A DNA stretch of 64,000 nucleotides from Beijerinckiaceae bacterium. GTDB taxonomy: Bacteria; Pseudomonadota; Alphaproteobacteria; Rhizobiales; Beijerinckiaceae. The notes beneath the pieces are model-generated. The model had not been told where the DNA came from. It worked only from the letters and a program-made list of their open reading frames with translations, and ran no database searches. The stretch covers positions 1 through 64,000 of the forward strand of contig CANGJJ010000004.1 of assembly GCA_947454485.1 (NCBI GenBank). The letters are read 5' to 3'. Shown here one piece after another: positions 1 through 64,000 of this stretch. Within the stretch, counting starts at the first letter, position 1. Each line of letters starts with the position of its first letter. The position numbers and the translations under genes were made by a program.

Positions 1-1
1 C

Positions 2-301
2 AATCTCGATCAGAAGACGGTCGAAGTCGGCGGCGCACGGGTTCATTTGACCGGCAAAGAATATCAAATGCTGGAGCTGTTGAGCCTGCGCAAAGGCACG
101 ACGCTGACGAAAGAGATGTTCCTCAACCATTTGTATGGCGGCATGGACGAGCCGGAATTGAAGATCATCGACGTGTTCATCTGCAAGCTGCGCAAGAAGC
201 TCGCCAATGCGAGCCTTGGGCGCAACTATATCGAGACCGTCTGGGGCCGCGGCTATGTGCTGCGTGAGCCCAATGAGGCTGAAGAGCGCATCACCGCTTG
301 A
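2..301 (+). CDS. ctrA: Cell-cycle response regulator CtrA, C-terminal part (5' end outside window)
   Basis: CtrA is the OmpR-type master response regulator of the alphaproteobacterial cell cycle and binds TTAA-N7-TTAA DNA sites. The frame is open from base 2 with no start in the window, so the receiver domain lies upstream. What is visible is the winged-helix DNA-binding domain: [12 protein letters not shown], then [20 protein letters not shown] (recognition helix) and the wing [10 protein letters not shown]. These are near-invariant CtrA signatures. The gene ends at a bidirectional terminator shared with the convergent chpT, whose product passes phosphate to CtrA in the CckA-ChpT-CtrA relay. 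Identity is very secure; only completeness is lacking. Confidence 0.96.
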
Positions 302-319
302 TCGCCGACCGCTCAAGAA

Positions 320-346
320 AAAGCCCCGCTTGGCGGGGCTTTTTTA
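320..346. terminator. Bidirectional rho-independent terminator between ctrA and chpT
   Basis: A perfect 8-bp stem, AGCCCCGC (322-329) and GCGGGGCT (333-340), has a 3-base loop. T-runs flank it on both strands (A-run before, T-run after), so it can stop transcription of both convergent genes. Confidence 0.88.
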
Positions 347-367
347 TTGCTCGCCGCTGAGGGCGTG

Positions 368-1006
368 TCAGCCCTGCGCGTCAATCACCACTGCATCAGG
401 GCGCACATCAATCGCAACCTTCATCCCGCATTCGCGCGCGACAAGGCCCGTATAGAAGGGCTGGATGCCATGTGCATCCACGCGGCCTTCTTCGGGTGTG
501 CCGGCCACCAGTGTGATGACATTTTGCGCCAAACGCAGATAAGAGCCACTGACATGCAAGGTGACGCGCGTTGCGCCATCAGGCTCAGCAATCGTGACAT
601 TGATCACGCCGCCGCGTGGAATGGCAGCCGCCGCAATCAGGCAGAGATTGAGAACGAGTTTCACCTTGTTCTTGCCCATCAGAACGCGCGGCGCATTCCA
701 CAGCAGCTTCGTCTTGTCATCTTCGAACAGATTGCGCGCGACCTGTTCGGCATCGCCCGTATCAATCGAGGCACCTGCTGAGCCTGCCGCGCCAAAAGCC
801 AGACGGCAGAATTGCAGGCGGGCAGAGGCGGTATTGGCGCTTTTGCGGATGAGCTCGAAGGCGATGTCGCGCATCTCGGCATCTTTCTCGTCCTCGAGCA
901 CTTCAAGCCCGTTGACGATGGCACCCACAGGGCTGATCACATCATGGCAGACGCGCGAACACAAAAGTGCCGCAAGATCGAGAGGCTCGAGCGAATAGAC
1001 TGTCAT
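368..1006 (-). CDS. chpT: Histidine phosphotransferase ChpT
   Basis: This 212-residue protein is the dimeric histidine phosphotransferase that moves phosphate from the hybrid kinase CckA to CtrA and CpdR. The N-terminal helical hairpin contains SRVCHDVISPVGAIVNGLE; His21 is the expected phosphorylated residue, followed by the conserved D and SP. The C-terminal half (about 85-212) is the degenerate, ATP-binding-less HATPase-like domain of the family. Length matches the family. The ATG at 1006 was chosen because the first residues (MTVYSLEPLDLAALLCSRVCH) fit known ChpT N-termini. It converges on ctrA with a shared terminator, placing two partners of one phosphorelay side by side. A near-consensus CtrA site lies upstream, at 1123-1137. 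Confidence 0.93.
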   Translation of the reverse strand: MTVYSLEPLDLAALLCSRVCHDVISPVGAIVNGLEVLEDEKDAEMRDIAFELIRKSANTASARLQFCRLAFGAAGSAGASIDTGDAEQVARNLFEDDKTKLLWNAPRVLMGKNKVKLVLNLCLIAAAAIPRGGVINVTIAEPDGATRVTLHVSGSYLRLAQNVITLVAGTPEEGRVDAHGIQPFYTGLVARECGMKVAIDVRPDAVVIDAQG

Positions 1007-1122
1007 GATGATCTTCCCTTAGTTTGCGGGGAAAGCTGGAGCGAATCGCCAGCGCGCCGATTGTTAGCTGCCCCCTTCCTTGATGGAAAGAAGGCTGAGG
1101 CGTTCTTCCTGACAGGTGCGGG

Positions 1123-1137
1123 TTAACTGTTCGTTTA
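1123..1137. promoter_or_regulatory. CtrA-like site between chpT and cysQ (one mismatch)
   Basis: The sequence reads TTAA, seven bases, then TTTA, matching TTAA-N7-TTAA at seven of eight defined positions. It lies 117 bases upstream of the chpT start and 69 bases upstream of cysQ. It could allow CtrA feedback on chpT. One mismatch in a short motif makes this tentative. Confidence 0.35.
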
Positions 1138-1205
1138 CCCCAGCTTGCGAGGGCTGTGTGGGCAAGGTTTACTCATAGGTTCCTTGGCACGATTCTGGAG
1201 TGGGC

Positions 1206-2024
1206 ATGGTGCTGACGCTGGGCAATGATGAGATCGCGCGAGACCTCGCAGCGATTGCACTGGCTGCCGCTCAGCCCGTCCTGCATCACTATGCTCTGGC
1301 ATCTCCCGCGCGTTTGAAGAGCGATGCTTCGCCCGTCACGGCTGCGGATGAAGAGGCCGAGGCGGTTATTCTCGAACAATTGGCGCAGCGCTTTCCCGGC
1401 GTGCCTGTGATTGCTGAAGAGCTTGCAAGCCGCAATGGTTTGCCCAGCGATATGCCACGCGAGGCTTTCTTTGTGGATCCGCTGGATGGCACGCGTGAGT
1501 TTCTCGCGCGCAATGGCGAATTCACCATCAATATTGCTTTGGTGCGCGATGGTGTGCCGGTGGCTGGTGTTGTTCATGCACCTGCTTTGGGTCGCATCTT
1601 TTGGGGCGGTGCGCGCGCCTTCATGCGTCATGTGCCACCGGGGATGAAAGAGCTTGGCACCGGCACGCCCATTCACACACGCAAAGCCTTTGCGCCGCTC
1701 GGTCTTCTCGAAAGCCGTTCGCATTTTAGTGAGGCTGACAAATGTGCGATGGCGCAGCTTGGTCCCATTGCGCCGCGCGCTGTGGGCTCATCGTTGAAAT
1801 TCGCTTTGATCGCTGCAGGTGAAGCGGATGTGTGTTTGCGCATTGGCCCGACGATGGAGTGGGACACGGCGGCGGGCGATGCTTTGCTGCGGGCTGCAGG
1901 TGGCTTGACCTTTACCGCAGCCGGCGCCCCTCTGACCTATGGCAAATTGGCGGATGGATTGAAAAATCAATCTTATGTGGCCTGGGGCGAGCCTGCCCGT
2001 GCCGCAGCCATAAGACTCTCTTAA
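1206..2024 (+). CDS. cysQ: 3'(2'),5'-bisphosphate nucleotidase CysQ
   Basis: CysQ removes the 3'-phosphate from 3'-phosphoadenosine 5'-phosphate, a by-product of sulfate activation, and belongs to the Mg-dependent inositol monophosphatase superfamily. The 272-residue protein shows the metal-binding motif DPLDGTREF (about residue 90), the CysQ-typical GEFTINIALV after it, and the second motif WDTAAGD near residue 219. An acidic EE pair (VIAEELAS) precedes them. The ATG at 1206 follows GGAG with five bases between; an in-frame GTG two codons earlier overlaps that site and is less likely. It stands as a single gene. No sulfate-assimilation genes are seen nearby. Confidence 0.9.
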   Translation: MVLTLGNDEIARDLAAIALAAAQPVLHHYALASPARLKSDASPVTAADEEAEAVILEQLAQRFPGVPVIAEELASRNGLPSDMPREAFFVDPLDGTREFLARNGEFTINIALVRDGVPVAGVVHAPALGRIFWGGARAFMRHVPPGMKELGTGTPIHTRKAFAPLGLLESRSHFSEADKCAMAQLGPIAPRAVGSSLKFALIAAGEADVCLRIGPTMEWDTAAGDALLRAAGGLTFTAAGAPLTYGKLADGLKNQSYVAWGEPARAAAIRLS

Positions 2025-2142
2025 CCAAACTTTGTCAGTCTGATCTGCAAGGCCATGTGAGGGTGAAAGCTGCTGCCACAGCACTGCCACCTTCTTCTGG
2101 TCAGGCTTTGCTGCGCCAATGTGGTGCTGACAGGGGAAGGCA

Positions 2143-2724
2143 ATGATGAAGCTCTCGCGCAGACAGATGGTGACCGGTCTTGCTGCCGCTCCGCTGGCGG
2201 GCCTTGGTGGTCCGGCGCTCGCGCAACAATCGCAACGTCCCCAAAAATTCCAAAGTCGCGAATTGATCGACAGCGGTCATCAGTTCTTCGGCTCCATGGC
2301 GCGCGGTCTCGCGCAGGTCGTGGAAGAAGGTACGCGTCGTTGGGGTCAGCCCAATGCTTATATCCTGGGCCAAGAAGCCTCGGGCGCTTTCATGGCGGGC
2401 CTGCGCTATGGCGAAGGCGGCATGTATACGCGCAATGCGGGTGATCGCCGCATCTATTGGCAGGGCCCTTCACTGGGCTTTGACGCAGGCGCTGATGGCG
2501 ACCGCGTGATGATCCTCGTTTACAATCTGCCCAGCGTCGATGGCATCTATCGCCGCTTTGGCGGTGTGTCGGGCTCAGCCTATTTTGTCGGTGGCTTTGG
2601 CTTCACCGCACTGGTGGCAGATGATGTCGTGGTGGCTCCCATCCGTGCGGGCATCGGCGCGCGTCTGGGCGTCAATCTGAGCTATCTGAAGTTCACGCCC
2701 AGCTCCACCTGGAACCCCTTCTGA
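2143..2724 (+). CDS. eipA: DUF1134 periplasmic protein, EipA-like
   Basis: This 193-residue exported protein matches the alphaproteobacterial DUF1134 family, whose Brucella member EipA supports cell-envelope integrity and is under CtrA control. The N-terminus has a twin-arginine-like signal (SRRQMVTG, then hydrophobic, ending ALAQQ at about residue 29). The mature part is glycine- and aromatic-rich (YGEGGMYTRNAG, WQGPSLGFDAGADGDR, RFGGVSGSAYFVGG) and ends WNPF, typical of this small beta-barrel-fold family. The start follows a GGGGAAGG ribosome site. A single TTAACC half-site lies at 2021-2026, but no full CtrA box is visible. The EipA role is inferred from family membership. Confidence 0.85.
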   Translation: MMKLSRRQMVTGLAAAPLAGLGGPALAQQSQRPQKFQSRELIDSGHQFFGSMARGLAQVVEEGTRRWGQPNAYILGQEASGAFMAGLRYGEGGMYTRNAGDRRIYWQGPSLGFDAGADGDRVMILVYNLPSVDGIYRRFGGVSGSAYFVGGFGFTALVADDVVVAPIRAGIGARLGVNLSYLKFTPSSTWNPF

Positions 2725-2857
2725 GCGGAACCAGCTCTCCTGCGGCCCGTTAAGGTTGCGTTGCGCGGCTCCCCGCGCAGCGCGCCCTGTCAGGCTCGTC
2801 TTTGATTTTACAAGGCGAGCATGACATGCTGATCCGATACGGACGCGGTTCTTCACC

Positions 2858-3787
2858 TTGATCGAACAAGTGATGATCTTCGCGCTGGGCTTTCTCGTTG
2901 CGGGGCTCTTGGCGCTTTTGTTTCTGCCCGCCGTCTGGCGTCGCGCGGTACGCTTGTCGTCGCGTCGACTTGAAATGCTGATGCCGCTCTCGATGGACGA
3001 AGTTGTCGCCGAACGCGATCAGGTGCGCGCGCAAGCAGCTGTTGAGCAGCGCCGCCTCGAACAAAAACTTGAAGCGATGAGTGCGCAACATGCGCAGGAT
3101 CTCGCCGAGATTGGCCGTCGTATGAGCCTGATGGCCAAGCTTGATGATGAGCTGAATGCTGCGCGCCAAGAGATTGCATCTCTCAGCCAGTCACTCAGCG
3201 AGCGCAACGCGCAACTGGAGCGCGTGGAGGCCGAGCGCACAGCGCTTGCGCAGCGCGTGGAGGACTTGCAGGGCCATGTTGAACAGAGCAGTGGCCATGT
3301 GGAGAGCCTGCAGCAAGGAGAGGCGGCGCTACGTTTGGAGATCGACAGTCAGCGCGCGACCATTGCCGGGCTTGAGACCAAGATTGCGACGCTGGATCTT
3401 GGCAGTGACGCTTTGAAAAAAGCCCTTCATGCAGCCCAATTGCGCGCTGCTGATGAGCAGGCTCAAGCGCGTGAGGCTGCCGATGAGCGGGACTTCTTGC
3501 GTAAAGAATTTGAGAGCGCTGCACATAAGCGCGATCAACTGGCGCAAGATCTCGCGCAGCAGCATGATGAGATACTGGCGCGCGAGGACAAATTGCGCGA
3601 TGAGCATCGGGCGCGGTTGCGCGCTGAGGCCGAGCTTGATGTGATCGCCCATTCTTTCGCAGCATTGGGATCAGATGAGAGCGCAGCGCTGCACAAAGCC
3701 ATTGTGAATATGGGCGCGCAAATGTTGGAGTTGCAGCAATCGCTGCGTCAAGCTCGTCAGCGCAGCCATCTGGTCGATCAGGAATGA
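2858..3787 (+). CDS. Membrane-anchored coiled-coil protein, function unknown
   Basis: The 309-residue protein begins with one transmembrane helix (about residues 5-26, FALGFLVAGLLALLFLPAVW). A basic stretch (RRAVRLSSRR) follows, then about 230 residues of Glu/Gln/Arg/Ala-rich heptads predicted to form a long coiled coil. It resembles a hypothetical family common in Hyphomicrobiales that begins LPAVWRRAVRL. No enzyme motif is visible; a structural or envelope-spanning role is possible. The start is uncertain: TTG at 2858 or ATG at 2873, neither with a clear ribosome site. Its 3' end overlaps the convergent P450 gene by ten bases. Confidence 0.7.
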   Translation: MIEQVMIFALGFLVAGLLALLFLPAVWRRAVRLSSRRLEMLMPLSMDEVVAERDQVRAQAAVEQRRLEQKLEAMSAQHAQDLAEIGRRMSLMAKLDDELNAARQEIASLSQSLSERNAQLERVEAERTALAQRVEDLQGHVEQSSGHVESLQQGEAALRLEIDSQRATIAGLETKIATLDLGSDALKKALHAAQLRAADEQAQAREAADERDFLRKEFESAAHKRDQLAQDLAQQHDEILAREDKLRDEHRARLRAEAELDVIAHSFAALGSDESAALHKAIVNMGAQMLELQQSLRQARQRSHLVDQE

Positions 3788-5184
3788 TGGCGTTTACGCA
3801 AGATCATCGGCATGCCGCCCTTCGGGCGTAGAGTGATGCGCATGACCGGTTCGACTTTGTGGCCGGGCGCCAGATCTAGCCGATAGTTGCGCACAATCTT
3901 CGCCAGAAGCGCGGTGGCCTCCTGTAGCGCAAAGCCCATGCCGATACACACGCGCGGTCCTGCACCAAAGGGAATATAGGCATAGCGATTGATGCTCTCG
4001 CGCGCTTCCGGCATGAAGCGCTCAGGCATGAAATAATCGGGTTTGTCCCAGAGCGTATGGTGACGGTGCAGCACCCAAGGCGCGACAATGACCAAAGTGC
4101 CGGCGCGGATTTTGTGACCGCTCAACTCGTCTGCATCAATGGCTTCGCGGCTGAGAGAGGCAGCGGGTGGATAAAGCCGCATCGCCTCTTCAATCGTCGC
4201 GCGGATGCGCATGAGTTGCGGGAGTTGCTCATCGCTGAGTTCGCCATCCCCTAAAATCTCATCCACTTCTGCTTCCACTTTGGCGCGCCATTGGGGATGG
4301 AGTGCGAGCAGATAGAGCGACCATGTGAGCGTCATGGCGGTGGTTTCATGGCCGGCGCCCACAAAGGTCAGCACATTAGAGCGCACAGAGATTTCGCTCA
4401 AAGCCTGTCCGGTTTGCGGGTCGCGCGCTGCCAGCAATCGGGTCATCAAGTCACTGGTGGGCTTGCCCGGATGGTCCTGCAGCCAGCGCGTTTGTGCGCT
4501 GATCATATCGCGCACGGCTTCATCGAAGAATTGCAACTCTTCGCGCGGATAGCGTTTGCCGATGCGCGGCAACCAGTCGGGCGCTTGAATCACATCGAGC
4601 GGATGCAATTGCCCCATGGAGTCGAAATAAGCGCCCATGGCTTTGGCAAAGGCGGCGGGATCACGCGTGAGGCCTTGCGGAAAGATCGTGCGCTCCAGAA
4701 CATCAAGCGTCACGCGCGACATTTCGCTGGCCAGATCGATACGCCGCCCTTCGCGCAAAGGCGCCCAGCGCTGCACCAGCCAATCGGCTGATTGCATCAT
4801 GGGTTGCAGAAACTCTGCCACCATGCGCGGTGTGAAGAGAGGGGCAAGCGCGCGGCGCTGCACGCGCCAATCATCACCCTCAGCTGTTAAAAGGCCGGTG
4901 CCAAGGCCCGGCCGCAAGACGCGCATCTGCAGCGCGTCTTTGCGGTAATTGGCGACATTGTCGACAAAGATATGACGAATGGCGGCAGGGTCATTCACCA
5001 AAGCCACACGGCCCATGACGCCTTGCGAGAGGACGATGGGCTCACGGAAGCTCTGCTGCGACCATGTTGTGATTGGATTGCGCCACAGGCCATACAGGAA
5101 GCTGAGCGCATTGGGCGGTCTGCGCAGCGGCCTTGGGGCAGCAGGGCGGGGCATGGCCTGAGGAGAGGAGATCGCATCCGACAT
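3778..5184 (-). CDS. Cytochrome P450
   Basis: A class-I-type bacterial P450 of 468 residues that would insert one oxygen atom into an unknown substrate using electrons from a ferredoxin/reductase not encoded nearby. All diagnostic motifs are present: I-helix AGHETTA, K-helix EEAMR (ExxR), and the heme-binding loop FGAGPRVCIG with the iron ligand Cys413. The sequence style (HHTLWDKPDYFMPERF before the heme loop) is closest to the CYP4/CYP102-like fatty-acid or alkane type, but the substrate cannot be read from this. The ATG at 5184 is preferred; an in-frame TTG at 5226 would add 14 residues. It is a single gene, overlapping the coiled-coil gene tail to tail. Confidence 0.92.
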   Translation of the reverse strand: MSDAISSPQAMPRPAAPRPLRRPPNALSFLYGLWRNPITTWSQQSFREPIVLSQGVMGRVALVNDPAAIRHIFVDNVANYRKDALQMRVLRPGLGTGLLTAEGDDWRVQRRALAPLFTPRMVAEFLQPMMQSADWLVQRWAPLREGRRIDLASEMSRVTLDVLERTIFPQGLTRDPAAFAKAMGAYFDSMGQLHPLDVIQAPDWLPRIGKRYPREELQFFDEAVRDMISAQTRWLQDHPGKPTSDLMTRLLAARDPQTGQALSEISVRSNVLTFVGAGHETTAMTLTWSLYLLALHPQWRAKVEAEVDEILGDGELSDEQLPQLMRIRATIEEAMRLYPPAASLSREAIDADELSGHKIRAGTLVIVAPWVLHRHHTLWDKPDYFMPERFMPEARESINRYAYIPFGAGPRVCIGMGFALQEATALLAKIVRNYRLDLAPGHKVEPVMRITLRPKGGMPMILRKRHHS

Positions 5185-5368
5185 GAGGTCAGCCTGACGA
5201 GCAAAGGTCGGGACGACTGGCCCCAACGGTCATGACATGGGTCAGCGCGGGGCCAACCTCAAGCCATAGGGGAAGGGAAAGGCAGGAAATAGCGTCGCAG
5301 CCCCACTGCAGGCTTGCGCGCCAAGCCCCCAGCCGCTACAGACACCCGTCTGCGCTCATCGCGCCCGC

Positions 5369-5444
5369 GCTCCCTTCGTCTAGCGGTCTAGGACGTCGCC
5401 CTCTCACGGCGAAAACAGGGGTTCGAGTCCCCTAGGGAGCGCCA
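5369..5444 (+). tRNA. tRNA-Glu(CTC)
   Basis: A full cloverleaf is visible: acceptor GCTCCCT pairs with AGGGAGC, the anticodon stem TCGCC/GGCGA encloses loop 5401-5407 with anticodon CTC at 5403-5405, and the T arm has GGTTCGAGTCC. CCA is encoded at 5442-5444. The sequence is typical of alphaproteobacterial tRNA-Glu. Confidence 0.97.
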
Positions 5445-5778
5445 AACTTTTCATCTTCGCTCGTTTGATCTGGTCGCTGCGCGGCTTTGTCCTCCTCCCA
5501 ACGGGAGAAGCGGGCGCCTCTGTCTGATCGTTTCCCCCTGCCTTCCGAATCAATAGCTGAGACTAGGCTGGACTAGGGCATGGCAATTATTGTCAGGGCG
5601 CCCATATCGTGGTCAATGTAACGTTACGATTGTTACTTAATGGCCACAAACTATTTAAAACGAGTAGCTTAAGCAATCCATACGCGATTTCATCGCTTGA
5701 ACACGAAACGTTTGTTTCACCATAGTTACATTCTAACCACGAGCGGAGAGGGTTTCGGCCCTCCCGGGGGACGGATGA
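5445..5778. other. Gene-free region before the barrel protein gene, with a degenerate dispersed repeat and a palindrome
   Basis: No convincing gene is present. Bases 5491-5520 (CCTCCTCCCAACGGGAGAAG and on) are a worn copy of the dispersed repeat described at 14323. A perfect 10-base palindrome GTAACGTTAC lies at 5618-5627, followed by TGTTACTTAA in an AT-rich stretch that probably carries the promoter and perhaps an operator for the porin-like gene. GGGGGACGGATG just before 5779 supplies its ribosome site. Confidence 0.55.
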
Positions 5779-7281
5779 ATGTACAAGCTCTTTTACGCCC
5801 TCATTTTGGCTGCCACCGCGACGTCGGCCGTTGCCGCCGACCTTCCTTCCAAGAAAGCAGCGCTGGCGCCTGCGCCTGTTGTGATGCCGCTGGGATGGGC
5901 GGGGCCCTATGTCGGTGTTCACGCAGGTTATTCGACGGGGGTTCGCTCTAGCCTTGAGACCCATTCAAGCGCAACCGGCTCCAAATCGATTGGCAAGGCT
6001 GAGTGTCGTGATTCTGAAGGCGGGACTGTGAATGGTCAGGGCGCGAATGACCCGACCTCCTGCGAATTCAACACAGTGCCCAATACTTACACTTTCGTGC
6101 CGAGCGCGCCCTACGCATCAAATTTCACGGCCTCCTCGCCCTATACATTCAATTTTGTTGCGGCGAGCTCTTCGTGCCGTGGCGCATCGGGCAATAATCA
6201 GAACCAGTGCCAGAACAATGGCGGCACTTGGGTTACGACTCCAGCCAGCTGCACCGCCACCAGCGGCCCCAACAGTGGCACAAGCTATCCCAGTGCGACG
6301 ACATCGCAGCAATGCGGCACCGCCGTAGGCTCTTCGCCCAATCTGTGCGTGATCAGCTCTGGCCCCAATATTGGCAGCTATACGACCTATACAAGCTCGC
6401 AGCAGTGCTCGAGTTTTGCGGGGTCTTCGCCGAATGTCTGTACGGCGACGAGCGGCACCAATAATGGTCAGACCTATACGGCTTCCAACGCCAACCAATG
6501 CGCACAGGCTGTGGGCACACAGCAGGTCGCCAGTGGCAATATCTGGGTGACTGGCGCTGATTTGTTTGCCAGCACGGCCATGGGTGTGGCGACGCAAACG
6601 GCCCGCGAGAATATGGGCTTTGCGGGTATCCATGCGGGCTATAATTTCCAGCAAGACGAATGGGTGGGCGGTGTTGAGGCCGACTTCTCCTGGTTTCGGA
6701 ATGGAACTGAGCAACGTTCATCAGCAGCTTTTGCGGGCATCGAAAATGTCGATGGTCCCGGCCAGAGCCAGGTGCCGCTCTATGTGAATATCCTCACCAG
6801 TGCGACGGGCAAATTCGGCATCACCAATTTCGGTACGCTGCGTGTACGCCTTGGCTATGACATGGGTGATCGCTTCTTGCCCTTCATCACCGGTGGTCTT
6901 GCCTATGGGCGGATCGTCATGAAGGGCAATGTGGCCTATGAGGGCGATTGGGGCATCGGGCGCGGCAATAATGACCCGCGCGCAACCTTCAGTGCGACCG
7001 ACAGTTTCGACAAGAGTGGCTACAAGATCGGTTGGACGATTGGCGCTGGTGTCAATTACAGGCTGACGAGTGATTGGGTGCTGGGCCTGACCTATCTCTA
7101 TGTCAATCTGGGCACGCATCACGCCTCTTCCCAATATAGCTATACAGACGGGCTGTCGCGCGGGAACCAGAATAACAATGCTCCCAATAACAGTTTCACT
7201 GTGGCCGCAGATGGGTCGATGGAGGCAAGTCTGCGGGCGAACTTCCACACCGTGCGCCTGTCGGTGCAGTATCAATTCTGA
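5779..7281 (+). CDS. Omp25/31-like outer-membrane beta-barrel protein with Cys-rich repeat insert
   Basis: A 500-residue outer-membrane protein. The signal peptide (1-20, cut after AVAA) and the following DLPSKKA with WAGPYVGVHAGY are characteristic of the small 8-stranded Omp25/31-type barrels of Hyphomicrobiales. The C-terminal half (about 275-500) has alternating barrel strands (GFAGIHAGYNFQ, GVEADFSW, LRVRLGYDMGDRFLPFITGG) and ends VRLSVQYQF, with terminal Phe for barrel insertion. Family members are usually about 200-280 residues. Here about 220 residues rich in Ser, Thr, Gly, Asn and Cys are inserted after the first strand and would form a large surface loop. This insert contains three tandem repeats (next entry). 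Ligand or role is unknown. Confidence 0.85.
   Translation: MYKLFYALILAATATSAVAADLPSKKAALAPAPVVMPLGWAGPYVGVHAGYSTGVRSSLETHSSATGSKSIGKAECRDSEGGTVNGQGANDPTSCEFNTVPNTYTFVPSAPYASNFTASSPYTFNFVAASSSCRGASGNNQNQCQNNGGTWVTTPASCTATSGPNSGTSYPSATTSQQCGTAVGSSPNLCVISSGPNIGSYTTYTSSQQCSSFAGSSPNVCTATSGTNNGQTYTASNANQCAQAVGTQQVASGNIWVTGADLFASTAMGVATQTARENMGFAGIHAGYNFQQDEWVGGVEADFSWFRNGTEQRSSAAFAGIENVDGPGQSQVPLYVNILTSATGKFGITNFGTLRVRLGYDMGDRFLPFITGGLAYGRIVMKGNVAYEGDWGIGRGNNDPRATFSATDSFDKSGYKIGWTIGAGVNYRLTSDWVLGLTYLYVNLGTHHASSQYSYTDGLSRGNQNNNAPNNSFTVAADGSMEASLRANFHTVRLSVQYQF
6250..6525 (+). repeat. Three tandem 31-32-residue Cys-containing repeats inside the barrel protein
   Basis: Units begin at residues 158 (CTATSGPNSG), 190 (CVISSGPNIG) and 221 (CTATSGTNNG), each with a second cysteine in SQQC or NQC about 20 residues on and SSPN before the next unit. 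The periods are 32 and 31 residues. The DNA units have diverged, so this is not a recent slippage product. Confidence 0.8.
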
Positions 7282-7369
7282 TGATATAATAGGCAGGGCA
7301 GTTTAGTTGAGCTGCCCTGCTCGCCGTTGCAGTCGATTTTAATCAATTCAACCTTCCAACGGCCTCGCG

Positions 7370-7384
7370 TTAACCTTTTGTTAA
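7370..7384. promoter_or_regulatory. Perfect CtrA box (TTAACC-N5-TTAACC)
   Basis: Bases 7370-7373 TTAA and 7381-7384 TTAA are separated by exactly seven bases, and both halves continue as TTAACC, the full consensus for CtrA. It lies 83 bases upstream of the chosen start at 7467, a normal place for a CtrA-activated promoter. That CtrA itself is encoded in the same window adds plausibility. Confidence 0.75.
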
Positions 7385-7466
7385 CCATCCCGTTCGACAC
7401 TCGAATTCGTCATCAAGCTACTGATTCTCTTTACAGTTGGGCTTGTTGATGGGTCGGGAGGCGCAG

Positions 7467-7868
7467 ATGCAAGCTGTCGGCATCAACGAGATCTACCAAG
7501 ATCTGCGTGAGAATTACTTGCCGACCGTCTGCGATTTCGTGGCCACGCTCTATGGGCGGGTTCTGGCGCAAGAGAACAACAATCGTATCTTGCTGGTCAG
7601 TGTGCATCAGGCGATGTGGCGTCATGCTTTTCGTCATGAATATGAGCAGGCTGCCAAATGTCGGTCTGGTCTCTTGCGTCTGGCGCGCGACTGCGGCTTT
7701 TCGAGCGAACATCTCGACCGGATTGATGCGCATGTGCTCGATGAATTCATGACCATCATCGCACTGCGTAATCGTCGCTCGCCCGCTGCGATGGTGGCTT
7801 ATAATCGCGCCGTCCTGGCGATTGTCACTGGCACGGTTGGTTTTGAAACGCTGAAACAGGCTGCTTGA
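7467..7868 (+). CDS. Small helical protein of unknown function, probably CtrA-controlled
   Basis: A 133-residue cytosolic protein that I do not recognise. It is predicted to be all-helical (NEIYQDLRENYLPTVCDFV, VSVHQAMWRHAFRHEYEQ, HLDRIDAHVLDEFMTIIALR), with several conserved-looking His and Trp residues. It has no signal peptide or membrane helix. The ATG at 7467 is preferred because GGGAGG ends five bases before it; in-frame starts at 7437 and 7449 lack a ribosome site. A perfect CtrA box stands upstream, so a role in cell cycle, motility or division is an inference. A weak resemblance to sensor-globin-like helical bundles was noted but cannot be defended. Confidence 0.7.
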   Translation: MQAVGINEIYQDLRENYLPTVCDFVATLYGRVLAQENNNRILLVSVHQAMWRHAFRHEYEQAAKCRSGLLRLARDCGFSSEHLDRIDAHVLDEFMTIIALRNRRSPAAMVAYNRAVLAIVTGTVGFETLKQAA

Positions 7869-8285
7869 TCAGCTGCGCCGACCGATGATGAGATGGAGCG
7901 GGAAGAGGGCGAGCGCGCCGATCCCCAAGGCCAGATGGGTGAAGACTGCGCCATCGCGGATCTCTTCGCTGCCATAATAGAGCGCCCATCCCGAACCAAT
8001 CAGCACGCCCATAAAAACGCACATGGCGATGCCGCTCGCGCGATTGCGCTTGGCCATCCAGCTGATGCGAATATGGGCGGGGATGACAGCGCCAAAGGCC
8101 ATCACGGCGAGCGCAGCGGTGATGCCATGCAGCGCCAGTAGGGAATGCGCACCTGCCTGAGCGCCCAACCAGCCCAGATCATGTTTCATAAAATAGGCGA
8201 GGCCTGAAAAGGCGCAGAGCGTGAGGGTGATATGCGTCGCGCCGCGCTGCCAGTTGGGCAGGGTGCCAATTCTGCGACGGCTCAT
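7869..8285 (-). CDS. Four-helix membrane protein with many histidines, last gene of flavinylation operon
   Basis: A 138-residue integral membrane protein with four likely transmembrane helices (about 18-33, 48-69, 85-103, 114-134). Histidines lie in or near the helices: His18, His47, His53, His71, His117 and His131. His117 and His131 are 14 residues apart in the last helix, spacing seen in di-heme cytochrome b proteins, so heme binding and electron transfer from the quinone pool are possible (inference). It starts at ATG 8285, overlapping the apbE stop by four bases (ATGA), so it is probably translationally coupled. An alternative is a DUF4405-like or other small cytochrome-b-like family. No exact family is recognised. 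Confidence 0.72.
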   Translation of the reverse strand: MSRRRIGTLPNWQRGATHITLTLCAFSGLAYFMKHDLGWLGAQAGAHSLLALHGITAALAVMAFGAVIPAHIRISWMAKRNRASGIAMCVFMGVLIGSGWALYYGSEEIRDGAVFTHLALGIGALALFPLHLIIGRRS

Positions 8286-9103
8286 GCGGCAGCTCGCAAG
8301 ATGAGGGCCTGTGCCTGGTAATGGGCAAAACACGGCAGGCTGGGATCTTGTGAGATGGCGAGTACTTTGGTGAGCCCATCAGCATGGCAGCACAAAGGCG
8401 CAATGACGGAGAAACTGTCACGGCTGAGAATGGCCTCGCCACTGCGCGGATCAACCAGGGCGCTCACCTCTCGACCCTCATGCTGGCTTTTCGAATAATA
8501 GATGGCCGAGGTCGCACAGGCACCATCCTTCAGTGTACCGGCAAAGCGCAGCGCGTTGGGGTCTGAAGGATCGCGCAGATGGATGGCCTCTTCATGCGCG
8601 CCCATGACGCGAAGATCCCCGCCTGCATTGATACAGGCGCTGAGGATGCCTTGCTGGCTCAGGGCATCGATCGCGCGGTCAACCGCAAAGCCTTTGGCGA
8701 TGCCACCCAGATCAAGACGAAGGGGCGCACTGGCGCGCACACTCTGTTCGTCGAGAATGAGATGTCGCAGGCTGGACTGGGGTGCCTCTTCGCCCTTGGG
8801 CAGAAGGCCCCAGCTGGCAAGGCGCGGAGCGATGGCGCAGTCAAACAGGCCGCCGGAGCGCTCATGCAAATCAAGCGCAGTGGCGAGCAATTGCGCGGTC
8901 CAGTCATCGACGCGCTGGGCGCTTAAATGCGCGGCGCGGTTGATGCGCGATATGTCGGACTGGGGTTCAAAGAGTGACATCAAACTTTGCACCCGCGCTA
9001 TGGCGGCGAATGCATCATCCATGGCCCGCTGCGCAATGGCACGATCACAGGCTTCGAGCCTGATCTCGACAAAAGTGCCAAGAAGCGGGCGCATGGCTTT
9101 CAT
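8282..9103 (-). CDS. apbE: FAD:protein FMN transferase ApbE
   Basis: ApbE moves FMN from FAD onto a Thr/Ser of a partner protein, making a covalent flavoprotein. The 273-residue protein shows the Mg/FAD-binding core LDLGGIAKGFAVDRA (about 148-162), INAGGDLRVMG and the C-terminal DGLTKVL in place of the commoner DALSTAL. The N-terminus (MKAMRPLLGTFVEIRLE) begins at once with the domain and has no Sec, Tat or lipoprotein signal, which is unusual for a gene whose neighbour is an exported flavin carrier. Flavinylation may happen before export, or the protein may leave by another route. Its start shares one base with the stop of the upstream FMN-binding gene. Confidence 0.93.
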   Translation of the reverse strand: MKAMRPLLGTFVEIRLEACDRAIAQRAMDDAFAAIARVQSLMSLFEPQSDISRINRAAHLSAQRVDDWTAQLLATALDLHERSGGLFDCAIAPRLASWGLLPKGEEAPQSSLRHLILDEQSVRASAPLRLDLGGIAKGFAVDRAIDALSQQGILSACINAGGDLRVMGAHEEAIHLRDPSDPNALRFAGTLKDGACATSAIYYSKSQHEGREVSALVDPRSGEAILSRDSFSVIAPLCCHADGLTKVLAISQDPSLPCFAHYQAQALILRAAA

Positions 9104-9639
9104 CAGTGACCTTTCAGTGCAAGGTCATGCATGACCATCAAGCGCTTCACGCCATCGGTCAAATGTTTGCACGACAGGGTCGCGCCGGAGATATTTTTGA
9201 TGTCCTGATTGAGCTTCAAAGTGGCACTGGCAGTCTTGCCGGTGAATTGCGCCCGCCAACTGGCTTCGGCCACTTCATAGCCATAAGATTCCATATAGGT
9301 CACGATCTCGATGGCTTTGATCGTGCCATTGGCATTGATCGCCAGCGCATAGGTGATCATCTCATGCTTGCCCACGACATCATCAAGAATGAACCAATCG
9401 CCCTTCGCGCTGCGCCAGACCCGCTCGGTGCGAAAAGGTTCGCGCACCGAGGAGGCTGATTGCATCTGCGCGCGCTGTGCGTCGCTGAGGGTGAAAGAGT
9501 GACGGGTGAGGGCTTGGCCGGGAAAGAGACGCTGCTGGGCTTGCTCCACAGTGAGATTGATGCGCGGCCCCGCAATAGCCGGGCCGTGAATGGCAGCGAT
9601 TGGCAGGAGAGCGAGGCTGAGGGCGGGGGTCCATTTCAT
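9103..9639 (-). CDS. Exported FMN-binding-domain protein (ApbE target)
   Basis: A 178-residue periplasmic protein with a Sec signal peptide (1-24, ending PAIAG). Its C-terminal FMN-binding domain resembles NqrC/RnfG. The flavinylation motif DIKNISGATLS is present, and Thr154 in SGAT is the expected covalent FMN attachment residue. The rest (AINANGTIKAIEIVTYMESYG, and VAEASWRAQFTGK) fits the domain. It lies directly between the outer-membrane protein and apbE, so ApbE here very probably modifies it. The product would be a soluble one-flavin electron carrier in the periplasm. The ATG at 9639 begins ten bases after the upstream stop. Confidence 0.88.
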   Translation of the reverse strand: MKWTPALSLALLPIAAIHGPAIAGPRINLTVEQAQQRLFPGQALTRHSFTLSDAQRAQMQSASSVREPFRTERVWRSAKGDWFILDDVVGKHEMITYALAINANGTIKAIEIVTYMESYGYEVAEASWRAQFTGKTASATLKLNQDIKNISGATLSCKHLTDGVKRLMVMHDLALKGH

Positions 9640-9649
9640 GACATCACAC

Positions 9650-10525
9650 TCACAAAGGCATGCCGAATTTGAAGATGACTTCGTGGCGTGAATGGCTGTC
9701 CCAGACATAGCCGCCCGAACATTCAACCGTGCCTGTCGACCAGCATTTGCCCAGCGCAGGTTGCATGCGCCATGCGGCAGTCACCCACCAATCTTTGGTG
9801 GCGTAATGGATATTGGGGCCGATGAAATGAGCGCGCTGGGTCTGCGTGTTGAAGGCATAGCCTTCGAAATCGTTATGGAAGCGATATTCCACACCAGCCG
9901 TCCAATTGGGAGCGAAGCGATAGGAGGTGCCGGCCAAAAGATCCATCATGCTTTCGTGGCCAATTTCGAGCTTGTCGAATTTCACCTTCTCAATGGCAAA
10001 ATGCAGATTGGCGGCGAGGACGAGTTTGTCATCCATGAAGTTCGACTGAAGCAGCAAACGGCCTTCCAACTCATCCTTCACAGCGCCCGTTGTCGTCTCG
10101 AGATAAAAGCCGATACCGAGCGGATCGGTGACAGGATTGGTCAGGCGCCAGATCGCTTCCAGTGAGACACCATCGACGCGGCTGCGATTATAGCGGTCTG
10201 TGCCAGCGCTGCTGGGCACAAGCCAGCCGGCAGTCGATCCATCTGGATAGTTACGCCAGGCGCTGACCGAGCTTGTGTTGAGATAAGCGGAGAGTTGGAA
10301 ATTCTCGCTCACGCCATATTCGACCTCGGTGCGAGCTTGCCAGAGGTCATATTTGCCCTGCGCCTGCGAGCGATTGAGCTGCAAGCGCTGCTCAAACTCC
10401 ATCGTGCCTTTGGGCTGCAGGTCGAGCGTATAGATCCAACCGAAGGAGCCTTCGCCCGCTTGGGCCGTTGCGACGCATGAAAGAAGAAGCGCGCAGGCGA
10501 TGAGGTGTCTGGCGGATGAGAACAT
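9650..10525 (-). CDS. Outer-membrane beta-barrel-like protein, first gene of flavinylation operon
   Basis: A 291-residue exported protein with a signal peptide (1-23, ATAQA) and then GEGSFGWIYTLDLQPKGTME. The mature chain alternates polar and aromatic residues in barrel-like strands (EFEQRLQLN, RTEVEYGVSENFQLSAYLN, AGVEYRFHNDF, DWWVTAAWRM) and ends EVIFKFGMPL. It may belong to a DUF6662-like group, but I am not certain. Two cysteines near the C-terminus (GKCWSTGTVECSGG) may form a disulfide. The ATG at 10525 follows AGGGG. As first gene of the operon it could form a pore, or a path for substrate or electrons across the outer membrane (inference). Confidence 0.75.
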   Translation of the reverse strand: MFSSARHLIACALLLSCVATAQAGEGSFGWIYTLDLQPKGTMEFEQRLQLNRSQAQGKYDLWQARTEVEYGVSENFQLSAYLNTSSVSAWRNYPDGSTAGWLVPSSAGTDRYNRSRVDGVSLEAIWRLTNPVTDPLGIGFYLETTTGAVKDELEGRLLLQSNFMDDKLVLAANLHFAIEKVKFDKLEIGHESMMDLLAGTSYRFAPNWTAGVEYRFHNDFEGYAFNTQTQRAHFIGPNIHYATKDWWVTAAWRMQPALGKCWSTGTVECSGGYVWDSHSRHEVIFKFGMPL

Positions 10526-10819
10526 TGTTATGCCCCTGATGTGATCTTCATCTGGAATGAAACCAGCGATCTTCTGGGTCAATCAGGGGAGCTTTTCATT
10601 GGATTTATTCTAATCAAACGAAAGAGCATTTTTCCTTTATTTTCCGCGCTTTCACCGCCTTCGGTGGATGAACTTTATTCTTGTTCCAAACTGGCTCCCT
10701 CTGCACTCCGTTCGCTTGAGCGCGCCGTCCGGTTCCTTGCTGCTTGAAGAAATCTGTAGGGCGCGTATGATGATGAGAGTTTGAAACGTTTATTTTTTAA
10801 GACTTTTGAGGAGAAGCAG
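10526..10819. other. Divergent intergenic region between flavinylation operon and tadE-like genes
   Basis: No gene is convincing here. The region is AT-rich around 10590-10650 and must hold divergent promoters. On the minus strand TTGATTAGAATAAATCC (10602-10618) is AT-rich and could be an operator. GAGGAGAAGCAG just before 10820 is the ribosome site of the first tadE-like gene. Confidence 0.4.
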
Positions 10820-11440
10820 ATGCTTCGTTTCTCGCCCCTGCGCCGATTCATCAAACATCGCGAAGGCGCTGCGGCCGTCGAATTTGCGATCTTGTCGCTG
10901 CCCTTTCTGGGGCTGGTCTTTGCCATTATCTCCTCGGCCTATGAGCAATTTCTTATCAGTGCGATGGACCGTGCGGTGATGGACATTACGGTGGGTATTC
11001 GCACGGGTAATATTCAGCTCACCAATCTGACAAGCCCGGAGTCGGTCTCCAATCTGGTGTGCAACCGCATCAAAATCTCGATTGATTGTAGCCAGCTGCA
11101 AATCTCACTCTGGAGCAAAGATTGCCGAAACAATGGCAATTGCTGGGCTTCGGAGGGCTATGGGCAGAGCAGTGACGCCAACCCAGCTTTTGCCGCTGGT
11201 TTGGAGCGCGTGAGAAAACGCCCTGTTCTGGGGGAGAATTCATTTTTGTCAGATGTCGGCGGCAGTACCGTGTCGGTCTATAAAGAACGCTACAGTAATT
11301 ATCTCATCGTCGCCTATCCGCTGTCGAATTGGAATTTGTTCTGGGATGCTTTGTCGTCCGTGAGAGATGGGACGAGCCAGACGCGCGCGGCTGTTTCAGT
11401 CGGCATGTGGATCAATGATCCTTCAGTCCAATATATGTGA
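10820..11440 (+). CDS. TadE-like pilus-assembly protein
   Basis: A 206-residue protein with the TadE layout: a short basic N-terminus (LRRFIKHREG), the motif AAAVEFAILSLPFLGLVFAI that opens a single membrane helix (about 14-40), and a periplasmic domain with several cysteines (CNRIKISIDCSQ, CRNNGNCWA). TadE proteins are minor pseudopilins of Flp/Tad pili. The start at 10820 was chosen for its GAGGAGA ribosome site; an in-frame start at 10781 lacks one. Two further Tad-like genes follow within a few bases. No tadA, tadB, tadC, cpaB or flp gene is seen in this window. Confidence 0.8.
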   Translation: MLRFSPLRRFIKHREGAAAVEFAILSLPFLGLVFAIISSAYEQFLISAMDRAVMDITVGIRTGNIQLTNLTSPESVSNLVCNRIKISIDCSQLQISLWSKDCRNNGNCWASEGYGQSSDANPAFAAGLERVRKRPVLGENSFLSDVGGSTVSVYKERYSNYLIVAYPLSNWNLFWDALSSVRDGTSQTRAAVSVGMWINDPSVQYM

Positions 11441-11444
11441 GGAC

Positions 11445-12179
11445 ATGATGGGTCTTCTTCATCGCATATTTCAGTTTTGCAAAGACAGGGCTGGCGGCTC
11501 ACTCATCGAGTTTGCTTTGTTATTTCCGGCTCTGCTTGTTCTGTTCTTGGGCTTTAACGAGGTTGCGCGGGCGGGGCGGGCCTATCAGCATCTCGAGGCC
11601 TATACCAATACAGCCGCTTACGATATCGCGGGCATTCTGGCTTATGACAAAGATGCGAATGCGCTCAATGTGACGGGCGAGCATCTGCGCGAGATGATTG
11701 AGCGCTTCTTCTTGATCGCGCCCGGCTTTTCGCGCCCTGGTGTGCAGGCTTTTGGCGGCACATCCGCCACAGCCCGCATTGGCATTTCCATGGTGCGCAT
11801 GGTGCAAAAGCCGGGAATGTCCATAAATATGGGTAGTTACGCTTTCACACCGCGCGTGGTTTGGTCCTTTGGGACCGACGCTGTGGCGATGCGCAAATGT
11901 GGTGACCTGAAAATCATCGACATGATGTCGGGTTGGGCGCTGACAACAATTCCCATTGGGGTTGTTCAAAGTGGCGCTTTGATCATTGTGGATGCAACGG
12001 CAAAATATAACAGCATTTTTGGAACACCTTATTTGCGCAATCGCGAATTCAAATCGGTCGGTTATTTTCCGGTGCGCAATTGGCGGCAATTTGATGCTTC
12101 AACAGGTGTGGCCACTTATCCGCGCTGGGTGGGCGATACGGCAGGTGGATACACGGGAACCATATGTCCGAATATATGA
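11445..12179 (+). CDS. TadE/TadG-like pilus-assembly protein
   Basis: A 244-residue protein with the same design as its upstream neighbour: basic N-terminus, then GGSLIEFALLFPALLVLFLG as the TadE motif and single membrane helix (about 18-37), then a periplasmic part of unknown fold. The start is ATG 11445 or 11448, following TGAGGA that overlaps the upstream stop region, so the two genes are probably cotranslated. It is a likely minor pseudopilin. The gene is visibly AT-richer than the house-keeping genes around it. Confidence 0.75.
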   Translation: MMGLLHRIFQFCKDRAGGSLIEFALLFPALLVLFLGFNEVARAGRAYQHLEAYTNTAAYDIAGILAYDKDANALNVTGEHLREMIERFFLIAPGFSRPGVQAFGGTSATARIGISMVRMVQKPGMSINMGSYAFTPRVVWSFGTDAVAMRKCGDLKIIDMMSGWALTTIPIGVVQSGALIIVDATAKYNSIFGTPYLRNREFKSVGYFPVRNWRQFDASTGVATYPRWVGDTAGGYTGTICPNI

Positions 12180-12254
12180 AAAACCTTGCTTTTCAGGGCT
12201 TTTCATGCAATGAGTGATCATCATTTTTGAGCGATTTTTCATCAGGTTTTTGCC

Positions 12255-14267
12255 ATGTCCTTTCATCCAAAGAGCTTTGTCGCTCGTCTGCTGGCGCGTT
12301 TCTGGCGCTCGCGTCAAGGCAATATCGCTTTATTGACCGGACTGCTCATCTTCCCGATGTTGGCGATGATTGGCCTTGCCGTGGACTATGGCACGGCAAG
12401 TTTGTTGCGCGCGCGCCTCGATAAGGCAGCTCAGGCTGGCGCTCTGTCCGGCGCTAATCAAGCCCGCAATTATCTTCAAAGCTTTGGCCTGTCCAATACA
12501 TCGCAAGATGATAAAGCTAAAGCGACAGGGCAGAATGTCGCTTATGATACATTTTTGAGCCAGATGGATAAGCCCAAGCAATTCGTTTTGACCCTGCTGG
12601 AAGTGAAGGTGACGCGTACTGGCAATACGCTCTCCTCCGAGGTCAATTATGAAGGATATTACGCGCCTGATTTTGGAAAGCTCTTTGGCATCAATCGAAT
12701 CGCGGTCAATGGGCAGGGGACGCTCATTCTCGGCATGGTCGACAATCCCTCCAATACGCGCGTGCTGGAAGAGATCTGGACGGATGCGGCTATTGCCGAC
12801 GGCAAGTCCTCGACGCTCGGAATCGACAAATATCGAGATTGGACCATTTCTTCGCCCGATTTCAACGGCACGACATCCGGTGGGCGGATGGATTTCGGGA
12901 CTATCTTGCCAACGGGAGATTCGCGCGCCGGTTGGAGCGCTATTCGTATCGGTAAAGGTTATAACGATGTTCTGTCGAAGAAGGTCTTTCTTCCGGCAGG
13001 TGCTTATGAGTTGCGCTATTGGTACAAATCAGCGGTCGAATATCCGCAATATAAGCCCGCTTATATTTGCCACATCATGCGGGAATCTTTGGACTGGGCC
13101 GATGATGGGCGCTGGCGAGCCTGGGGCTCATCAGTTCTGAGCACGGATGATCCTTTTACGACGCGTATCGGGACATTTCTGGATCCGATTTCCGGCGATC
13201 CGCGTTTGGCCACAACAGCACCCAGCACAGTACAGGCCTATAATGCGAATGGCACTGAGGCCAATAATCGTATTGATGATTGTGTCTATGCCCATAACTG
13301 GGTTCAGCGCGCTGTCAAATTTACCATCACGGACACTGGATATTTCTGGCTGAGCTTTGCCACAGAATATCCCGCCGTTTCAAAGACGAAAAATGGTGCC
13401 TTTATCGGCAAGGTCACGATGTGCATTCTCGTTTGTACTGAGACGCAGGTCGACAATATGCCGTGGTATGCGCTGAAAGGCAGCCGCACTCATACACTCA
13501 TGGCCGATAGTTTTGAAACGCCAGCCCTCACCGGTTTGACGAAATCGGCCGTCATAGACTGGATCCCATGGTGGAATCAGGGGGATCCCAGTGTGTTGGG
13601 GTCCGGCACCTATTCCAGCACTTATGAGCCCAATTCATCGGCCCAGATGTGGCATCCCAGACGCTGGAATTCCATGCCGGGGACTATGACCTATTACAAT
13701 ACCACCGGCACGACGGAGAATGGATCCTCAAGTGCAGGTTCCCAACATGCAGGATTGGGTGCTTTCGGCGGCACCAATACGATTTGGCGACGCGTTCTGC
13801 TCACGCCGGGTCTCTATCTGTATAATGTGTCGCTGCGCGAGACGGGTGATGCCATGGGTTGCATCACGGTTGGCACATCCTATGACTCGCGAGATGTCTA
13901 TTATGACATGGGAAATGGGGATGGGCTGGCATACAGAAAGATCTATGACTATTCGGCCTGGTGCAACTATATCGGTCCAATATGGAATCGTCAGAGCAAT
14001 TGCGTGGCAGTTACGGCGACGCGCTTTTATGACTTTGGTGTCTTCATTTCCAATACAATGCAGGCGGGATCATCGCTCCGGCTCGATGACGTGCAGGTTC
14101 AGGCCTATAGGGGGCCATCCGAAATGCCTTATGCCAATCAATGGAAGTATTCCTTCACCGGCTGCGCCAGAAGCATATTCGCCTCGGCAGCTGGTATGGA
14201 CTGGGGGCCTACCGTTCGCGAATTCTACAAGAACCGCGTGATTGTTTATTTCAATCCGATGCAGTGA
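12255..14267 (+). CDS. Large TadG-like protein with beta-sandwich-like C-terminal region
   Basis: A 670-residue protein. The N-terminus has the TadG pattern: SRQGNIALLTGLLIFPMLAM with a single membrane helix (about 22-48), then DYGTASLLRARLDKAAQAGA. TadG proteins usually carry a von Willebrand A domain with a MIDAS motif; none is recognisable. Instead about 500 residues look like at least two jelly-roll or carbohydrate-binding-type modules. One has GWSAIRIGKGYND and LPAGAYELRYWYKSA; the other runs from ADSFETPALTG through LLTPGLYLYNVSL to SLRLDDVQVQAY. This suggests a pilus-associated adhesin or surface protein (inference). It follows two TadE-like genes in what looks like one operon. Confidence 0.72.
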   Translation: MSFHPKSFVARLLARFWRSRQGNIALLTGLLIFPMLAMIGLAVDYGTASLLRARLDKAAQAGALSGANQARNYLQSFGLSNTSQDDKAKATGQNVAYDTFLSQMDKPKQFVLTLLEVKVTRTGNTLSSEVNYEGYYAPDFGKLFGINRIAVNGQGTLILGMVDNPSNTRVLEEIWTDAAIADGKSSTLGIDKYRDWTISSPDFNGTTSGGRMDFGTILPTGDSRAGWSAIRIGKGYNDVLSKKVFLPAGAYELRYWYKSAVEYPQYKPAYICHIMRESLDWADDGRWRAWGSSVLSTDDPFTTRIGTFLDPISGDPRLATTAPSTVQAYNANGTEANNRIDDCVYAHNWVQRAVKFTITDTGYFWLSFATEYPAVSKTKNGAFIGKVTMCILVCTETQVDNMPWYALKGSRTHTLMADSFETPALTGLTKSAVIDWIPWWNQGDPSVLGSGTYSSTYEPNSSAQMWHPRRWNSMPGTMTYYNTTGTTENGSSSAGSQHAGLGAFGGTNTIWRRVLLTPGLYLYNVSLRETGDAMGCITVGTSYDSRDVYYDMGNGDGLAYRKIYDYSAWCNYIGPIWNRQSNCVAVTATRFYDFGVFISNTMQAGSSLRLDDVQVQAYRGPSEMPYANQWKYSFTGCARSIFASAAGMDWGPTVREFYKNRVIVYFNPMQ

Positions 14268-14322
14268 GTGACGTGAGGCCTTCGCCTGCGCCTCGTCTTT
14301 TTTGTTGATAGCAAACCCTGCG

Positions 14323-14390
14323 CGCCCTTCTCCCAGAGGGAGAAGGTGCCCGCGGATGCGGGCGGATGAGGGGATCGGATCTGCGTCGAG
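14323..14390 (+). repeat. Dispersed palindromic repeat, family A
   Basis: The unit consists of a CTTCTCCC-N4-GGGAGAAGG palindrome, then GCGGATG-rich spacer and GGATGAGGGGATCGG. The same unit recurs at 14590-14660, 16991-17042, 31623-31674, 31708-31770, 31815-31869, 34458-34511 and 34555-34612, in both orientations and always between genes. Confidence 0.85.
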
Positions 14391-14400
14391 AGAGGCACCA

Positions 14401-14580
14401 TCCACCCTCCCCTTGAGGGGGAGGGTCGGCGCGCTTGCGCGACGGGGTGGCACTGCTCGCGGTAGCAAGCGACCAAATGCGAAGCTCACGACAATAGTTT
14501 TGCGCGCGGATGCGCGCGCTCGCCCCATCCCGTCATTGCTCCGCAATGCCGACCTTCCCCCTCGAGGGGGAGGTGGGGCG
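14401..14580. repeat. Inverted pair of family-B palindromic repeats
   Basis: Bases 14405-14450 carry CCCTCCCCTTGAGGGGGAGG, then a GCGC-N-GCGC stem and GACGGGGTGG. Bases 14521-14580 carry the same unit inverted (CGCCCCATCCCGTC, then CCTTCCCCCTCGAGGGGGAGG). The two face each other and lie inside the family-A cluster. Confidence 0.75.
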
Positions 14581-14589
14581 TTCTTCATT

Positions 14590-14660
14590 CTGAAAGCCTC
14601 GATCCCCTTATCAGTCAGCTGCGCTGACAGCTTCTCCCATTGGGAGAAGCGGGTGCCTCT
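14590..14660 (-). repeat. Dispersed palindromic repeat, family A (inverted copy)
   Basis: It reads GAAAGCCTCGATCCCCTTAT, then a CAGCTGCGCTG stem and GCTTCTCCCATTGGGAGAAGC. It is the same unit as 14323 in opposite orientation and closely matches 34555-34612. Confidence 0.82.
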
Positions 14661-14702
14661 TCATTTTAGACTCAGCAAACCTTGCGCGCCCATCGCCCAA
14701 CA

Positions 14703-14729
14703 AAAAGGCCGGCATGACTGCCGGCCTTT
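14703..14729 (-). terminator. rpoH: Rho-independent terminator of rpoH
   Basis: On the minus strand GGCCGGCA and TGCCGGCC form a stem followed by TTTTTG, 22 bases after the rpoH stop. Confidence 0.85.
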
Positions 14730-14751
14730 GCCTATTCTCTTTCACCCGAAC

Positions 14752-15663
14752 TTATGCGCCGGGGCGATGTTCCAGCGCCATGGGGGCGGGCAGGGCTTCG
14801 AGCTGGGTCAGGCCGTCCTTTACAGCCTTTTGCACCTTCTCAAAGGCGCGCACTTCGATCTGGCGCACGCGTTCGCGAGAGATGTTGAATTCGGCAGACA
14901 GTTCTTCCAGCGTGACAGGCTCATCCATCAGGCGGCGCGCTTCGAAGATGCGGCGCTCGCGCTCGTTGAGAACGCTGAGCGAATTGCGCAGCGCAGCGAG
15001 GCGATTGTCGCTCTCCTCCTGCTCAACGAGGATGGCCTCTTGGTTGGTGGAATTGTCCACCAGCCAGTCCTGCCACTCACCACCTTCGCCCTCTTGGCGA
15101 ATGGGTGCATTGAGAGACGCGTCCCCGCTCATGCGGCGGTTCATATCCACCACATCCTGTTCGGTGACACCCAGGCGATGGGCAATGGTCTTCACCTGAT
15201 CGGGGCGCATATCGCCCTCTTCCAGCGCAGAGATCTGGCTCTTGGCCTTGCGCAGGTTGAAGAACAGTTTCTTCTGGTTCGCGGTCGTGCCCATTTTCAC
15301 GAGCGACCATGAGCGCAGGATATATTCCTGGATAGCCGCGCGGATCCACCACATCGCATAAGTGGCGAGGCGGAAGCCTTTATCCGGCTCAAAGCGTTTG
15401 ACGGCCTGCATCAGGCCGACATTGCCTTCGGACACGACTTCGCCAATCGGCAGCCCATAGCCGCGATAACCCATAGCGATTTTCGCGACGAGGCGCAGAT
15501 GCGAGGTGACGAGCTTTTGCGCCGCATCGCGGTCGCCATGCTCACGCCAGCTCTTGGCCAACATATATTCTTCTTCCGGCGCCAGCATCGGAAAGCGCCG
15601 GATCTCCGTGAGGTAGCGTGAGAGCCCACCTTCAGCGGCAATGATAGGAAGTGCAGCAGCCAT
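14752..15663 (-). CDS. rpoH: RNA polymerase sigma-32 factor RpoH
   Basis: This 303-residue alternative sigma factor directs transcription of heat-shock and stress genes. Visible parts are region 2 (HLRLVAKIAMGYRGYGLPIG, then EGNVGLMQAVKRFEPDKGFR and ATYAMWWIRAAIQEYILRS), the RpoH-specific box QKKLFFNLRK (about 132-141), and region 4 with the helix-turn-helix LEELSAEFNISRERVRQIE near the C-terminus. The ATG at 15663 has a very strong ribosome site, AAGGAGGTTG. It stands alone, 164 bases downstream of rluD, and ends in a hairpin terminator. Many Hyphomicrobiales have two or more RpoH paralogs; which one this is cannot be told. Confidence 0.95.
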   Translation of the reverse strand: MAAALPIIAAEGGLSRYLTEIRRFPMLAPEEEYMLAKSWREHGDRDAAQKLVTSHLRLVAKIAMGYRGYGLPIGEVVSEGNVGLMQAVKRFEPDKGFRLATYAMWWIRAAIQEYILRSWSLVKMGTTANQKKLFFNLRKAKSQISALEEGDMRPDQVKTIAHRLGVTEQDVVDMNRRMSGDASLNAPIRQEGEGGEWQDWLVDNSTNQEAILVEQEESDNRLAALRNSLSVLNERERRIFEARRLMDEPVTLEELSAEFNISRERVRQIEVRAFEKVQKAVKDGLTQLEALPAPMALEHRPGA

Positions 15664-15827
15664 TCCAACAACCTCCTTAGAACCCCCCTCAGGGCAGGTC
15701 CGACAACAGCTGCGTTACGAACGCCAGCCATCGAAGGATCTATATAGGGTCGCCTGACCATGGCTGAAAGAGGGCAAACAGGGGTCAGAAACACGGAGTT
15801 TGAGATAACAAAAGCGTCAGCGGCGCT

Positions 15828-16928
15828 TTACCGGCCCTCAAGGGCCGCTTGCAGGGCGGCCAGCTCCGGGGGCAGGGGGCTGGTGAAGAGCAGCTCCTCG
15901 CCGGTACGGGGATGGTCGAAGCCCAGCGAGGTCGCATGGAGCGCTTGTCGGCGCAGCCCCTCAACCAAGCTGCGGGCCGTCTCGCCCAGCAAAGCGCCTT
16001 TGGTCTTGAAGCCCGTCGCATAGAGCGGGTCGCCAATGACCGGATGACCGATATGGGCCATATGGACTCGGATCTGATGGGTGCGGCCTGTCTCAAGGCT
16101 GCAACGCACCAAACTCACCAACGGCTTGCCATCCTTGTCGCGGCCATAGGTGGCCTCGACCTGAAAATGGGTGATGGCCTCGCGGCCCTTGTCTTCAGAC
16201 ACAACCGCCTGTTTCTCGCGATGCCAGGGGTGGCGGCCGAGCGGCGCCTCAATCGTCCCGGCGCTGCGCTCCAGCGCGCCCCAGACAAAGGCGAGATAGT
16301 CGCGGGTGAGTGACAGGGTGCGGCCGTGGTCGGCAAACAGATCCGACAGGGTCTGATGGGTCTCGTCATTCTTGGCTACGACCAGAAGGCCGGATGTGTC
16401 TTTGTCGAGCCGGTGGACGATGCCGGGTCGTTTGACCCCGCCAATGCCCGACAGGCTGTCGCCGCAATGGGCGATGAGTGCATTGACCAAAGTGCCGGTC
16501 TCATGGCCAGCGGCAGGATGAACGACAAGGCCCGCAGGCTTGTCGATAATGATGAAATCGGCATCCTCAAAGGCCACCGTGAGGGGGATTGGCTCGCCCA
16601 GCGGTTCTGCGGGGGCGGCCTCGGGCACGGTGATCTCAACGATCTGCCCGGCCTTGACCTTGAGATTGGCATCGCCGGCGGGTTTGCCTGCCACCGTGAC
16701 ATGGCCAGCCTCAACAAGGCCCTTGATGCGCGTGCGCGACAGGCCATCGCAGGTGCTGGCGAGAAATTTGTCGAGACGGCCAGCCTCGCTCACTTCGAAA
16801 CTATGGACACCCGGCGGCAGGCCGGGCCCGCGCGGGGCGGCCGGGGCTGGGGCGGTCTCTTCCTCAATCTCCTCGACCTCAGGGCCGAAGATACCGAGCT
16901 GGTGGCGACGTTTGGCATATTGGTTCAT
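15828..16928 (-). CDS. rluD: Ribosomal large-subunit pseudouridine synthase, RluD-type
   Basis: The 366-residue enzyme isomerises uridines in 23S rRNA (helix 69 for RluD). It has an N-terminal S4 RNA-binding domain (about 43-110, AGRLDKFLA, LSRTRIKGLVEAGHV) and a RluA-type catalytic domain. That domain contains IIDKPAGLVVHPAAGH, the catalytic HRLDKDTSGLLVVAK (nucleophile Asp in HRLD), and the late motif GRTHQIRVHMAHIGHP. An N-terminal extension (1-40, rich in Glu, Ala and Pro) is common in alphaproteobacteria. The ATG at 16928 is chosen; frames extending further upstream run into a dispersed repeat and are spurious. rpoH follows on the same strand. Confidence 0.92.
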   Translation of the reverse strand: MNQYAKRRHQLGIFGPEVEEIEEETAPAPAAPRGPGLPPGVHSFEVSEAGRLDKFLASTCDGLSRTRIKGLVEAGHVTVAGKPAGDANLKVKAGQIVEITVPEAAPAEPLGEPIPLTVAFEDADFIIIDKPAGLVVHPAAGHETGTLVNALIAHCGDSLSGIGGVKRPGIVHRLDKDTSGLLVVAKNDETHQTLSDLFADHGRTLSLTRDYLAFVWGALERSAGTIEAPLGRHPWHREKQAVVSEDKGREAITHFQVEATYGRDKDGKPLVSLVRCSLETGRTHQIRVHMAHIGHPVIGDPLYATGFKTKGALLGETARSLVEGLRRQALHATSLGFDHPRTGEELLFTSPLPPELAALQAALEGR

Positions 16929-16990
16929 GGCGGGGGTGTAGCACGGATCACCGCGCTGGTCTTCCATTGTGGGAGGCAAGCCCTGCGCGT

Positions 16991-17042
16991 CCTTCTCCCA
17001 ATGGGAGAAGGTGCCGCCAGATGGTGGGGGATGAGGGGAAGG
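16991..17042 (+). repeat. Dispersed palindromic repeat, family A
   Basis: CCTTCTCCCAATGGGAGAAG begins at 16991 and is followed by a variant spacer and GATGAGGGGAA. The copy lies just upstream of rluD and matches the family described at 14323. Confidence 0.82.
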
Positions 17043-17149
17043 TGGTGCGCTCGCTACCCTGCAAGGCGCGATCCTCGCTCCCCATAAAACGCATTGCCTT
17101 AAAGGCCGCGCGCCTTCAAACATCTGTCCCGATCATTTGAGGACGCCGC

Positions 17150-18364
17150 GTGCACAAACCCCATGTCGCCATTATCGGAGCAGGCCCCGCCGGTCTCATG
17201 GCTGCGCTGGCGAGTGCGCGGGCGGGGGCGCGGGTTGAGATTTTCGAGCAGATGCCATCTCCCGCGCGCAAATTCTTGATGGCGGGGCGCGGCGGGCTCA
17301 ACCTCACCCATAGCGAGCCGCTCGATCAGTTTGTGACGCGCTATGGCGCGGCGCGCGATTGGCTTCGCACCATTCTTGCGCGCTTCACACCACAGCAGAT
17401 GCGCGACTTTGCGGCCGCCTATGGCGAAGAGACTTTTGTGGGCAGTAGCGGGCGCGTCTTTCCCAAAAGCTTCAAAGCCTCGCCTTTGCTCCGCGCTTGG
17501 CTGCGTGATTTGCAGCAGCTCGGCGTGGTGCTTCATCTGCGGCACAGTTTCACGGGCTTTGACGACACGGGCGCTTTGCGCTTTGCCACACCACAGGGCG
17601 AGCGCGAGGTTGTCGCCGATGCCTGTGTGATGGCGCTGGGTGGTGCCTCCTGGTCGCGGCTTGGGTCGGACGGGCGCTGGCTGCCTGTCTTGCAAGAGGC
17701 GGGTCTTGCTGTCGCGCCGCTGCAGCCAGCCAATTGCGGATTTGATATTGCATGGTCGCCTTTCATGGAGGCCCATGCGGGTGAGCCATTGAAGAGCATT
17801 GAGCTGCAAGCCTGCGGACACGTGCTGCGCGGGGAATGTGTCGTCACGCAATATGGGCTTGAGGGCGGTGCGATCTATGCGCTTTCATCTGTCTTGCGGG
17901 AGGAGATTGCGCGCGCGGGTTTTGCAACATTGCAGATTGATCTGCGCCCCGATGTATCGGTTGAGATTTTGGCGCAGAAGCTTGCGCGGCCGCGTGGCAA
18001 GCAATCGCTCTCCAGTCATTTGCGCAAATCAGCTGGGCTCACATCTGCAGGCGCGGCTGTGCTGCGTGAATCTGGTCCTCTGCCCAGTGATGCGCAGGAG
18101 CTTGCCCAGCGTATCAAATCCGTTTGCCTGCGTCTTGTGCGTGCGCATGGATTGGAGCGCGCCATCTCCACGGCTGGCGGTGTGCAATTGTCGCAACTGG
18201 ATGAGGGCTTGATGGTGAAAAGCCGCCCCGGTCTCTTCCTGGCAGGCGAAATGCTCGACTGGGAAGCGCCAACGGGCGGCTATTTGTTGCAGGCCTGTTT
18301 TGCCAGCGGGCTTGTCGCGGGTGAAGCGGCAGCGGCGTTTGCTGCGCGTCAATCGCCGCCCTGA
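17150..18364 (+). CDS. FAD-dependent oxidoreductase of the TIGR03862/HI0933-like flavoprotein family
   Basis: A 404-residue flavoprotein. The N-terminal Rossmann motif VAIIGAGPAGLMAALA (about 5-20) is followed by the family signature KFLMAGRGGLNLTHSE, then FPKSFKASPLL, CVMALGGASWSRLGSDG and a C-terminal FAD-closing segment SRPGLFLAGEMLDWEAPTGG. Relatives are annotated as BaiN/RdsA-like NAD(P)/FAD oxidoreductases of mostly unknown substrate. It starts with GTG at 17150 after GAGGACGCC. Its 3' end overlaps the convergent tctA gene by 16 bases. A house-keeping or repair-type role is as likely as a catabolic one. Confidence 0.85.
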   Translation: MHKPHVAIIGAGPAGLMAALASARAGARVEIFEQMPSPARKFLMAGRGGLNLTHSEPLDQFVTRYGAARDWLRTILARFTPQQMRDFAAAYGEETFVGSSGRVFPKSFKASPLLRAWLRDLQQLGVVLHLRHSFTGFDDTGALRFATPQGEREVVADACVMALGGASWSRLGSDGRWLPVLQEAGLAVAPLQPANCGFDIAWSPFMEAHAGEPLKSIELQACGHVLRGECVVTQYGLEGGAIYALSSVLREEIARAGFATLQIDLRPDVSVEILAQKLARPRGKQSLSSHLRKSAGLTSAGAAVLRESGPLPSDAQELAQRIKSVCLRLVRAHGLERAISTAGGVQLSQLDEGLMVKSRPGLFLAGEMLDWEAPTGGYLLQACFASGLVAGEAAAAFAARQSPP

Positions 18365-19860
18365 AAGGCTTCTTCACGCGACTTGCGCACGGTTGGCAAA
18401 ATAATCACCAAAACCAGCAAGACGCATAAGAAGAGCAAGAAGGCTGAGATCGGCCGCGTGACAAAGACCATCGGATCGCCGCGCGAGAGAACCAGCGAGC
18501 GGCGCAGATTTTCTTCCATCATCGGCCCCAGCAAGAAGCCAAGGATCATGGGCGCAGCCTCACAGCCAAAGCGCGACATGATGTAGCCAAAGAGCGCGAA
18601 GACAACTGTCATCGCCATCAAGACCCAATTGCTGTTCACGCCATAAATGCCGATGACGCAGAAGAGCAGGATGGCGGGATAGAGAAGGCGATAAGGCACG
18701 GTGAGCAATTTCACCCACAGGCCAATCATCGGCAGATTGATGATGACGAGCATCATGTTGCCGATCCACATGCTCGCGACCATGCCCCAGAACAAATCAG
18801 GCCGCGTCGTCATCACGGCGGAGCCCGGCTGAATGCCTTGGATGATCATCGCGCCCATCATCAAAGCCATGATGGGATTGGAGGGCAGGCCCAAAGTCAG
18901 CAGCGGAATAAAGCTGGTTTGGGCTGCGGCATTGTTGGCGGATTCGGGACCAGCGACACCTTCAATCGCGCCTTTGCCAAAGCGTGATGGATCCCTCGCG
19001 ATCTTCTTCTCCAGCGTATAGCTTGCAAAAGAGGCGAGCACCGCGCCACCGCCTGGCAGAATGCCCAAGATGGCCCCGAGCCCCGTGCCGCGCAGCGCAG
19101 GCTTCCAGCTCTGCGCAAAATCTTTGCGCGAGGGCCACAGATCTTTGAAACGTGTGGAGACAGAGGTGCGGTGCAGTTCTGGTTGTTCCAGATTGCGGAT
19201 GATTTCCACAATGCCAAAGACGCCAATCACCATGGGCAGAAAATCAATCCCGTCCCACAGTTCAGAAATGCCAAGCGTATAGCGGGCCGTGCCCGTATTG
19301 GCATCGGTTCCCACAAGGCCGAACAACAGGCCCACCAACACCATGCCAATGGCTTTGATGACACTGCCTTGCGCCAGAACCACAGCCATCAACAGGCCAA
19401 GCGCCATGAGGGAAAAATATTCAGGCGAGTTGAAGCGCTGCGAGACATCGGCAAGCGCTGGACCAAAGGCTGCGATGAACAAAGTGCCCACACAGCCCGC
19501 AAAGAAAGAGCCGAGTGCTGCAACAGCCAAAGCAGCGCCGGCACGGCCTTGGCGCGCCATCTGGTGCCCATCCATACAGGTCACAACAGACGAGGCTTCG
19601 CCCGGCATATTGACGAGGATGGAAGAGGTCGAGCCGCCATATTGCGCGCCGTAATAAATACCCGCGAGCATGATGAGCGAGGAGAGTGGATCAAGCCCGA
19701 AGGTGAGGGGCAGCAGCATCGCAATGGTGGGAATGGGGCCAATGCCCGGCAAGACGCCGATCAAAGTGCCGAGCATGCAGCCGATCAGCGCAAAGCCAAT
19801 ATTTTGCCAGGTCGCAGCGACGGCAAAACCCATGGAGAGATTGGAGAGTGCGTCCATCAT
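18349..19860 (-). CDS. tctA: Tripartite tricarboxylate transporter large permease TctA
   Basis: TctA is the large, roughly 12-helix membrane subunit of TTT transporters, which use ion gradients and a periplasmic binding protein to import carboxylates. The 503-residue chain has both family hallmarks: GVLPGIGPIPTIAMLLP (about 33-49) and YGAQYGGSTSSILVNMPGE (about 71-89). A second GAILGILPGGGAVLASF forms the mirrored half of the inverted repeat. It follows tctB with three bases between and is divergent from tctC at 20463, giving one complete TTT system. Substrate is not readable from sequence. Confidence 0.94.
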   Translation of the reverse strand: MMDALSNLSMGFAVAATWQNIGFALIGCMLGTLIGVLPGIGPIPTIAMLLPLTFGLDPLSSLIMLAGIYYGAQYGGSTSSILVNMPGEASSVVTCMDGHQMARQGRAGAALAVAALGSFFAGCVGTLFIAAFGPALADVSQRFNSPEYFSLMALGLLMAVVLAQGSVIKAIGMVLVGLLFGLVGTDANTGTARYTLGISELWDGIDFLPMVIGVFGIVEIIRNLEQPELHRTSVSTRFKDLWPSRKDFAQSWKPALRGTGLGAILGILPGGGAVLASFASYTLEKKIARDPSRFGKGAIEGVAGPESANNAAAQTSFIPLLTLGLPSNPIMALMMGAMIIQGIQPGSAVMTTRPDLFWGMVASMWIGNMMLVIINLPMIGLWVKLLTVPYRLLYPAILLFCVIGIYGVNSNWVLMAMTVVFALFGYIMSRFGCEAAPMILGFLLGPMMEENLRRSLVLSRGDPMVFVTRPISAFLLFLCVLLVLVIILPTVRKSREEAFQGGD

Positions 19861-19863
19861 GGA

Positions 19864-20313
19864 TCAGTCACCCCACCATGCGGGCATGGCTTGGCCCAAT
19901 CCATAAATGAAGAGCGCGACACTGAAGAGGCCGAGCACAATTGCCAGGATGCTCGTTTCGCCCCAGCGTGTTTCGCGTCGGGCCAGTGCTGCGATGAGGG
20001 TGAGGGCAGCGGCGCTGACAGCGAGGCCTGCAAAGGTCATCACAAAACCGAAGGCGAGGATCGCGAGGCTGACAAAAGTGACGGGTCGCCATTGCATGCG
20101 CTCAATGCGCTCACCGCTGACAACGAGCGAGGAGAGGGCGAGCCAAATGCCAATGGCGAGAATCAATCCGCTCAGAATCAGGGGAAAGAAGCCTGTGCCC
20201 ATGCGGGCGGCGCTGCCGAAGGGAAGGTCACGGCCCAGAACAAGGCCAGCAAGGCCGAGGGCGCCGAAAGCAAAGCCCGCGCCCAGATTTTGCGGGCTCT
20301 TCACGCGCAACAT
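19864..20313 (-). CDS. tctB: Tripartite tricarboxylate transporter small subunit TctB
   Basis: A 149-residue membrane protein with four predicted helices (about 8-25, 35-58, 73-98, 108-140). It fits the weakly conserved TctB family in size, topology and place beside tctA. Motifs GTGFFPLILSGLILAIGIWL and the N-terminal NLGAGFAFGALG are typical. The ATG at 20313 is preceded by GGAGGG; the longer frame upstream is not supported. It shares the 149-base divergent region with tctC. Confidence 0.88.
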   Translation of the reverse strand: MLRVKSPQNLGAGFAFGALGLAGLVLGRDLPFGSAARMGTGFFPLILSGLILAIGIWLALSSLVVSGERIERMQWRPVTFVSLAILAFGFVMTFAGLAVSAAALTLIAALARRETRWGETSILAIVLGLFSVALFIYGLGQAMPAWWGD

Positions 20314-20462
20314 AGTCCCTCCAACATTGGCCGGATGTGCCTCCGGTTCGCGCAAGCTAGCAGAAGCCACCCACCGCGCAATATGGGGGCTGGACAAGGC
20401 TCGCGCGCATTGCAAGACTCATGTGCAGAAGCGGCGATCAAAAGCCGCGAGGGGAGGTTTTC

Positions 20463-21449
20463 ATGATTTCCAGACGTGATGTCTTGCAAGCGGGTGTTGG
20501 CGGTTTGGTGGCAGCGGGTGCTGGCGCTGGGAGCGCTTTTGCGCAGGCGGCCGATTATCCCAACAAGCCCATTCACGCCATTTGCATGTTCCCGCCCGGT
20601 GCTGGCGCGGATGTGATCGTGCGTTTCTTCGCCAAGCAGTTCAGCGATCTGACCGGCAAGACGGTGGTGGTGGAAAATCGCGCGGGTGCTTTTGGCAATA
20701 TCGCCTCTGAAGCTGTCGCGCGCGCCAAGCCCGATGGCTATACGATCTATATCGCGCCGGGCTCCTCGGTCTTCTCGGCGGCCAAGCATCTGTTCAACAA
20801 ATTGCCCTTCGATCCGGTGAATGACTTTGAGCATGTGACTTTGCTCATGCGCATTCCCTTTGTGATGCTGGTGCGCGGCGACAGCCCCTACAAAACTGTG
20901 GCTGATCTGACCGAAGATCTGAAGAAGCAGGGCGACAAGGCCTCTTATGGCTCAACCGCCAACACGGGTCTTGTGGCGAGCGAGCTTTACAAAGCCCAGT
21001 TTGGCTTGAAGACGGTGGAAGTGAAATACAAAGATCCGCAGGTCATGCTGAATGAATTGGTCGCCGGCAATATGGCCTTCTGCCATTGCGATCCCACCAG
21101 TGCACTCGGCCAAATGAAGAGCGGCAAATTGCGCGCTCTGGCCTCAAGCTCTGGCACACGCACCAAGGCGCTGCCTGATGTTCCCGGCGCCAAGGAGGCT
21201 GGCATCACCAATACGGATCTCACCGCTTGGTGGTCGGTGCATACGCCCAAGGGTGTTGACCCTGCGATCCTTGCCAAGCTCGAAGGCTGGTTCAATCAGG
21301 TCGCGCGTCAGGAAGAGACCGCGAAGTTCCTCTACAATATCGGCGCAGATCCCTTCCCCGGCGACACAGCACAGCTGAAGCGCTTGATGGCGAGCGATAT
21401 GGAGGCTTGGGGCCGCTATGTCGATCTGGCGAAGATCGAAAAGCTCTGA
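20463..21449 (+). CDS. tctC: TTT solute-binding protein TctC (Bug family, classical sub-type)
   Basis: A 328-residue periplasmic binding protein. It has a twin-arginine-like signal (ISRRDVLQAG, cut after AFAQA, about 28), then YPNKPIHAICMFPPGAGADV, GKTVVVENRAGAFGNI and KPDGYTIYI, the Bug-fold signature loops that grip carboxylate ligands. The length is normal. It is divergent from tctBA, so it is the natural partner of that permease. ATG 20463 follows GAGGGGAGG. It is one of three classical Bug proteins in the window (also 44958 and 49756). Confidence 0.9.
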   Translation: MISRRDVLQAGVGGLVAAGAGAGSAFAQAADYPNKPIHAICMFPPGAGADVIVRFFAKQFSDLTGKTVVVENRAGAFGNIASEAVARAKPDGYTIYIAPGSSVFSAAKHLFNKLPFDPVNDFEHVTLLMRIPFVMLVRGDSPYKTVADLTEDLKKQGDKASYGSTANTGLVASELYKAQFGLKTVEVKYKDPQVMLNELVAGNMAFCHCDPTSALGQMKSGKLRALASSSGTRTKALPDVPGAKEAGITNTDLTAWWSVHTPKGVDPAILAKLEGWFNQVARQEETAKFLYNIGADPFPGDTAQLKRLMASDMEAWGRYVDLAKIEKL

Positions 21450-21568
21450 CGCTTCGCGCCTTTTGATGAGGGGTCGGCCGCAGGGCCGATCCCTTTTTTG
21501 TGTTCGCGGGCCGATTGACAAGCCCGCGCATCCACAACAGGTTGCGCCAGCAAAAAAGGGAGAAAGCC

Positions 21569-22597
21569 GTGCTCAAGAATTGGTCGTTGCGCGTCATTGC
21601 GCTGGTGGGTGCTGTTGTGGCCGCCGGTTCGCAGGCTCAGGCGCAGTCGGATGCCGTGGCTGATTTTTATCGCGGCAAAACGCTGACCGTTCTCGTGGGT
21701 GTTGGTGCGGGCGGTGAATATGATTTTCAGATGCGCCTCGTGCAGCGCCATATTGGCAAATATATCCCCGGCAATCCTTCGACCGTCGGCCAGAATATGG
21801 TGGGTGCGACGGGCCTGTTGATGGCGAACCATCTCTACAATGTCGCGCCCAAAGATGGCACGGTGATTGGCCTCATTCAAAATGGTCTACCCTCGTTTCA
21901 GGCTATGGGCGTTGAGGGCATCAATTTTGACGCGCGCAAATTCAACTGGATTGGCTCGCTCTCGCCCACAGTCGAAACGATGGCCGTGCGCAAAGGCTCA
22001 GGCGTGATGACGGTTGAGGATGCGCGCAAGAAAGACCTGATTGCAGGCTCCAATGGCCGCGCGGGCATTACCTATACATTCCCCGCCTTGATGAATGATC
22101 TGCTCGGCACACGCTTCAAGATCGTCACCGGCTATGCCAGCGTGAATGAGATCAATATCGCGATGGAACGCGGCGAGGCCGATGGGCGCAACAATTCCTG
22201 GACCAGCTGGCGCACCGCCAAGCCCGACTGGATTGCAAATAAACAGATCAATGTGCTGGTGCGTGTGGGGCCGCTGCCCCATGATATGGATCCTTCCGTG
22301 CCGCAGTTCGAAGATCTCGTTCCCAAGCTCGAAGACAAGCAGTTGCTGCGTCTGGTGACATCAGGCTCGCGCCTTGGTCATCCCTTCGCCACCGCGCCCG
22401 GTGTGCCAGCTGAGCGTGTCGCGGCCCTGCGAGAGGCCTTCGCCAAGATGGTGCGCGACCCCGACTATCTGCGCGAGCTTGCCGCCGTGCGCCTTGAGGC
22501 CAATCCCCAGACAGGTGAGCAGTTGCAGGCCATTGTCGATGAAGTGATGGCGACGCCTGACCCGGTGAAGCAGAAGGGCCGCAAGCTCATCCAGTAA
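21569..22597 (+). CDS. TTT-type solute-binding protein (FYRGKT sub-type)
   Basis: A 342-residue exported protein (signal peptide 1-27, QAQAQ). It belongs to a second Bug-like sub-type marked by DFYRGKTLTVLVGVGAGGEY after the signal, RHIGKYIPGNPSTVGQNM and APKDGTVIGLIQNG. The acidic Arg-rich element MERGEADGRNNSW is also typical. The start is GTG 21569 after GGGAGAAA. It is followed by a strong terminator and an iclR gene, and preceded by tctC. No permease of its own is adjacent; it may use TctAB next door or another set. Confidence 0.85.
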   Translation: MLKNWSLRVIALVGAVVAAGSQAQAQSDAVADFYRGKTLTVLVGVGAGGEYDFQMRLVQRHIGKYIPGNPSTVGQNMVGATGLLMANHLYNVAPKDGTVIGLIQNGLPSFQAMGVEGINFDARKFNWIGSLSPTVETMAVRKGSGVMTVEDARKKDLIAGSNGRAGITYTFPALMNDLLGTRFKIVTGYASVNEINIAMERGEADGRNNSWTSWRTAKPDWIANKQINVLVRVGPLPHDMDPSVPQFEDLVPKLEDKQLLRLVTSGSRLGHPFATAPGVPAERVAALREAFAKMVRDPDYLRELAAVRLEANPQTGEQLQAIVDEVMATPDPVKQKGRKLIQ

Positions 22598-22619
22598 TCC
22601 CATATATTGCGAATAATAA

Positions 22620-22657
22620 GGCCTCTGAAACACCCCTTTCAGAGGCCTGTTTTTTTT
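22620..22657 (+). terminator. Rho-independent terminator after the solute-binding protein gene
   Basis: The 11-bp perfect stem GGCCTCTGAAA (22620-22630) and TTTCAGAGGCC (22637-22647) has a CACCCC loop and a run of eight T at 22650-22657. Confidence 0.95.
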
Positions 22658-22688
22658 GTATGGTGGCGCTCACCAAGGGAATAGCGCC

Positions 22689-23441
22689 GTGAAAAGCCTC
22701 GAAAAGATGATTGGCATCCTCGACCTCTTCGAGGGGTCGGAGATGGAATGGACCCCTGAAGCTCTGGCGGACCGTCTCGAGCTGACGCGCTCCACGCTCT
22801 ATCGCTATTTGAAAGTGCTGACTGATGCGGGGCTTTTGACCTCGCTGCCGGGGGTGGGCTTTACCTTGGGGCCGCGCATCGCCGAGCTTGATTACAAGAT
22901 GCGCCATTCAGATCCGCTCATCATCGCCAGCCGTCCGATGATGGCTGAATTGGTGTCCGAGATCCCCGGCATTTCGCTGTTGTGCCGCCGCTATCGCGGT
23001 CTTGTGCTGTGTGTCCATCAAGAGCAATCGCCGGGGGCGAGCTTTATTTCCACTTATGAGCGTGGCCGTGCGCGCCCGCTGCTGCGCGGCGCTGCCTCGC
23101 GCAGCATTCTGGCCAATATGCCAACGCCGATCTTGCGCAAGCTCTATGAAAGCGCGCCGCATGACTTCGCGGAGGCGGGGTTGGGGGCCGATCTTGTGAG
23201 CGTGCGCGCCACTTTGAAGGCCATCCGCCAACGCGGCTTTGATGTGACCGTGGGCGAATTGAACCAAGGCGTCACCGGTATCGCTGCTCCCATTTTCGAT
23301 GCCAAGGGCGGCGTCGTGGGTTCGCTCAGCGTCACTTTGGGGGACACCAACATCGCCTCCGAGCGGCTGGCTTTCGTGGCTGATCGCGTCACCTTTTGCG
23401 CCCGGATCGTTTCCAAGACGATCGCCCGCGAGGCTTCGTAG
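22689..23441 (+). CDS. IclR-family transcriptional regulator
   Basis: A 250-residue regulator with an N-terminal winged helix-turn-helix (about 4-60: LEKMIGILDLFEG, TPEALADRLELTRSTLYRYL) and a C-terminal IclR effector-binding domain (about 80-250, including GVTGIAAPIFDAKGGVVGSL). IclR proteins usually control nearby catabolic operons and respond to aromatic or carboxylic acids. The start is GTG 22689 with AAGGGA upstream. The next genes are an FAD monooxygenase, a class II aldolase and a binding protein, its most likely targets. A palindromic AT-rich element lies between. Confidence 0.9.
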   Translation: MKSLEKMIGILDLFEGSEMEWTPEALADRLELTRSTLYRYLKVLTDAGLLTSLPGVGFTLGPRIAELDYKMRHSDPLIIASRPMMAELVSEIPGISLLCRRYRGLVLCVHQEQSPGASFISTYERGRARPLLRGAASRSILANMPTPILRKLYESAPHDFAEAGLGADLVSVRATLKAIRQRGFDVTVGELNQGVTGIAAPIFDAKGGVVGSLSVTLGDTNIASERLAFVADRVTFCARIVSKTIAREAS

Positions 23442-23460
23442 ATAAAATCCCACAATAATG

Positions 23461-23478
23461 GATTTTGATTAAAATCAA
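23461..23478. promoter_or_regulatory. AT-rich palindrome, possible IclR operator
   Basis: GATTTT (23461-23466) and AAAATC (23471-23476) are inverted repeats, overlapping a second pair TTGATT (23465-23470) and AATCAA (23473-23478). The element lies 75 bases upstream of the FAD monooxygenase start and just after iclR. Binding by the IclR protein is inference from position and symmetry. Confidence 0.4.
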
Positions 23479-23552
23479 TTGACCGGCCCAATCCCGCATG
23501 GTTCAACAAGCCTCAAGGGCATGTCAGCCCATGGCCAGAGCGGGAGAGATCC

Positions 23553-25163
23553 ATGGATACGCAGGTTTTGATTGTCGGGGCTGGGCCTGTGGGTCTCACT
23601 TTGGCGCTTGATCTGGGTCGCCGTGGCATTGCCTGCACGCTGATCGAGCAAAAGGACAAGCCCGCCTTCCTGCCCAAGATGGAGCGCGTAAACGCCCGCA
23701 CGATGGAGATCTATCGGCGCATGGGCCTTGCGGACAAGATCCGCCAAGCGGGTCTGCGCGGGGATATTCCGATGGATGTCTTCGTCGTGCTCGACCTTGC
23801 TCATCCCCCGTTGCTGCGCCTGTCCTATCCCTCCGTGAATGAAGCTCAGGCTGATATCCGCGCGACGATTGATGGCAGCGCACCGCTCGAAGCCTATCAG
23901 CTCATCTCGCAATATACGCTGGAGCCTTTGCTCAAAAGCGAATGCGAAAAGAACCCCAACATTACGATGATGTGGTCAACGCAGTTCGTGAGCTGCGAGC
24001 AGGATGCAGAGGGCGTCTCCACCACGATCAAATGCGCAGATGGTTCGACCCGCGTCATTCGCGCGCCCTATATGGTGGGTTGTGATGGCGGTGCGAGTCC
24101 CGTGCGCCATGCGCTCGACATTAAATTGCAGGGCGAGCCCAATTCGCTGGGTCTGCGTCAGGGCCTTTATTATTGCGAAGAGCTGTTTGACCGCCTGCCT
24201 GTGGGCAATGGTCCCGGGCGCGGGCGCCACTATCATGTGGCCGATGACAAATCGACGTTCCTGATCATGCAGGACTCCACGAAACATTGGACGCTGCATG
24301 CCCAATGCGACTCCGATGAGGAGATGAAGGCGCAGTTTCGCAAAGCTGTCGGCTTTGATGTGAAATTTGAGATGCTGTCCTGCAATCCGTGGCGACAAAA
24401 TCTGATGCTGGCAGAAAAATACGGCAAAGGCCGCATTTTGCTCGCGGGCGATTCTGTGCATCTCGTCATCCCGACTGGCGGTCTTGGCATGAATTCGGGT
24501 GTGGGCGATGCGGTGGATCTGGCATGGAAGCTTGAGGCCGTGCTGCGCGGTTGGGGTGGTCCCAATATGCTGCCCTCTTATGAATTCGAACGCCGCCAGA
24601 TTGGCGATCGCAATGTGGGGGCCTCGCGCTATGCCACGATTGGTCGGCGCAAATGGCGCTCCATGTATCGTCCTGAAATTCGCGACACGACGCCAGAGGG
24701 CAAAAAGGCGCGCGAGATCCTCGCCAATGTTGCAGATGTCGAACAGCGCAAGACCAATGAAATGATCGGCGCGGAGCTAGGCTATCGCTATGTCCATTCG
24801 CCGATCATCTGCGATATTCCCGGTGGGCCTGAACATCTCTTCCGCGTCTATGAGCCCACCACTTGGCCGGGCGCGCGCTTGCCCCATGTCTGGCTGAATG
24901 ATGGAAGCGCGGTGCAAGATCGCTTGCCAGCCTTTGGCTATACGATCCTGCGGCTGGGCAAGACCAAGGTGGACACGCAGCCGCTTTCTGACGCGATTGC
25001 CGCCTATGGCGCGCCCGTCGCCACGCTTGATGTGCCCGATGAGATCGCGCGCGAGATCTATGGCTATGATCTCCTGCTGATCCGTCCCGACATGCATGTG
25101 GTGTGGCGCGGCAATGGTGAACCCGATGCCGCCGAGGTCGCGCGGATTGCGACAGGCCACTGA
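23553..25163 (+). CDS. FAD-dependent aromatic monooxygenase (PheA/TfdB/MhpA-like)
   Basis: A 536-residue flavin hydroxylase that would add one oxygen to an aromatic acid or phenol using NAD(P)H. The Rossmann FAD motif VLIVGAGPVGLTLALDLGRR is at 5-24, the DG motif appears as GCDGGASPVRHAL (about 174), and the second FAD motif is GDSVHLVIPTGGLGMNSG (about 301-318) with DAVDLAWKL. A thioredoxin-like C-terminal domain (about 420-536) is typical of the PheA/TfdB group. The substrate is unknown. It follows iclR by 111 bases and precedes a class II aldolase, so it probably forms part of an aromatic degradation unit. Confidence 0.88.
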   Translation: MDTQVLIVGAGPVGLTLALDLGRRGIACTLIEQKDKPAFLPKMERVNARTMEIYRRMGLADKIRQAGLRGDIPMDVFVVLDLAHPPLLRLSYPSVNEAQADIRATIDGSAPLEAYQLISQYTLEPLLKSECEKNPNITMMWSTQFVSCEQDAEGVSTTIKCADGSTRVIRAPYMVGCDGGASPVRHALDIKLQGEPNSLGLRQGLYYCEELFDRLPVGNGPGRGRHYHVADDKSTFLIMQDSTKHWTLHAQCDSDEEMKAQFRKAVGFDVKFEMLSCNPWRQNLMLAEKYGKGRILLAGDSVHLVIPTGGLGMNSGVGDAVDLAWKLEAVLRGWGGPNMLPSYEFERRQIGDRNVGASRYATIGRRKWRSMYRPEIRDTTPEGKKAREILANVADVEQRKTNEMIGAELGYRYVHSPIICDIPGGPEHLFRVYEPTTWPGARLPHVWLNDGSAVQDRLPAFGYTILRLGKTKVDTQPLSDAIAAYGAPVATLDVPDEIAREIYGYDLLLIRPDMHVVWRGNGEPDAAEVARIATGH

Positions 25164-25257
25164 GGCTGAAGGCCCTTCCGGTCCGCAAAAGGTGTGCTAA
25201 AAGGTCCCCGGAACGGAGCCCTAGGCGGGCTTCGGCAGTGCTCTGGGAGGGCGTTGA

Positions 25258-26025
25258 ATGCTCAGTCTCACTCAGCTCAAGGACGACCTTGTGACGGCGA
25301 ACCGCGTGCTCGCCCATCATCACGTTGTCGATTCCTTCGGCCATGTTTCGGTTCGTAATCCTGAAAATCCGAAGCACTTTTTCTTGTCGCGCGCCCGCGC
25401 TCCCAATTGCGTGGAAGCTGGCGACATCACCGAATTCACCTTCGATGGTCAGATCGTCGGTCACAATCCCGGCAAGCCCTATTCCGAGCGTTTCATTCAC
25501 GGCTCGATCTATGAGGCCCGCCCCGATGTGATGGCCGTGGTGCATAATCACAGCCCCAATGTCGTGCCCTTCACGGTGCAGACCAAGAAGAAGATGCGCC
25601 CGATCATGCATATGTGCGCGCCGATCGGCACCGACATTCCCACTTGGGATATTGCGCATAAATTTGGCACGACCAATCTGCTCGTGACCTCGATGGAGAT
25701 GGGCCGCGATCTCGCCCAGTCGCTGGGCAATCGCACGGTTGCGCTGATGCGCGGCCATGGTTCGGTTGTTGTCGCCAAGAGCCTGCGTGAAGTTGTCTTC
25801 ACCTCGATCTATATGGAGATCAATGCCGACATGCTCATCAAGGCCTATGCTTTGGGCGATGGCGACATTCAGCCCATGAGCGAGGGCGAAGTGGATGCCA
25901 ATGCGGGTGGTCGCGCTGGCTTCACTTTGGAGCGTGGTTGGGAGAATTGGTGCAAGATCACCGAGCGTCCCTATTATTCGCTCGACTGGAATATGGGTCC
26001 TGGCTTCTCCAAGACCGACAAGTAA
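25258..26025 (+). CDS. Class II aldolase/adducin family protein
   Basis: A 255-residue putative metal-dependent aldolase or decarboxylase. Family landmarks are FGHVSVRNPENP (about 27-38), the first metal-ligand pair VVHNHSP (His-x-His, about 98) and the third ligand in LMRGHGSVVV (about 164), plus the catalytic Glu region KPYSERFIHGSIYEAR. Relatives beside aromatic hydroxylases include 3,4-dihydroxyphthalate or 2,3-dihydroxybenzoate-type decarboxylases, so decarboxylation of the monooxygenase product is plausible but unproven. It sits 94 bases downstream of the monooxygenase, with a solute-binding protein after it. Confidence 0.85.
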   Translation: MLSLTQLKDDLVTANRVLAHHHVVDSFGHVSVRNPENPKHFFLSRARAPNCVEAGDITEFTFDGQIVGHNPGKPYSERFIHGSIYEARPDVMAVVHNHSPNVVPFTVQTKKKMRPIMHMCAPIGTDIPTWDIAHKFGTTNLLVTSMEMGRDLAQSLGNRTVALMRGHGSVVVAKSLREVVFTSIYMEINADMLIKAYALGDGDIQPMSEGEVDANAGGRAGFTLERGWENWCKITERPYYSLDWNMGPGFSKTDK

Positions 26026-26092
26026 GATCCTCATATTCAATCGCAACATGCGGCGCGGGATTTCCGCGCCGCTTCTTTTGAAGGGTAAGGCA

Positions 26093-27124
26093 ATGTTCAA
26101 GATCGCGCGCGCCGCGCTCGGCGTCTCTCTTCTGGCTCTCGCATCCACCTCAGCTTTGGCAGCGGACAAGATCACCATCGGCATCGTCAATGCGGTGAGT
26201 GATGGCACGCTCTTCATCGCGCAAGAGAAGGGCTATCTGAAAGCTGAAGGCATTGATGCCGACTTCGTCGAATTCGACACAGGGGCCAAGATGGTCGCGC
26301 CTATGGGTGCAGGCCAGCTCGATGTCGGTGGCGGGGCTGCCTCTGCGGGTCTTTATAATGCGGTTGATCGCGGCATTCGCATCAAGATCGTCGCCGACAA
26401 AGCCACCAATGTGAAGGGCGCGCCCTTTCAGTCCTTCATGGTGCGCAAAGCGCTGGTGGATTCAGGCGAAGTGAAGACGCTGGCTGATCTGAAGGGCCGA
26501 AAAGTTGCGATCACGGGTGCAGGTGGCAGCGATGCCTCTGTGCTCAATGAGGCCATGCGTAGCGTCGGCCTGACCTATAATGATGTCGAGAAGATCTATC
26601 TCGGCTTCCCGCAACATGCCCCCGCCTTCCAGAATGGCGCGATTGACGGCTCGATCACAACAGAGCCGACGACGACCAATATCCAGCGTCTGGGCGCTGC
26701 TGTGGTGCTCATGGGCAATGATGCTTTCTACCCCAATGCACAGACCGCGACGATCATGTTCTCAGGCGATTTTGCCGAGAAGCGCCGCGATGTCGCTGTG
26801 CGGTTCATGAAGGCCTATCTGCGCGCTGCACGTGACTTCAATGATGCTTTGGTGAATGGAAAATTGCAGGGTCCGGGCGGTGATGAGCTCGTCGCGATCC
26901 TCGCCAAATATACAGTCATCAAGAATCCTGAGGTTCTGCGCAATATGGTGATGGCGGGCGTCAATCCCAATGGTGCTGTGAATGAAGACAGTATGAAAAA
27001 GGATCTCGCCTTCTTCAAATCAGTGGGCGATGTGACCAGCACCAAAGTTGCCGTTGAGCAAGTCCTCGACCAGAGTTTCGCAGCAGAGGCCGTGAAAGTA
27101 CTTGGCCCTTATGTGAAGAAATAA
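26093..27124 (+). CDS. ABC-type solute-binding protein, NrtA/SsuA/TauA (NMT1) family
   Basis: A 343-residue periplasmic protein (signal peptide 1-24, SALAAD). It starts KITIGIVNAVSDGTLFIAQE, followed by GYLKAEGIDADFVEFDTGAK, LADLKGRKVAITGAGGSDAS and a long helical C-terminus. This is the NMT1/TauA-type fold used for nitrate, sulfonates, pyrimidines and aromatic acids such as phthalate. No ATPase or permease gene is adjacent. Its place after the monooxygenase and aldolase suggests it binds the aromatic substrate of that unit. ATG 26093 follows AAGGGTAAGG; the frame upstream overlaps the aldolase gene and is spurious. Confidence 0.87.
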   Translation: MFKIARAALGVSLLALASTSALAADKITIGIVNAVSDGTLFIAQEKGYLKAEGIDADFVEFDTGAKMVAPMGAGQLDVGGGAASAGLYNAVDRGIRIKIVADKATNVKGAPFQSFMVRKALVDSGEVKTLADLKGRKVAITGAGGSDASVLNEAMRSVGLTYNDVEKIYLGFPQHAPAFQNGAIDGSITTEPTTTNIQRLGAAVVLMGNDAFYPNAQTATIMFSGDFAEKRRDVAVRFMKAYLRAARDFNDALVNGKLQGPGGDELVAILAKYTVIKNPEVLRNMVMAGVNPNGAVNEDSMKKDLAFFKSVGDVTSTKVAVEQVLDQSFAAEAVKVLGPYVKK

Positions 27125-27176
27125 GATTGAGGTTGAGGGGCGATGTTCGGTTGAAGGAACTCGCCCCCTTTTATCT

Positions 27177-27581
27177 TTAATGTTCGTGCGTATCGTAGCT
27201 CGTCAGATCAATGAATTCGAGCACGGTGCCGTCGGGGTCGCGGAAATAAACACGTGGGCCATTGACCACGCCGCCTTGGCGATCTTCCGCCCCAATAATC
27301 TCGACATTATGGGCGATGAGCCGCGCCTTGGCAGATTCAAACTTCGCTGGCGCAATCGCAAACGAATGATGCACGCCCTCTGACTCCTGCAACACAGGAT
27401 TCACGGTGTGATCTTGCTTCACCAGAATGAGGCAAACACCGCCTGCATCGATGAAAGACATATGGCGCTTGCGCGGCGTGAATAGGTGCTTGCATCCTAC
27501 AACTTCAGTGTAGAAGGTCAGGCTCTTCTCGAGATCTGTGACCGGGATGCTGAAATGCGCAATACCCACGATGTCTGACAT
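27177..27581 (-). CDS. VOC (glyoxalase/extradiol dioxygenase) family protein
   Basis: A 134-residue single-subunit member of the vicinal oxygen chelate fold. It starts GIAHFSIPVTDLEKSLTFYT (metal ligand His9), and has EGVHHSFAI (second His region) and FRDPDGTVLEFIDL (metal ligand Glu). Activity could be isomerase, lyase, dioxygenase or resistance-type; sequence does not decide. ATG 27581 has GGGGAGG upstream. It is divergent from the solute-binding protein at 27669, with 87 bases between. Confidence 0.85.
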   Translation of the reverse strand: MSDIVGIAHFSIPVTDLEKSLTFYTEVVGCKHLFTPRKRHMSFIDAGGVCLILVKQDHTVNPVLQESEGVHHSFAIAPAKFESAKARLIAHNVEIIGAEDRQGGVVNGPRVYFRDPDGTVLEFIDLTSYDTHEH

Positions 27582-27668
27582 AAGGTCCTCCCCGAAATCC
27601 CGCTTGTCGGCGTGTTGTTAGCGCGTATAGTAAGCCCATAAAAAATAACGATCAAGGGAGGCGGCCTT

Positions 27669-28694
27669 ATGCGCAAATATGTTGCGAGCCTGTCGCTTAT
27701 CGTCATCGCTTTGGTGATGAGCGCTTCTGCACGTGCTGAAACAATCGAAGAGTTTTATCGCGGCAAGACCATCACTTCTGTCGTGCCTTTTGGTCCGGGC
27801 GGTGGTTACGGAATTTATAATCAGATCATGGCGCGCCATCTGGGTCGCTTCATTCCCGGCAATCCCACCATTGTCGCCCAATATATGCCGGGCGCAGGTG
27901 GCATCACGGCCAATAATTATATGTTCAATCTGGCCAAGCGCGATGGCCTCGTCATGGCGATGGTGTCGGATTCGGTGGCGCTGGCCTCTGTGATTGATGC
28001 CGACAAGATCCGCTACAAGGTGAATGACTTCATTTGGCTTGGCGCGATTGAGCGCGTCAATAATGTCATCGCCGTGCGCTCTGACTCCGGCGTCAAGACT
28101 TTGGAGGATTTGCGTGAGAAGTCGATTGTCCTTGGTGGCTCTGGTCCAGGCTCACCAACATCGCTTCTGCCCTCGCTGATGCGTTGGTTGCAGCCCTACA
28201 ATATGAAAGTGGTTGAAGGTTATGAGGGCATCAATCCGATGTTCATTGCGATGGATCGCAATGAGATCGCCGGCATGACAGTCAGCTGGACGATTTTCAA
28301 GACATTGCGCAAAGCGTGGTTTGAAAGCGGTTTTGCGATCCCCATCGTGCAATTTGGTAGCCGCAAAGAAAAAGATCTGCCCAATGTGCCGCTCGCAATT
28401 GATATTGCGCAAACGCCCGAGCAAAAGGCTGTAGCGCGCTTTTTGGCGTCCAATGTGGATGTTGGCCGCTCCTTCATCTTCCCGCCCGGTGTGCCGCAAG
28501 ATCGCGTGGAGGCTTTGCGCGCCGCTTTTGACAAGATGGTGGAGGATCCTGAGTTTCGCGAGGAGATCACCAAGGCTGGATTTGATCTCAGCCCCGCCAC
28601 GGGCAAAGAGGTTCAAGCTGCTGTCGCGCAAGCGACGAATTTGGATGACCGGATGATCAAAATCATCCAAACAGCTATCGGATCCGCAAAATAG
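27669..28694 (+). CDS. TTT-type solute-binding protein (FYRGKT sub-type)
   Basis: A 341-residue exported binding protein (signal peptide 1-23, ARAE). It shows EEFYRGKTITSVVPFGPGGG, RHLGRFIPGNPTIVAQYMPG and AGGITANNYMFNLAKRDG, the sub-type landmarks, and a C-terminal GVPQDRVEALRAAFDKMVED shared by all five members in this window. It begins an apparent operon: the CoA-transferase gene follows by 11 bases. That pairing suggests its ligand is the acid that the transferase activates. Confidence 0.86.
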   Translation: MRKYVASLSLIVIALVMSASARAETIEEFYRGKTITSVVPFGPGGGYGIYNQIMARHLGRFIPGNPTIVAQYMPGAGGITANNYMFNLAKRDGLVMAMVSDSVALASVIDADKIRYKVNDFIWLGAIERVNNVIAVRSDSGVKTLEDLREKSIVLGGSGPGSPTSLLPSLMRWLQPYNMKVVEGYEGINPMFIAMDRNEIAGMTVSWTIFKTLRKAWFESGFAIPIVQFGSRKEKDLPNVPLAIDIAQTPEQKAVARFLASNVDVGRSFIFPPGVPQDRVEALRAAFDKMVEDPEFREEITKAGFDLSPATGKEVQAAVAQATNLDDRMIKIIQTAIGSAK

Positions 28695-28705
28695 AAAGAC
28701 GGAAT

Positions 28706-29842
28706 ATGTCTGCACTTCAAGGTGTCAAAGTTATCGAGTTTACGAGCTATGTCAGTGGTCCTTATGCAGGCATGTTGCTGGCAGATTTTGGCGCGGATGT
28801 CATCAAGGTTGAAGCGCCGGAGACGGGCGACCCCTTCCGTCGCTGGGGTGAGACTGATTACAACGCCACTTTCGGCTCTGTGAACCGCAACAAAAAAAGC
28901 ATCACGCTCGATCTCAAAAGCCCTGAAGGCAAATCAGAAGCCATGCGTTTGATGCTGGAGGCTGATGTGGTGATTGAGAATCTGCGCAGTGGTGCGCTCG
29001 ATCGCCTCGGCCTTGGTTGGGAGTCTGTGCATGAGCGCAATCCGCGTCTCATCTATTGCTCCATCACTGGCTTTGGTGATGAAGGGCCTTATGCGCAGCG
29101 CCCCGGCTATGACACGGTGGGTCAGGCGATGGGCGGTCTGCTGAGCTTGCTGACTGATATGGATAGGCCCCAGCCGATGGGCATTTCGCTGTCTGATCAT
29201 TTGGCGGGGATCTCAGCTGCCATGGGTATTTTGGCAGCGCTCAATGCGCGTCATCTGACAGGACGTGGTCAGAAGGTCAGCACATCGCTGATTGAATCGA
29301 CCATTTCTTTCCTCGCTGAAAATGCGGCGCGTTATTTCGAAGATGGTGGTACACCCAGCCGCGCCACGCGCACTCATATTGCGCAGGTCTTCGCCTTCAC
29401 CGCGAAAGATGGAAAAGGCTTCGTCATCCATCTCTCATCGCCCAAAAAATTCTGGCTCGCTATGTTGGAGGCTGCAGGGCGCCCTGAGCTGGCAGACGAC
29501 CCGCGCTTCAGCGATCGCAAAAAGCGTATCGCAAATTATACGGCGCTCTGCGCGGAGCTCGCAGGCGTCTTTGCCACACAAAATCGCGATGTGTGGATCG
29601 AGCGTCTTGTTGCTGCTGATGTGCCCGCTGGCCCCATTCATGATCTCAAAGGCGTCTTCGAAGACCCGCAGGTGCAAGCGCTCAAGATGGTGGAGAAGGT
29701 CCCCCATCCCGCAGGTCGTGGCGAAGTCTCCCTCATCCGCAACTCTGTGCGCATGAGTGAGACACCCCCCGTCATCCGCCACGCCGCGCCGCAGCTTGGG
29801 CAGCATAATGCAGAGATCTTGAAGGGCGGGCGCGGATCATGA
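28706..29842 (+). CDS. Class III CoA-transferase (CaiB/BaiF family)
   Basis: A 378-residue enzyme that moves CoA between a donor acyl-CoA and a free acid. Landmarks are VIEFTSYVSGPYAGMLLADF (about 10-29), GADVIKVEAPETGDPFR, ADVVIENLRSGALDRLGL and YCSITGFGDEGPYAQRPGYD. The catalytic aspartate is in SLSDHLAGISAAM (about residue 157). It lies between a solute-binding protein and a citryl-CoA-lyase-like gene, whose start overlaps its stop by four bases (ATGA). A reasonable model is activation of a citrate- or citramalate-like acid to its CoA ester. The exact acid is unknown. Confidence 0.92.
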   Translation: MSALQGVKVIEFTSYVSGPYAGMLLADFGADVIKVEAPETGDPFRRWGETDYNATFGSVNRNKKSITLDLKSPEGKSEAMRLMLEADVVIENLRSGALDRLGLGWESVHERNPRLIYCSITGFGDEGPYAQRPGYDTVGQAMGGLLSLLTDMDRPQPMGISLSDHLAGISAAMGILAALNARHLTGRGQKVSTSLIESTISFLAENAARYFEDGGTPSRATRTHIAQVFAFTAKDGKGFVIHLSSPKKFWLAMLEAAGRPELADDPRFSDRKKRIANYTALCAELAGVFATQNRDVWIERLVAADVPAGPIHDLKGVFEDPQVQALKMVEKVPHPAGRGEVSLIRNSVRMSETPPVIRHAAPQLGQHNAEILKGGRGS

Positions 29843-30597
29843 GCAATATTGTCACTCATATTGCCATGGCCGATGCGACCCGCGTCATGGTGCGCGGCCG
29901 TGATCTCGTGAATGATCTCATCGGCAAATATAGCTTCACGGAGATGTTCTATTTCCTGATCTGTGAGCGTTTCCCTACGCCCGCCCAGACCAAGGTTCTG
30001 GATGCCTGTCTCATCACGCTTATGGAACACGGCTTCACACCTGCGGCTGTCATTTCGCGCATCATGGCTGAAAGCGTGCCAGACCAGATTCAGGTCTCGA
30101 TTGCATCGGGTCTGCTCACTATTGGCAGTGTCCACGCAGGCACGATGGAGGGTTGCGCGGCTTTGTTGACCGAGGGTGTGAAGGCGGCCGATCAAGATGA
30201 ATGGTGCCGCACCAAGCTTGCGCAGTTTCGGGAACGCAAGAAACCAGTGCCGGGCTTTGGTCACAAAATGCACAAGCCCGTTGATCCGCGCACCAAGCCT
30301 CTGCTTGAAGTCGCACGGGCTAACAATCTCGATGGTCCCTATGTGCAGCTGTTGCTGAAACTGTCTGCCATGATTGATGAGAGCGCGGGCAAGCATATCA
30401 CCATCAATGCGACAGGTGCTTTGGCGGCTTTGCTGCTGGAGATTGGGATCGAGCCCAGCATTGTGCGCGCCATTGCGGTTGTGTCGCGTTGTGCGGGTTT
30501 GGTGGGACATATTTTGGAAGAGAAGAAGACGGTCTCATCGCGCGTCATTATCAACAAAGCCCGTGAGGCGATTCCCTATGCTGATCCCAATGAATAG
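29839..30597 (+). CDS. Citryl-CoA lyase-like protein (citrate synthase family, short form)
   Basis: A 252-residue member of the citrate synthase fold, much shorter than citrate synthases (about 430) and like the C-terminal lyase part of ATP-citrate lyase or stand-alone citryl-CoA lyase. Catalytic elements visible are EHGFTPAAVISR (first His), PGFGHKMHKPVDPR (second His with the Arg that binds oxaloacetate) and INATGALAALLLEIG. It would cleave a citryl-CoA-like ester to acetyl-CoA (or another acyl-CoA) and an oxo-acid. Cotranslation with the CoA-transferase (ATGA overlap) supports this two-step route. The synthesis direction cannot be excluded. Confidence 0.85.
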   Translation: MSNIVTHIAMADATRVMVRGRDLVNDLIGKYSFTEMFYFLICERFPTPAQTKVLDACLITLMEHGFTPAAVISRIMAESVPDQIQVSIASGLLTIGSVHAGTMEGCAALLTEGVKAADQDEWCRTKLAQFRERKKPVPGFGHKMHKPVDPRTKPLLEVARANNLDGPYVQLLLKLSAMIDESAGKHITINATGALAALLLEIGIEPSIVRAIAVVSRCAGLVGHILEEKKTVSSRVIINKAREAIPYADPNE

Positions 30598-31597
30598 GGC
30601 TGTTGCAGCGCTGCTCGTTTGTTTGATCGGCGCTATGCCTGCTCTGGCGCTTGAGCCACTCAAAAGCATTGAGATCAATGTCGCCAATTCTCCTGGTGGG
30701 GGCTATGACCAATATGCGCGCACCATTGCGCGTCATCTGCCGCGCTTTTTGCCGGGGCAACCCGTGGTCTTGGTCAAAAATATGCCGGGTGCTGGTGGTG
30801 CGCGCGCTGCGAATTTCTTGGCAGGTGCCGGTGTGCCGCGCGATGGTTCTGTGCTCGCTCTCTTGACCCGTGAGGTTGCGCTGGCCCCTTTGCTCGCCCC
30901 CAATCAGGCGAGCTATCAATTCAAGGCGCAAGAGCTCAATTGGATTGGCAGTCCGCTACAAGATGTCGGGCTCTTCATCATCACCCAGTCAGCGCCTGCG
31001 CAATCGCTTGAGGAGATGAAAACCAAAGTCGTCACTCTGGCGGGAACAGGGCCGGGCTCGGGTCCCAGCACATTTCCGCATGTGTTGAATGATGTGCTTG
31101 GACTGAAGTTGAAAGTTGTTCCCGGCTATCCCGGCTCGCAAGAGGCTTTGCTCGCAGTTGAGAAGGGCGAGGCAGATGGGCATATTTCAGGTGGATCATC
31201 CGCTGCCTTTCGCAATCGCGTCAATCCGATGATTGCGGATAAGAAGGCCAGAATGCTGCTGCAACTTGGGATGGTGAAGGATCAAGAATATCCCGATGTG
31301 CCTTTGATCTTCGAGCTGGTGAAAGATCAGGCGACGCAGCAATTGCTGGAATTGATTTTCGCGCCACAGTTTCTGGGCCGTCCCATTGCAGCCCCTCCGG
31401 GCGTAGCAAAGGAGCGGGTGGCTGAATTGCGCGCAGCATTTGATGCGGTGTTGAAGGATCCTGAGTTTCTCGAAGATGCCAAACGTCAGCGCATGGATAT
31501 CAATCATGTGAGTGGTGAGAGCATTGAGGCAATGATCAAGAAGATCTACAGCCTGCCACCTTCGTTGATCGCGCGCGCTGTTAGCTTGTCGCAATAG
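30578..31597 (+). CDS. TTT-type solute-binding protein, fourth gene of the CoA-transferase operon
   Basis: A 339-residue exported binding protein whose start overlaps the lyase gene (ATG 30578, or ATG 30590 with an 8-base overlap). The signal peptide (about 1-24, PALA) is followed by IEINVANSPGGGYDQYARTI, RHLPRFLPGQPVVLVKNMPG and AGGARAANFLAG. It lacks the FYRGKT start but otherwise belongs to the same sub-type. It makes the second binding protein in one four-gene operon, at the opposite end from the first (27669). The two may serve different but related acids, or one may act as a sensor. Confidence 0.84.
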   Translation: MLIPMNRAVAALLVCLIGAMPALALEPLKSIEINVANSPGGGYDQYARTIARHLPRFLPGQPVVLVKNMPGAGGARAANFLAGAGVPRDGSVLALLTREVALAPLLAPNQASYQFKAQELNWIGSPLQDVGLFIITQSAPAQSLEEMKTKVVTLAGTGPGSGPSTFPHVLNDVLGLKLKVVPGYPGSQEALLAVEKGEADGHISGGSSAAFRNRVNPMIADKKARMLLQLGMVKDQEYPDVPLIFELVKDQATQQLLELIFAPQFLGRPIAAPPGVAKERVAELRAAFDAVLKDPEFLEDAKRQRMDINHVSGESIEAMIKKIYSLPPSLIARAVSLSQ

Positions 31598-31923
31598 GGG
31601 CGGTGGCTTTCATAAGTGAGACCCGATCCCCTCATCCGTCCGCTTCGCGGCCACCTTCTCCCGCTGGGAGAAGGGCGACCGAGGTGTGCGCCAAACTAAA
31701 AAGAAGAGGCACCCGCTCCTCCCAATGGGAGGAGCTGTCAGCGGATGCTGACTGAGGAGGGGATCGAGACTTTCAGAATGATGCTCAAGGCACTTTGGGT
31801 CTCACTGGGCTAACATCCGATCCCCTCATCCGCCGCCATCCGGCGGCACCTTCTCCCACTGGGAGAAGGAATAAAAAAGCCCGGCATCTCTGCCGGGCTT
31901 TCTCATAACTTTTGCAGATTGGC
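31598..31923. repeat. Gene-free cluster of three family-A palindromic repeats
   Basis: The whole interval holds repeats and one terminator, with no gene. Units are at 31623-31674 (inverted), 31708-31770 (direct, with CTCCTCCCAATGGGAGGAG) and 31815-31869 (inverted). All carry the GATCCCCTCATCCG or GATGAGGGGATCGG core and a CTTCTCCC-type palindrome. The interval separates convergent genes. Confidence 0.85.
31873..31900 (-). terminator. Rho-independent terminator of the amidohydrolase gene
   Basis: On the minus strand AGCCCGGCA, four-base loop GAGA, TGCCGGGCT and then a T-run form a classic terminator 23 bases after the stop. Confidence 0.92.
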
Positions 31924-32940
31924 TTACTTGATGCCGAGCAGCTGCTGGGCGTTCTTGTAGCAGATCTTTTCCATGTCTTCCTGCGAGAGGTTGAGGCTCT
32001 CGAGAATGGCGATGGTCTCGCGGATATAGGCAGGGCCCTTCTCGGGATCGAAGGGGCAGTCAGAGGCAAAGAGCACCTTGTCTGCACCATAGAAGGAGAG
32101 GCCGCATTCGGTGGCGGCCTTCGAGCCAAACACCGCGCTGTCTGCATAGAAGTCCTTGAAGTAGTCGAGCGGGCGACGCTTCATATTCTTCAAAAGGGTC
32201 TTGTAGTCTTCGTCGGTGGTGCGGTTGCCGAGCTGATCCCAGCCGGGGCCGACGCGACCTTCGAAGAAGGGGACCATAGCGCCCAGATGATGCGCCAGAA
32301 CCTTGAGGTTCGGGAACTGATCCATCACGCCGCCGAACACCAAGCGGGCCATAGCGACCGAGGTCTCATAGGGCCAGCCGAAGGTCCACCAGATTTCATA
32401 TTTCGACTTCGACTCGGTCTTGTAGTCGGGCAGATCGAAAGCGCCGCGCGAGGGATGCAGGAACACAGGCTTGTTGTGCTTCTCGGCGATGGCGAAGATC
32501 TCGCGGAATTCCTGCTCATCAAGCGGCTTGCCGTTGATGTTGGAATGCAGCTGCAGACCGTTGGCGCCGATCGAGATCGCGCGCTCCCACTCTTTGGCAG
32601 CATTCTTGGAGTTCATCGGCAGCGAGGCGAGCCAGCCGCAGAAATAATCGGGGTTCTTGGCGACGAGTTCGGCCTGGCCATCATTGGCGAGCTTGGCGAA
32701 TTCTTCGACCTGCTCGGGCGTGCCGAGAGCTTCGAGCGGGGGCATGCCCAGCGAGATGACCTGCGTATAGTTCTTTTCGGTGCGGAACAGATCCACAACG
32801 CGCTTGCGCTCATTCAGATCATAGATGCAGGGGATGCCGCGCATACGCGCGCCGATATCCGCCGCCGCGCCGGGGGTGGAGAGCATCTTCTGCCACAGGG
32901 CATCAGGAAAGAAGTGGTTGAAGCAGTCGATATAACGCAT
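31924..32940 (-). CDS. Amidohydrolase_2-family (ACMSD/decarboxylase-like) metalloenzyme
   Basis: A 338-residue TIM-barrel protein related to aminocarboxymuconate semialdehyde decarboxylase and resorcylate decarboxylases. Metal-site elements are the N-terminal IDCFNHFFPD, KPVFLHPSRG (His), VLAHHLGAM (His) and LFASDCPFDPE (Asp). In most relatives the first motif is DxHxH; here the first His is Phe (D-C-F-N-H), so one zinc ligand is missing or replaced. ATG 32940 follows AAAGGAG; the longer frame is not supported. It is divergent from a pair of cupin genes. Decarboxylation or hydrolysis of an aromatic acid or ring-cleavage product is likely. Confidence 0.85.
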   Translation of the reverse strand: MRYIDCFNHFFPDALWQKMLSTPGAAADIGARMRGIPCIYDLNERKRVVDLFRTEKNYTQVISLGMPPLEALGTPEQVEEFAKLANDGQAELVAKNPDYFCGWLASLPMNSKNAAKEWERAISIGANGLQLHSNINGKPLDEQEFREIFAIAEKHNKPVFLHPSRGAFDLPDYKTESKSKYEIWWTFGWPYETSVAMARLVFGGVMDQFPNLKVLAHHLGAMVPFFEGRVGPGWDQLGNRTTDEDYKTLLKNMKRRPLDYFKDFYADSAVFGSKAATECGLSFYGADKVLFASDCPFDPEKGPAYIRETIAILESLNLSQEDMEKICYKNAQQLLGIK

Positions 32941-33179
32941 CGGGCGTGTCTCCTTTGGGATACTGCAGCCGGGCAATGCCCCCCACCGCAGCTTGGCTCT
33001 GTCTTTAAAGCCTTGAGGCGGTGGAAGGCAATCGCAGGTTCGATTTTCTTGCAGTACGGGATTTGGGGCTGTTCCCTTGACAGGGACCGGTGAGGGGCGG
33101 AAAAACGAGGCAATCGGCGCAGCCCAACCGCCCCAAAGGCGCGAAGCCTGCCTGCCCGTCAAAAAAGCAGGAGTGAAAC

Positions 33180-33824
33180 ATGGAATCCGAGCCTAGGGTC
33201 CAGAAAGGCGGGGCTGCCACCGCGCCCATCGGCCATAATTCAGAAAATCAGACCCGCGAAGAGAAGATCGCCGGCCTCTACCACTCCAAGAAAGACCGCG
33301 TCTTCGTGCGCGGCATTCAGGGCGCCTATAACGTCAAGGAAGAGCTTGACCGTCTGCGCTCGGTGCCGCGTGTGCGCAAGGCCAAGGACATTGGCTTCAT
33401 CGATGGCCCGCAATGTTTCAGCCGACATTATGTGGAACCTAAGGATGGGATCACCCAGACCTTCCACATGCATCTGGAAGAATATGCGCCCGGTGCCTCC
33501 TCGCAAAAGCATGGCCATGTGAATGAGGCGGCTTTTTATATTCTCGATGGCAAAGGCTACGAGATTCATGATGGCGTACGCTATGACTGGGAAGCGGGCG
33601 ATATTGCCATCGTGCACAACAATTGCGTGCACCAGCATTTCAACGCGAGCACAGACAAGCCTGCGCGCGCGCTCGTGATCAAAACAAAGCCGATGTATCT
33701 CTTCCTCAACATGCTCTTCCAGAAGCAGGTGAAGGAGCGTCCCGTTGATGTCTCGCCCGAATGCGAGGGCTTTGAGGCGCGCGAGATCGAGGAAGATTTC
33801 AATCATCCCAAGGGAGGCTACTGA
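33180..33824 (+). CDS. Single-domain cupin protein, first of a pair
   Basis: A 214-residue protein with one cupin domain at about 85-175. Metal-site motif 1 is QKHGHVNEAAFYILDGKGYE (His-x-His and Glu), and motif 2 is AGDIAIVHNNCVHQHFNA with a His. An N-terminal helical region (about 25-70) precedes it. The next gene encodes a second cupin with a one-base overlap (TGATG), so the two proteins are probably made in equal amounts and may form one mixed enzyme. It is divergent from the amidohydrolase with 239 bases between. Dioxygenase or isomerase activity is possible; the family name is unclear. Confidence 0.82.
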   Translation: MESEPRVQKGGAATAPIGHNSENQTREEKIAGLYHSKKDRVFVRGIQGAYNVKEELDRLRSVPRVRKAKDIGFIDGPQCFSRHYVEPKDGITQTFHMHLEEYAPGASSQKHGHVNEAAFYILDGKGYEIHDGVRYDWEAGDIAIVHNNCVHQHFNASTDKPARALVIKTKPMYLFLNMLFQKQVKERPVDVSPECEGFEAREIEEDFNHPKGGY

Positions 33825-34441
33825 TGGCTTGGGGCGAAACAGACGCCTGGCTGACAGGCAAAGCCAATGAAGCGCTCTATCAGCGTTTGCTGGATGAAGC
33901 GCGTGATGCACCTTCACGCAATGCCCGCCGCAAGAAGGTGGTGAGGCCGCATGAGATGCCGTGGGAAATGTCGCGTCAGGGCCTGCTCAAACATCTCATG
34001 AATGAGCAGATGAATACGCGCATTGAATCGGTCGATGCTTATATGCAGATCATTCCGCCCGGCTCACGCTCGGGCAAGCATCGGCATCTGGCTGAAGAAT
34101 GCGTTTATGTGATCGAGGGCCGTGGTTACGACATCCATCAAGATTGCGATGTCGAGATCAATGATGTCTTCGAATGGACGCCGCAGGCTGAGACCAAGCG
34201 CTTTGAATGGGAAGCGGGTGATTATATCTACATCCCGCCGAACACGATTCATCAGCACTTCAATGCTGATCCGAAGAATCCCGTGCGTTTGATTTCGTCG
34301 ACCGCGCGCATCTTCCGCCAGCTTGGCCTGAACACGCTGGAGCAGATGGAAGACGCCCCCGAATATGATCCTTATCTGACGCTCAATGACGAGGTTGTGC
34401 GCCAGTTCCTGCGTGGCGAGCGCAAGGGCAAGGGTGTGTAA
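33824..34441 (+). CDS. Single-domain cupin protein, second of a pair
   Basis: A 205-residue cupin homologous to its upstream neighbour. Motif 1 is GKHRHLAEECVYVIEGRGYD (His-x-His, Glu), and motif 2 is AGDYIYIPPNTIHQHFNADP. An N-terminal helical segment (1-60) carries MPWEMSRQGLLKHLMNEQMN. The pair together resembles the two halves of a gentisate-type bicupin dioxygenase split into two genes. It is followed by family-A repeats and then a EutA-like gene on the same strand. Confidence 0.82.
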   Translation: MAWGETDAWLTGKANEALYQRLLDEARDAPSRNARRKKVVRPHEMPWEMSRQGLLKHLMNEQMNTRIESVDAYMQIIPPGSRSGKHRHLAEECVYVIEGRGYDIHQDCDVEINDVFEWTPQAETKRFEWEAGDYIYIPPNTIHQHFNADPKNPVRLISSTARIFRQLGLNTLEQMEDAPEYDPYLTLNDEVVRQFLRGERKGKGV

Positions 34442-34457
34442 GGCACAGACTGCGTCA

Positions 34458-34612
34458 CCCTTCTCCCAGTGGGAGAAGGTGGCCGCGGAGCGGACGGATG
34501 AGGGGATCGGGTGTTGGCCGAGAAAGGCACAGCCATCTCGCCTCATCCTGAAAGTCTCGATCCCCGCCTCAGTCGGCATCCGCCGACAGCTCCTCCCACT
34601 GGGAGGAGCGGG
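34458..34612. repeat. Two family-A palindromic repeats, opposite orientations
   Basis: Unit 34458-34511 has CCCTTCTCCCAGTGGGAGAA, a spacer and GGATGAGGGGATCGG. Unit 34555-34612 is inverted (GATCCCCGCCTCAGTC, then GCTCCTCCCACTGGGAGGAG). They match the copies at 14323 and 14590. Confidence 0.84.
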
Positions 34613-34669
34613 CACCTTGCGCGGCAGAACCAGGTGTCCTGACGGCAGCGCCCCTCTATACTCGCCCCC

Positions 34670-36244
34670 ATGGCCACTTCGCCCAAATCACCTCACAGTC
34701 TCGCTGACCACGCCTATGGCGCGCTGGCAGCCCATGACCATGGGGAGGGCGAGTTTGACCATGACCATGACGAGGCTTTTCTCGACATCGACTCCAAGTC
34801 ACTTGAGAGCGTCCCGCTGATCTCCATGGGGCTGGATGTTGGCTCCTCTGGCACGCAGGTGATTTTCACCAAGCTTGAGATGCGCGGGCCGGGAGAACAT
34901 CGCGCCCTGCGGCGGCAGGCCAAGAGCCGACAGACGCTTTACATGTCACCGGTCGCGCTGACGCCTCTCACTCATGATGACAGAATTGATGAAGAACGTT
35001 TGTGGCGCATTATTGAGCGCGCCTTTCAAGAGGCCAATCTCACGCCTGATGAGATTGAAACCGGCGTTGTCATTCTCACCGGTGCAGCGGCGGCCCGCGC
35101 CAATGCGCAGTCCATCACCAAGCGCATTGCTGAAGAAGTGGGCGAGCTTGTCTGTGCAGCAGCTGGTGATCATATGGAGGCGATGCTCGCGGCCTATGGG
35201 TCTGGCGCTGTTGGCCTGTCAGGTGAAGGTGCGGGGCGGCGTATTCTCAATATCGACATCGGCGGGGCGACAACGAAATTCGCGCTTTGCGATGATGGTC
35301 ATGTGATTGCGACAGCCGCGATGCAGATTGGCGGGCGCTGTCTTGTCATCGATCGCGACAATCGCATCACGCGGCTTGATCCTTCTGCACTCATTCATGC
35401 GGGCCGCGCGCAAGTGACATGGCATTGGGGTGAAGTGGCGCAGAAGCCGGATATGGCTGCGGTTGCTGGCCAGATGGCACGTGCCATTGTGGAGGCCTTG
35501 CGCGCGTCTGCGCCCCCCGATGTCGTAGCCTTGTTCATCACTGATCCTTTGCCTGAGCTTGGGGCAGTGGAGGGCGTGATGTTTTCGGGCGGTGTGGCTG
35601 AATATATCTATGGCCGCGAGAGCCGCGACTTTGGTGATCTGGGCTGGCGGCTTGGCCGCGCTGTGCGTCAGTTGCTGGATGAGGGCGCTTTGCCCATCCC
35701 GCTTCTGGAGGCAGGGGAATGTATTCGCGCCACCGCTTTGGGTGCCTCCGAACATGGTGTGCAAATCAGCGGGCAGACGATCTTCATCTCCGACCACGCG
35801 CTTTTGCTGCCGCGGCGCAATCTGCAGGTTCTGGCGCCTGACTTTGCCTTTGGTGAGGAGGTCGATACTGGCGCCTTGTCGCGGGCCATCAGTCATCACC
35901 GCCTGCTATTTGATCGCCAGTCTGCCGATGAGCCCCTGGCCTTGGCCTTTCGCTGGCGCGGGGCCCCCTCCCATGAGCGGCTGAGCTGTTTTGCACAGGC
36001 GATTGTGGAGGCTATGGGCGACCAGATTGCCGCTGGCCAGCCGCTCTATGTGTTGCTTGAGGGCGATGCGGCTTTGACCCTGGGAGCCATTTTGCGCGAG
36101 GAACTGGGGGTCAGCGTACCAGTTCTGGTGATTGATGGATTGGCGCTCCGCGATTTCGATTATGTGGATATCGGCCGCGTGCGCCTGCCCTCCCATACGG
36201 TGCCGGTGACGATCAAGAGCCTGCTTTTTGGTGCAGTGCGGTAG
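34670..36244 (+). CDS. EutA-like reactivating-factor homolog
   Basis: A 524-residue ASKHA-fold ATPase related to EutA, which in other bacteria restores inactivated coenzyme-B12-dependent ethanolamine ammonia-lyase. Visible motifs are GLDVGSSGTQVIFTKLE (about 54-70, phosphate loop 1), VVILTGAAAARANAQSI and NIDIGGATTKFALCDDG (about 194-210, phosphate loop 2), with IGGRCLVIDRDNRITRL after. The N-terminus is rich in His, Asp and Glu (HDHGEGEFDHDHDE), a possible metal-binding tail. No eutB, eutC or other B12 enzyme is in the window. It lies between the paired cupins and a fused TctA-TctB gene, suggesting a different client here. Confidence 0.82.
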   Translation: MATSPKSPHSLADHAYGALAAHDHGEGEFDHDHDEAFLDIDSKSLESVPLISMGLDVGSSGTQVIFTKLEMRGPGEHRALRRQAKSRQTLYMSPVALTPLTHDDRIDEERLWRIIERAFQEANLTPDEIETGVVILTGAAAARANAQSITKRIAEEVGELVCAAAGDHMEAMLAAYGSGAVGLSGEGAGRRILNIDIGGATTKFALCDDGHVIATAAMQIGGRCLVIDRDNRITRLDPSALIHAGRAQVTWHWGEVAQKPDMAAVAGQMARAIVEALRASAPPDVVALFITDPLPELGAVEGVMFSGGVAEYIYGRESRDFGDLGWRLGRAVRQLLDEGALPIPLLEAGECIRATALGASEHGVQISGQTIFISDHALLLPRRNLQVLAPDFAFGEEVDTGALSRAISHHRLLFDRQSADEPLALAFRWRGAPSHERLSCFAQAIVEAMGDQIAAGQPLYVLLEGDAALTLGAILREELGVSVPVLVIDGLALRDFDYVDIGRVRLPSHTVPVTIKSLLFGAVR

Positions 36245-36340
36245 CTTAGGCAGCAAAGATAGTTCCGCTTCCTAGCTCTTCGCCTTTATGATTATATCTC
36301 TGGATAGAGGCGGCTTTGAGCCGCGCGCAGAGGCGCAAGA

Positions 36341-36688
36341 ATGCGGTCGATGGGGACAGGGATGCGGCAAGAGGGCAGGGGCTTTGGCTCCTTTCATGCC
36401 CTTTTGATGCGCGCGCTCATCGTTTTCTTTGTGTGTCTGTCCGTCGTCGGCAATTTTGCTGAGCCCTCCTCCCAGTTCTCCCTCGCCACCGATATTGAAG
36501 ACACGCAGCGCGTGGCTTTGGCCGGTGTTGATTCTGATCCTGATACTGACCAGCCTGATCTGGTCGTGGTCATTCGTGCGACCGCAGCCGCGCAGTTCAT
36601 GCGCGCGCAGAGCGTGTTTCCCCAGTTTGTTGAGCTGCCCTCTGCTGGCCGTGGCTCACAATTCGCCGCGCGAGCTCCGCCGGTCTAA
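36341..36688 (+). CDS. Small hypothetical exported or membrane-anchored protein
   Basis: A possible 115-residue protein with one hydrophobic segment (about 21-40, LLMRALIVFFVCLSVVGNFA) that may be an uncleaved signal anchor. A short polar tail (about 41-115) contains VDSDPDTDQPDLVVVIRAT. It starts with ATG after AGAGGCGCAAG. No family is recognised. It lies between the EutA-like gene and the fused TTT permease on the same strand. It may be a real small gene or chance coding. Confidence 0.45.
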   Translation: MRSMGTGMRQEGRGFGSFHALLMRALIVFFVCLSVVGNFAEPSSQFSLATDIEDTQRVALAGVDSDPDTDQPDLVVVIRATAAAQFMRAQSVFPQFVELPSAGRGSQFAARAPPV

Positions 36689-36885
36689 CTCCCGATATCA
36701 GCGCTGAGCCTCTGGCTCGCGGCCATCGCTTTGATGGCGACTGCGCGTGATGGTTTGGGAGCCATCACATCCTCTTCTTCATCTGCTGTGCATGACAGGT
36801 GTCATGCATCCATCGAACAGGCGTCTGGCTGTCTGTGCGATGCAGTTCCCGCTTCTGGCGGGATGTTTCTGAAAGGTACTCAACA

Positions 36886-38949
36886 ATGGCGGATTGGCTT
36901 CACGCCCTCGGAGACGGGTTGGGCATCATCCTTGAGTGGCACCGTATGGCGCTTCTCTGGGGTGGCGTTCTCTGCGGGCTGGCGCTTGGCATTTTGCCGG
37001 GCATTGGTGGTGTCGCTGGCACGGCACTCTTGCTCCCCTTCACCTATAATATGGATCCTGCTGCAGCTATGGCGCTGCTGCTTGGTCTTGCAGCAACCAC
37101 GACCCATGGCGATCCGATTTCTGCGATCGTCTTGGGCGCGCCTGGCCACGCAGCCTCTGCAGCCACCGCGCTCGATGGTTATCCGATGACGAAGCGCGGC
37201 GAAGGCGCACGCGCTCTGGGTGCTGCTTACATGTCCGCTCTCATGGGCGGTCTGTTCGGTGCCGTTCTCATGGCGGTGTCCTTGCCGCTCGTGCGTCCCT
37301 TGATCTTGTTCATCGGCTCGCCTGAGCTTCTCGCTCTTGCCGTGTTCGGCATCTCGATGGTGTCGGTTCTCTCGGGCAATGCCCCGCTGCGCGGCCTCAC
37401 AGCTGCCTGCTTTGGCATGATGCTCGCGATGATCGGCTCTGATCCGCAGACCGGTACGCTGCGCTGGACCATGGATAGTCTTTATCTGTGGGAAGGCCTG
37501 CCGCTCGTTCCGCTGACATTGGGTGTCTTTGCTCTGCCTGAACTGTGCGATCTGCTCGTTGGCCGCACCGCTGTCGTGCAGAGCGAGAAGATGGAGAACA
37601 ACTGGCACGGCCTGTGGCTTGGCACGAAAGATTGCTTCACCCATTGGTGGCTGAACATTCGCTGCGCCTGGATCGGTTCTGTCATCGGCGCCATTCCCGG
37701 CATTTCTGCCGCCGTGATCGACTGGATCTCCTATGGCCATGCGCTCAAGACCGAAAAGGGCGCTCAGCTCACTTTCGGCAAGGGCGACGTGCGCGGTGTG
37801 ATTGCAGCTGAAAGCGCGACCTGCTCGCGTGAAGGTGGCGCACTCATCCCCACCATCGTATTCGGTGTTCCCGGTTCCGCTGGTATGGCGATCTTGCTGG
37901 GCGCTTTCTTGATGCATGGTCTGGTCCCCGGACCGGACATGCTGACGAAGAATCTGTCGATCACCTATTCCATGGTGTGGTCGATTGCGATCGCCAACAT
38001 CCTGGGCTCGGGCCTGTGCTACATCTTCTCGAGCCAGTTCGCGAAGCTTGCATCACTGCGCTATTCGCTGATCCTGCCTGTCGTTCTTTGCCTCGTTTAT
38101 ATCGGCGGCTTTGAAGGCAAGCGTCAGTGGGGTGATCTCTACTCCCTGCTGTTCTTCGGCGTCTTTGCTTGGGGCATGAAGCATTTCAAATGGCCGCGCC
38201 CGCCGCTGGTCCTTGGCTTCATTCTGGGCGGCATTCTTGAACGCTATATGTTCATCTCCATCCAGCGCTATGGCGTGTCGTGGATGATGCGCCCCATCGT
38301 GGTCGTGTTGTTCTTCATGTCGCTCATGTCGCTCTTGCGTCCCTTCTTGCAGGACGTGAAAGCCCATGGCGGTATTCGCGGCATGCTCTCTGACTTCCAT
38401 GCACCGAAGCTGCGCTGGCAACAGGCCTTCCCGGCCTTCATGCTGCTCATCTTCATCACCATGATGGCAGAGGCGATGCAGTGGAACTTCTACGCCAAGA
38501 TCATTCCGATGATCGTGGGTGGTGGTGCGATCTTGTTCTGCAGCCTGTCGCTGCTGAATGATCTGTTCAAAGGCGAGACGCATAAGGCGCGCTCGCTGGA
38601 GGCAGCGGCCAAGGGCGAAGTTGAAGGTAAGATCCATATGGATATTGCCAGCAACATCACCGACATGCCGCCGATGACGATCTTCCTGCGCGGTGTGATC
38701 TTCTTCGGCTGGATGGTGTTCTTCTTGATCTCCATGGCTGCCATCGGTCTCATCCCGACGGTGCCGCTCTTCATCGTGCTGTTCATGCGCATTGAAGGGA
38801 AGGAGCCGTGGAAGATCACCGCGCCCATGGCGATCATCATGTATTTCTTCATCTACCTGCTGTTCGACAAATTGCTCGACGTGCCGTGGCCCGGCTCGTT
38901 CCTCGGCGACGTCTGGCCGCTGTGGAAGACCTGGGTCCCCAGCGCCTAA
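36886..38949 (+). CDS. Fused TctA-TctB tripartite tricarboxylate transporter permease
   Basis: A 687-residue membrane protein. Residues 1 to about 500 are TctA: GILPGIGGVAGTALLLPFTY (about 35-54), THGDPISAIVLGAPGHAAS and the second-half motif GAIPGISAAVIDWISYGHAL. Residues about 510-687 form a four-helix, TctB-like domain (AFPAFMLLIFITMMAE, IIPMIVGGGAILFCSL, FFGWMVFFLISMAAIG, IIMYFFIYLLFDKLL). It thus carries both permease subunits in one chain. No binding-protein gene is adjacent; candidates are the FYRGKT-type proteins nearby. ATG 36886 is chosen because the TctA-type chain begins there (MADWLHALGDGLGI). Confidence 0.88.
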   Translation: MADWLHALGDGLGIILEWHRMALLWGGVLCGLALGILPGIGGVAGTALLLPFTYNMDPAAAMALLLGLAATTTHGDPISAIVLGAPGHAASAATALDGYPMTKRGEGARALGAAYMSALMGGLFGAVLMAVSLPLVRPLILFIGSPELLALAVFGISMVSVLSGNAPLRGLTAACFGMMLAMIGSDPQTGTLRWTMDSLYLWEGLPLVPLTLGVFALPELCDLLVGRTAVVQSEKMENNWHGLWLGTKDCFTHWWLNIRCAWIGSVIGAIPGISAAVIDWISYGHALKTEKGAQLTFGKGDVRGVIAAESATCSREGGALIPTIVFGVPGSAGMAILLGAFLMHGLVPGPDMLTKNLSITYSMVWSIAIANILGSGLCYIFSSQFAKLASLRYSLILPVVLCLVYIGGFEGKRQWGDLYSLLFFGVFAWGMKHFKWPRPPLVLGFILGGILERYMFISIQRYGVSWMMRPIVVVLFFMSLMSLLRPFLQDVKAHGGIRGMLSDFHAPKLRWQQAFPAFMLLIFITMMAEAMQWNFYAKIIPMIVGGGAILFCSLSLLNDLFKGETHKARSLEAAAKGEVEGKIHMDIASNITDMPPMTIFLRGVIFFGWMVFFLISMAAIGLIPTVPLFIVLFMRIEGKEPWKITAPMAIIMYFFIYLLFDKLLDVPWPGSFLGDVWPLWKTWVPSA

Positions 38950-38965
38950 AGGTAGCAAAATAAAA

Positions 38966-38991
38966 GGGCCGTCGCAGTGATGCGGCGGCCC
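38966..38991. terminator. Hairpin between convergent permease and SnoaL-like genes
   Basis: GGGCCGTCGCA and TGCGGCGGCCC pair over 11 positions with one G-T wobble around a four-base loop. An A-rich stretch precedes it (AAAATAAAA), giving a T-rich tail on the minus strand; the plus-strand tail is weak. Confidence 0.65.
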
Positions 38992-39016
38992 TCGTCTTTG
39001 GGATGGATGATGGTGC

Positions 39017-39628
39017 TTAGTGACCCAGTGTCAAAGCACCGCCCGCGAGCCATGACGCGCCGCGTGCATAGAGCTTCTCAACCGCTTCACCCTTCAGGCC
39101 CGGCATATCCGTCCTGATCGGATAGCCGATCTGCGACTGCAAATAGGCAAGATGGCGATAGCCTTCGGGGAAGCTCATCAGCAGCTTTTGATCGAGCTTG
39201 ATGGTGGCGGACGGGTCGACCGGGTCCATGCGATCCTTTTCATAGATCGGCTGGCGCAGGACGAAGCCCCACTTGCCATTGCGGCGCTCGATGAAGTCAT
39301 AGAAGCGGCCGGTGCAGACGACATCCACCAACTGATCATGCACGACAGCGCGCTGGCTGATGGTCATCTTGGTCTGCGAAATGGCGCGATCGCCATTCAG
39401 ATCAATCGAATTGCCGCCAAGGAAATGCAGGATGAAGACACCCTTGGCCCAGCCGGCCTTGGTCATGGCGATGAATTCATCGGCCGTGCCTTGTGTCCAG
39501 GTGGCCTGCATCACGCCATCATCATGCCAGACAGTGCGGAAACGGTCCCAATCACCAGCATCGCGCCAGACGGCCCAATCATCTACGAGCTGCTTGATCG
39601 TGAGGCGGTCGAGAAGATCCTGATCCAT
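39017..39628 (-). CDS. SnoaL-like (NTF2-fold) protein
   Basis: A 203-residue protein of the nuclear-transport-factor-2 fold, often annotated as SnoaL-like polyketide cyclase or aromatic-ring-hydroxylating dioxygenase beta-like. Landmarks are LTIKQLVDDWAVWRDAGDWD (about 9-28), RFRTVWHDDGVMQATW and a C-terminal strand region CTGRFYDFIERRNGKWGFV. An extra helical C-terminal part (about 140-203) goes beyond the usual domain. The role is unknown; a small-molecule dehydratase, isomerase or hydrolase activity is possible. It converges with the fused TctA-TctB gene. Confidence 0.8.
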   Translation of the reverse strand: MDQDLLDRLTIKQLVDDWAVWRDAGDWDRFRTVWHDDGVMQATWTQGTADEFIAMTKAGWAKGVFILHFLGGNSIDLNGDRAISQTKMTISQRAVVHDQLVDVVCTGRFYDFIERRNGKWGFVLRQPIYEKDRMDPVDPSATIKLDQKLLMSFPEGYRHLAYLQSQIGYPIRTDMPGLKGEAVEKLYARGASWLAGGALTLGH

Positions 39629-39773
39629 AACATTCTCCCTTTGGATGGTGCTGCTTAGCCCAGCCCGGCTCGCCTGCCAATGACCTGGGCACTCCGTCTT
39701 GATCTTTTGATCATGGGGCGGCAGGGTGGCTGAGGCGCGTCATTTTCAAGCGCTGACAAGGGGACATTATCCC

Positions 39774-40736
39774 GTGAGCATGCCCAAATACTCTCTTGTT
39801 TTGCCCATTTTCAATGAAGAGGCCGTCCTGCCGCAGCTCTTTGAGCGGCTCGATGGCGTCATGGCGGCCCTTGATGGTGCAGCTGAGGTCATTCTCGTTG
39901 ACGATGGTAGCCGCGACAGCTCGCTTTTGATGATGGATGCGCAGGCGCAGCGGGACCCGCGCTATCGCTATCTCGGCCTGTCGCGCAATTTTGGCCAGCA
40001 GGTCGCCATGACCGCCGGGCTTGATGCGGCGCGCGGTGAGGCTGTGATCCTCATGGACGGGGATCTGCAAGACCCGCCCGAGGTCGTCCATCAGATGATT
40101 GATCGCTGGCAGGAGGGCTTTGAAGTCGTCTATGCGCGCCGCCGGACGCGCGCGGGCGAAAGCCAGTTCAAGCTCACCACAGCGGCCCTCTTCTACAGAT
40201 TGATGAGCAAGCTGGCTGCGATTGATCTGCCGCAGAATGTCGGCGACTTCCGCCTCATTGATCGCAAAGTGCTCGAGGCCTTCCGACGTATGCGTGAACA
40301 GGACCGCTTTGTGCGCGGTATGTTTGCCTGGGTGGGCTTTCGTCAAACCGCGATTGAATTTGATCGCGATGAGCGCGCGGGCGGTGAGACGAAGTGGGGC
40401 TTTGCACAATTGGTGCGCTTGGCGGCCAATGCGCTTGTCAGTTTTTCCGATGCGCCTTTGCGTTTGGCCTTGTGGATGGGGCTGGCGGTCTCTGCCTGTG
40501 CGATGATCTATGCAGCTTGGGTGCTCGTCTCGCGCGGTATTTGGGGTGATCCTGTGCCGGGTTGGACATCAACCATGGTGGTTCTCGCCTTTCTGGGCGG
40601 TGCCAATATGATGGTCACGGGCATTATGGGCCTTTATATCGGCCGCATTCACACACAGGTGAAAGAGCGTCCGCTCTATATCGTGGCGCGCTCGCGCGGC
40701 ATTGACCTGAAAGCCATGGATGATGTGCGCGCATGA
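39774..40736 (+). CDS. Family 2 glycosyltransferase, polyprenol-phosphate sugar synthase type
   Basis: A 320-residue inner-membrane glycosyltransferase of the DPM1/ArnC/GtrB type, which loads a sugar onto undecaprenyl phosphate. Landmarks are YSLVLPIFNEEAVLPQLFER at the start, VDDGSRDSS (nucleotide site), LMDGDLQDPPE (metal-binding DxD region) and VGDFRLIDRKVLEAFR. Two C-terminal membrane helices (about 232-300) follow. GTG 39774 (or ATG 39780) is preferred over a more distant in-frame GTG at 39726 because of the AAGGGGA site. It overlaps the next gene by four bases (ATGA), encoding a GT-C-like membrane protein that would use the lipid-linked sugar. Confidence 0.86.
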   Translation: MSMPKYSLVLPIFNEEAVLPQLFERLDGVMAALDGAAEVILVDDGSRDSSLLMMDAQAQRDPRYRYLGLSRNFGQQVAMTAGLDAARGEAVILMDGDLQDPPEVVHQMIDRWQEGFEVVYARRRTRAGESQFKLTTAALFYRLMSKLAAIDLPQNVGDFRLIDRKVLEAFRRMREQDRFVRGMFAWVGFRQTAIEFDRDERAGGETKWGFAQLVRLAANALVSFSDAPLRLALWMGLAVSACAMIYAAWVLVSRGIWGDPVPGWTSTMVVLAFLGGANMMVTGIMGLYIGRIHTQVKERPLYIVARSRGIDLKAMDDVRA

Positions 40737-42211
40737 ACCGCATGGCGTGCATCTTGGCCGACAGACGCTGTGCCTTTGGGTTGCTGCTCGTTGCGCTCGT
40801 GCAAGCGGGCGTTGCCACGCTCAATGCCGATGTGACTTGGTTGATCACAGTCGTGGAAGAGATCACACGCGGCGCCGTGCCTTATGTCGATATGATCGAG
40901 ACCAATCCACCCGCTGCCTTTCTCATCTATTGGCCGCAGGTTCGCGCAGCGCAAGATCTGGGTGTGACGCCCGAGGCTTTGGTGAGCGCGTCGGTCTTTG
41001 TGTTTGCTGGCATCAGCCTTGGTCTTGGGTCTTTGGTGTTGCGCTATGCATCATGGATTGATGCACCTCTGCGCGGTGCCTTGCTCAATGCGGCACTCTT
41101 TACGCTCGTCTTGATGCCGGGGTTTTCATTTGCTGAGCGCGAACATATAGCCGCGCTCTCTGTGTTACCCTTTATCTGCCAGCTTGCTGTGGAGGCGCGC
41201 GGTCAGTCATTGCCGCTGATCTTGCGCATCGGCTGCGCTATGCTGGCGGCACTGGCGGTCATCATCAAGCCGCATTTTGGCGCGGCACTCGCTTTGCCGC
41301 TGATCTGGCTTGCTTGGAAGTTGCGCAGCCCCACTGTGCTGTGGCGTTGGGATCGCTGGCTGATCGCAGGCATGGCGCTCGCCTATGTGGGCTTTGTTCT
41401 ATGGGCTTATCCTGATTTTGTGCAGATTGTGCCTTTGTTGTTTGAAACCTATGTGGCGCTTTATTCGCCCTTGCGCGAAGTCTTCGCTGCGCCATGGTTC
41501 ATCGAACATTGTGTGCTGGTGGTGATCTTTGGGATCACCTGCGCCTGTTGGCGTGTGCCTTTGATCGCGCAATTGTTGATGGCGGCCTCGCTCGGTTTTT
41601 TGTTGGCCTATGCGGTGCAATTGAAAGGCTGGGTCAATCACGGATTGCCGGGCGTTGCATTGGCGCTCTGTGCGTGTGCGCTGGGCCTGTTTGCGCGTTT
41701 GCGCTTGCTGCCGGAGGGCGATGCGATCGGCCAGCGTCTCATTATGTTTGTGGTGACGCCGGGGCTTTTTTACTCGGTGATTTTGTTTGGCGCGACGCTG
41801 CCTTGGACGGGGCATGAGCTATACCCCGGCCTGACAAAGATGGTGCGCGAAGCTATGCCGCCCAGTGCGCGGATGATGGCGCTGACAGGACAGCTCGATA
41901 TTGGCCACCCTCTTGTGCGGCAGGTAGGCGGGCGCTGGGTCGGGCGCTCGCATAGTACATGGAGCGCGCATTTTGCGTTGGCCTTGCTGGAGCAGGGGCG
42001 CGGTTCACCCGAAAGATTGCGGCACTATATCGAGCTTGATCTGGAAGGCTTCGTGCTGGATGTACGCAAGCATCAACCACAGATTCTTCTCAGTGACGAC
42101 GACCCTGACACACTCCGCATCATGTCGCGTCCTGTGATGGCCGCCCTCTTCGCCCGTTATCAGCGTATTGGTGAGGCGAGCGGCGTTACGGTGTGGCGCT
42201 TGAAGGGCTGA
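40733..42211 (+). CDS. Multi-span membrane protein, probable GT-C glycosyltransferase
   Basis: A 492-residue protein with about ten to eleven predicted membrane helices and a short soluble C-terminal part (about 390-492). Near the N-terminus [16 protein letters not shown] with [18 protein letters not shown] resembles the first periplasmic loop of ArnT/PMT-type GT-C enzymes, where acidic residues act in catalysis. Coupling with the upstream polyprenol-phosphate sugar synthase (ATGA overlap) supports a two-step sugar transfer to a periplasmic acceptor. The acceptor is not known, and the family assignment rests on topology and context. Confidence 0.72.
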
Positions 42212-42317
42212 CCTCTGCCAAAGGGGGGAGGCTGGGCCGAAGCAAGGCCTGAGCGAGATCAAAGTCAGGTTGGCGCGCATGGTCGACGTTGCAACAGACA
42301 AGCCTCAGGAGGGATTG

Positions 42318-43370
42318 ATGTCGGTTGCGCCGCTTGGAACGCTCAATGATTTGCCCAAAGATTATGTCGCGGCTCTGAGTGATTTGAGCCTCGCGCCTTT
42401 GTGGCCCTCGCTGCGTGACGTTCTGCCCCATGACATGCCCAGCCGCGCGACGCGCCCCCATGTCTGGCGTTATGGGGCCATTCGTCCCAATCTCCTGCGC
42501 GCTGGCGAGCTGACGCCGATTGAAAAGGCTGAGCGCCGCGTGCTGGTTCTGTGCAATCCGGGTCTTGGTCTTGAGCGCCTCATTGCCACACCAACGATTT
42601 ATGCAGGCCTGCAACTCATTCTGCCGGGTGAGACAGCCGAAGCGCATCGCCATACACCCAGTGCCATTCGTTTCGTGATCGAAGGCGATGGTGGTTATAC
42701 GGTGGTGAATGGCGAGAAATGTCCGATGGAAAAGGGCGATCTTATCCTCACGCCTTCAGGTAGCTGGCATGAGCATTGGCATGCAGGCAAAAATCCTGTG
42801 GTCTGGCTTGATGCGCTTGATCTGCCAGTTATCTATGCGCTCGAACATTCTTATGTTGTCGATGGCGCGCGCCAGACAATCAAGAATGGCGCTGATCGCT
42901 CGATGACGCATTATCGCCGTGCTGGTCTTGTGCCTTACTCGGTTCTTGGCAAACGGCGCGAAGATTATCCGCTCATGCGTTTCCCTTGGCGCGAGGTGCG
43001 CGCAGCGCTGGTGGATATGGCGAGCGGCTGTGGCCCGCGTGAGCCTGTGCATCTGGCCTATGTCAATCCGCAGACGGGTGGCGAATGTCTGCCGATCCTT
43101 GGTTTCTCCGCGCAAATGCTGCGCCCGGGTGAGGAGGTCAGGCCGCCGCGTCGCTCCTGCAGCAGTATCATGCATGTCATTGAAGGGCGCGGCGTGTCAC
43201 AGATTGATGGTGTGACGCTGCATTGGGATGAAAGCGACACGATTGCTGTGCCGACTCATGCTGACGTCAGTCACCGCAATATGGGCGAGCGGCCCGCTTT
43301 TGTCTTTCATGTCGATGATGCGCCGCTGCATCGCAAGCTTGGCGTCTATGAAGAGCATGAGCGCCTTTAG
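42318..43370 (+). CDS. Bicupin, gentisate 1,2-dioxygenase-like
   Basis: A 350-residue two-cupin protein similar to gentisate and salicylate 1,2-dioxygenases, iron enzymes that open the ring of dihydroxy aromatic acids. N-terminal cupin motifs are [20 protein letters not shown] (His-x-His, about 110) and [15 protein letters not shown] (third His). The C-terminal cupin has [20 protein letters not shown] and lacks the His pair, as in gentisate dioxygenases where one domain is metal-free. ATG 42318 follows AGGAGGG. Its tail overlaps the convergent arsR gene by four bases. It is a paralog of 61065-62021. The substrate is uncertain. Confidence 0.85.
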
Positions 43371-43699
43371 CGCGTCTTGCGGGGGCTCTTCTTCTTGGGC
43401 TTTTCGGATGCGCAGAACATGTCGTAGAGCACTTTGATCAGGCGCTCGACATCCTTGGAGGCGAGCGAATAATAAATGCTCTGTGCCTCGCGCCGTGTGC
43501 TCACCAGATCATCGGCGCGCAGGCGCGCCAGATGCTGCGACATGGCCGATTGGCTGAGGCCAACCGCCTCTTGCAGGGCGGTGACGGAACATTCGCCGTT
43601 TTGCAAATGGCACAGGATCATCAAGCGATGACGGTTTGCGAAAGCCTTGAGAAAGGACTCCGCATCCGATGCCTTGGCTGACAGCTCTTTCAATTCCAT
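43367..43699 (-). CDS. ArsR-family repressor, SqrR/BigR-like (persulfide-sensor type)
   Basis: A 110-residue winged-helix regulator. [20 protein letters not shown] opens the domain, with [15 protein letters not shown] as recognition helix and [13 protein letters not shown] as wing. Cys30 (MILCHL) and Cys96 (DMFCASEK) are 66 residues apart, the same positions and spacing as the two redox cysteines of SqrR and BigR that form a tetrasulfide bridge with sulfane sulfur. An additional Cys37 is present. The basic C-terminal tail ([11 protein letters not shown]) is an extra. No sulfide-oxidation gene is adjacent. ATG 43699 is taken; GTG 43705 is an alternative. Confidence 0.84.
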
Positions 43700-43744
43700 G
43701 CGCACGGGTCTTGCCTTGTCTATGTGCCGCTGGCTGGCCTGAGA

Positions 43745-44824
43745 TCAGGCAGCTGCGCGGCGCTGGTGGCTGCCCTCAAAGTTGGGGGCGACCTCGGCCA
43801 TGAACCGCGACATCTCATCCATTACTTGAGCATGAGGTTTAAGTCCAAGGCTGAAATACAGAATAACCTCGGCAAAACCTGCGGATTCGACCTTCTCTTT
43901 GAGTACTTGTGTGATTTTTGCAGAATTGCCTATTAAGACGGCACTGTCGGTAAAGTCTTCCGGGCGCATGGTCTGGTAGCGGTTCACGATCTTCTCGAAA
44001 TAATGATAGTTCGCGGGCGCCGTACGTGTATCGCCGGGCAGGGCATGCGAGGTGCATTCTTTGTGATAGCGCAGCTGTCGCTCACGCGCGGCCTGTTCTT
44101 GCGCGGGCGTATCGGCGAAATGAATGAAATAGCTGGTGATCAGCCGACCGGGGCCACGCTCTTGGCCCGCGCAGGCCTCGCGATAGATGTCAGCGGTCGC
44201 CGCCAGTGAGCCATGCATATTGGCTGCAGCACCTGCCGCGACCACAAGACCCATGTTCAAACGCGCCGCCAGTTCAATCGAGGGGCGCGAGAATGAGGCG
44301 ACATACATCGGTACAGGATTTTGTACGGGGCGCGGTGTGATCCACACATCGTCGAACTGATAGTGCTTTCCCTTGAAGCTCATATGTTCGTCTTTGGCCC
44401 ACAGTCGCTGGAGGATCTCCATACCCTCGGCAAAGATTGAGGCATTATCTTCGAAATTGGCGCCAAAGGGGCCATATTCGCGTCGGTCATAACCACGGCC
44501 TGCAGCAAAATCCACGCGGCCTTTGCTGAGCAAATCGAGTGTCGCCCATTGTTCGGCAACGCGGATGGGATGATGCAGAGGCAGAACGGTGACTGCGGGC
44601 GCCAGACGAATATGTTTGGTCTGCGCAGCCAGATAAGTGAGGACCAGTTCGGGGGCTGAATTGACGCCAAGCGTGCTGAAATGATGTTCGCCAATCCATG
44701 CGGAATTCATGGCGAGCTTTTCAGCCAAAAGGGCCTGTTCGACAATCTCGCTCACCAGCTGATTGGGTGTGCGCTTGTTGCCGGCATATTGGTTATCGCT
44801 GAGCGTGAAGTATCCGAACTCCAA
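43745..44824 (-). CDS. LLM-class (luciferase-like) flavin-dependent monooxygenase
   Basis: A 359-residue TIM-barrel flavoenzyme of the bacterial luciferase family that uses reduced FMN or F420. It starts MEFGYFTLSDNQY, with SAWIGEHHFSTLGVNSAPEL (about 41-60), RLAPAVTVLPLHHPIRVAEQ and GRVDFAAGRGYDRREY typical of the group. Substrate is unknown. It is divergent from a classical TctC gene at 44958; the intergenic region (133 bases) would hold both promoters. The pair may import and oxidise one compound. Confidence 0.87.
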   Translation of the reverse strand: MEFGYFTLSDNQYAGNKRTPNQLVSEIVEQALLAEKLAMNSAWIGEHHFSTLGVNSAPELVLTYLAAQTKHIRLAPAVTVLPLHHPIRVAEQWATLDLLSKGRVDFAAGRGYDRREYGPFGANFEDNASIFAEGMEILQRLWAKDEHMSFKGKHYQFDDVWITPRPVQNPVPMYVASFSRPSIELAARLNMGLVVAAGAAANMHGSLAATADIYREACAGQERGPGRLITSYFIHFADTPAQEQAARERQLRYHKECTSHALPGDTRTAPANYHYFEKIVNRYQTMRPEDFTDSAVLIGNSAKITQVLKEKVESAGFAEVILYFSLGLKPHAQVMDEMSRFMAEVAPNFEGSHQRRAAA

Positions 44825-44957
44825 AGCATCCTCCCGATTTTTGTTGTTCCATCATTGCCATAAGCGGGGCCAATGGACAATTCCCCCGATTGCGTCCGTT
44901 CGGGCGCGCCCCTATCATGGGTGCATAAGCTGGCCCGGAGAGGCTGGCGGGGGAGGA

Positions 44958-45941
44958 ATGATGCCGCATCTGATTTCGCGCCGCGCCATTGTGGCTGGCC
45001 TTGCTGCTTGTGCAACGCCCGGTGTTGCCACTGCGCAGTCTTATCCCGATAAGTCGCTGAAGCTCGTCGTTGGTTTTGCCCCCGGAGGCCCGACCGATGT
45101 GCTGGCGCGTATGCTCGCCGATGCTTTGGGGCGCAAGCTGGGTCAATCCATTGTGGTGGAGAATCACGCGGGCGCTGGCGGCAATATTGGCTATGGCCAA
45201 GGTGCCAGTGCTGCGCCTGATGGCTATACGCTCACCTTCGCTGACCCTTCCATCGTTATCAATGCAGCGCTCTATAAATCGCTGCCCTTTGATGTTGAGC
45301 GTGACTATGTCGCCATTGCAGGCGCCTTCCGTGGGCCGACAGTTCTGGTCGTGCCGGGATCCTCGCCGCACAAGACGCTGGCGGATTTTGTCGCTCACGC
45401 AAAGGCCAATCCCGGCAAGCTGAGCTATGGATCAGCGGGCAATGGCACGCCGCCCCATCTCAATGCTGAGCTTGTGAAAGCCGATCAGGGCCTCGACATT
45501 GTCCATGTGCCGTATCGCGGCGCGGCGCCGGCGATTGTTGATCTTGTTGCAGGGCGCGTTGATGTCATGTGTCTCAATATTGGCTCTGCCAAAGCGCAGA
45601 TTGATGGCGGTGAATTGCGCGGCCTTGCGGTGAGTGGCCCGCAGCGCGCCGCTGCTTTGCCCAATGTGCCGACTTTCCGCGAGGGCGGCATTCCGATGAT
45701 CGCAATGGATCCTGGAACATGGTGGGGCCTGATGGCACCTGCCAAGACGCCGCCTGCCATTGTCGCCAAGCTCAATGCGGCGATGGGTGAGGCGGTGCGC
45801 GATCCCGATCTGCTGCGTCGTCTGGCCTCCATGAGTGTCGAGCCGATTGCTGGCACATCAGCCGAGTTCAGCAAGCTTGTGCTTGAAGAGAAGCGCAAAT
45901 GGGCTGACGTGGTTTCGCGCGCGAAAATCAAAGTCGAATAG
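44958..45941 (+). CDS. TTT solute-binding protein (Bug family, classical sub-type)
   Basis: A 327-residue periplasmic binding protein. It has a Tat-like signal (LISRRAIVAGLAA, cleavage near VATAQ at about 27), then YPDKSLKLVVGFAPGGPTDV, SIVVENHAGAGGNIGYG and AAPDGYTLTFADP, the classical Bug signature. The late segment VPTFREGGIPMIAMDPGTWW is also typical. Start is ATG 44958 or 44961 after GGGGGAGG. No permease gene is nearby; it pairs divergently with a luciferase-like monooxygenase. Confidence 0.9.
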   Translation: MMPHLISRRAIVAGLAACATPGVATAQSYPDKSLKLVVGFAPGGPTDVLARMLADALGRKLGQSIVVENHAGAGGNIGYGQGASAAPDGYTLTFADPSIVINAALYKSLPFDVERDYVAIAGAFRGPTVLVVPGSSPHKTLADFVAHAKANPGKLSYGSAGNGTPPHLNAELVKADQGLDIVHVPYRGAAPAIVDLVAGRVDVMCLNIGSAKAQIDGGELRGLAVSGPQRAAALPNVPTFREGGIPMIAMDPGTWWGLMAPAKTPPAIVAKLNAAMGEAVRDPDLLRRLASMSVEPIAGTSAEFSKLVLEEKRKWADVVSRAKIKVE

Positions 45942-46034
45942 GCTTTTCTCATTTTTTGAGCGCGCGGGCTTTGAACCGCGCGCGCAGAACTGCGTTTCTC
46001 AGCGTGATGTCTCATCCTTGTTCAGGGGAAGACC

Positions 46035-46565
46035 ATGCTGAAACTTGCGTCTCTGGCAGCGGCAGTCACTTTCAGCGCGCTGTCACTTCTACCAGCGGAT
46101 GCGCAGGCAGTGTTGCGACGACATGGCAGTGGCCATGTTGCAGCTTCTCGATCACATGTCGCACCTATCCGGCATCACTATATTCGTGTTGCTCATGGGC
46201 CGCGTGTCTATCGCAGCTATCGTCGGGGATATGTTGTCGCGCCACGTCACTATGTGCCGGCGCTGACCTATATTCGCCGCTGCCCGATTGGCTGGCACTG
46301 GAACCGCTGGCGTCTGCGCTGTGTGCCTCATCTGCGCTACATCTATGCACCTTATCCCTATTATTGGGGAACAGGCTGGTATGGCGGCGGCACTCGCTAC
46401 TATCGCCGCCATCGCTATGTCTCTTATCCAGCACACTATCCCCGTCAGACTTGGACAGGGGGCATGCATGACACAGCCCCTGTGATGGGCGGTGGTGGGC
46501 GTGGTGGCTTCGCGCCTGCAATTTCTGGGGGTGGTGGGCGCGGCCATGGGCATGGTCGACACTAG
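46035..46565 (+). CDS. Small exported Arg/Tyr/His/Gly-rich protein
   Basis: A 176-residue secreted protein: signal peptide 1-24 (LPADAQA), then a basic Arg-, Tyr- and His-rich body and a Gly/His tail (GGGGRGHGHGRH). The segment RCPIGWHWNRWRLRCVPH has the two-cysteine, Trp-rich look of small exported proteins that are frequent in Hyphomicrobiales. No enzymatic motif. The very high Arg/Tyr/His content suggests binding of a polyanion, metal or envelope polymer, but this is inference. Confidence 0.68.
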   Translation: MLKLASLAAAVTFSALSLLPADAQAVLRRHGSGHVAASRSHVAPIRHHYIRVAHGPRVYRSYRRGYVVAPRHYVPALTYIRRCPIGWHWNRWRLRCVPHLRYIYAPYPYYWGTGWYGGGTRYYRRHRYVSYPAHYPRQTWTGGMHDTAPVMGGGGRGGFAPAISGGGGRGHGHGRH

Positions 46566-46769
46566 CCACAGGCCTGTATTGATCGGCAGCGGATCCTGCG
46601 TTAGGGTCCGTTGTTGTTCGTTGCATGTGTATTGAGTGTTTATTTCTTGAATCTCTTCGCGCTGTTTGGCGCGCCACCTGCCTCGAACAGTGTCTCGTGA
46701 TCTCGGCCGTCAATGGGCGGGCGATATTGTATGGGCGCGTTGAGCGCGTTTTTTTAAGTTGGAATTTCA

Positions 46770-47339
46770 ATGATGTATCGTTCAGTCGTTCTCCTTGCGA
46801 GTCTCGTTGCGGCCACTGCGGCCTTTGCGCAGCAAAAGCCCTCGTCCACGCCTCCTGCTCCTCCTCCGCCACCGGCTGCAGCCCCCATCAGTGCAGAGCC
46901 AACCTCCACCACCGCCAGCTTTGGTGATTGGGTTTTGCGCTGCCAGAAGGTCGAGGCCGTGCGCGCTTGCGAGGTCGGCCAGTCGATCACCGTCCAAGGC
47001 CAGAGCGGCCCGATCGCTCAATTGGCGATTGGTCGCCCGGCACCCAAAGAAAAGCTGCGCCTGACCATTGTCCTGCCGAACAATGTCACCCTCACGGCCC
47101 CAGTTCGTCTGGGAACGGGCGAAAAGGCCGATCAAGGCCTGTCGCTGGCCTGGCGCCGCTGCCTCACGGTTGGCTGTTTTGCGGACAATGAATTGCCGGA
47201 TGACCAGCTGCGTCGCTATCGCATGACGAGCGAGCCCGGCCGTCTTGTCTTTCAGGATGGTGCAGGCCGTGAATTGGCACTGCCCTTCTCCTTCAATGGC
47301 TTGGCTCAGGCGCTCGACGCTTTGGCCCGCGAAAGCTGA
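46770..47339 (+). CDS. ialB: Invasion-associated locus B (IalB) family protein
   Basis: A 189-residue exported protein. The signal peptide (about 1-20, AAFAQ) is followed by a Pro-rich linker (PPAPPPPPAAAP). The IalB domain has FGDWVLRCQKVEAVRACEVG (about 51-70), RLTIVLPNNVTLTAPVRLG and RRCLTVGCFADNELPDD. Four cysteines could form two disulfides. IalB was named in Bartonella, but the family is general in alphaproteobacteria and probably works in the envelope. A nested hairpin follows, just before the next gene. Confidence 0.88.
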   Translation: MMYRSVVLLASLVAATAAFAQQKPSSTPPAPPPPPAAAPISAEPTSTTASFGDWVLRCQKVEAVRACEVGQSITVQGQSGPIAQLAIGRPAPKEKLRLTIVLPNNVTLTAPVRLGTGEKADQGLSLAWRRCLTVGCFADNELPDDQLRRYRMTSEPGRLVFQDGAGRELALPFSFNGLAQALDALARES

Positions 47340-47371
47340 TCTGTCGCAAGGCGGGTTGTAGATCACAGGGT

Positions 47372-47408
47372 CAGCCTCCACTATAGCTTTGGCTATTCTG
47401 GAGGCTGG
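47372..47408 (+). promoter_or_regulatory. Leader hairpin that pairs with the ribosome-binding site of the next gene
   Basis: CAGCCTCCA (47372-47380) pairs perfectly with TGGAGGCTG (47399-47407). After a 2x2 internal loop, ATAGC (47383-47387) pairs with GCTAT (47392-47396) around a four-base loop. The right arm contains GGAGG (47400-47404), the ribosome site for ATG 47414, so the folded RNA would hide it. No T-run follows, so it is not a simple terminator. Confidence 0.7.
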
Positions 47409-47413
47409 TACCC

Positions 47414-47758
47414 ATGCGCCTGTCGCGAAGCTTTTTCATCTCGCTTGTTCTGGCTGGTCTGTCGGGCTCTGCGGCGCAAGCAGCTATGCTCACCATGATC
47501 TGCGAGACGCGCCAGGCGACCTATGATCTGGTTCTGGATGATGAGGCGGGCACGATGGTTGCGACCTTGGGTGGCAGTCAGACGCGCCATGTCTTCCGCA
47601 ATCTGCGCAAAGAGAATGGCACGATCACCGGTGCTGGCTTTGTTGAAGGGCGCGGGACCGATTTCACCTTCAGCTATCGCTACACGGCGACCATCACCTA
47701 TGCCTATGGCAATGGCGGCAAGCGCACGGATGAATGCCGTGTCGTGTCCAATCGCTGA
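47414..47758 (+). CDS. Small exported hypothetical protein
   Basis: A 114-residue protein with a signal peptide (about 1-23, SAAQAA) and a short mature domain of beta-strand character (MLTMICETRQATYDLVLDDE, GFVEGRGTDFTFSYRYTATI), with two cysteines (MICETR and DECRVV) that may form a disulfide. I do not recognise the family. Its ribosome site lies in the right arm of a strong hairpin, so translation may be regulated. Its last 13 codons (including the stop) fall inside a 69-base direct repeat that recurs at 48626-48694. Confidence 0.72.
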   Translation: MRLSRSFFISLVLAGLSGSAAQAAMLTMICETRQATYDLVLDDEAGTMVATLGGSQTRHVFRNLRKENGTITGAGFVEGRGTDFTFSYRYTATITYAYGNGGKRTDECRVVSNR

Positions 47759-47787
47759 TTTGAGCGCGTTGCGCTTTTGCGCGTCTT
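47719..47787. repeat. Direct repeat, left copy (3' end of exported-protein gene plus relic of lysR 3' end)
   Basis: Bases 47719-47787 match 48626-48694 with four mismatches in 69. The left part encodes the true C-terminus KRTDECRVVSNR of the exported protein. Read on the minus strand, the right part still spells KTRKSATR, the tail of the LysR protein, but with its stop TAA changed to TCA. Confidence 0.92.
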
Positions 47788-47996
47788 TTTATGCTTAGAA
47801 ACTGGAAAGCCTTGGCTTGGTCGGGCCTTCGCACTTTCAATATGAATCTGTTTACTGCCGAGCGCGAGCATGTTTATCGAGAAGGCATTGTTGTTCAGGT
47901 GCTGAACCAATTCGCTCGCCGAGTCAGCTTGTCTATCATTTGAAGTGCGACGGAGTTGTCGATTTTTGTATCATCAATGAGTGATCCGAGGATGCA

Positions 47997-48617
47997 ATGA
48001 AAAAGATCGATATAAAGAAGCAATTTCAGGCCTTATACAGCGGCCCTGTTGGCGGCTTTATTGTTTTGGAGGTTCCGCCTTTAAGGTATTTTATGATCGA
48101 CGGGAGCGGTGATCCAAATACCGCTCCAAGCTATAGGGCGGCCATCGAAGCGCTGTTTACGATATCCTATACACTCAAGTTCATCGCTAAAAACGAATTA
48201 GGAACGGATTATATTGTTCCTCCTCTTGAGGGACTATGGTGGGCTGAAGATCCAAAACACTTTATATCGAGAATGAAGGATAAATGGTCATGGACTATGA
48301 TGACCCTAGTTCCAGATTTCATTGAAGATTCATCTATCGAAAAGGCGTTTCGTGCAGCGCGAGAAAAGAAAAATAATCCTGATATTCAGCGCGTTCGCGT
48401 TGCTTCCCTGAACGAGGGTCAGGTCGTGCAAACTTTGCATATTGGGCCATATGACGCTGAAGGCCCCATTCTAAAAAAGATGCATGAGGAATTCGTTCCA
48501 GCGAATAATTTTGCCTTAACGGGTATCCATCACGAGATCTATTTAAGCGATCCACGCAGGACTGCAGCGGAGAAACTTAAAACAGTTCTGCGGCAACCAG
48601 TGAAACGATTGAAGTAG
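47997..48617 (+). CDS. GyrI-like small-molecule-binding domain protein
   Basis: A 206-residue stand-alone GyrI-like (SbmC/AraC effector-binding-type) protein. Landmarks are PPLRYFMIDGSGDPNTAPSY (about 27-46), the central WWAEDPKHFISRMKDKWSW and the C-terminal QTLHIGPYDAEGPILKKMHE, then HHEIYLSDPRRTAAEKLKTV. Such proteins bind hydrophobic or cationic small molecules. It has no DNA-binding domain. The gene is clearly AT-richer than its neighbours (many AAA, ATA and TTA codons) and is enclosed by a 69-base direct repeat, so it was probably acquired. Confidence 0.87.
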   Translation: MKKIDIKKQFQALYSGPVGGFIVLEVPPLRYFMIDGSGDPNTAPSYRAAIEALFTISYTLKFIAKNELGTDYIVPPLEGLWWAEDPKHFISRMKDKWSWTMMTLVPDFIEDSSIEKAFRAAREKKNNPDIQRVRVASLNEGQVVQTLHIGPYDAEGPILKKMHEEFVPANNFALTGIHHEIYLSDPRRTAAEKLKTVLRQPVKRLK

Positions 48618-48625
48618 GTTAGGAC

Positions 48626-48694
48626 CAAGCGCACAGATGAATGCCGTGTCGTGTCCAATCGCTGATCTTAGCGCGTTGCGCTTTTGCGCTTCTT
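48626..48694. repeat. Direct repeat, right copy (lysR 3' end plus relic of exported-protein gene 3' end)
   Basis: This copy carries the real stop and tail of the lysR gene on the minus strand. On the plus strand it carries an orphan fragment reading KRTDECRVVSNR and stop, identical in protein sequence to the end of the gene at 47414-47758. Four of 69 bases differ from the left copy. Confidence 0.92.
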
Positions 48695-49657
48695 GGTAGC
48701 AGCGGTGGCCTTGCGCGCGGGGGCGGGGCTTTCGGGCGGCATCACAAGTCCGTCGAGCGCTTGTGCGATATGGCTGCGCGCTTCGCTGACAATCATATCC
48801 GCAAAGGCTTTGACTTTCGGCGGTGCCATGCGGTTATAGGCATGGAGTACGGCAAGCGTCACAGGCTCTGGCGCATGGCGTTGCAGTACCGGAACAAGCC
48901 GACCTGATTTGAGATGGTCCGCAATTTCAAAGACGGGTTTGAGCGCAATGCCGGCGCCATCGAGCGCCCATTGTGTGAGCACATCGCCATCATCCACATC
49001 CATATGACCTTGCACAGCGATGGTCACAGGTTGGCCACCCTTGCGCAGGGTCCAGCGATATTGCGGCGAGCCGGGAAAGCGCAGCAGCAGGCAATTGTGC
49101 TGCGCCAGATCCTCGATCTCGCGCGGCGTGCCATTGGCCTCCAGATAGCTGGGTGAGGCGCATAGAATGCGATCAATATCGCCGATCTTGCGCACGATGA
49201 GCGAGGAGTCCGGCAGGGTCGCCATGCGCACCGCCACATCCACGCCCTCAGTGAAGAGATCAAGAATATGGTCGGACAGGCGCAGGCGCACATCAATCTC
49301 GGGATGACCGACGCGATAGCGCGACACCATGGGGCCAACAACGCGCCGTCCAAAGCCCAAAGGTGCTGTTACTTTGAGGCTGCCGCGCGGTGCACCGCCT
49401 GCATCTGAAATACTGGCCTCTGCGCGCTGCCAGGCATCACGCACTTCAAGGCAATGTTGATAGAAGATGCGGCCTTGATCGGTGAGGATGGTTTTGCGCG
49501 TCGTGCGCGTGAACAATTGGCAATGGAGCTGTTCTTCCAGGCGCTTGATGCGATGGCTGACGAGCGCCACCGACATGCGCAAGCTCTTGCCCGCCGCCGT
49601 GAAGCTGCCCAGTTCGACAATGCGCGTGAAGACGAGAAGATTATCTAGTGAGACCAT
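48668..49657 (-). CDS. LysR-family transcriptional regulator
   Basis: A 329-residue regulator. The N-terminal winged helix (1-60: MVSLDNLLVFTRIVELGSFT, AAGKSLRMSVALVSHRIKRL) is followed by TRKTILTDQGRIFYQHC and a periplasmic-binding-like effector domain (about 90-300) with RGSLKVTAPLGFGRRVVGP, typical of the CrgA/DsdC-like group. The C-terminal tail is basic (KKRKSATR). ATG 49657 is used; an in-frame TTG at 49675 is less likely. It reads away from the Bug/SDR operon at 49756-51508. It may regulate that operon, although LysR regulators are usually divergent from their targets. Confidence 0.9.
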   Translation of the reverse strand: MVSLDNLLVFTRIVELGSFTAAGKSLRMSVALVSHRIKRLEEQLHCQLFTRTTRKTILTDQGRIFYQHCLEVRDAWQRAEASISDAGGAPRGSLKVTAPLGFGRRVVGPMVSRYRVGHPEIDVRLRLSDHILDLFTEGVDVAVRMATLPDSSLIVRKIGDIDRILCASPSYLEANGTPREIEDLAQHNCLLLRFPGSPQYRWTLRKGGQPVTIAVQGHMDVDDGDVLTQWALDGAGIALKPVFEIADHLKSGRLVPVLQRHAPEPVTLAVLHAYNRMAPPKVKAFADMIVSEARSHIAQALDGLVMPPESPAPARKATAATKKRKSATR

Positions 49658-49755
49658 AGGCTCATCATCAAACAAATTTTGATGAAGGGCAACCGCCTGT
49701 CGCTACGACCTTGGCCCAAAGCGGCGGCCCGCGGGTGCAGGCCGCCGGATGCCTC

Positions 49756-50730
49756 TCACAGACGCTCGATCTTTGCGTCTTGAACAACCTTCGTCCATTT
49801 GACGACTTCTTCGGCGACTTTGTCTCGCAATTCCACGCCGCTGGTGGGTGCGACATTGCTGCCGATCATATTGAGCTTTTTGATCACCGCTGGATCGGCC
49901 AGCACTTCGCGGATGATGACATTGAGCCGCAATGCGAGATCTTCGGGCATGCCGGGAGGTCCAGCAAGACCAAGCCAGGAGGATGTGTCGTAACCCTTCA
50001 CGCCGCCTTCGGCGATGGTGGGCACATTCGGCAGGGCAAAGAAGCGCTTGGACCCTGTGACGCCCAATGCGCGGATCTGGCCCGCACGCACGGGTTCGAG
50101 CAAGACAGTGGGCGTGTCGATGATGAGATCAACGCGCTGGCCGATGACATCGAGCATGCCTTCAGAGCCGCCCTTATAGGGGACCGGCTTCAGCGGCACA
50201 CCCGACAAAGAGGCGAGCAATTCGCCCGACAGATGCTGGCCGCTGCCATTGCCGACATTGGCGCAGAGCATGGGCTCTTTGGCTTGTTTGCCATAGGTGA
50301 TGAGATCAGCGACCGACTTCACCGGATGTTCGTTATAGGTCGCCAGAATGAACGGATAATCCGTCATCAGGCTGATCCATGTGAAGTCCTCGACGGTGCG
50401 ATAGGGCAGGTTCTTGTAGATGGCTGCTGCAACGGGATGGCCGCCGGGCAAGACGGCCAGCGTATGTCCATCAGGCTTGGCGCGGCTCGTATAGGCGGCG
50501 GCCAAAGTGCCGCCCGCGCCGGGTTTGGGTTCGACGATGAATTGCGTGCCGATCTTTTGCGACAAGGCTTCTGCAATGATACGGGCTACAACATCGGCAT
50601 TGCCGCCAGCACCAAAGCCATGGACGATGGAGACGGGACGTTCAGGCCAGGCAGCGCGGGCGACATGGGGTGCGCAAACCGTGCCAGCAAGGCCAGCGAC
50701 AAGCGCACGGCGCGAGAGATGAAAAGTCAT
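49756..50730 (-). CDS. TTT solute-binding protein (Bug family, classical sub-type)
   Basis: A 324-residue periplasmic protein. It has a Tat-like signal (LSRRALVAGLAG, ending VARAA at about 27), then WPERPVSIVHGFGAGGNADV, IVEPKPGAGGTLAAAYT and KPDGHTLAVLPGG, all classical Bug elements. ATG 50730 has GGAGGAAG upstream. The SDR gene lies 28 bases before it on the same strand, so the pair is probably one operon: an oxidoreductase with its substrate-capture protein. No permease gene is adjacent. Confidence 0.9.
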   Translation of the reverse strand: MTFHLSRRALVAGLAGTVCAPHVARAAWPERPVSIVHGFGAGGNADVVARIIAEALSQKIGTQFIVEPKPGAGGTLAAAYTSRAKPDGHTLAVLPGGHPVAAAIYKNLPYRTVEDFTWISLMTDYPFILATYNEHPVKSVADLITYGKQAKEPMLCANVGNGSGQHLSGELLASLSGVPLKPVPYKGGSEGMLDVIGQRVDLIIDTPTVLLEPVRAGQIRALGVTGSKRFFALPNVPTIAEGGVKGYDTSSWLGLAGPPGMPEDLALRLNVIIREVLADPAVIKKLNMIGSNVAPTSGVELRDKVAEEVVKWTKVVQDAKIERL

Positions 50731-50758
50731 TGAGCTTCCTCCAGACGAGTTGTTGCTT

Positions 50759-51508
50759 TTAAAGATGTCGGCCGCCGTCGGTGATGATGCGGCAGCCAGT
50801 GGAGACTTTGAGCAAAGTGGCGCAAGCGAAAATCGCATCCGCCACATCTTCAGGTTCGACCACGCGCTTGAGCGGTGTGGATTTTGCGCCCTCTTCAAGT
50901 TCCGTGCGCCCGCGTCCCTCAACAAAATCTGTCGCCACAGCGCCGGGTGAGACGCACATGGTACGGATATCAGGTCCCAAGGCGCGGCCCAGTGACATGG
51001 TCATTGTGTCGAGCGCAGCTTTGGAGGCGCAATAAGCGATATTGCTGCCCGAGCCCGTGAAGCCCGAGATCGACGAGACATTCACGATGACGCCATCGCC
51101 CGAGGCCTTAAGCAATGGCGCGAGCGCACGAATGGCCGACCAAGGGCCGCGCACATTGGCGACGAGAATCTGCTCGAAGAGTTCATCGCTCAAGGCATCC
51201 AGATCCGCATGGCGAATGGGCTTGGTGAAGCCAGCGGAATTGACGAGGATATGAATGGTGCCAAAAGCCTCGCGCAATTCGCTGGCGAGTGCGTGGAATG
51301 TCTGCGGCTCTTGGAGTGAGAGCTGCGCCACGCGGTGGCGACCTGCGGGCAGGCTCTGCAAGAGCGCCTCAGCGCGTTCGCGGCTGGCGTGATAGCCAAT
51401 CACAATATCAGCGCCAGCACCTGCCAAACGCCGCACCGTGGCCGCGCCAATGCCATTGCTGCCACCTGTCACCACGGCCACTTTGCCGCGTAAAACCTGC
51501 TCACCCAT
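50759..51508 (-). CDS. Short-chain dehydrogenase/reductase (SDR)
   Basis: A 249-residue NAD(P)-dependent oxidoreductase of the classical SDR type. It has the cofactor loop VVTGGSNGIGAATVRRLAGA (about 12-31), NSAG in ILVNSAGFTK, the catalytic Ser in VNVSSISGFTG and the YxxxK pair as YCASKAA, then CVSPGAVATDF. All catalytic residues are present. The substrate is unknown. Start ATG 51508 has AGGATGGG upstream; the longer frame is not supported. It is first gene of an operon with a Bug protein. Confidence 0.92.
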   Translation of the reverse strand: MGEQVLRGKVAVVTGGSNGIGAATVRRLAGAGADIVIGYHASRERAEALLQSLPAGRHRVAQLSLQEPQTFHALASELREAFGTIHILVNSAGFTKPIRHADLDALSDELFEQILVANVRGPWSAIRALAPLLKASGDGVIVNVSSISGFTGSGSNIAYCASKAALDTMTMSLGRALGPDIRTMCVSPGAVATDFVEGRGRTELEEGAKSTPLKRVVEPEDVADAIFACATLLKVSTGCRIITDGGRHL

Positions 51509-51674
51509 CTGCCCATCCTGTTGCGTTTCCCGGCCCAAAGGCCTTTCCCACAAGGGAGAGCCCGGGCCGCAAAAGGTCAAGTCATGAGGAGGTATAAAAT
51601 CTGCGGCAGATCGAGGGAGGTGAATGTGAAGTGAGAGCGCTCAATGCGACTAAGCCTGTACCATGCAAAAGCAA

Positions 51675-51751
51675 TGGTAGCGGAGGAGGGACTCGAACCC
51701 CCGACACAAGGATTATGATTCCTCTGCTCTAGCCAGCTGAGCTACTCCGCC
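51675..51751 (-). tRNA. tRNA-Met(CAT), elongator type
   Basis: Read on the minus strand, GGCGGAG (acceptor), GTAGCTCAGCTGGCTAGAGC (D arm), the anticodon stem with loop centred on CAT (complement of 51715-51717), GGGTTCGAGTCC (T arm) and CTCCGCTACCA give a full cloverleaf. The first acceptor pair is G-U. The lack of the initiator C-A mismatch and of GGG/CCC anticodon pairs points to the elongator or an Ile(CAT) form; Met is most likely. Confidence 0.93.
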
Positions 51752-51983
51752 CCGACGCGGTGGCAGAGCCTGCCGCGCGAAAGCCTGCGGGGTATAGGGT
51801 GGGGGTCGTGGCAGTGTCAAGATTAAAGGGAGGCGGGGGGCGGTTTTTGCTGAAGGTGCGGCAGAAGATCCCGAAAATGTGGGCTTTGCGTGATGAAATT
51901 CCGGGCTTCGACCCCGTGACCTTGGCGGAGGGGCGGTGTAGAAGGGCGCTACAAACGCTAAGTCCCTTCAAGGGTAGGATGAC

Positions 51984-53003
51984 ATGACCATTTTGACGCG
52001 CGCCGCCGCCGGCCTTGCTCTCTCCATTCTTGCTTGTGGCATGGCCCAAGCACAGACCCCCGAGCAGTTTTACAAGGGCAAGACTGTGGATCTGGCCATC
52101 GGCTATCCGCCCGGTGGCAGCAATGACATCTATGCCCGTATTCTGGCGCAGCATCTGAGTAAGCATATCCCCGGCCATCCCAATGTGATTGCGCGCAACC
52201 AACCGGGCGCTGGCAGCTTTCTGGTGATGAACCAGATGGCAGCAACCGCTCCCAAGGATGGGACTGCCATTGCCATTGGTGCGCCCACCGTTGCGCTTGA
52301 TGAGAAACTCGGTACGCCGGGTGTGCGCTACAAGACGGGCGACTTGAACTGGATTGGCCGCATCTCGCCGCTGATCAATATGGTGATGATCTGGAATACG
52401 GTTCCAGTGAAGACCCATGAAGATACGTTGAAGACGGAAGTGACTTTGGCCGGGACGGGCGCAGGCTCCACCGTGTCGATCTATCCCACCGTCATGAACA
52501 ATCTGTTCGGCACCAAATATAAGCTCGTCATGGGCTATAAGGGCTCGAATGAAGCCATGCTGGCGCTGGAGCGCGGTGAAGTCGAGGGTCATTCGACCTC
52601 ATGGGAAGCGCTGAAGGGTGCGCATCCCACCTGGTATCCGGACAAGAAAGTCTCGATCCCGGTTCAATTCGCGTTGAAGCCTCATCCTGAAATCCCTGAA
52701 GTGCCGACTGCGATCTCTTTCGCGCGCACTGAAGAGGAGCGCCGCATTCTGAGCGCCATCTTGAACGCAACAGAAGTTGGTACATCTTTCTTCACCACAG
52801 CGGGTGTGCCGGCTGATCGTGTGGAGGCTCTGCGCCGCGCCTTTGATGCGACGATGGAGGATCCCGAGTTCAAGGCCGATTTGGCCAAGGCGCGCATGTC
52901 GCACAATCCGATGAAGGGCGAGGAGTTGCAGCAACTCGTCAGGCAAGTGAGTGACCTGCCGCCGGACTTGGTGGAAAAGGTCCGCAAGGTCTATCAGAAC
53001 TAA
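51984..53003 (+). CDS. TTT-type solute-binding protein (FYRGKT sub-type)
   Basis: A 339-residue exported protein (signal peptide 1-23, GMAQAQ). It starts EQFYKGKTVDLAIGYPPGGS, with QHLSKHIPGHPNVIARNQPG and ATAPKDGTAIAIGAP matching the sub-type, and LERGEVEGHSTSWEALK equals the MERGEADGRNNSW element of its paralogs. A hairpin terminator and then a small cupin gene follow on the same strand. No permease is adjacent. Confidence 0.86.
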   Translation: MTILTRAAAGLALSILACGMAQAQTPEQFYKGKTVDLAIGYPPGGSNDIYARILAQHLSKHIPGHPNVIARNQPGAGSFLVMNQMAATAPKDGTAIAIGAPTVALDEKLGTPGVRYKTGDLNWIGRISPLINMVMIWNTVPVKTHEDTLKTEVTLAGTGAGSTVSIYPTVMNNLFGTKYKLVMGYKGSNEAMLALERGEVEGHSTSWEALKGAHPTWYPDKKVSIPVQFALKPHPEIPEVPTAISFARTEEERRILSAILNATEVGTSFFTTAGVPADRVEALRRAFDATMEDPEFKADLAKARMSHNPMKGEELQQLVRQVSDLPPDLVEKVRKVYQN

Positions 53004-53011
53004 GCCTACTG

Positions 53012-53042
53012 CCTCCCGCCGGTCATCCTGCGGGAGGTTTTC
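53012..53042 (+). terminator. Rho-independent terminator or attenuating hairpin between binding protein and cupin genes
   Basis: CCTCCCGC (53012-53019) and GCGGGAGG (53030-53037) form an 8-bp stem with a 10-base loop followed by TTTTCTT. It sits only 17 bases before the cupin start, so it may reduce rather than block read-through. Confidence 0.78.
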
Positions 53043-53058
53043 TTATGAGGAGGCGCGT

Positions 53059-53523
53059 ATGAGCACAGAACCTCGTTGGAAATATGATGGCGTGCGTGTG
53101 ATCCCCGGCGATAGCGTGGATCCTTCAGCTGTGGCGCAGACGCCGGGCATGAACCGCGCAGCGGCGATCGACTTTGCGCGCGCGGGTGCGCAAAAGCTGT
53201 GGGCTGGCACTGTGCATATTCATGCGGGCGCCAAGACGGGCGCGCATCACCATGGGCCGCTCGAGAGCGTGATTTATATTGTGCGCGGCAAGGCGCGAAT
53301 GCGCTGGGGCGACACTCTCGAATTTACCGCCGAAGCGGGGCCGGGCGATTTTATCTTCGTGCCGCCCTATGTGCCGCATCAGGAGATCAATGCAAGCGAG
53401 GATGAGACGCTGGAATGCGTGCTTGTGCGTAGCGATGGGCAGGCAACGTCCATCAATCTCGACATCGAGCCTGTCGAAGTGCCACAAACAGTGAAGTGGA
53501 TCGATCCGATCCACCGCGACTGA
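53059..53523 (+). CDS. Small single-domain cupin protein
   Basis: A 154-residue cupin. Motif 1 is GAKTGAHHHGPLESVIYIVR (His-His-His and Glu, about 57-76), and motif 2 is AGPGDFIFVPPYVPHQEINA (His). Such single cupins include dioxygenases, isomerases and sensory proteins. It does not closely resemble the paired cupins at 33180-34441 beyond the fold. ATG 53059 has a strong GAGGAGG site. It lies 55 bases after the solute-binding protein gene, separated by a terminator-like hairpin. Confidence 0.85.
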   Translation: MSTEPRWKYDGVRVIPGDSVDPSAVAQTPGMNRAAAIDFARAGAQKLWAGTVHIHAGAKTGAHHHGPLESVIYIVRGKARMRWGDTLEFTAEAGPGDFIFVPPYVPHQEINASEDETLECVLVRSDGQATSINLDIEPVEVPQTVKWIDPIHRD

Positions 53524-53529
53524 GCGCTC

Positions 53530-54750
53530 TTACTTTGCCAGCATGGTGCAGGTCTTGGGATCCATCGGCGGGAAAGCCTCCGCCGATGTGATCGTGCGGA
53601 TCTGTTTGTAAAAGTCGTAGGGTCCTTTGGACTCTTGACGGCTCTTCACCTGAAATAGATCCAGATCATAGGTCATGCGGCCATCTTCGCGCAGCGTGGC
53701 GGGCTTGCCCAGATAATCGACCGGCATGTCGCGCATCTTGGCCATCACAGCTTTGGGCTCTTTGGTGCCAGCTGCTTCAATCGCGCGCAGATAGTGGCGC
53801 ACACCAATGTAATTTGTCGCATGGGCCTTGGTTGGCATTTTGCCATTGTTGCGAGCGGCAAAGCGGCGCGCAAAGTCGCGCGCGGCCTCATTGGCATCCC
53901 AATAAAAGCCCTCGGTCACATAAAGGCCCTTGGCGACATCAAGGCCGAGCGCGCGAATATCGCTGATGACCATGAGCAGACCTGCGACGACTTGCTGGCC
54001 GGACATGAGACCAAATTCAGAGGCCTGTTTGATCGCATTGGTCGTGTCTTCGCCGACATTGGCCAATGCAATCACCTGCGCTTTGGAGGCTTGCGCTTGC
54101 AGCAAGAAGGACGAGAAGTCTGAGGCTGCGAGCGGATGGCGCACTGTGCCCACAACCGTACCGCCGCCTTCGCGCAACACGCGCTCTGCGGAGGCCTGCA
54201 TCTGATGGCCAAAGCCGAAATCAGCGGTGAGGAAGAACCAGCTCTTGAGCCCGCGTTCCAGCAGGGCTTTAGCCGTGCCTGCTGCAAGAGCATTGGTGTC
54301 ATCCGCGCTGTGGACGGTGGTGGGGGAGCATTGGCCGGTGGTGAGTTCGGGTGTGGCGGCTTCCGCGACGAGAATGATCTTTTCGCGCTCTTTGCCAAGA
54401 CGGGCGACAGCCAGGGCTGAGGGCGTATTGGGCAGATCGGTGATCGCATCGACATTCTCAACATCAAACCAGCGGCGCGCGATCTGTGCAGCAACATCGG
54501 GCTTGTTGAGAAAGTCAGCCTGAATGACATCCACGCTCATGCCTGCCGCCTTGCTGCCATGATCCTCCACCGCCATGCGCGTGGCAATGACAGCGCCCGG
54601 CCCGCCGATCTCCATAGAATAGCCCGACAGATCACCCATCACGCCGATGCGGATGCGGCCCTGTTGGGCAAAGCTGCTGCGGCCCAGAAGTGGAAGCGCG
54701 CAACCAGCACAGAGAAGCTGCGTGGCACGGCGGCGGGAGATCTGCGTCAT
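53530..54750 (-). CDS. ABC-type branched-chain/aromatic acid binding protein (LivJ-like)
   Basis: A 406-residue periplasmic binding protein of the Leu/Ile/Val receptor family. It has a Tat-like signal (ISRRRATQLLCAGCA, cleavage near SSFAQ at about 28), then IRIGVMGDLSGYSMEIGGPG, MSVDVIQADFLNKPDVAAQI and FFLTADFGFGHQMQASAERV. Relatives often bind aromatic acids or amides rather than branched amino acids. No livF, livG, livH or livM gene is adjacent. ATG 54750 follows AAAGGATG. It converges on the cupin gene with six bases between. Confidence 0.87.
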   Translation of the reverse strand: MTQISRRRATQLLCAGCALPLLGRSSFAQQGRIRIGVMGDLSGYSMEIGGPGAVIATRMAVEDHGSKAAGMSVDVIQADFLNKPDVAAQIARRWFDVENVDAITDLPNTPSALAVARLGKEREKIILVAEAATPELTTGQCSPTTVHSADDTNALAAGTAKALLERGLKSWFFLTADFGFGHQMQASAERVLREGGGTVVGTVRHPLAASDFSSFLLQAQASKAQVIALANVGEDTTNAIKQASEFGLMSGQQVVAGLLMVISDIRALGLDVAKGLYVTEGFYWDANEAARDFARRFAARNNGKMPTKAHATNYIGVRHYLRAIEAAGTKEPKAVMAKMRDMPVDYLGKPATLREDGRMTYDLDLFQVKSRQESKGPYDFYKQIRTITSAEAFPPMDPKTCTMLAK

Positions 54751-54812
54751 CGTCGCATCCTTTCAGGCATGGATCAGGGTGGCGCTCTGCGCGCATGAAA
54801 TTGGTTGTTTGG

Positions 54813-54840
54813 AAAAAGGGGCGGGCGCTAAGGCCCGCCC
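54813..54840 (-). terminator. thiC: Rho-independent terminator of thiC
   Basis: On the minus strand GGGCGGGC, loop CTTAGC, GCCCGCCC then CTTTTT make a strong terminator seven bases after the thiC stop. Confidence 0.88.
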
Positions 54841-54846
54841 GTCAGC

Positions 54847-56860
<2,014 letters not shown>

Positions 56861-56913
56861 TAAAGGAATCCTAGACCCGTTTTTGGGGTAGCGCAAGACA
56901 GCTTGCCGTGGCC

Positions 56914-57663
56914 TCAGCTTTTGCGCTTGGCATAGGGCGGGGCAGGAATGCTGGCATGGGCTGCTTTGAGGGCGGTCGACCAACGGTCGCGCAGATCATG
57001 AAAATAAGGCTCGGTATGATCAATGCGCTGGTTCACTTCCAGCTCAATCGTGCCACGGCGACTGGTGGCAATATCCACCGGCAGGCCGACGCCCAGATTG
57101 GAGCGCATAGTGGAATCCATCGAAACCAGCGCGACCTTCAGCGCATCATCAAGACTGGTCTCAAAATTCACCGCGCGGTCGAGCACAGGCTTGCCATATT
57201 TATATTCGCCGATCTGGAAGAAAGGCGCATCCTGCGAACATTCGATGAAATTGCCGGCTGAATAGATCATGAAGAGCCGCATGGCTTCGCCCGCGATCTG
57301 ACCCCCGAAGATGAAAGAGACCTCAAAGCTCACATTGCTTTGCCCATAGGCCTCGCCCTCGACATGTTGCACGCGGCGAATGGCGCGCCCGATCAATTGG
57401 GCTGCATCAAACATGCTTTTGCAATCAACCAGACGTTCCGTCTCTTTGGTCTCAGGATTTTCAAAACCCTCGCTCACCAGATGCAAAATGCTTTGCGTAG
57501 CTGACAGATTGCCAGCCGAGGCAATCATCATCACATGCTGACCCGGTGAGATGAACATATGCAGCTTGCGATAGGTCGAAATATTATCGAGCCCCGCATT
57601 GGTGCGTGTGTCGGCAATCATGACAAGGCCCTCGCGAACGAGCAGGCCACAGCAATAAGTCAT
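56914..57663 (-). CDS. Anbu-type proteasome-like protease
   Basis: A 249-residue N-terminal-nucleophile hydrolase of the Anbu (ancestral beta-subunit) type, related to HslV and proteasome beta subunits. It starts MTYCCGLLVREGLVMIADTR; Thr2 is the expected catalytic nucleophile after Met removal, and ADTRTNAGLDNISTYRKLH is a hallmark of the group. Later motifs VSFIFGGQIAGEAMRLFMIY and STMRSNLGVGLPVDI also fit. It is last in a row with transglutaminase-like, alpha-E and ATP-grasp genes, a known conserved neighbourhood thought to handle a peptide tag or small peptide. ATG 57663 has AGGGGTGAAGAGG upstream. Confidence 0.9.
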   Translation of the reverse strand: MTYCCGLLVREGLVMIADTRTNAGLDNISTYRKLHMFISPGQHVMMIASAGNLSATQSILHLVSEGFENPETKETERLVDCKSMFDAAQLIGRAIRRVQHVEGEAYGQSNVSFEVSFIFGGQIAGEAMRLFMIYSAGNFIECSQDAPFFQIGEYKYGKPVLDRAVNFETSLDDALKVALVSMDSTMRSNLGVGLPVDIATSRRGTIELEVNQRIDHTEPYFHDLRDRWSTALKAAHASIPAPPYAKRKS

Positions 57664-57688
57664 CCTCTTCACCCCTGATCGGTGCTGG

Positions 57689-58507
57689 TCAGCTCTGCCA
57701 TTGTCGTTGAGCTTGGGTTTCCACCACGCGTATATCCATTTTGGCGTCTTCGCCATGGCCAGAGTGGCTGGCACGCACAGGCCGTGCGCCCAGATAATCG
57801 AGGGCGCAGGCTATACGAATGTGACGATCTGACGGGCAATGATCATAGGCGGGGTCAAAAGCGACCCAGCCAAGGCCGGGCACATGGGCCTCGGCCCAGA
57901 CATGAAGCGATTCAGGGCCGACAGGCTCTTCACGCAGCACATAGCCGCTGATGCAGCGGGCTGGCGCGCCCAGACTGCGCGATGCTGCCATGAAGAGATG
58001 GGCGAGCCCAGCGGCATTGGCGCTTTGGGCTGCGAAGGTCTCAAGCGCTGTCGCCTCGCCAAGCGCAGGGTCGAAAGCTGCGTGGCTGTGACAGGCGGCC
58101 AAAAGCAGATGCAATTTGCCGAGCTGGTCGCTCGCCTCGCTGGTGACATCATGAGCCCATGTGCTGAGCTTCGGATTGGCCTGCGTGAGATCTGTGGGGC
58201 GCAGATAGAGTTCAGCTGGGAAATTTTCACGCGTGCCACGCACGACGCCGGCTGTGTCGGAGGTCTCGACTTCGCCCTCCACCAGAACAGCAAAACTGCT
58301 CACAGGGCCGTCGGCGCTGAATTCGTGGACGATATTGCCGAAGGCATCTTCGCTTGTCGTCAGGCGGCAGTCCATATTCACATCGATGCGCCAATTAGCA
58401 ACATGTTGGCCTTCGAAATTGCGCGGCGTCATGCGCAGAACCTGCAAGACCGCGCGTGCAGGTGTCTGGAATTGATAGGTCGTTTCGTGCTGAACGCGGA
58501 TACGCAT
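57689..58507 (-). CDS. Transglutaminase-like protein lacking the catalytic cysteine
   Basis: A 272-residue protein with an N-terminal bacterial transglutaminase-like beta domain (MRIRVQHETTYQFQTPARAV) and a transglutaminase/protease core (about 115-225). In active relatives the nucleophile lies in RGVCQDFAHL. Here the aligned segment is SANAAGLAHL, so residue 165 is Ala (codon GCC at 58013-58015), and the following Gln and Asp are lost too. His202 (LHVWAEAHVPG) and Asp218 (GWVAFDPAYD) remain. It is therefore probably inactive as a protease or transferase and may bind peptides instead. It lies between Anbu and alpha-E genes, in the usual order. Confidence 0.88.
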   Translation of the reverse strand: MRIRVQHETTYQFQTPARAVLQVLRMTPRNFEGQHVANWRIDVNMDCRLTTSEDAFGNIVHEFSADGPVSSFAVLVEGEVETSDTAGVVRGTRENFPAELYLRPTDLTQANPKLSTWAHDVTSEASDQLGKLHLLLAACHSHAAFDPALGEATALETFAAQSANAAGLAHLFMAASRSLGAPARCISGYVLREEPVGPESLHVWAEAHVPGLGWVAFDPAYDHCPSDRHIRIACALDYLGARPVRASHSGHGEDAKMDIRVVETQAQRQWQS

Positions 58508-58515
58508 GGAACGCC

Positions 58516-59472
58516 TCAGTCGAGCAGATATTGTTCAGCGATGGCGCCACCGATTTCGTAATTATCCTCGATGAATTCAGTCAGGAATTCATGCAGGCCG
58601 GTGGTGAAGACCTGCTTCATTGTGGCATTTTGCAGCTTGGTATAGGTCTGTCTTGCGCGGCGTTGGGCTGCGCCCTGACGGCCATAGGCATTAGCGATCG
58701 CATCCAAAAACCGTACGATCTCGCCATAGCAAGCAATCAGTGAGCGCGGCATTTCGGGGCGCAGGATGAGCAGATCTGCAATCAGCCAAGGCTTGACGCC
58801 TTCACGATAGATCCAGTGATAGGAGGTGACGGCCGAGACCGCGCGCAAGATGGCATTCCACTGGAAATAATCCAGCGAGCCGCCCACCGCCTCTGTCTCG
58901 GGCAACAGGATATTATATTTCACGTCAAGAATACGCGCGGTGTTATCGGCGCGTTCCACATAAAGGCCAAGGCGCGAGAACCAATAGGCATCATTGCGCA
59001 GCATGGTGCGATAAGCAGAGCCATCGACGTCAAGTGCCAGCTTCATCGCCATATCGAGAAAGGCGACCAGCTCTTCTGTGTCGAGCGGTTTTTGTGCGTG
59101 TTGGCGCTGCACCTTCTTCATCTCTTGCCAACCAGCGTTGATCGTCTCCCATGTCTCAATGGTGAGAGCGGTGCGCACAGCGCGCGCATTGACGCGGCCA
59201 GATTCGATGCAATTGACGATGGAGGATGGGTTGCGCGCATCAAAGAGCAGAAAGTCGACCGCCTTGTCAGGATCAACCGCGCCATGGACAGCCTCATAAG
59301 GCTCAAGCGCGCCAGCGGCCGACAGTGCGGCCTCCCATTCATTGGCCGCTCCGCCATCGCCAGAGGGCAGTGAGGCCAGACGCCGCGTCGTATTGGCGAT
59401 CCGCGCGATGAAATCTGCACGCTCCATATAACGTGCAAACCAGAAGAGATTGTCGGCTGTGCGAGAAAGCAT
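58516..59472 (-). CDS. Alpha-E domain protein
   Basis: A 318-residue all-helical protein of the alpha-E family. The start MLSRTADNLFWFARYMERAD with FIARIANTTRRL is the family signature, and DARNPSSIVNCIESGRVNAR (about 80-99) is highly conserved. Alpha-E proteins always accompany circularly permuted ATP-grasp ligases and transglutaminases and are proposed to assist in peptide ligation. It lies seven bases after the ATP-grasp gene and eight bases before the transglutaminase-like gene, on the same strand. Confidence 0.93.
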   Translation of the reverse strand: MLSRTADNLFWFARYMERADFIARIANTTRRLASLPSGDGGAANEWEAALSAAGALEPYEAVHGAVDPDKAVDFLLFDARNPSSIVNCIESGRVNARAVRTALTIETWETINAGWQEMKKVQRQHAQKPLDTEELVAFLDMAMKLALDVDGSAYRTMLRNDAYWFSRLGLYVERADNTARILDVKYNILLPETEAVGGSLDYFQWNAILRAVSAVTSYHWIYREGVKPWLIADLLILRPEMPRSLIACYGEIVRFLDAIANAYGRQGAAQRRARQTYTKLQNATMKQVFTTGLHEFLTEFIEDNYEIGGAIAEQYLLD

Positions 59473-59479
59473 GATCGCC

Positions 59480-60916
59480 TCAAACCGCTTGCGGGTCGTC
59501 GATGACCCAAGTGTCTTTGGTGCCGCCGCCTTGGCTTGAATTCACCACCAGCGAGCCTTCTTTCAACGCCACGCGCGTCAGGCCACCTGGCACAACACGC
59601 ACGCCATCAGCGCCTGACAGCACAAAGGGGCGCAGATCCACATGGCGCGGGCCGATGCCTTGCGCGAATGAGGCAGGGCAAGTGGAGAGCGACAGGGTCG
59701 GCTGCGCGATGAAATTGGCAGGATCTGCTTTCAACTTCTGCGCGAAAGTCGCGATCTCGTCTTTGGAAGCATGCGGGCCAACCAGCATGCCATAGCCGCC
59801 CGATCCATTGACTTCTTTAACGACGAGCTCGGGCAAATGATCGAGCACATATTTTAGAGCTTCAGGCTCGCGGCAGCGCCATGTCGGCACATTCTTCAGG
59901 ATCGGTTCTTCGCCCGTATAGAAGCGGATGATCTCGGGCATATAGGTGTAAACGGCCTTGTCATCGGCAACCCCGGTACCAACAGCATTGGCGAGCGTGA
60001 CATTGCCCGCTTGATAGACGCTCATCAAACCCGGCACACCCAATGCACTGTCAGGACGGAAGGCGAGCGGATCAAGAAAATCATCATCAAGGCGACGATA
60101 GATCACATCGACGCGTTTGCGCCCCTGTGTGGTGCGCATATAGACAAAGCCATCGCGCACCAGAAGATCGCGGCCCTCTACCAATTCCACGCCGAGTTTG
60201 TCAGCCAGAAACGAATGTTCGTAATAGGCCGAATTATATTGGCCTGGCGTCAACACAACGATGGTGGGGTCGCCGCCTGCGCTGAGCGGTGCGACAGAGC
60301 GCAAACAAGCGCGCAAATGTTCGGGATAATTCTCAACAGGTGCTACGCGGCAAGCAGCGAAGAGATCTGGCACAAGGCGCATCATCACTTCGCGGTTCTC
60401 GAGCATATAAGAGACGCCGGAGGGAGTGCGCGCATTGTCTTCCAGAACATAGAAGTCATTTTCATCCACACGCACCACATCAATGCCTGCGATATGGACA
60501 TAGATATTATGCGGCACGGGGCGGCCCGCCATTTCGGGGCGATAGGCGGGGTTGCGATAGATGATGTCAGAGGGAACGATCCCTGCTTTGAGGATCTCGC
60601 CTGTGCCATAAAGATCGGCGAGGAAGGCATTGAGCGCGGTGACACGCTGGATCAGGCCCTTCTCAAGCCGCGTCCATTCGCTGCGCGACAGAACACGCGG
60701 AATGATGTCGAAGGGGATCAAGCGCTCGGTCGCATCCTGATCGCCATAGACCGCGAAAGTGATGCCGATACGGCGGAACATCAGCTCGGCCTGATGGCGG
60801 CGAGAGGCGAGCAATTCAGGCGGCGATTGTTCCAGCCACTGGGCAATGCGCCTGTAGACGGCGCGGATGTCGCCACCCGCTGTCGTCATCTCATCAAAGA
60901 ATGGCTTTTGCCCCAC
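59480..60916 (-). CDS. Circularly permuted ATP-grasp type 2 protein
   Basis: A 478-residue predicted peptide or amide ligase. Landmarks are RRIGITFAVYGDQDATERLI (about 48-67), FDIIPRVLSRSEWTRLEKGL (about 69-88), DFYVLEDNARTPSGVSYMLE, VKEVNGSGGYGMLVGP (ATP-binding Lys loop) and DLRPFVLSG near the end. It starts at GTG 60916 after GGGAG; ATG 60889 is an alternative. It is the first gene of the four-gene Anbu cluster: ATP-grasp, alpha-E, transglutaminase-like, Anbu. The ligase is thought to make a small peptide or tag that the others process; the real substrate is unknown. Confidence 0.93.
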   Translation of the reverse strand: MGQKPFFDEMTTAGGDIRAVYRRIAQWLEQSPPELLASRRHQAELMFRRIGITFAVYGDQDATERLIPFDIIPRVLSRSEWTRLEKGLIQRVTALNAFLADLYGTGEILKAGIVPSDIIYRNPAYRPEMAGRPVPHNIYVHIAGIDVVRVDENDFYVLEDNARTPSGVSYMLENREVMMRLVPDLFAACRVAPVENYPEHLRACLRSVAPLSAGGDPTIVVLTPGQYNSAYYEHSFLADKLGVELVEGRDLLVRDGFVYMRTTQGRKRVDVIYRRLDDDFLDPLAFRPDSALGVPGLMSVYQAGNVTLANAVGTGVADDKAVYTYMPEIIRFYTGEEPILKNVPTWRCREPEALKYVLDHLPELVVKEVNGSGGYGMLVGPHASKDEIATFAQKLKADPANFIAQPTLSLSTCPASFAQGIGPRHVDLRPFVLSGADGVRVVPGGLTRVALKEGSLVVNSSQGGGTKDTWVIDDPQAV

Positions 60917-61064
60917 GCCCGAACTCCCGCCACGATTGCCGCCAAGGACAGGCTAAAATCAAAGCAAGGCACATACCAGCAAGACTATCGTGATAGTGCC
61001 GCTGGCGAGGGCAGGTTGTAACGTTTCGCGCTGTAATTTTGGGCGTTTGCCTAAAATCTAGCCT

Positions 61065-62021
61065 TTAGTCCTCTGCTTGCAGGCGCGCGAAGCCGAGTTT
61101 CTCATGAACCGGCAAATCTGAGACGCAAAAAAGCAGGGCATCTTCGCTGGCTGTGTGGCGCACGGCGTTCCAGGTGGGGAGCACGATTGTGTCACCCCGT
61201 TCCCACTGGAAGGTTTCGCCGCCTGCTTGCGTCGTGCCGCGACCGCTTACGACAGAGATGATCTGATTTTCAGTTGAACGTAGGGTGCGGGTCGACTGAC
61301 CAGCCAGCAGCTCCTGCATATAGAGGGCTGTGGTGGGCATGGAGGGCGCGTCGAGTTGAATGCGCTTGCGGCCATAGTCATCGGTCTTGGCGTCTTTTAA
61401 TTGCGCGCGTGTGCTGGCAAGCGTGAAGACGAAGGGGTGATCGCGTGTTGTCTGTTCGACCGGCTGCAATCCGTCCCACAGATCAAAGAACATGGGCTCC
61501 AGCAGATGCACCAGCGGCACATCGAGATAATCAATCCAATAGCCGGGGCGTGAGCCATCATTGCCGTGACCATGCCAACTCATGCCGGGTGTAAGCAAAA
61601 CATCGCCCGGTTCCATGTCGATGCGAATGCCATCGACAATTGTGTAGCATTTATCTGCAACATCCATCACCAAGCGCAGCGCATTGGGTGAGTGGCGATG
61701 CGTGCGCGCGGTCTCTCCGGGCAGGATCATCTGATAGGCGGTGACGAGTGTACGCAGGCTTGCGTAGTGATTGCCCTCAATCGGATTGACCATGAAAAGA
61801 TTGCGGCGCTCAGCTTGCTCGGCATTGATCAGGCGGCCGGCGGCATCAAGGCCCGCTTTTGCATCGCCATAGTGCCACATGAAGGGGCGGAATTGTGTGC
61901 GCGGCTCTTTCCATAAAGAGGGCTCGTGTTTGTTCCAGCCCGCCATGAATTCGAGCGGATTCAGCAGCTCTCGCAAATCTTCGAGATTGGCGGCATCAGC
62001 GAGCGCGGTGCGGTCTGTCAT
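61065..62021 (-). CDS. Bicupin, gentisate 1,2-dioxygenase-like
   Basis: A 318-residue bicupin and paralog of 42318-43370. N-terminal cupin: MILPGETARTHRHSPNALRL (His-x-His, about 100) and LLTPGMSWHGHGNDG (third His). The C-terminal cupin has STRTLRSTENQIISVVSGRG and no His pair. ATG 62021 is preferred because AGAGG lies six bases upstream; ATG 62027 overlaps that site. The stop is TAA at 61065. It is divergent from a solute-binding protein gene with 222 bases between, so the pair may be co-regulated for uptake and ring opening of one aromatic acid. Confidence 0.84.
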   Translation of the reverse strand: MTDRTALADAANLEDLRELLNPLEFMAGWNKHEPSLWKEPRTQFRPFMWHYGDAKAGLDAAGRLINAEQAERRNLFMVNPIEGNHYASLRTLVTAYQMILPGETARTHRHSPNALRLVMDVADKCYTIVDGIRIDMEPGDVLLTPGMSWHGHGNDGSRPGYWIDYLDVPLVHLLEPMFFDLWDGLQPVEQTTRDHPFVFTLASTRAQLKDAKTDDYGRKRIQLDAPSMPTTALYMQELLAGQSTRTLRSTENQIISVVSGRGTTQAGGETFQWERGDTIVLPTWNAVRHTASEDALLFCVSDLPVHEKLGFARLQAED

Positions 62022-62243
62022 GTTCATCCTCTGCGTGGAGGAGATGAGCGCACCACTGTGGCCGCTGCATGGAGCCCAGGCTCGGCCCAGCCTTGCGATA
62101 GGCCGGGTCTTGAACTTGGGCGCTCTCTCCCCCTCATTGAGGCGCATCATAAGGATCGGGAGAGGCGGGTCAAAGGGTTGTGATTCTCGTGCTTTCGACA
62201 GAGAATGGCACCGACAAGGGCGCAAGGCCCGAGGGAGGATATC

Positions 62244-63284
62244 ATGACAGCAAGCAGACGCACGGCGTTGCAGTTTTTTGCCGTGCTTGCCTGTTCGGTT
62301 GGAGCAGCAGGACTGGCGCAGGCCCAATCGGTCGCAGACTTCTATCGCGGCAAGACGATCAATCTCATCATCGGCACATCGGCGGGCAATGACTATGACT
62401 ATCGCGCCCGTCTGGTGGCGCGCTTTATGGGTAAATATATCCCCGGTGAACCGCTCATCGTGCCGCGCAACATGCCCGGCGGTGGCGGTATTCAGGCTGC
62501 CAATTATGTGTCGAATATGGCGCCGCGCGATGGCACGGTCATGCATATGATCATGCAGAATATGATGGCCGCGCAAGCCGTGCAGATGCCGGGTATTGAG
62601 TTCGATACGCGCAAATTGATCTGGATCGGCAATACGACCAGTGCGCCCAATGTCATCAACTCCTGGCACACATCGGGCATCACCTCCATTGAGCAAGTGC
62701 GCACGCAAGAGCTCGTCGTGGGTGCGCCCATGGGGACAGCCGGCGCGCTTTATCCAGCTTTGCTGAATGCGGTTGCGGGGATGAAGTTTCGCCTGGTGAT
62801 GGGTTATCCCGGCGGCAATGAAGTCAATCTGGCGATGGAGCGCGGCGAAGTGAGTGGGCGTGGCTCCAACTCATGGGCCTCCTGGAAATCGACCAAGCCC
62901 GAATGGCTGCGCGATAAGAAGATCAATATTCTTGTTCAGGTCGGATTGAAGCGTCACCCCGATCTGCCCGATGTGCCGCTGCTGCTTGAGCTTGCCAGCA
63001 AGCCCGAGGATCGCAAGCTGCTGGAGTTCTTCTCGGCTGATACGGATCTGTCGCGCTCTTTGGTGACAACGCCCAATGTTCCAGCCGAGCGTGTCGCTGT
63101 GCTGCGGGCCGCTTTTGATGCAGTGATGAAGGATCCTGAGTTTCTGGCGGAAGCCGCGCGGGCGGGTATGGATATCAGCCCCGGCACGGGGGCTGACTCG
63201 CAGAAGGTCGCCGAATCCATCGTCAATGCGCCGCCCGAGATTATCGCGCGCGCCAAGGCCATTATGGAAGCTCCGGCCAAGTAG
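62244..63284 (+). CDS. TTT-type solute-binding protein (FYRGKT sub-type)
   Basis: A 346-residue exported protein (signal peptide 1-28, with SRRTALQFFAV Tat-like, ending GLAQAQ). It starts ADFYRGKTINLIIGTSAGND, with RFMGKYIPGEPLIVPRNMPG and APRDGTVMHMIMQ, and LAMERGEVSGRGSNSWASWK. It is most like the proteins at 21569 and 51984. ATG 62244 follows GAGGGAGGA. It is divergent from a bicupin dioxygenase-like gene and followed by an ABC-type binding protein gene; no permease is near. Confidence 0.87.
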   Translation: MTASRRTALQFFAVLACSVGAAGLAQAQSVADFYRGKTINLIIGTSAGNDYDYRARLVARFMGKYIPGEPLIVPRNMPGGGGIQAANYVSNMAPRDGTVMHMIMQNMMAAQAVQMPGIEFDTRKLIWIGNTTSAPNVINSWHTSGITSIEQVRTQELVVGAPMGTAGALYPALLNAVAGMKFRLVMGYPGGNEVNLAMERGEVSGRGSNSWASWKSTKPEWLRDKKINILVQVGLKRHPDLPDVPLLLELASKPEDRKLLEFFSADTDLSRSLVTTPNVPAERVAVLRAAFDAVMKDPEFLAEAARAGMDISPGTGADSQKVAESIVNAPPEIIARAKAIMEAPAK

Positions 63285-63386
63285 GATCATGCGACATCAG
63301 GTGGCCCTTCGGGGCCGCTTGCATTCCCTGTGCGCTCATTGTCAGATGGGCCTATGGGCGCCGCAGAGCGCTGCAGGGAGGAGACC

Positions 63387-64000
63387 ATGATTGCAATTGC
63401 GCGGCTCGCCATGGCGAGCGCTATCGCCGTGTCATTCAGCTTTGGTGCCATGGCGCAAGACAAGCCAGCCCTGCGGGTCGGTACGCTCAAGCAAGGCTCA
63501 CTCACCAATCTCTATGCTGCCAAAAAGGCAGGCCTGTTTGAAAAGAACGGGCTCAATGTCGAGCTGATCGAATTTCGCAACGGCAATGAAGCCATCGCAG
63601 CCCAGCGCGGGGGTAGTGTCGATCTTGTTCTCACCATCCCCGGTACAGCCATGGTGGCGGTGGAGCGTGGCTTTGATCTGCAGCTGATCGTGGGCAATGA
63701 AACGTCGCAGGCTTCAGCGCCCGACACAGGCTCAATCGTCGTGCGCAAAGATTCCAATATCAAAACGCTCGCTGATCTGAAGGGCAAGACGATTGCGATC
63801 TCGGGCACACATACGCAAAAGACAGTGGCCATTCAGGCTCTGCTGAAGCGCAATGGCGTTGGCCCGAATGATTTTAAATTCCTCGAAATGCCCTATGCCT
63901 CGCAGGTCGATGCGTTGCGCGCCAAACAGATCGAAGTTGTTGCCTCGCTTGATCCGTGGACGACTTTGTTCCGCAACTCCGACTTCGCCACCATTCTGGC
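63387..64000 (+). CDS. ABC-type solute-binding protein, NrtA/SsuA/TauA (NMT1) family, 3' end outside window
   Basis: At least 204 codons are visible with no stop before the window edge. ATG 63387 follows GGGAGGAG. The signal peptide (about 1-24, GAMAQD) is followed by LRVGTLKQGSLTNLYAAKKA, GLFEKNGLNVELIEFRNGNE, DLVLTIPGTAMVAVERGFDL and KTLADLKGKTIAISG, the normal NMT1/TauA order. The ligand is unknown. It lies 102 bases after a Bug-type gene on the same strand; permease and ATPase genes may lie beyond the edge. Confidence 0.87.
   Translation, partial: MIAIARLAMASAIAVSFSFGAMAQDKPALRVGTLKQGSLTNLYAAKKAGLFEKNGLNVELIEFRNGNEAIAAQRGGSVDLVLTIPGTAMVAVERGFDLQLIVGNETSQASAPDTGSIVVRKDSNIKTLADLKGKTIAISGTHTQKTVAIQALLKRNGVGPNDFKFLEMPYASQVDALRAKQIEVVASLDPWTTLFRNSDFATIL

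Follow-up and report, generated by a model that had tools for sequence, protein, structure and literature searches.

Our analysis points, with a probability of about 0.7, to the window (the whole 64,000-nucleotide stretch of Beijerinckiaceae DNA analysed here) as a locus holding parts of two parallel tripartite tricarboxylate transporter (TTT) systems. Canonical binding proteins would work with split TctBA permeases, and a divergent class, termed class d below, would work with a fused TctA-TctB permease acting as a hub for 57 proteins. An excess of binding proteins, the sharing of permeases and a sensor role are all already published, as the part of PMC5994714 available to us attests; what is new here is that the eight binding proteins of the window fall into two deep classes.

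All eight TTT binding-protein genes named in the sequence-only reading open at the starts it gave. Clear Pfam TctC proteins (PF03401, 184-267 bits) account for three of them: 20463..21449 (plus strand, 184 bits), which is divergent from tctBA and has Bug27 as its best PDB sequence match; 44958..45941 (plus strand, 267 bits); and 49756..50730 (minus strand, opening at 50730, 196 bits), which lies downstream of a short-chain dehydrogenase gene (50759..51508, minus strand, PF13561 148 bits, start checked) and is best matched in the PDB by BugD. The other five, all on the plus strand, form class d and diverge from canonical Bug/TctC proteins. The PF03401 search gave no match to 21569..22597, weak matches (36-52 bits) to 27669..28694, 30578..31597 and 51984..53003, and a score below the cut-off (26.1 against 27 bits) for 62244..63284. 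All eight can nevertheless be aligned with one another along their length, including the five with weak or no TctC matches.

Class d has no dedicated model in Pfam or NCBIfam. Its 57 members in the genome include 27 above the PF03401 cut-off (three of the five in the window), 10 below it and 20 without any match row, so that the Pfam TctC model undercounts such proteins, 30 of 57 failing to reach the cut-off. The one class-d protein modelled, 62244, has a Bug fold (pLDDT 90.9), and its first 17 structural matches in Foldseek are all TctC/Bug-type chains, with TM by target of 0.71-0.80. The known Bug/TctC proteins BugD, Bug27, TphC, AdpC and MatC share this fold; class d differs in being only 17-20% identical to the solved members, in carrying insertions, seen in the alignment relative to the canonical three of the window, and in going with the fused permease. 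Conservation within class d is highest (lowest entropy) in strand beta7 and its loop, the beta1-alpha1 loop, helix alpha1 and helix 281-295, and no single docking face stood out in this analysis. Among 54 of the 57 proteins the median identity is 33% and the nearest paralogue is never over 60% identical, which makes this an old expansion. Assignment of class d to the TAXI or NMT1 proteins was ruled out by profile scores and structural matches: the TAXI-TRAP model TIGR02122 gave 31.3 and 11.8 bits with two of the eight window proteins and nothing with the other six, against a cut-off of 84.35.

The two permease sets were also confirmed. In the first, tctB (19864..20313, minus strand, PF07331 54 bits, start checked) is transcribed ahead of tctA (18349..19860, minus strand, PF01970 521 bits), in the order B then A. 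The second is a single fused TctA-TctB gene (36886..38949, plus strand, PF01970 396 bits and PF07331 37 bits), with a EutA-like gene upstream (34670..36244, plus strand, PF06277 339 bits). It is the only fused permease found among the six TctA proteins of the genome, in an assembly of 20 contigs and 98.6% completeness from which a second fused gene could be absent. No class-d gene adjoins it in this genome; 30578 comes closest, with its end at a distance of 5.3 kb.

Binding proteins exceed permeases across the whole genome and not just in the window. Profile searches (PF01970, PF07331) found six TctA and six TctB proteins for about 136 TTT binding proteins in 3.29 Mb (about 41 per Mb), of which 79 are canonical (118 PF03401 rows minus 38 class-d rows and one 71-residue fragment) and 57 are class d, the latter facing a single fused permease. 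In 46.85 kb of the window there are eight where 1.9 would be expected (Poisson 9e-4, for a region picked after the fact). Only six TctA proteins cannot supply a partner for each of about 136 binding proteins, which rules out dedicated permeases elsewhere in the genome. The earlier proposal of shared permeases thus holds in outline, but its picture of eight interchangeable proteins has to be amended, since the two classes segregate with permease type, making free exchange between the two permeases of the window unlikely.

We know of no permease assignable to the orphan TTT binding proteins since these were first counted in Bordetella. Many binding proteins and few permeases are likewise found in Bordetella and in Rhodoplanes sp. 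Z2-YC6860, which has 434 TTT binding proteins in 8.2 Mb, and shared permeases have been proposed for both in the accessible part of PMC5994714. As described there, the count came from a tblastn search (1e-15) whose queries were six characterised TTT proteins and which probably missed most of class d. Unlike the present case, no pairing of class with permease is described for these expansions in that part of the paper.

Outside the genus, physical clustering links class d to the fused permease. In 19 genomes, all 20 fused-type loci fetched have a same-strand class-d neighbour within 1.3 kb, called by a class-d profile score (70-277 bits) above that of the canonical profile (50 or less); with the exception of genome G340, these outside neighbours score a modest 70-117 bits. 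At the 29 split TctA loci fetched from the same genomes, 27 have a canonical-type neighbour, none has class d and two have neither within 1.5 kb, although the margin is narrow at one control (L323, 61 canonical against 51 class d). The difference is significant (Fisher 1e-13), with the caution that p values are overstated where genus rows share ancestry. Both TctA and TctB domains were found in three of four fused-type proteins from elsewhere, the fourth (L241) having TctA without a TctB match; the remaining outside loci were designated fused from length and coverage. In a sample of 397 genomes of the phylum, class-d matches at E 1e-60 occur only in our genome and in G340; in the latter, a distance of 1.3 kb separates the class-d match from what is the best fused-permease match of the sample outside the genus. 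Class d can also accompany unfused TctA-TctB pairs (L208, L209 and L306), showing that fusion itself is not required. Outside the genus class d is genetically linked to TctA/TctB, with permeases of the fused or A-then-B type.

Plasmids gave the same association. Relatives of 62244 at E 1e-20 were present in 21 of 72,556 plasmid records, with 30-39% identity, and in at least 17 of the 21 a fused permease lies no more than 5.5 kb off, counting the 60 listed among 83 records matching the permease. Sinorhizobium mexicanum, S. chiapasense and S. terangae have three class-d places, of which the best one entered the comparison. These records are redundant, six of the 17 being Sinorhizobium fredii; another is Paraburkholderia caribensis MBA4. 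The fused TctAB of P. caribensis has the same architecture as that of the window, and the part of PMC5812351 at our disposal describes such fusions as rare and mentions no particular class of binding proteins. Within the genus the arrangement is looser. Of 63 fused loci, 20 have class d within 3 kb, three have a canonical protein and 40 have neither; for 20 split loci (14 picked from a longer list, four from our genome, L184 taken by chance and the one in the window) the corresponding numbers are one, 17 and two.

The same boundary divides the binding-protein and permease trees, both of which were built quickly with SH-aLRT support only and have long branches flagged. In the binding-protein tree (89 rows) all five class-d proteins of the window sit in a single branch (SH-aLRT 98), together with 33 of the 34 proteins found next to fused permeases, all four next to an unfused sister permease and one of the 43 next to split permeases. 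Of the genus loci beside fused permeases, this tree omits those with odd numbers; it takes proteins of at least 250 residues, and those over 360 residues were trimmed to the last 360. In the permease tree (91 rows) the 49 split rows, the tctA of the window among them, form one side of a branch with SH-aLRT 100, and the fused permease of the window falls on the other; genus fused loci entered only if their number was divisible by four. Locus L300, with a stop inside the match, and several further loci are absent from alignment A4. The pattern outside the genus is one of two old linked lineages rather than many independent origins.

The model we favor has 20463, 44958 and 50730 working with split TctB and TctA permeases such as the tctBA of the window. 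Class d would be a separate old lineage of Bug-fold proteins whose partner is the TctA-TctB fusion. Class-d genes would have multiplied and scattered in the genus while fused permeases remained few, leaving the fused permease of the window as the common membrane port for the 57 class-d proteins of the genome, each of which may capture its own periplasmic substrate, probably an acid. A precedent is TAXI-TRAP, where a second binding-protein class is also tied to fused membrane subunits (DctQM), as the available part of PMC5812351 describes; the permease family differs, and none of the five class-d proteins of the window exceeds 31 bits against the TAXI model, whose cut-off is 84. Whether class d and the fused TctA-TctB together form a second, unrecognised branch of the TTT family, the counterpart of TAXI in TRAP, with one or a few fused permeases serving as hub for dozens of class-d proteins in the genus, is a more tentative proposition, to which we give slightly less than an even chance. 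If it is true, substrate range grows through added binding proteins alone, and if the class rule holds, the permease type of each orphan binding protein could be predicted just from its sequence, and the 57-to-1 ratio makes the hub idea testable by one deletion.

The simplest alternative is that any TTT binding protein serves any TTT permease and that the classes are mere sequence drift. One genome does hold both permease types and both classes, and shared membrane components have been proposed for Bordetella and Rhodoplanes (PMC5994714, in its accessible part), but within one set of genomes class-d and canonical neighbours number 20:0 at fused-type loci and 0:27 at split loci, and the two trees share a single dividing line, so we consider this unlikely. 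We see somewhat more room, while still doubting it, for the idea that class d mostly serves as sensors or buffers in the periplasm and feeds no permease: the fused permease here has no class-d gene beside it, and some class-d neighbours are regulators (IclR_C, two of 78). Outside the genus, however, class d does adjoin a permease, and the 25 families listed, out of 109 Pfam families in class-d neighbours, include none of sensor kinases.

Reliance of class d on permeases of other families (ABC, TRAP or MFS) seems the least probable of the three. Linkage of TTT proteins to ABC (41) and TRAP (8) genes in Rhodoplanes, given in the available part of PMC5994714, speaks for it; against it, no ABC or TRAP membrane family appears among those same 25 listed families for the 78 neighbours.

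The sequence-only reading placed most of the binding proteins beside a different catabolic enzyme, which is true of this window and fails as a genome-wide rule, being ruled out by the mixed families of class-d neighbours. Scanning 78 of the 80 non-TTT proteins within 400 bases of 53 class-d genes, with gene calls from a rough script, gave amidohydrolase (5) as the most frequent of the listed families, then TauD (3) and UbiD (2), and also DnaJ (2), DEAD helicase (2), IclR_C (2), aconitase (1) and methionine synthase (1). As a control, 73 more distant genes were scanned (a list of 90 minus 16 genes of the window and three of L352, plus two other window genes). The 25 families listed for them, out of 87, do not include Amidohydro_2, against five of the 78 neighbours, although a single match could escape listing. 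Binding proteins take 19 further neighbour slots of class-d genes (10 class d, nine canonical). In the window itself, an amidohydrolase gene (31924..33162, minus strand, PF04909 115 bits) and a luciferase-like monooxygenase gene divergent from 44958 (43745..44824, minus strand, PF00296 197 bits) are also present.

Each binding protein had further been proposed to match the enzyme next to it, and for the four checked this varies from none to strong. 21569 adjoins an IclR regulator gene (22656..23441, plus strand, PF01614), followed by a FAD aromatic-hydroxylase-like gene (23553..25163, plus strand, PF01494 234 bits), and these neighbours were found in none of four orthologues. 27669 lies 11 bp ahead of a class III CoA-transferase gene of CaiB type (28706..29842, plus strand, PF02515 403 bits), and 30578 overlaps a citryl-CoA-lyase-like gene with a citrate synthase C-terminal domain (29839..30597, plus strand, NF004868 286 bits, cut-off 193); the lyase-like and CaiB genes stay alongside 30578 in five of eight relatives. 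The cupin gene next to 51984 (53059..53523, plus strand, PF07883 38 bits, start checked) is kept in four of nine orthologues. By sequence, the two bicupins of the window (42270..43370, plus strand, and 61065..62027, minus strand, start checked) are relatives of gentisate 1,2-dioxygenase, scoring 271 and 212 bits with TIGR02272, below its equivalog cut-off of 442.1. The second is divergent from 62244, and this pairing with a gentisate-dioxygenase-like gene is the strong case: it recurs in all nine orthologues having DNA on that side (L011, which has none, was excluded), and another set, which overlaps the first, shows it in 11 of 12. Roseiarcaceae bacterium H3SJ34-1 also has a 65% relative of 62244. 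A gentisate- or salicylate-type aromatic acid is the probable ligand of 62244.

All eight TTT binding proteins and both permease sets described in the sequence-only reading were confirmed at their places. The permeases are a split pair on the minus strand (tctB, 19864-20313; tctA, 18349-19860) and a fused TctA-TctB on the plus strand (36886-38949). Interspersed among the eight are three binding proteins that match other Pfam families, two of them NMT1 and one Peripla_BP_6 (26093-27124, 53530-54750 and 63330-63998). The host draft genome (3.29 Mb, 20 contigs, 98.6% complete) encodes about 136 TTT binding proteins versus 6 TctA. A surplus of binding proteins, the sharing of permeases among them and a role as sensors have already been published (PMC5994714).

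The eight proteins fall into two classes. The canonical Bug/TctC proteins, starting at 20463, 44958 and 50730 (minus), score 184-267 bits against the Pfam TctC model, while the five starting at 21569, 27669, 30578, 51984 and 62244, here termed class d, range from no match to 52 bits, and no dedicated model for them was found in Pfam or NCBIfam. A profile of these five matched 57 proteins of their own genome at 130-554 bits; a score gap followed, with canonical proteins only from 62 bits down. Subtraction from the PF03401 matches leaves 79 canonical TctC proteins. The AlphaFold model of 62244 (mean pLDDT 90.9) retrieved exclusively TctC/Bug-type chains as its top 17 PDB matches, at 17-20% identity, the next match being distinctly weaker. 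The class-d expansion is old, since the median identity among 54 of the 57 proteins is 33% and the nearest paralogue never exceeds 60%. Conservation within class d alone revealed no docking face. By eye, the canonical proteins (20463-21449, 44958-45941 and 49756-50730) carry twin-arginine-like N-terminal signals (SRRD or SRRA); among class d, SRR was seen in 62244 only.

To classify binding proteins near permeases elsewhere, we used profiles made solely from the window proteins (five class d, three canonical). At E 1e-90 or better, the fused permease was found in 20 of 397 genomes of the phylum, own genome included. At all 20 fused-type loci examined outside it (19 genomes; one locus, L254, did not count as fully fused under the coverage rule), the same-strand neighbor fitted class d (70-277 bits) over canonical (at most 50 bits). 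Split TctA loci of the same 19 genomes served as control; 30 were fetched, one being the fused permease of G340 again, and the remaining 29 had a canonical-type neighbor in 27 cases, class d in none and no binding protein within 1.5 kb in two, the tightest margin being 61 (canonical) vs 51 bits (L323). Within the genus (51 genomes), whose loci are not independent because the rows are related, fused loci had class d within 3 kb in 20 cases, canonical in 3 and neither in 40, and split loci 1, 17 and 2, respectively. Many genus relatives carry a second fused permease, ~60% identical to that of the window; none was found in the own genome.

Trees, built by a quick method with long branches flagged, agreed with this linkage of class d to the permease type. 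In the binding-protein tree (89 rows), one branch (SH-aLRT 98) placed 33 of 34 next-to-fused proteins, all four proteins next to the unfused sister permease, the five class-d window proteins and one next-to-split protein on one side, and 42 next-to-split, the three canonical window proteins and one next-to-fused on the other. A branch of the permease tree (SH-aLRT 100) separated 49 split rows from 38 fused and 4 sister rows. These sisters include a third permease type (L208, L209 and L306), an unfused TctA followed by TctB with genes overlapping by 4 bases; downstream of this pair lies an intermediate class-d protein. Gene order is A-B in the fusion and in these unfused sisters, and B-A in all five split pairs of the own genome; we therefore infer that a pair ordered A-B gives rise to the fusion more easily than an operon of the canonical kind does.

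Plasmids (72,556 records) were treated as a separate sample. Relatives of 62244 were found at 1e-20 in 21 records (30-39% identity). Among the matches listed (60 of 83 records with a fused-permease match), at least 17 of these 21 had a fused permease within 5.5 kb of class d, including six from Sinorhizobium fredii and that of P. caribensis MBA4. Among the same listed matches, over 250 kb separated the fused permease from the best class-d match in the S. mexicanum and S. terangae plasmids, and S. chiapasense had no fused permease. The Phyllobacterium plasmid pairs class d with an unfused TctA-TctB. Genes around annotated units encode amidohydrolase, aldolase, TPP-enzyme and UbiD.

One review (PMC5812351) describes the TctA-TctB fusion as rare, first noted in P. 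caribensis, and offers a parallel in the TAXI-TRAP proteins that accompany fused DctQM. In the literature covered, thin for subscription journals and including part of PMC12344293, no report was met that links fused TctAB to a particular class of binding protein. The analysis establishes class identity and the linkage to permease type. In the most likely mode of action, class-d proteins would gather differing substrates in the periplasm and pass them on to the fused permease as a putative hub; their ligands are likewise putative.

The proposal that each binding protein is matched to its adjacent enzyme held for 62244, in part for 30578 and 51984, and failed for 21569. Named relatives retrieved with 62244 are metagenome genomes labelled mostly Beijerinckiaceae, Hyphomicrobiales or uncultured Rhizobiales, and Roseiarcaceae bacterium H3SJ34-1. 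Orthologues of 62244 (at least 70% identity) kept the gentisate-dioxygenase-like bicupin gene (61065-62027, minus) at 9/9 loci with DNA on that side, although at two of these a hydroxylase-like gene or more than 1 kb of DNA intervenes; none of 19 paralogues at 58-66% had it. The gene was present in 11 of 12 of an overlapping set of named metagenome genomes (relatives at 69% or more), L262 having instead another dioxygenase-like gene on the opposite side. An aromatic acid as ligand of 62244 is a guess by association, as the bicupin scores far under the gentisate equivalog cut-off. Neighboring genes were kept in 5/8 relatives of 30578, in 4/9 of 51984 at 67% identity or more (0/20 among more distant relatives) and in 0/4 orthologues of 21569. 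Neighbors of 53 class-d genes in the own genome belong to mixed families, amidohydrolase recurring in 5 of 78 scanned.

The genes at 57692-60916 probably form a cluster that includes the Alpha-E and circularly permuted ATP-grasp families, both of which are among the matches of the whole control gene set to which these genes belong. Directly upstream of the fused permease lies an EutA-like gene (34670-36244). Of 29 relatives in the genus, 11 likewise have this gene no more than 1.5 kb from the fused permease, and it also occurs close to the class-d locus of Phyllobacterium. Upstream of the EutA-like gene are two adjoining single cupins (33180-34441) weakly matching the aminosalicylate dioxygenase model. 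A SnoaL-like protein (39017-39628) adjoins the fused permease and is retained in several relatives (L032-L034, L053).
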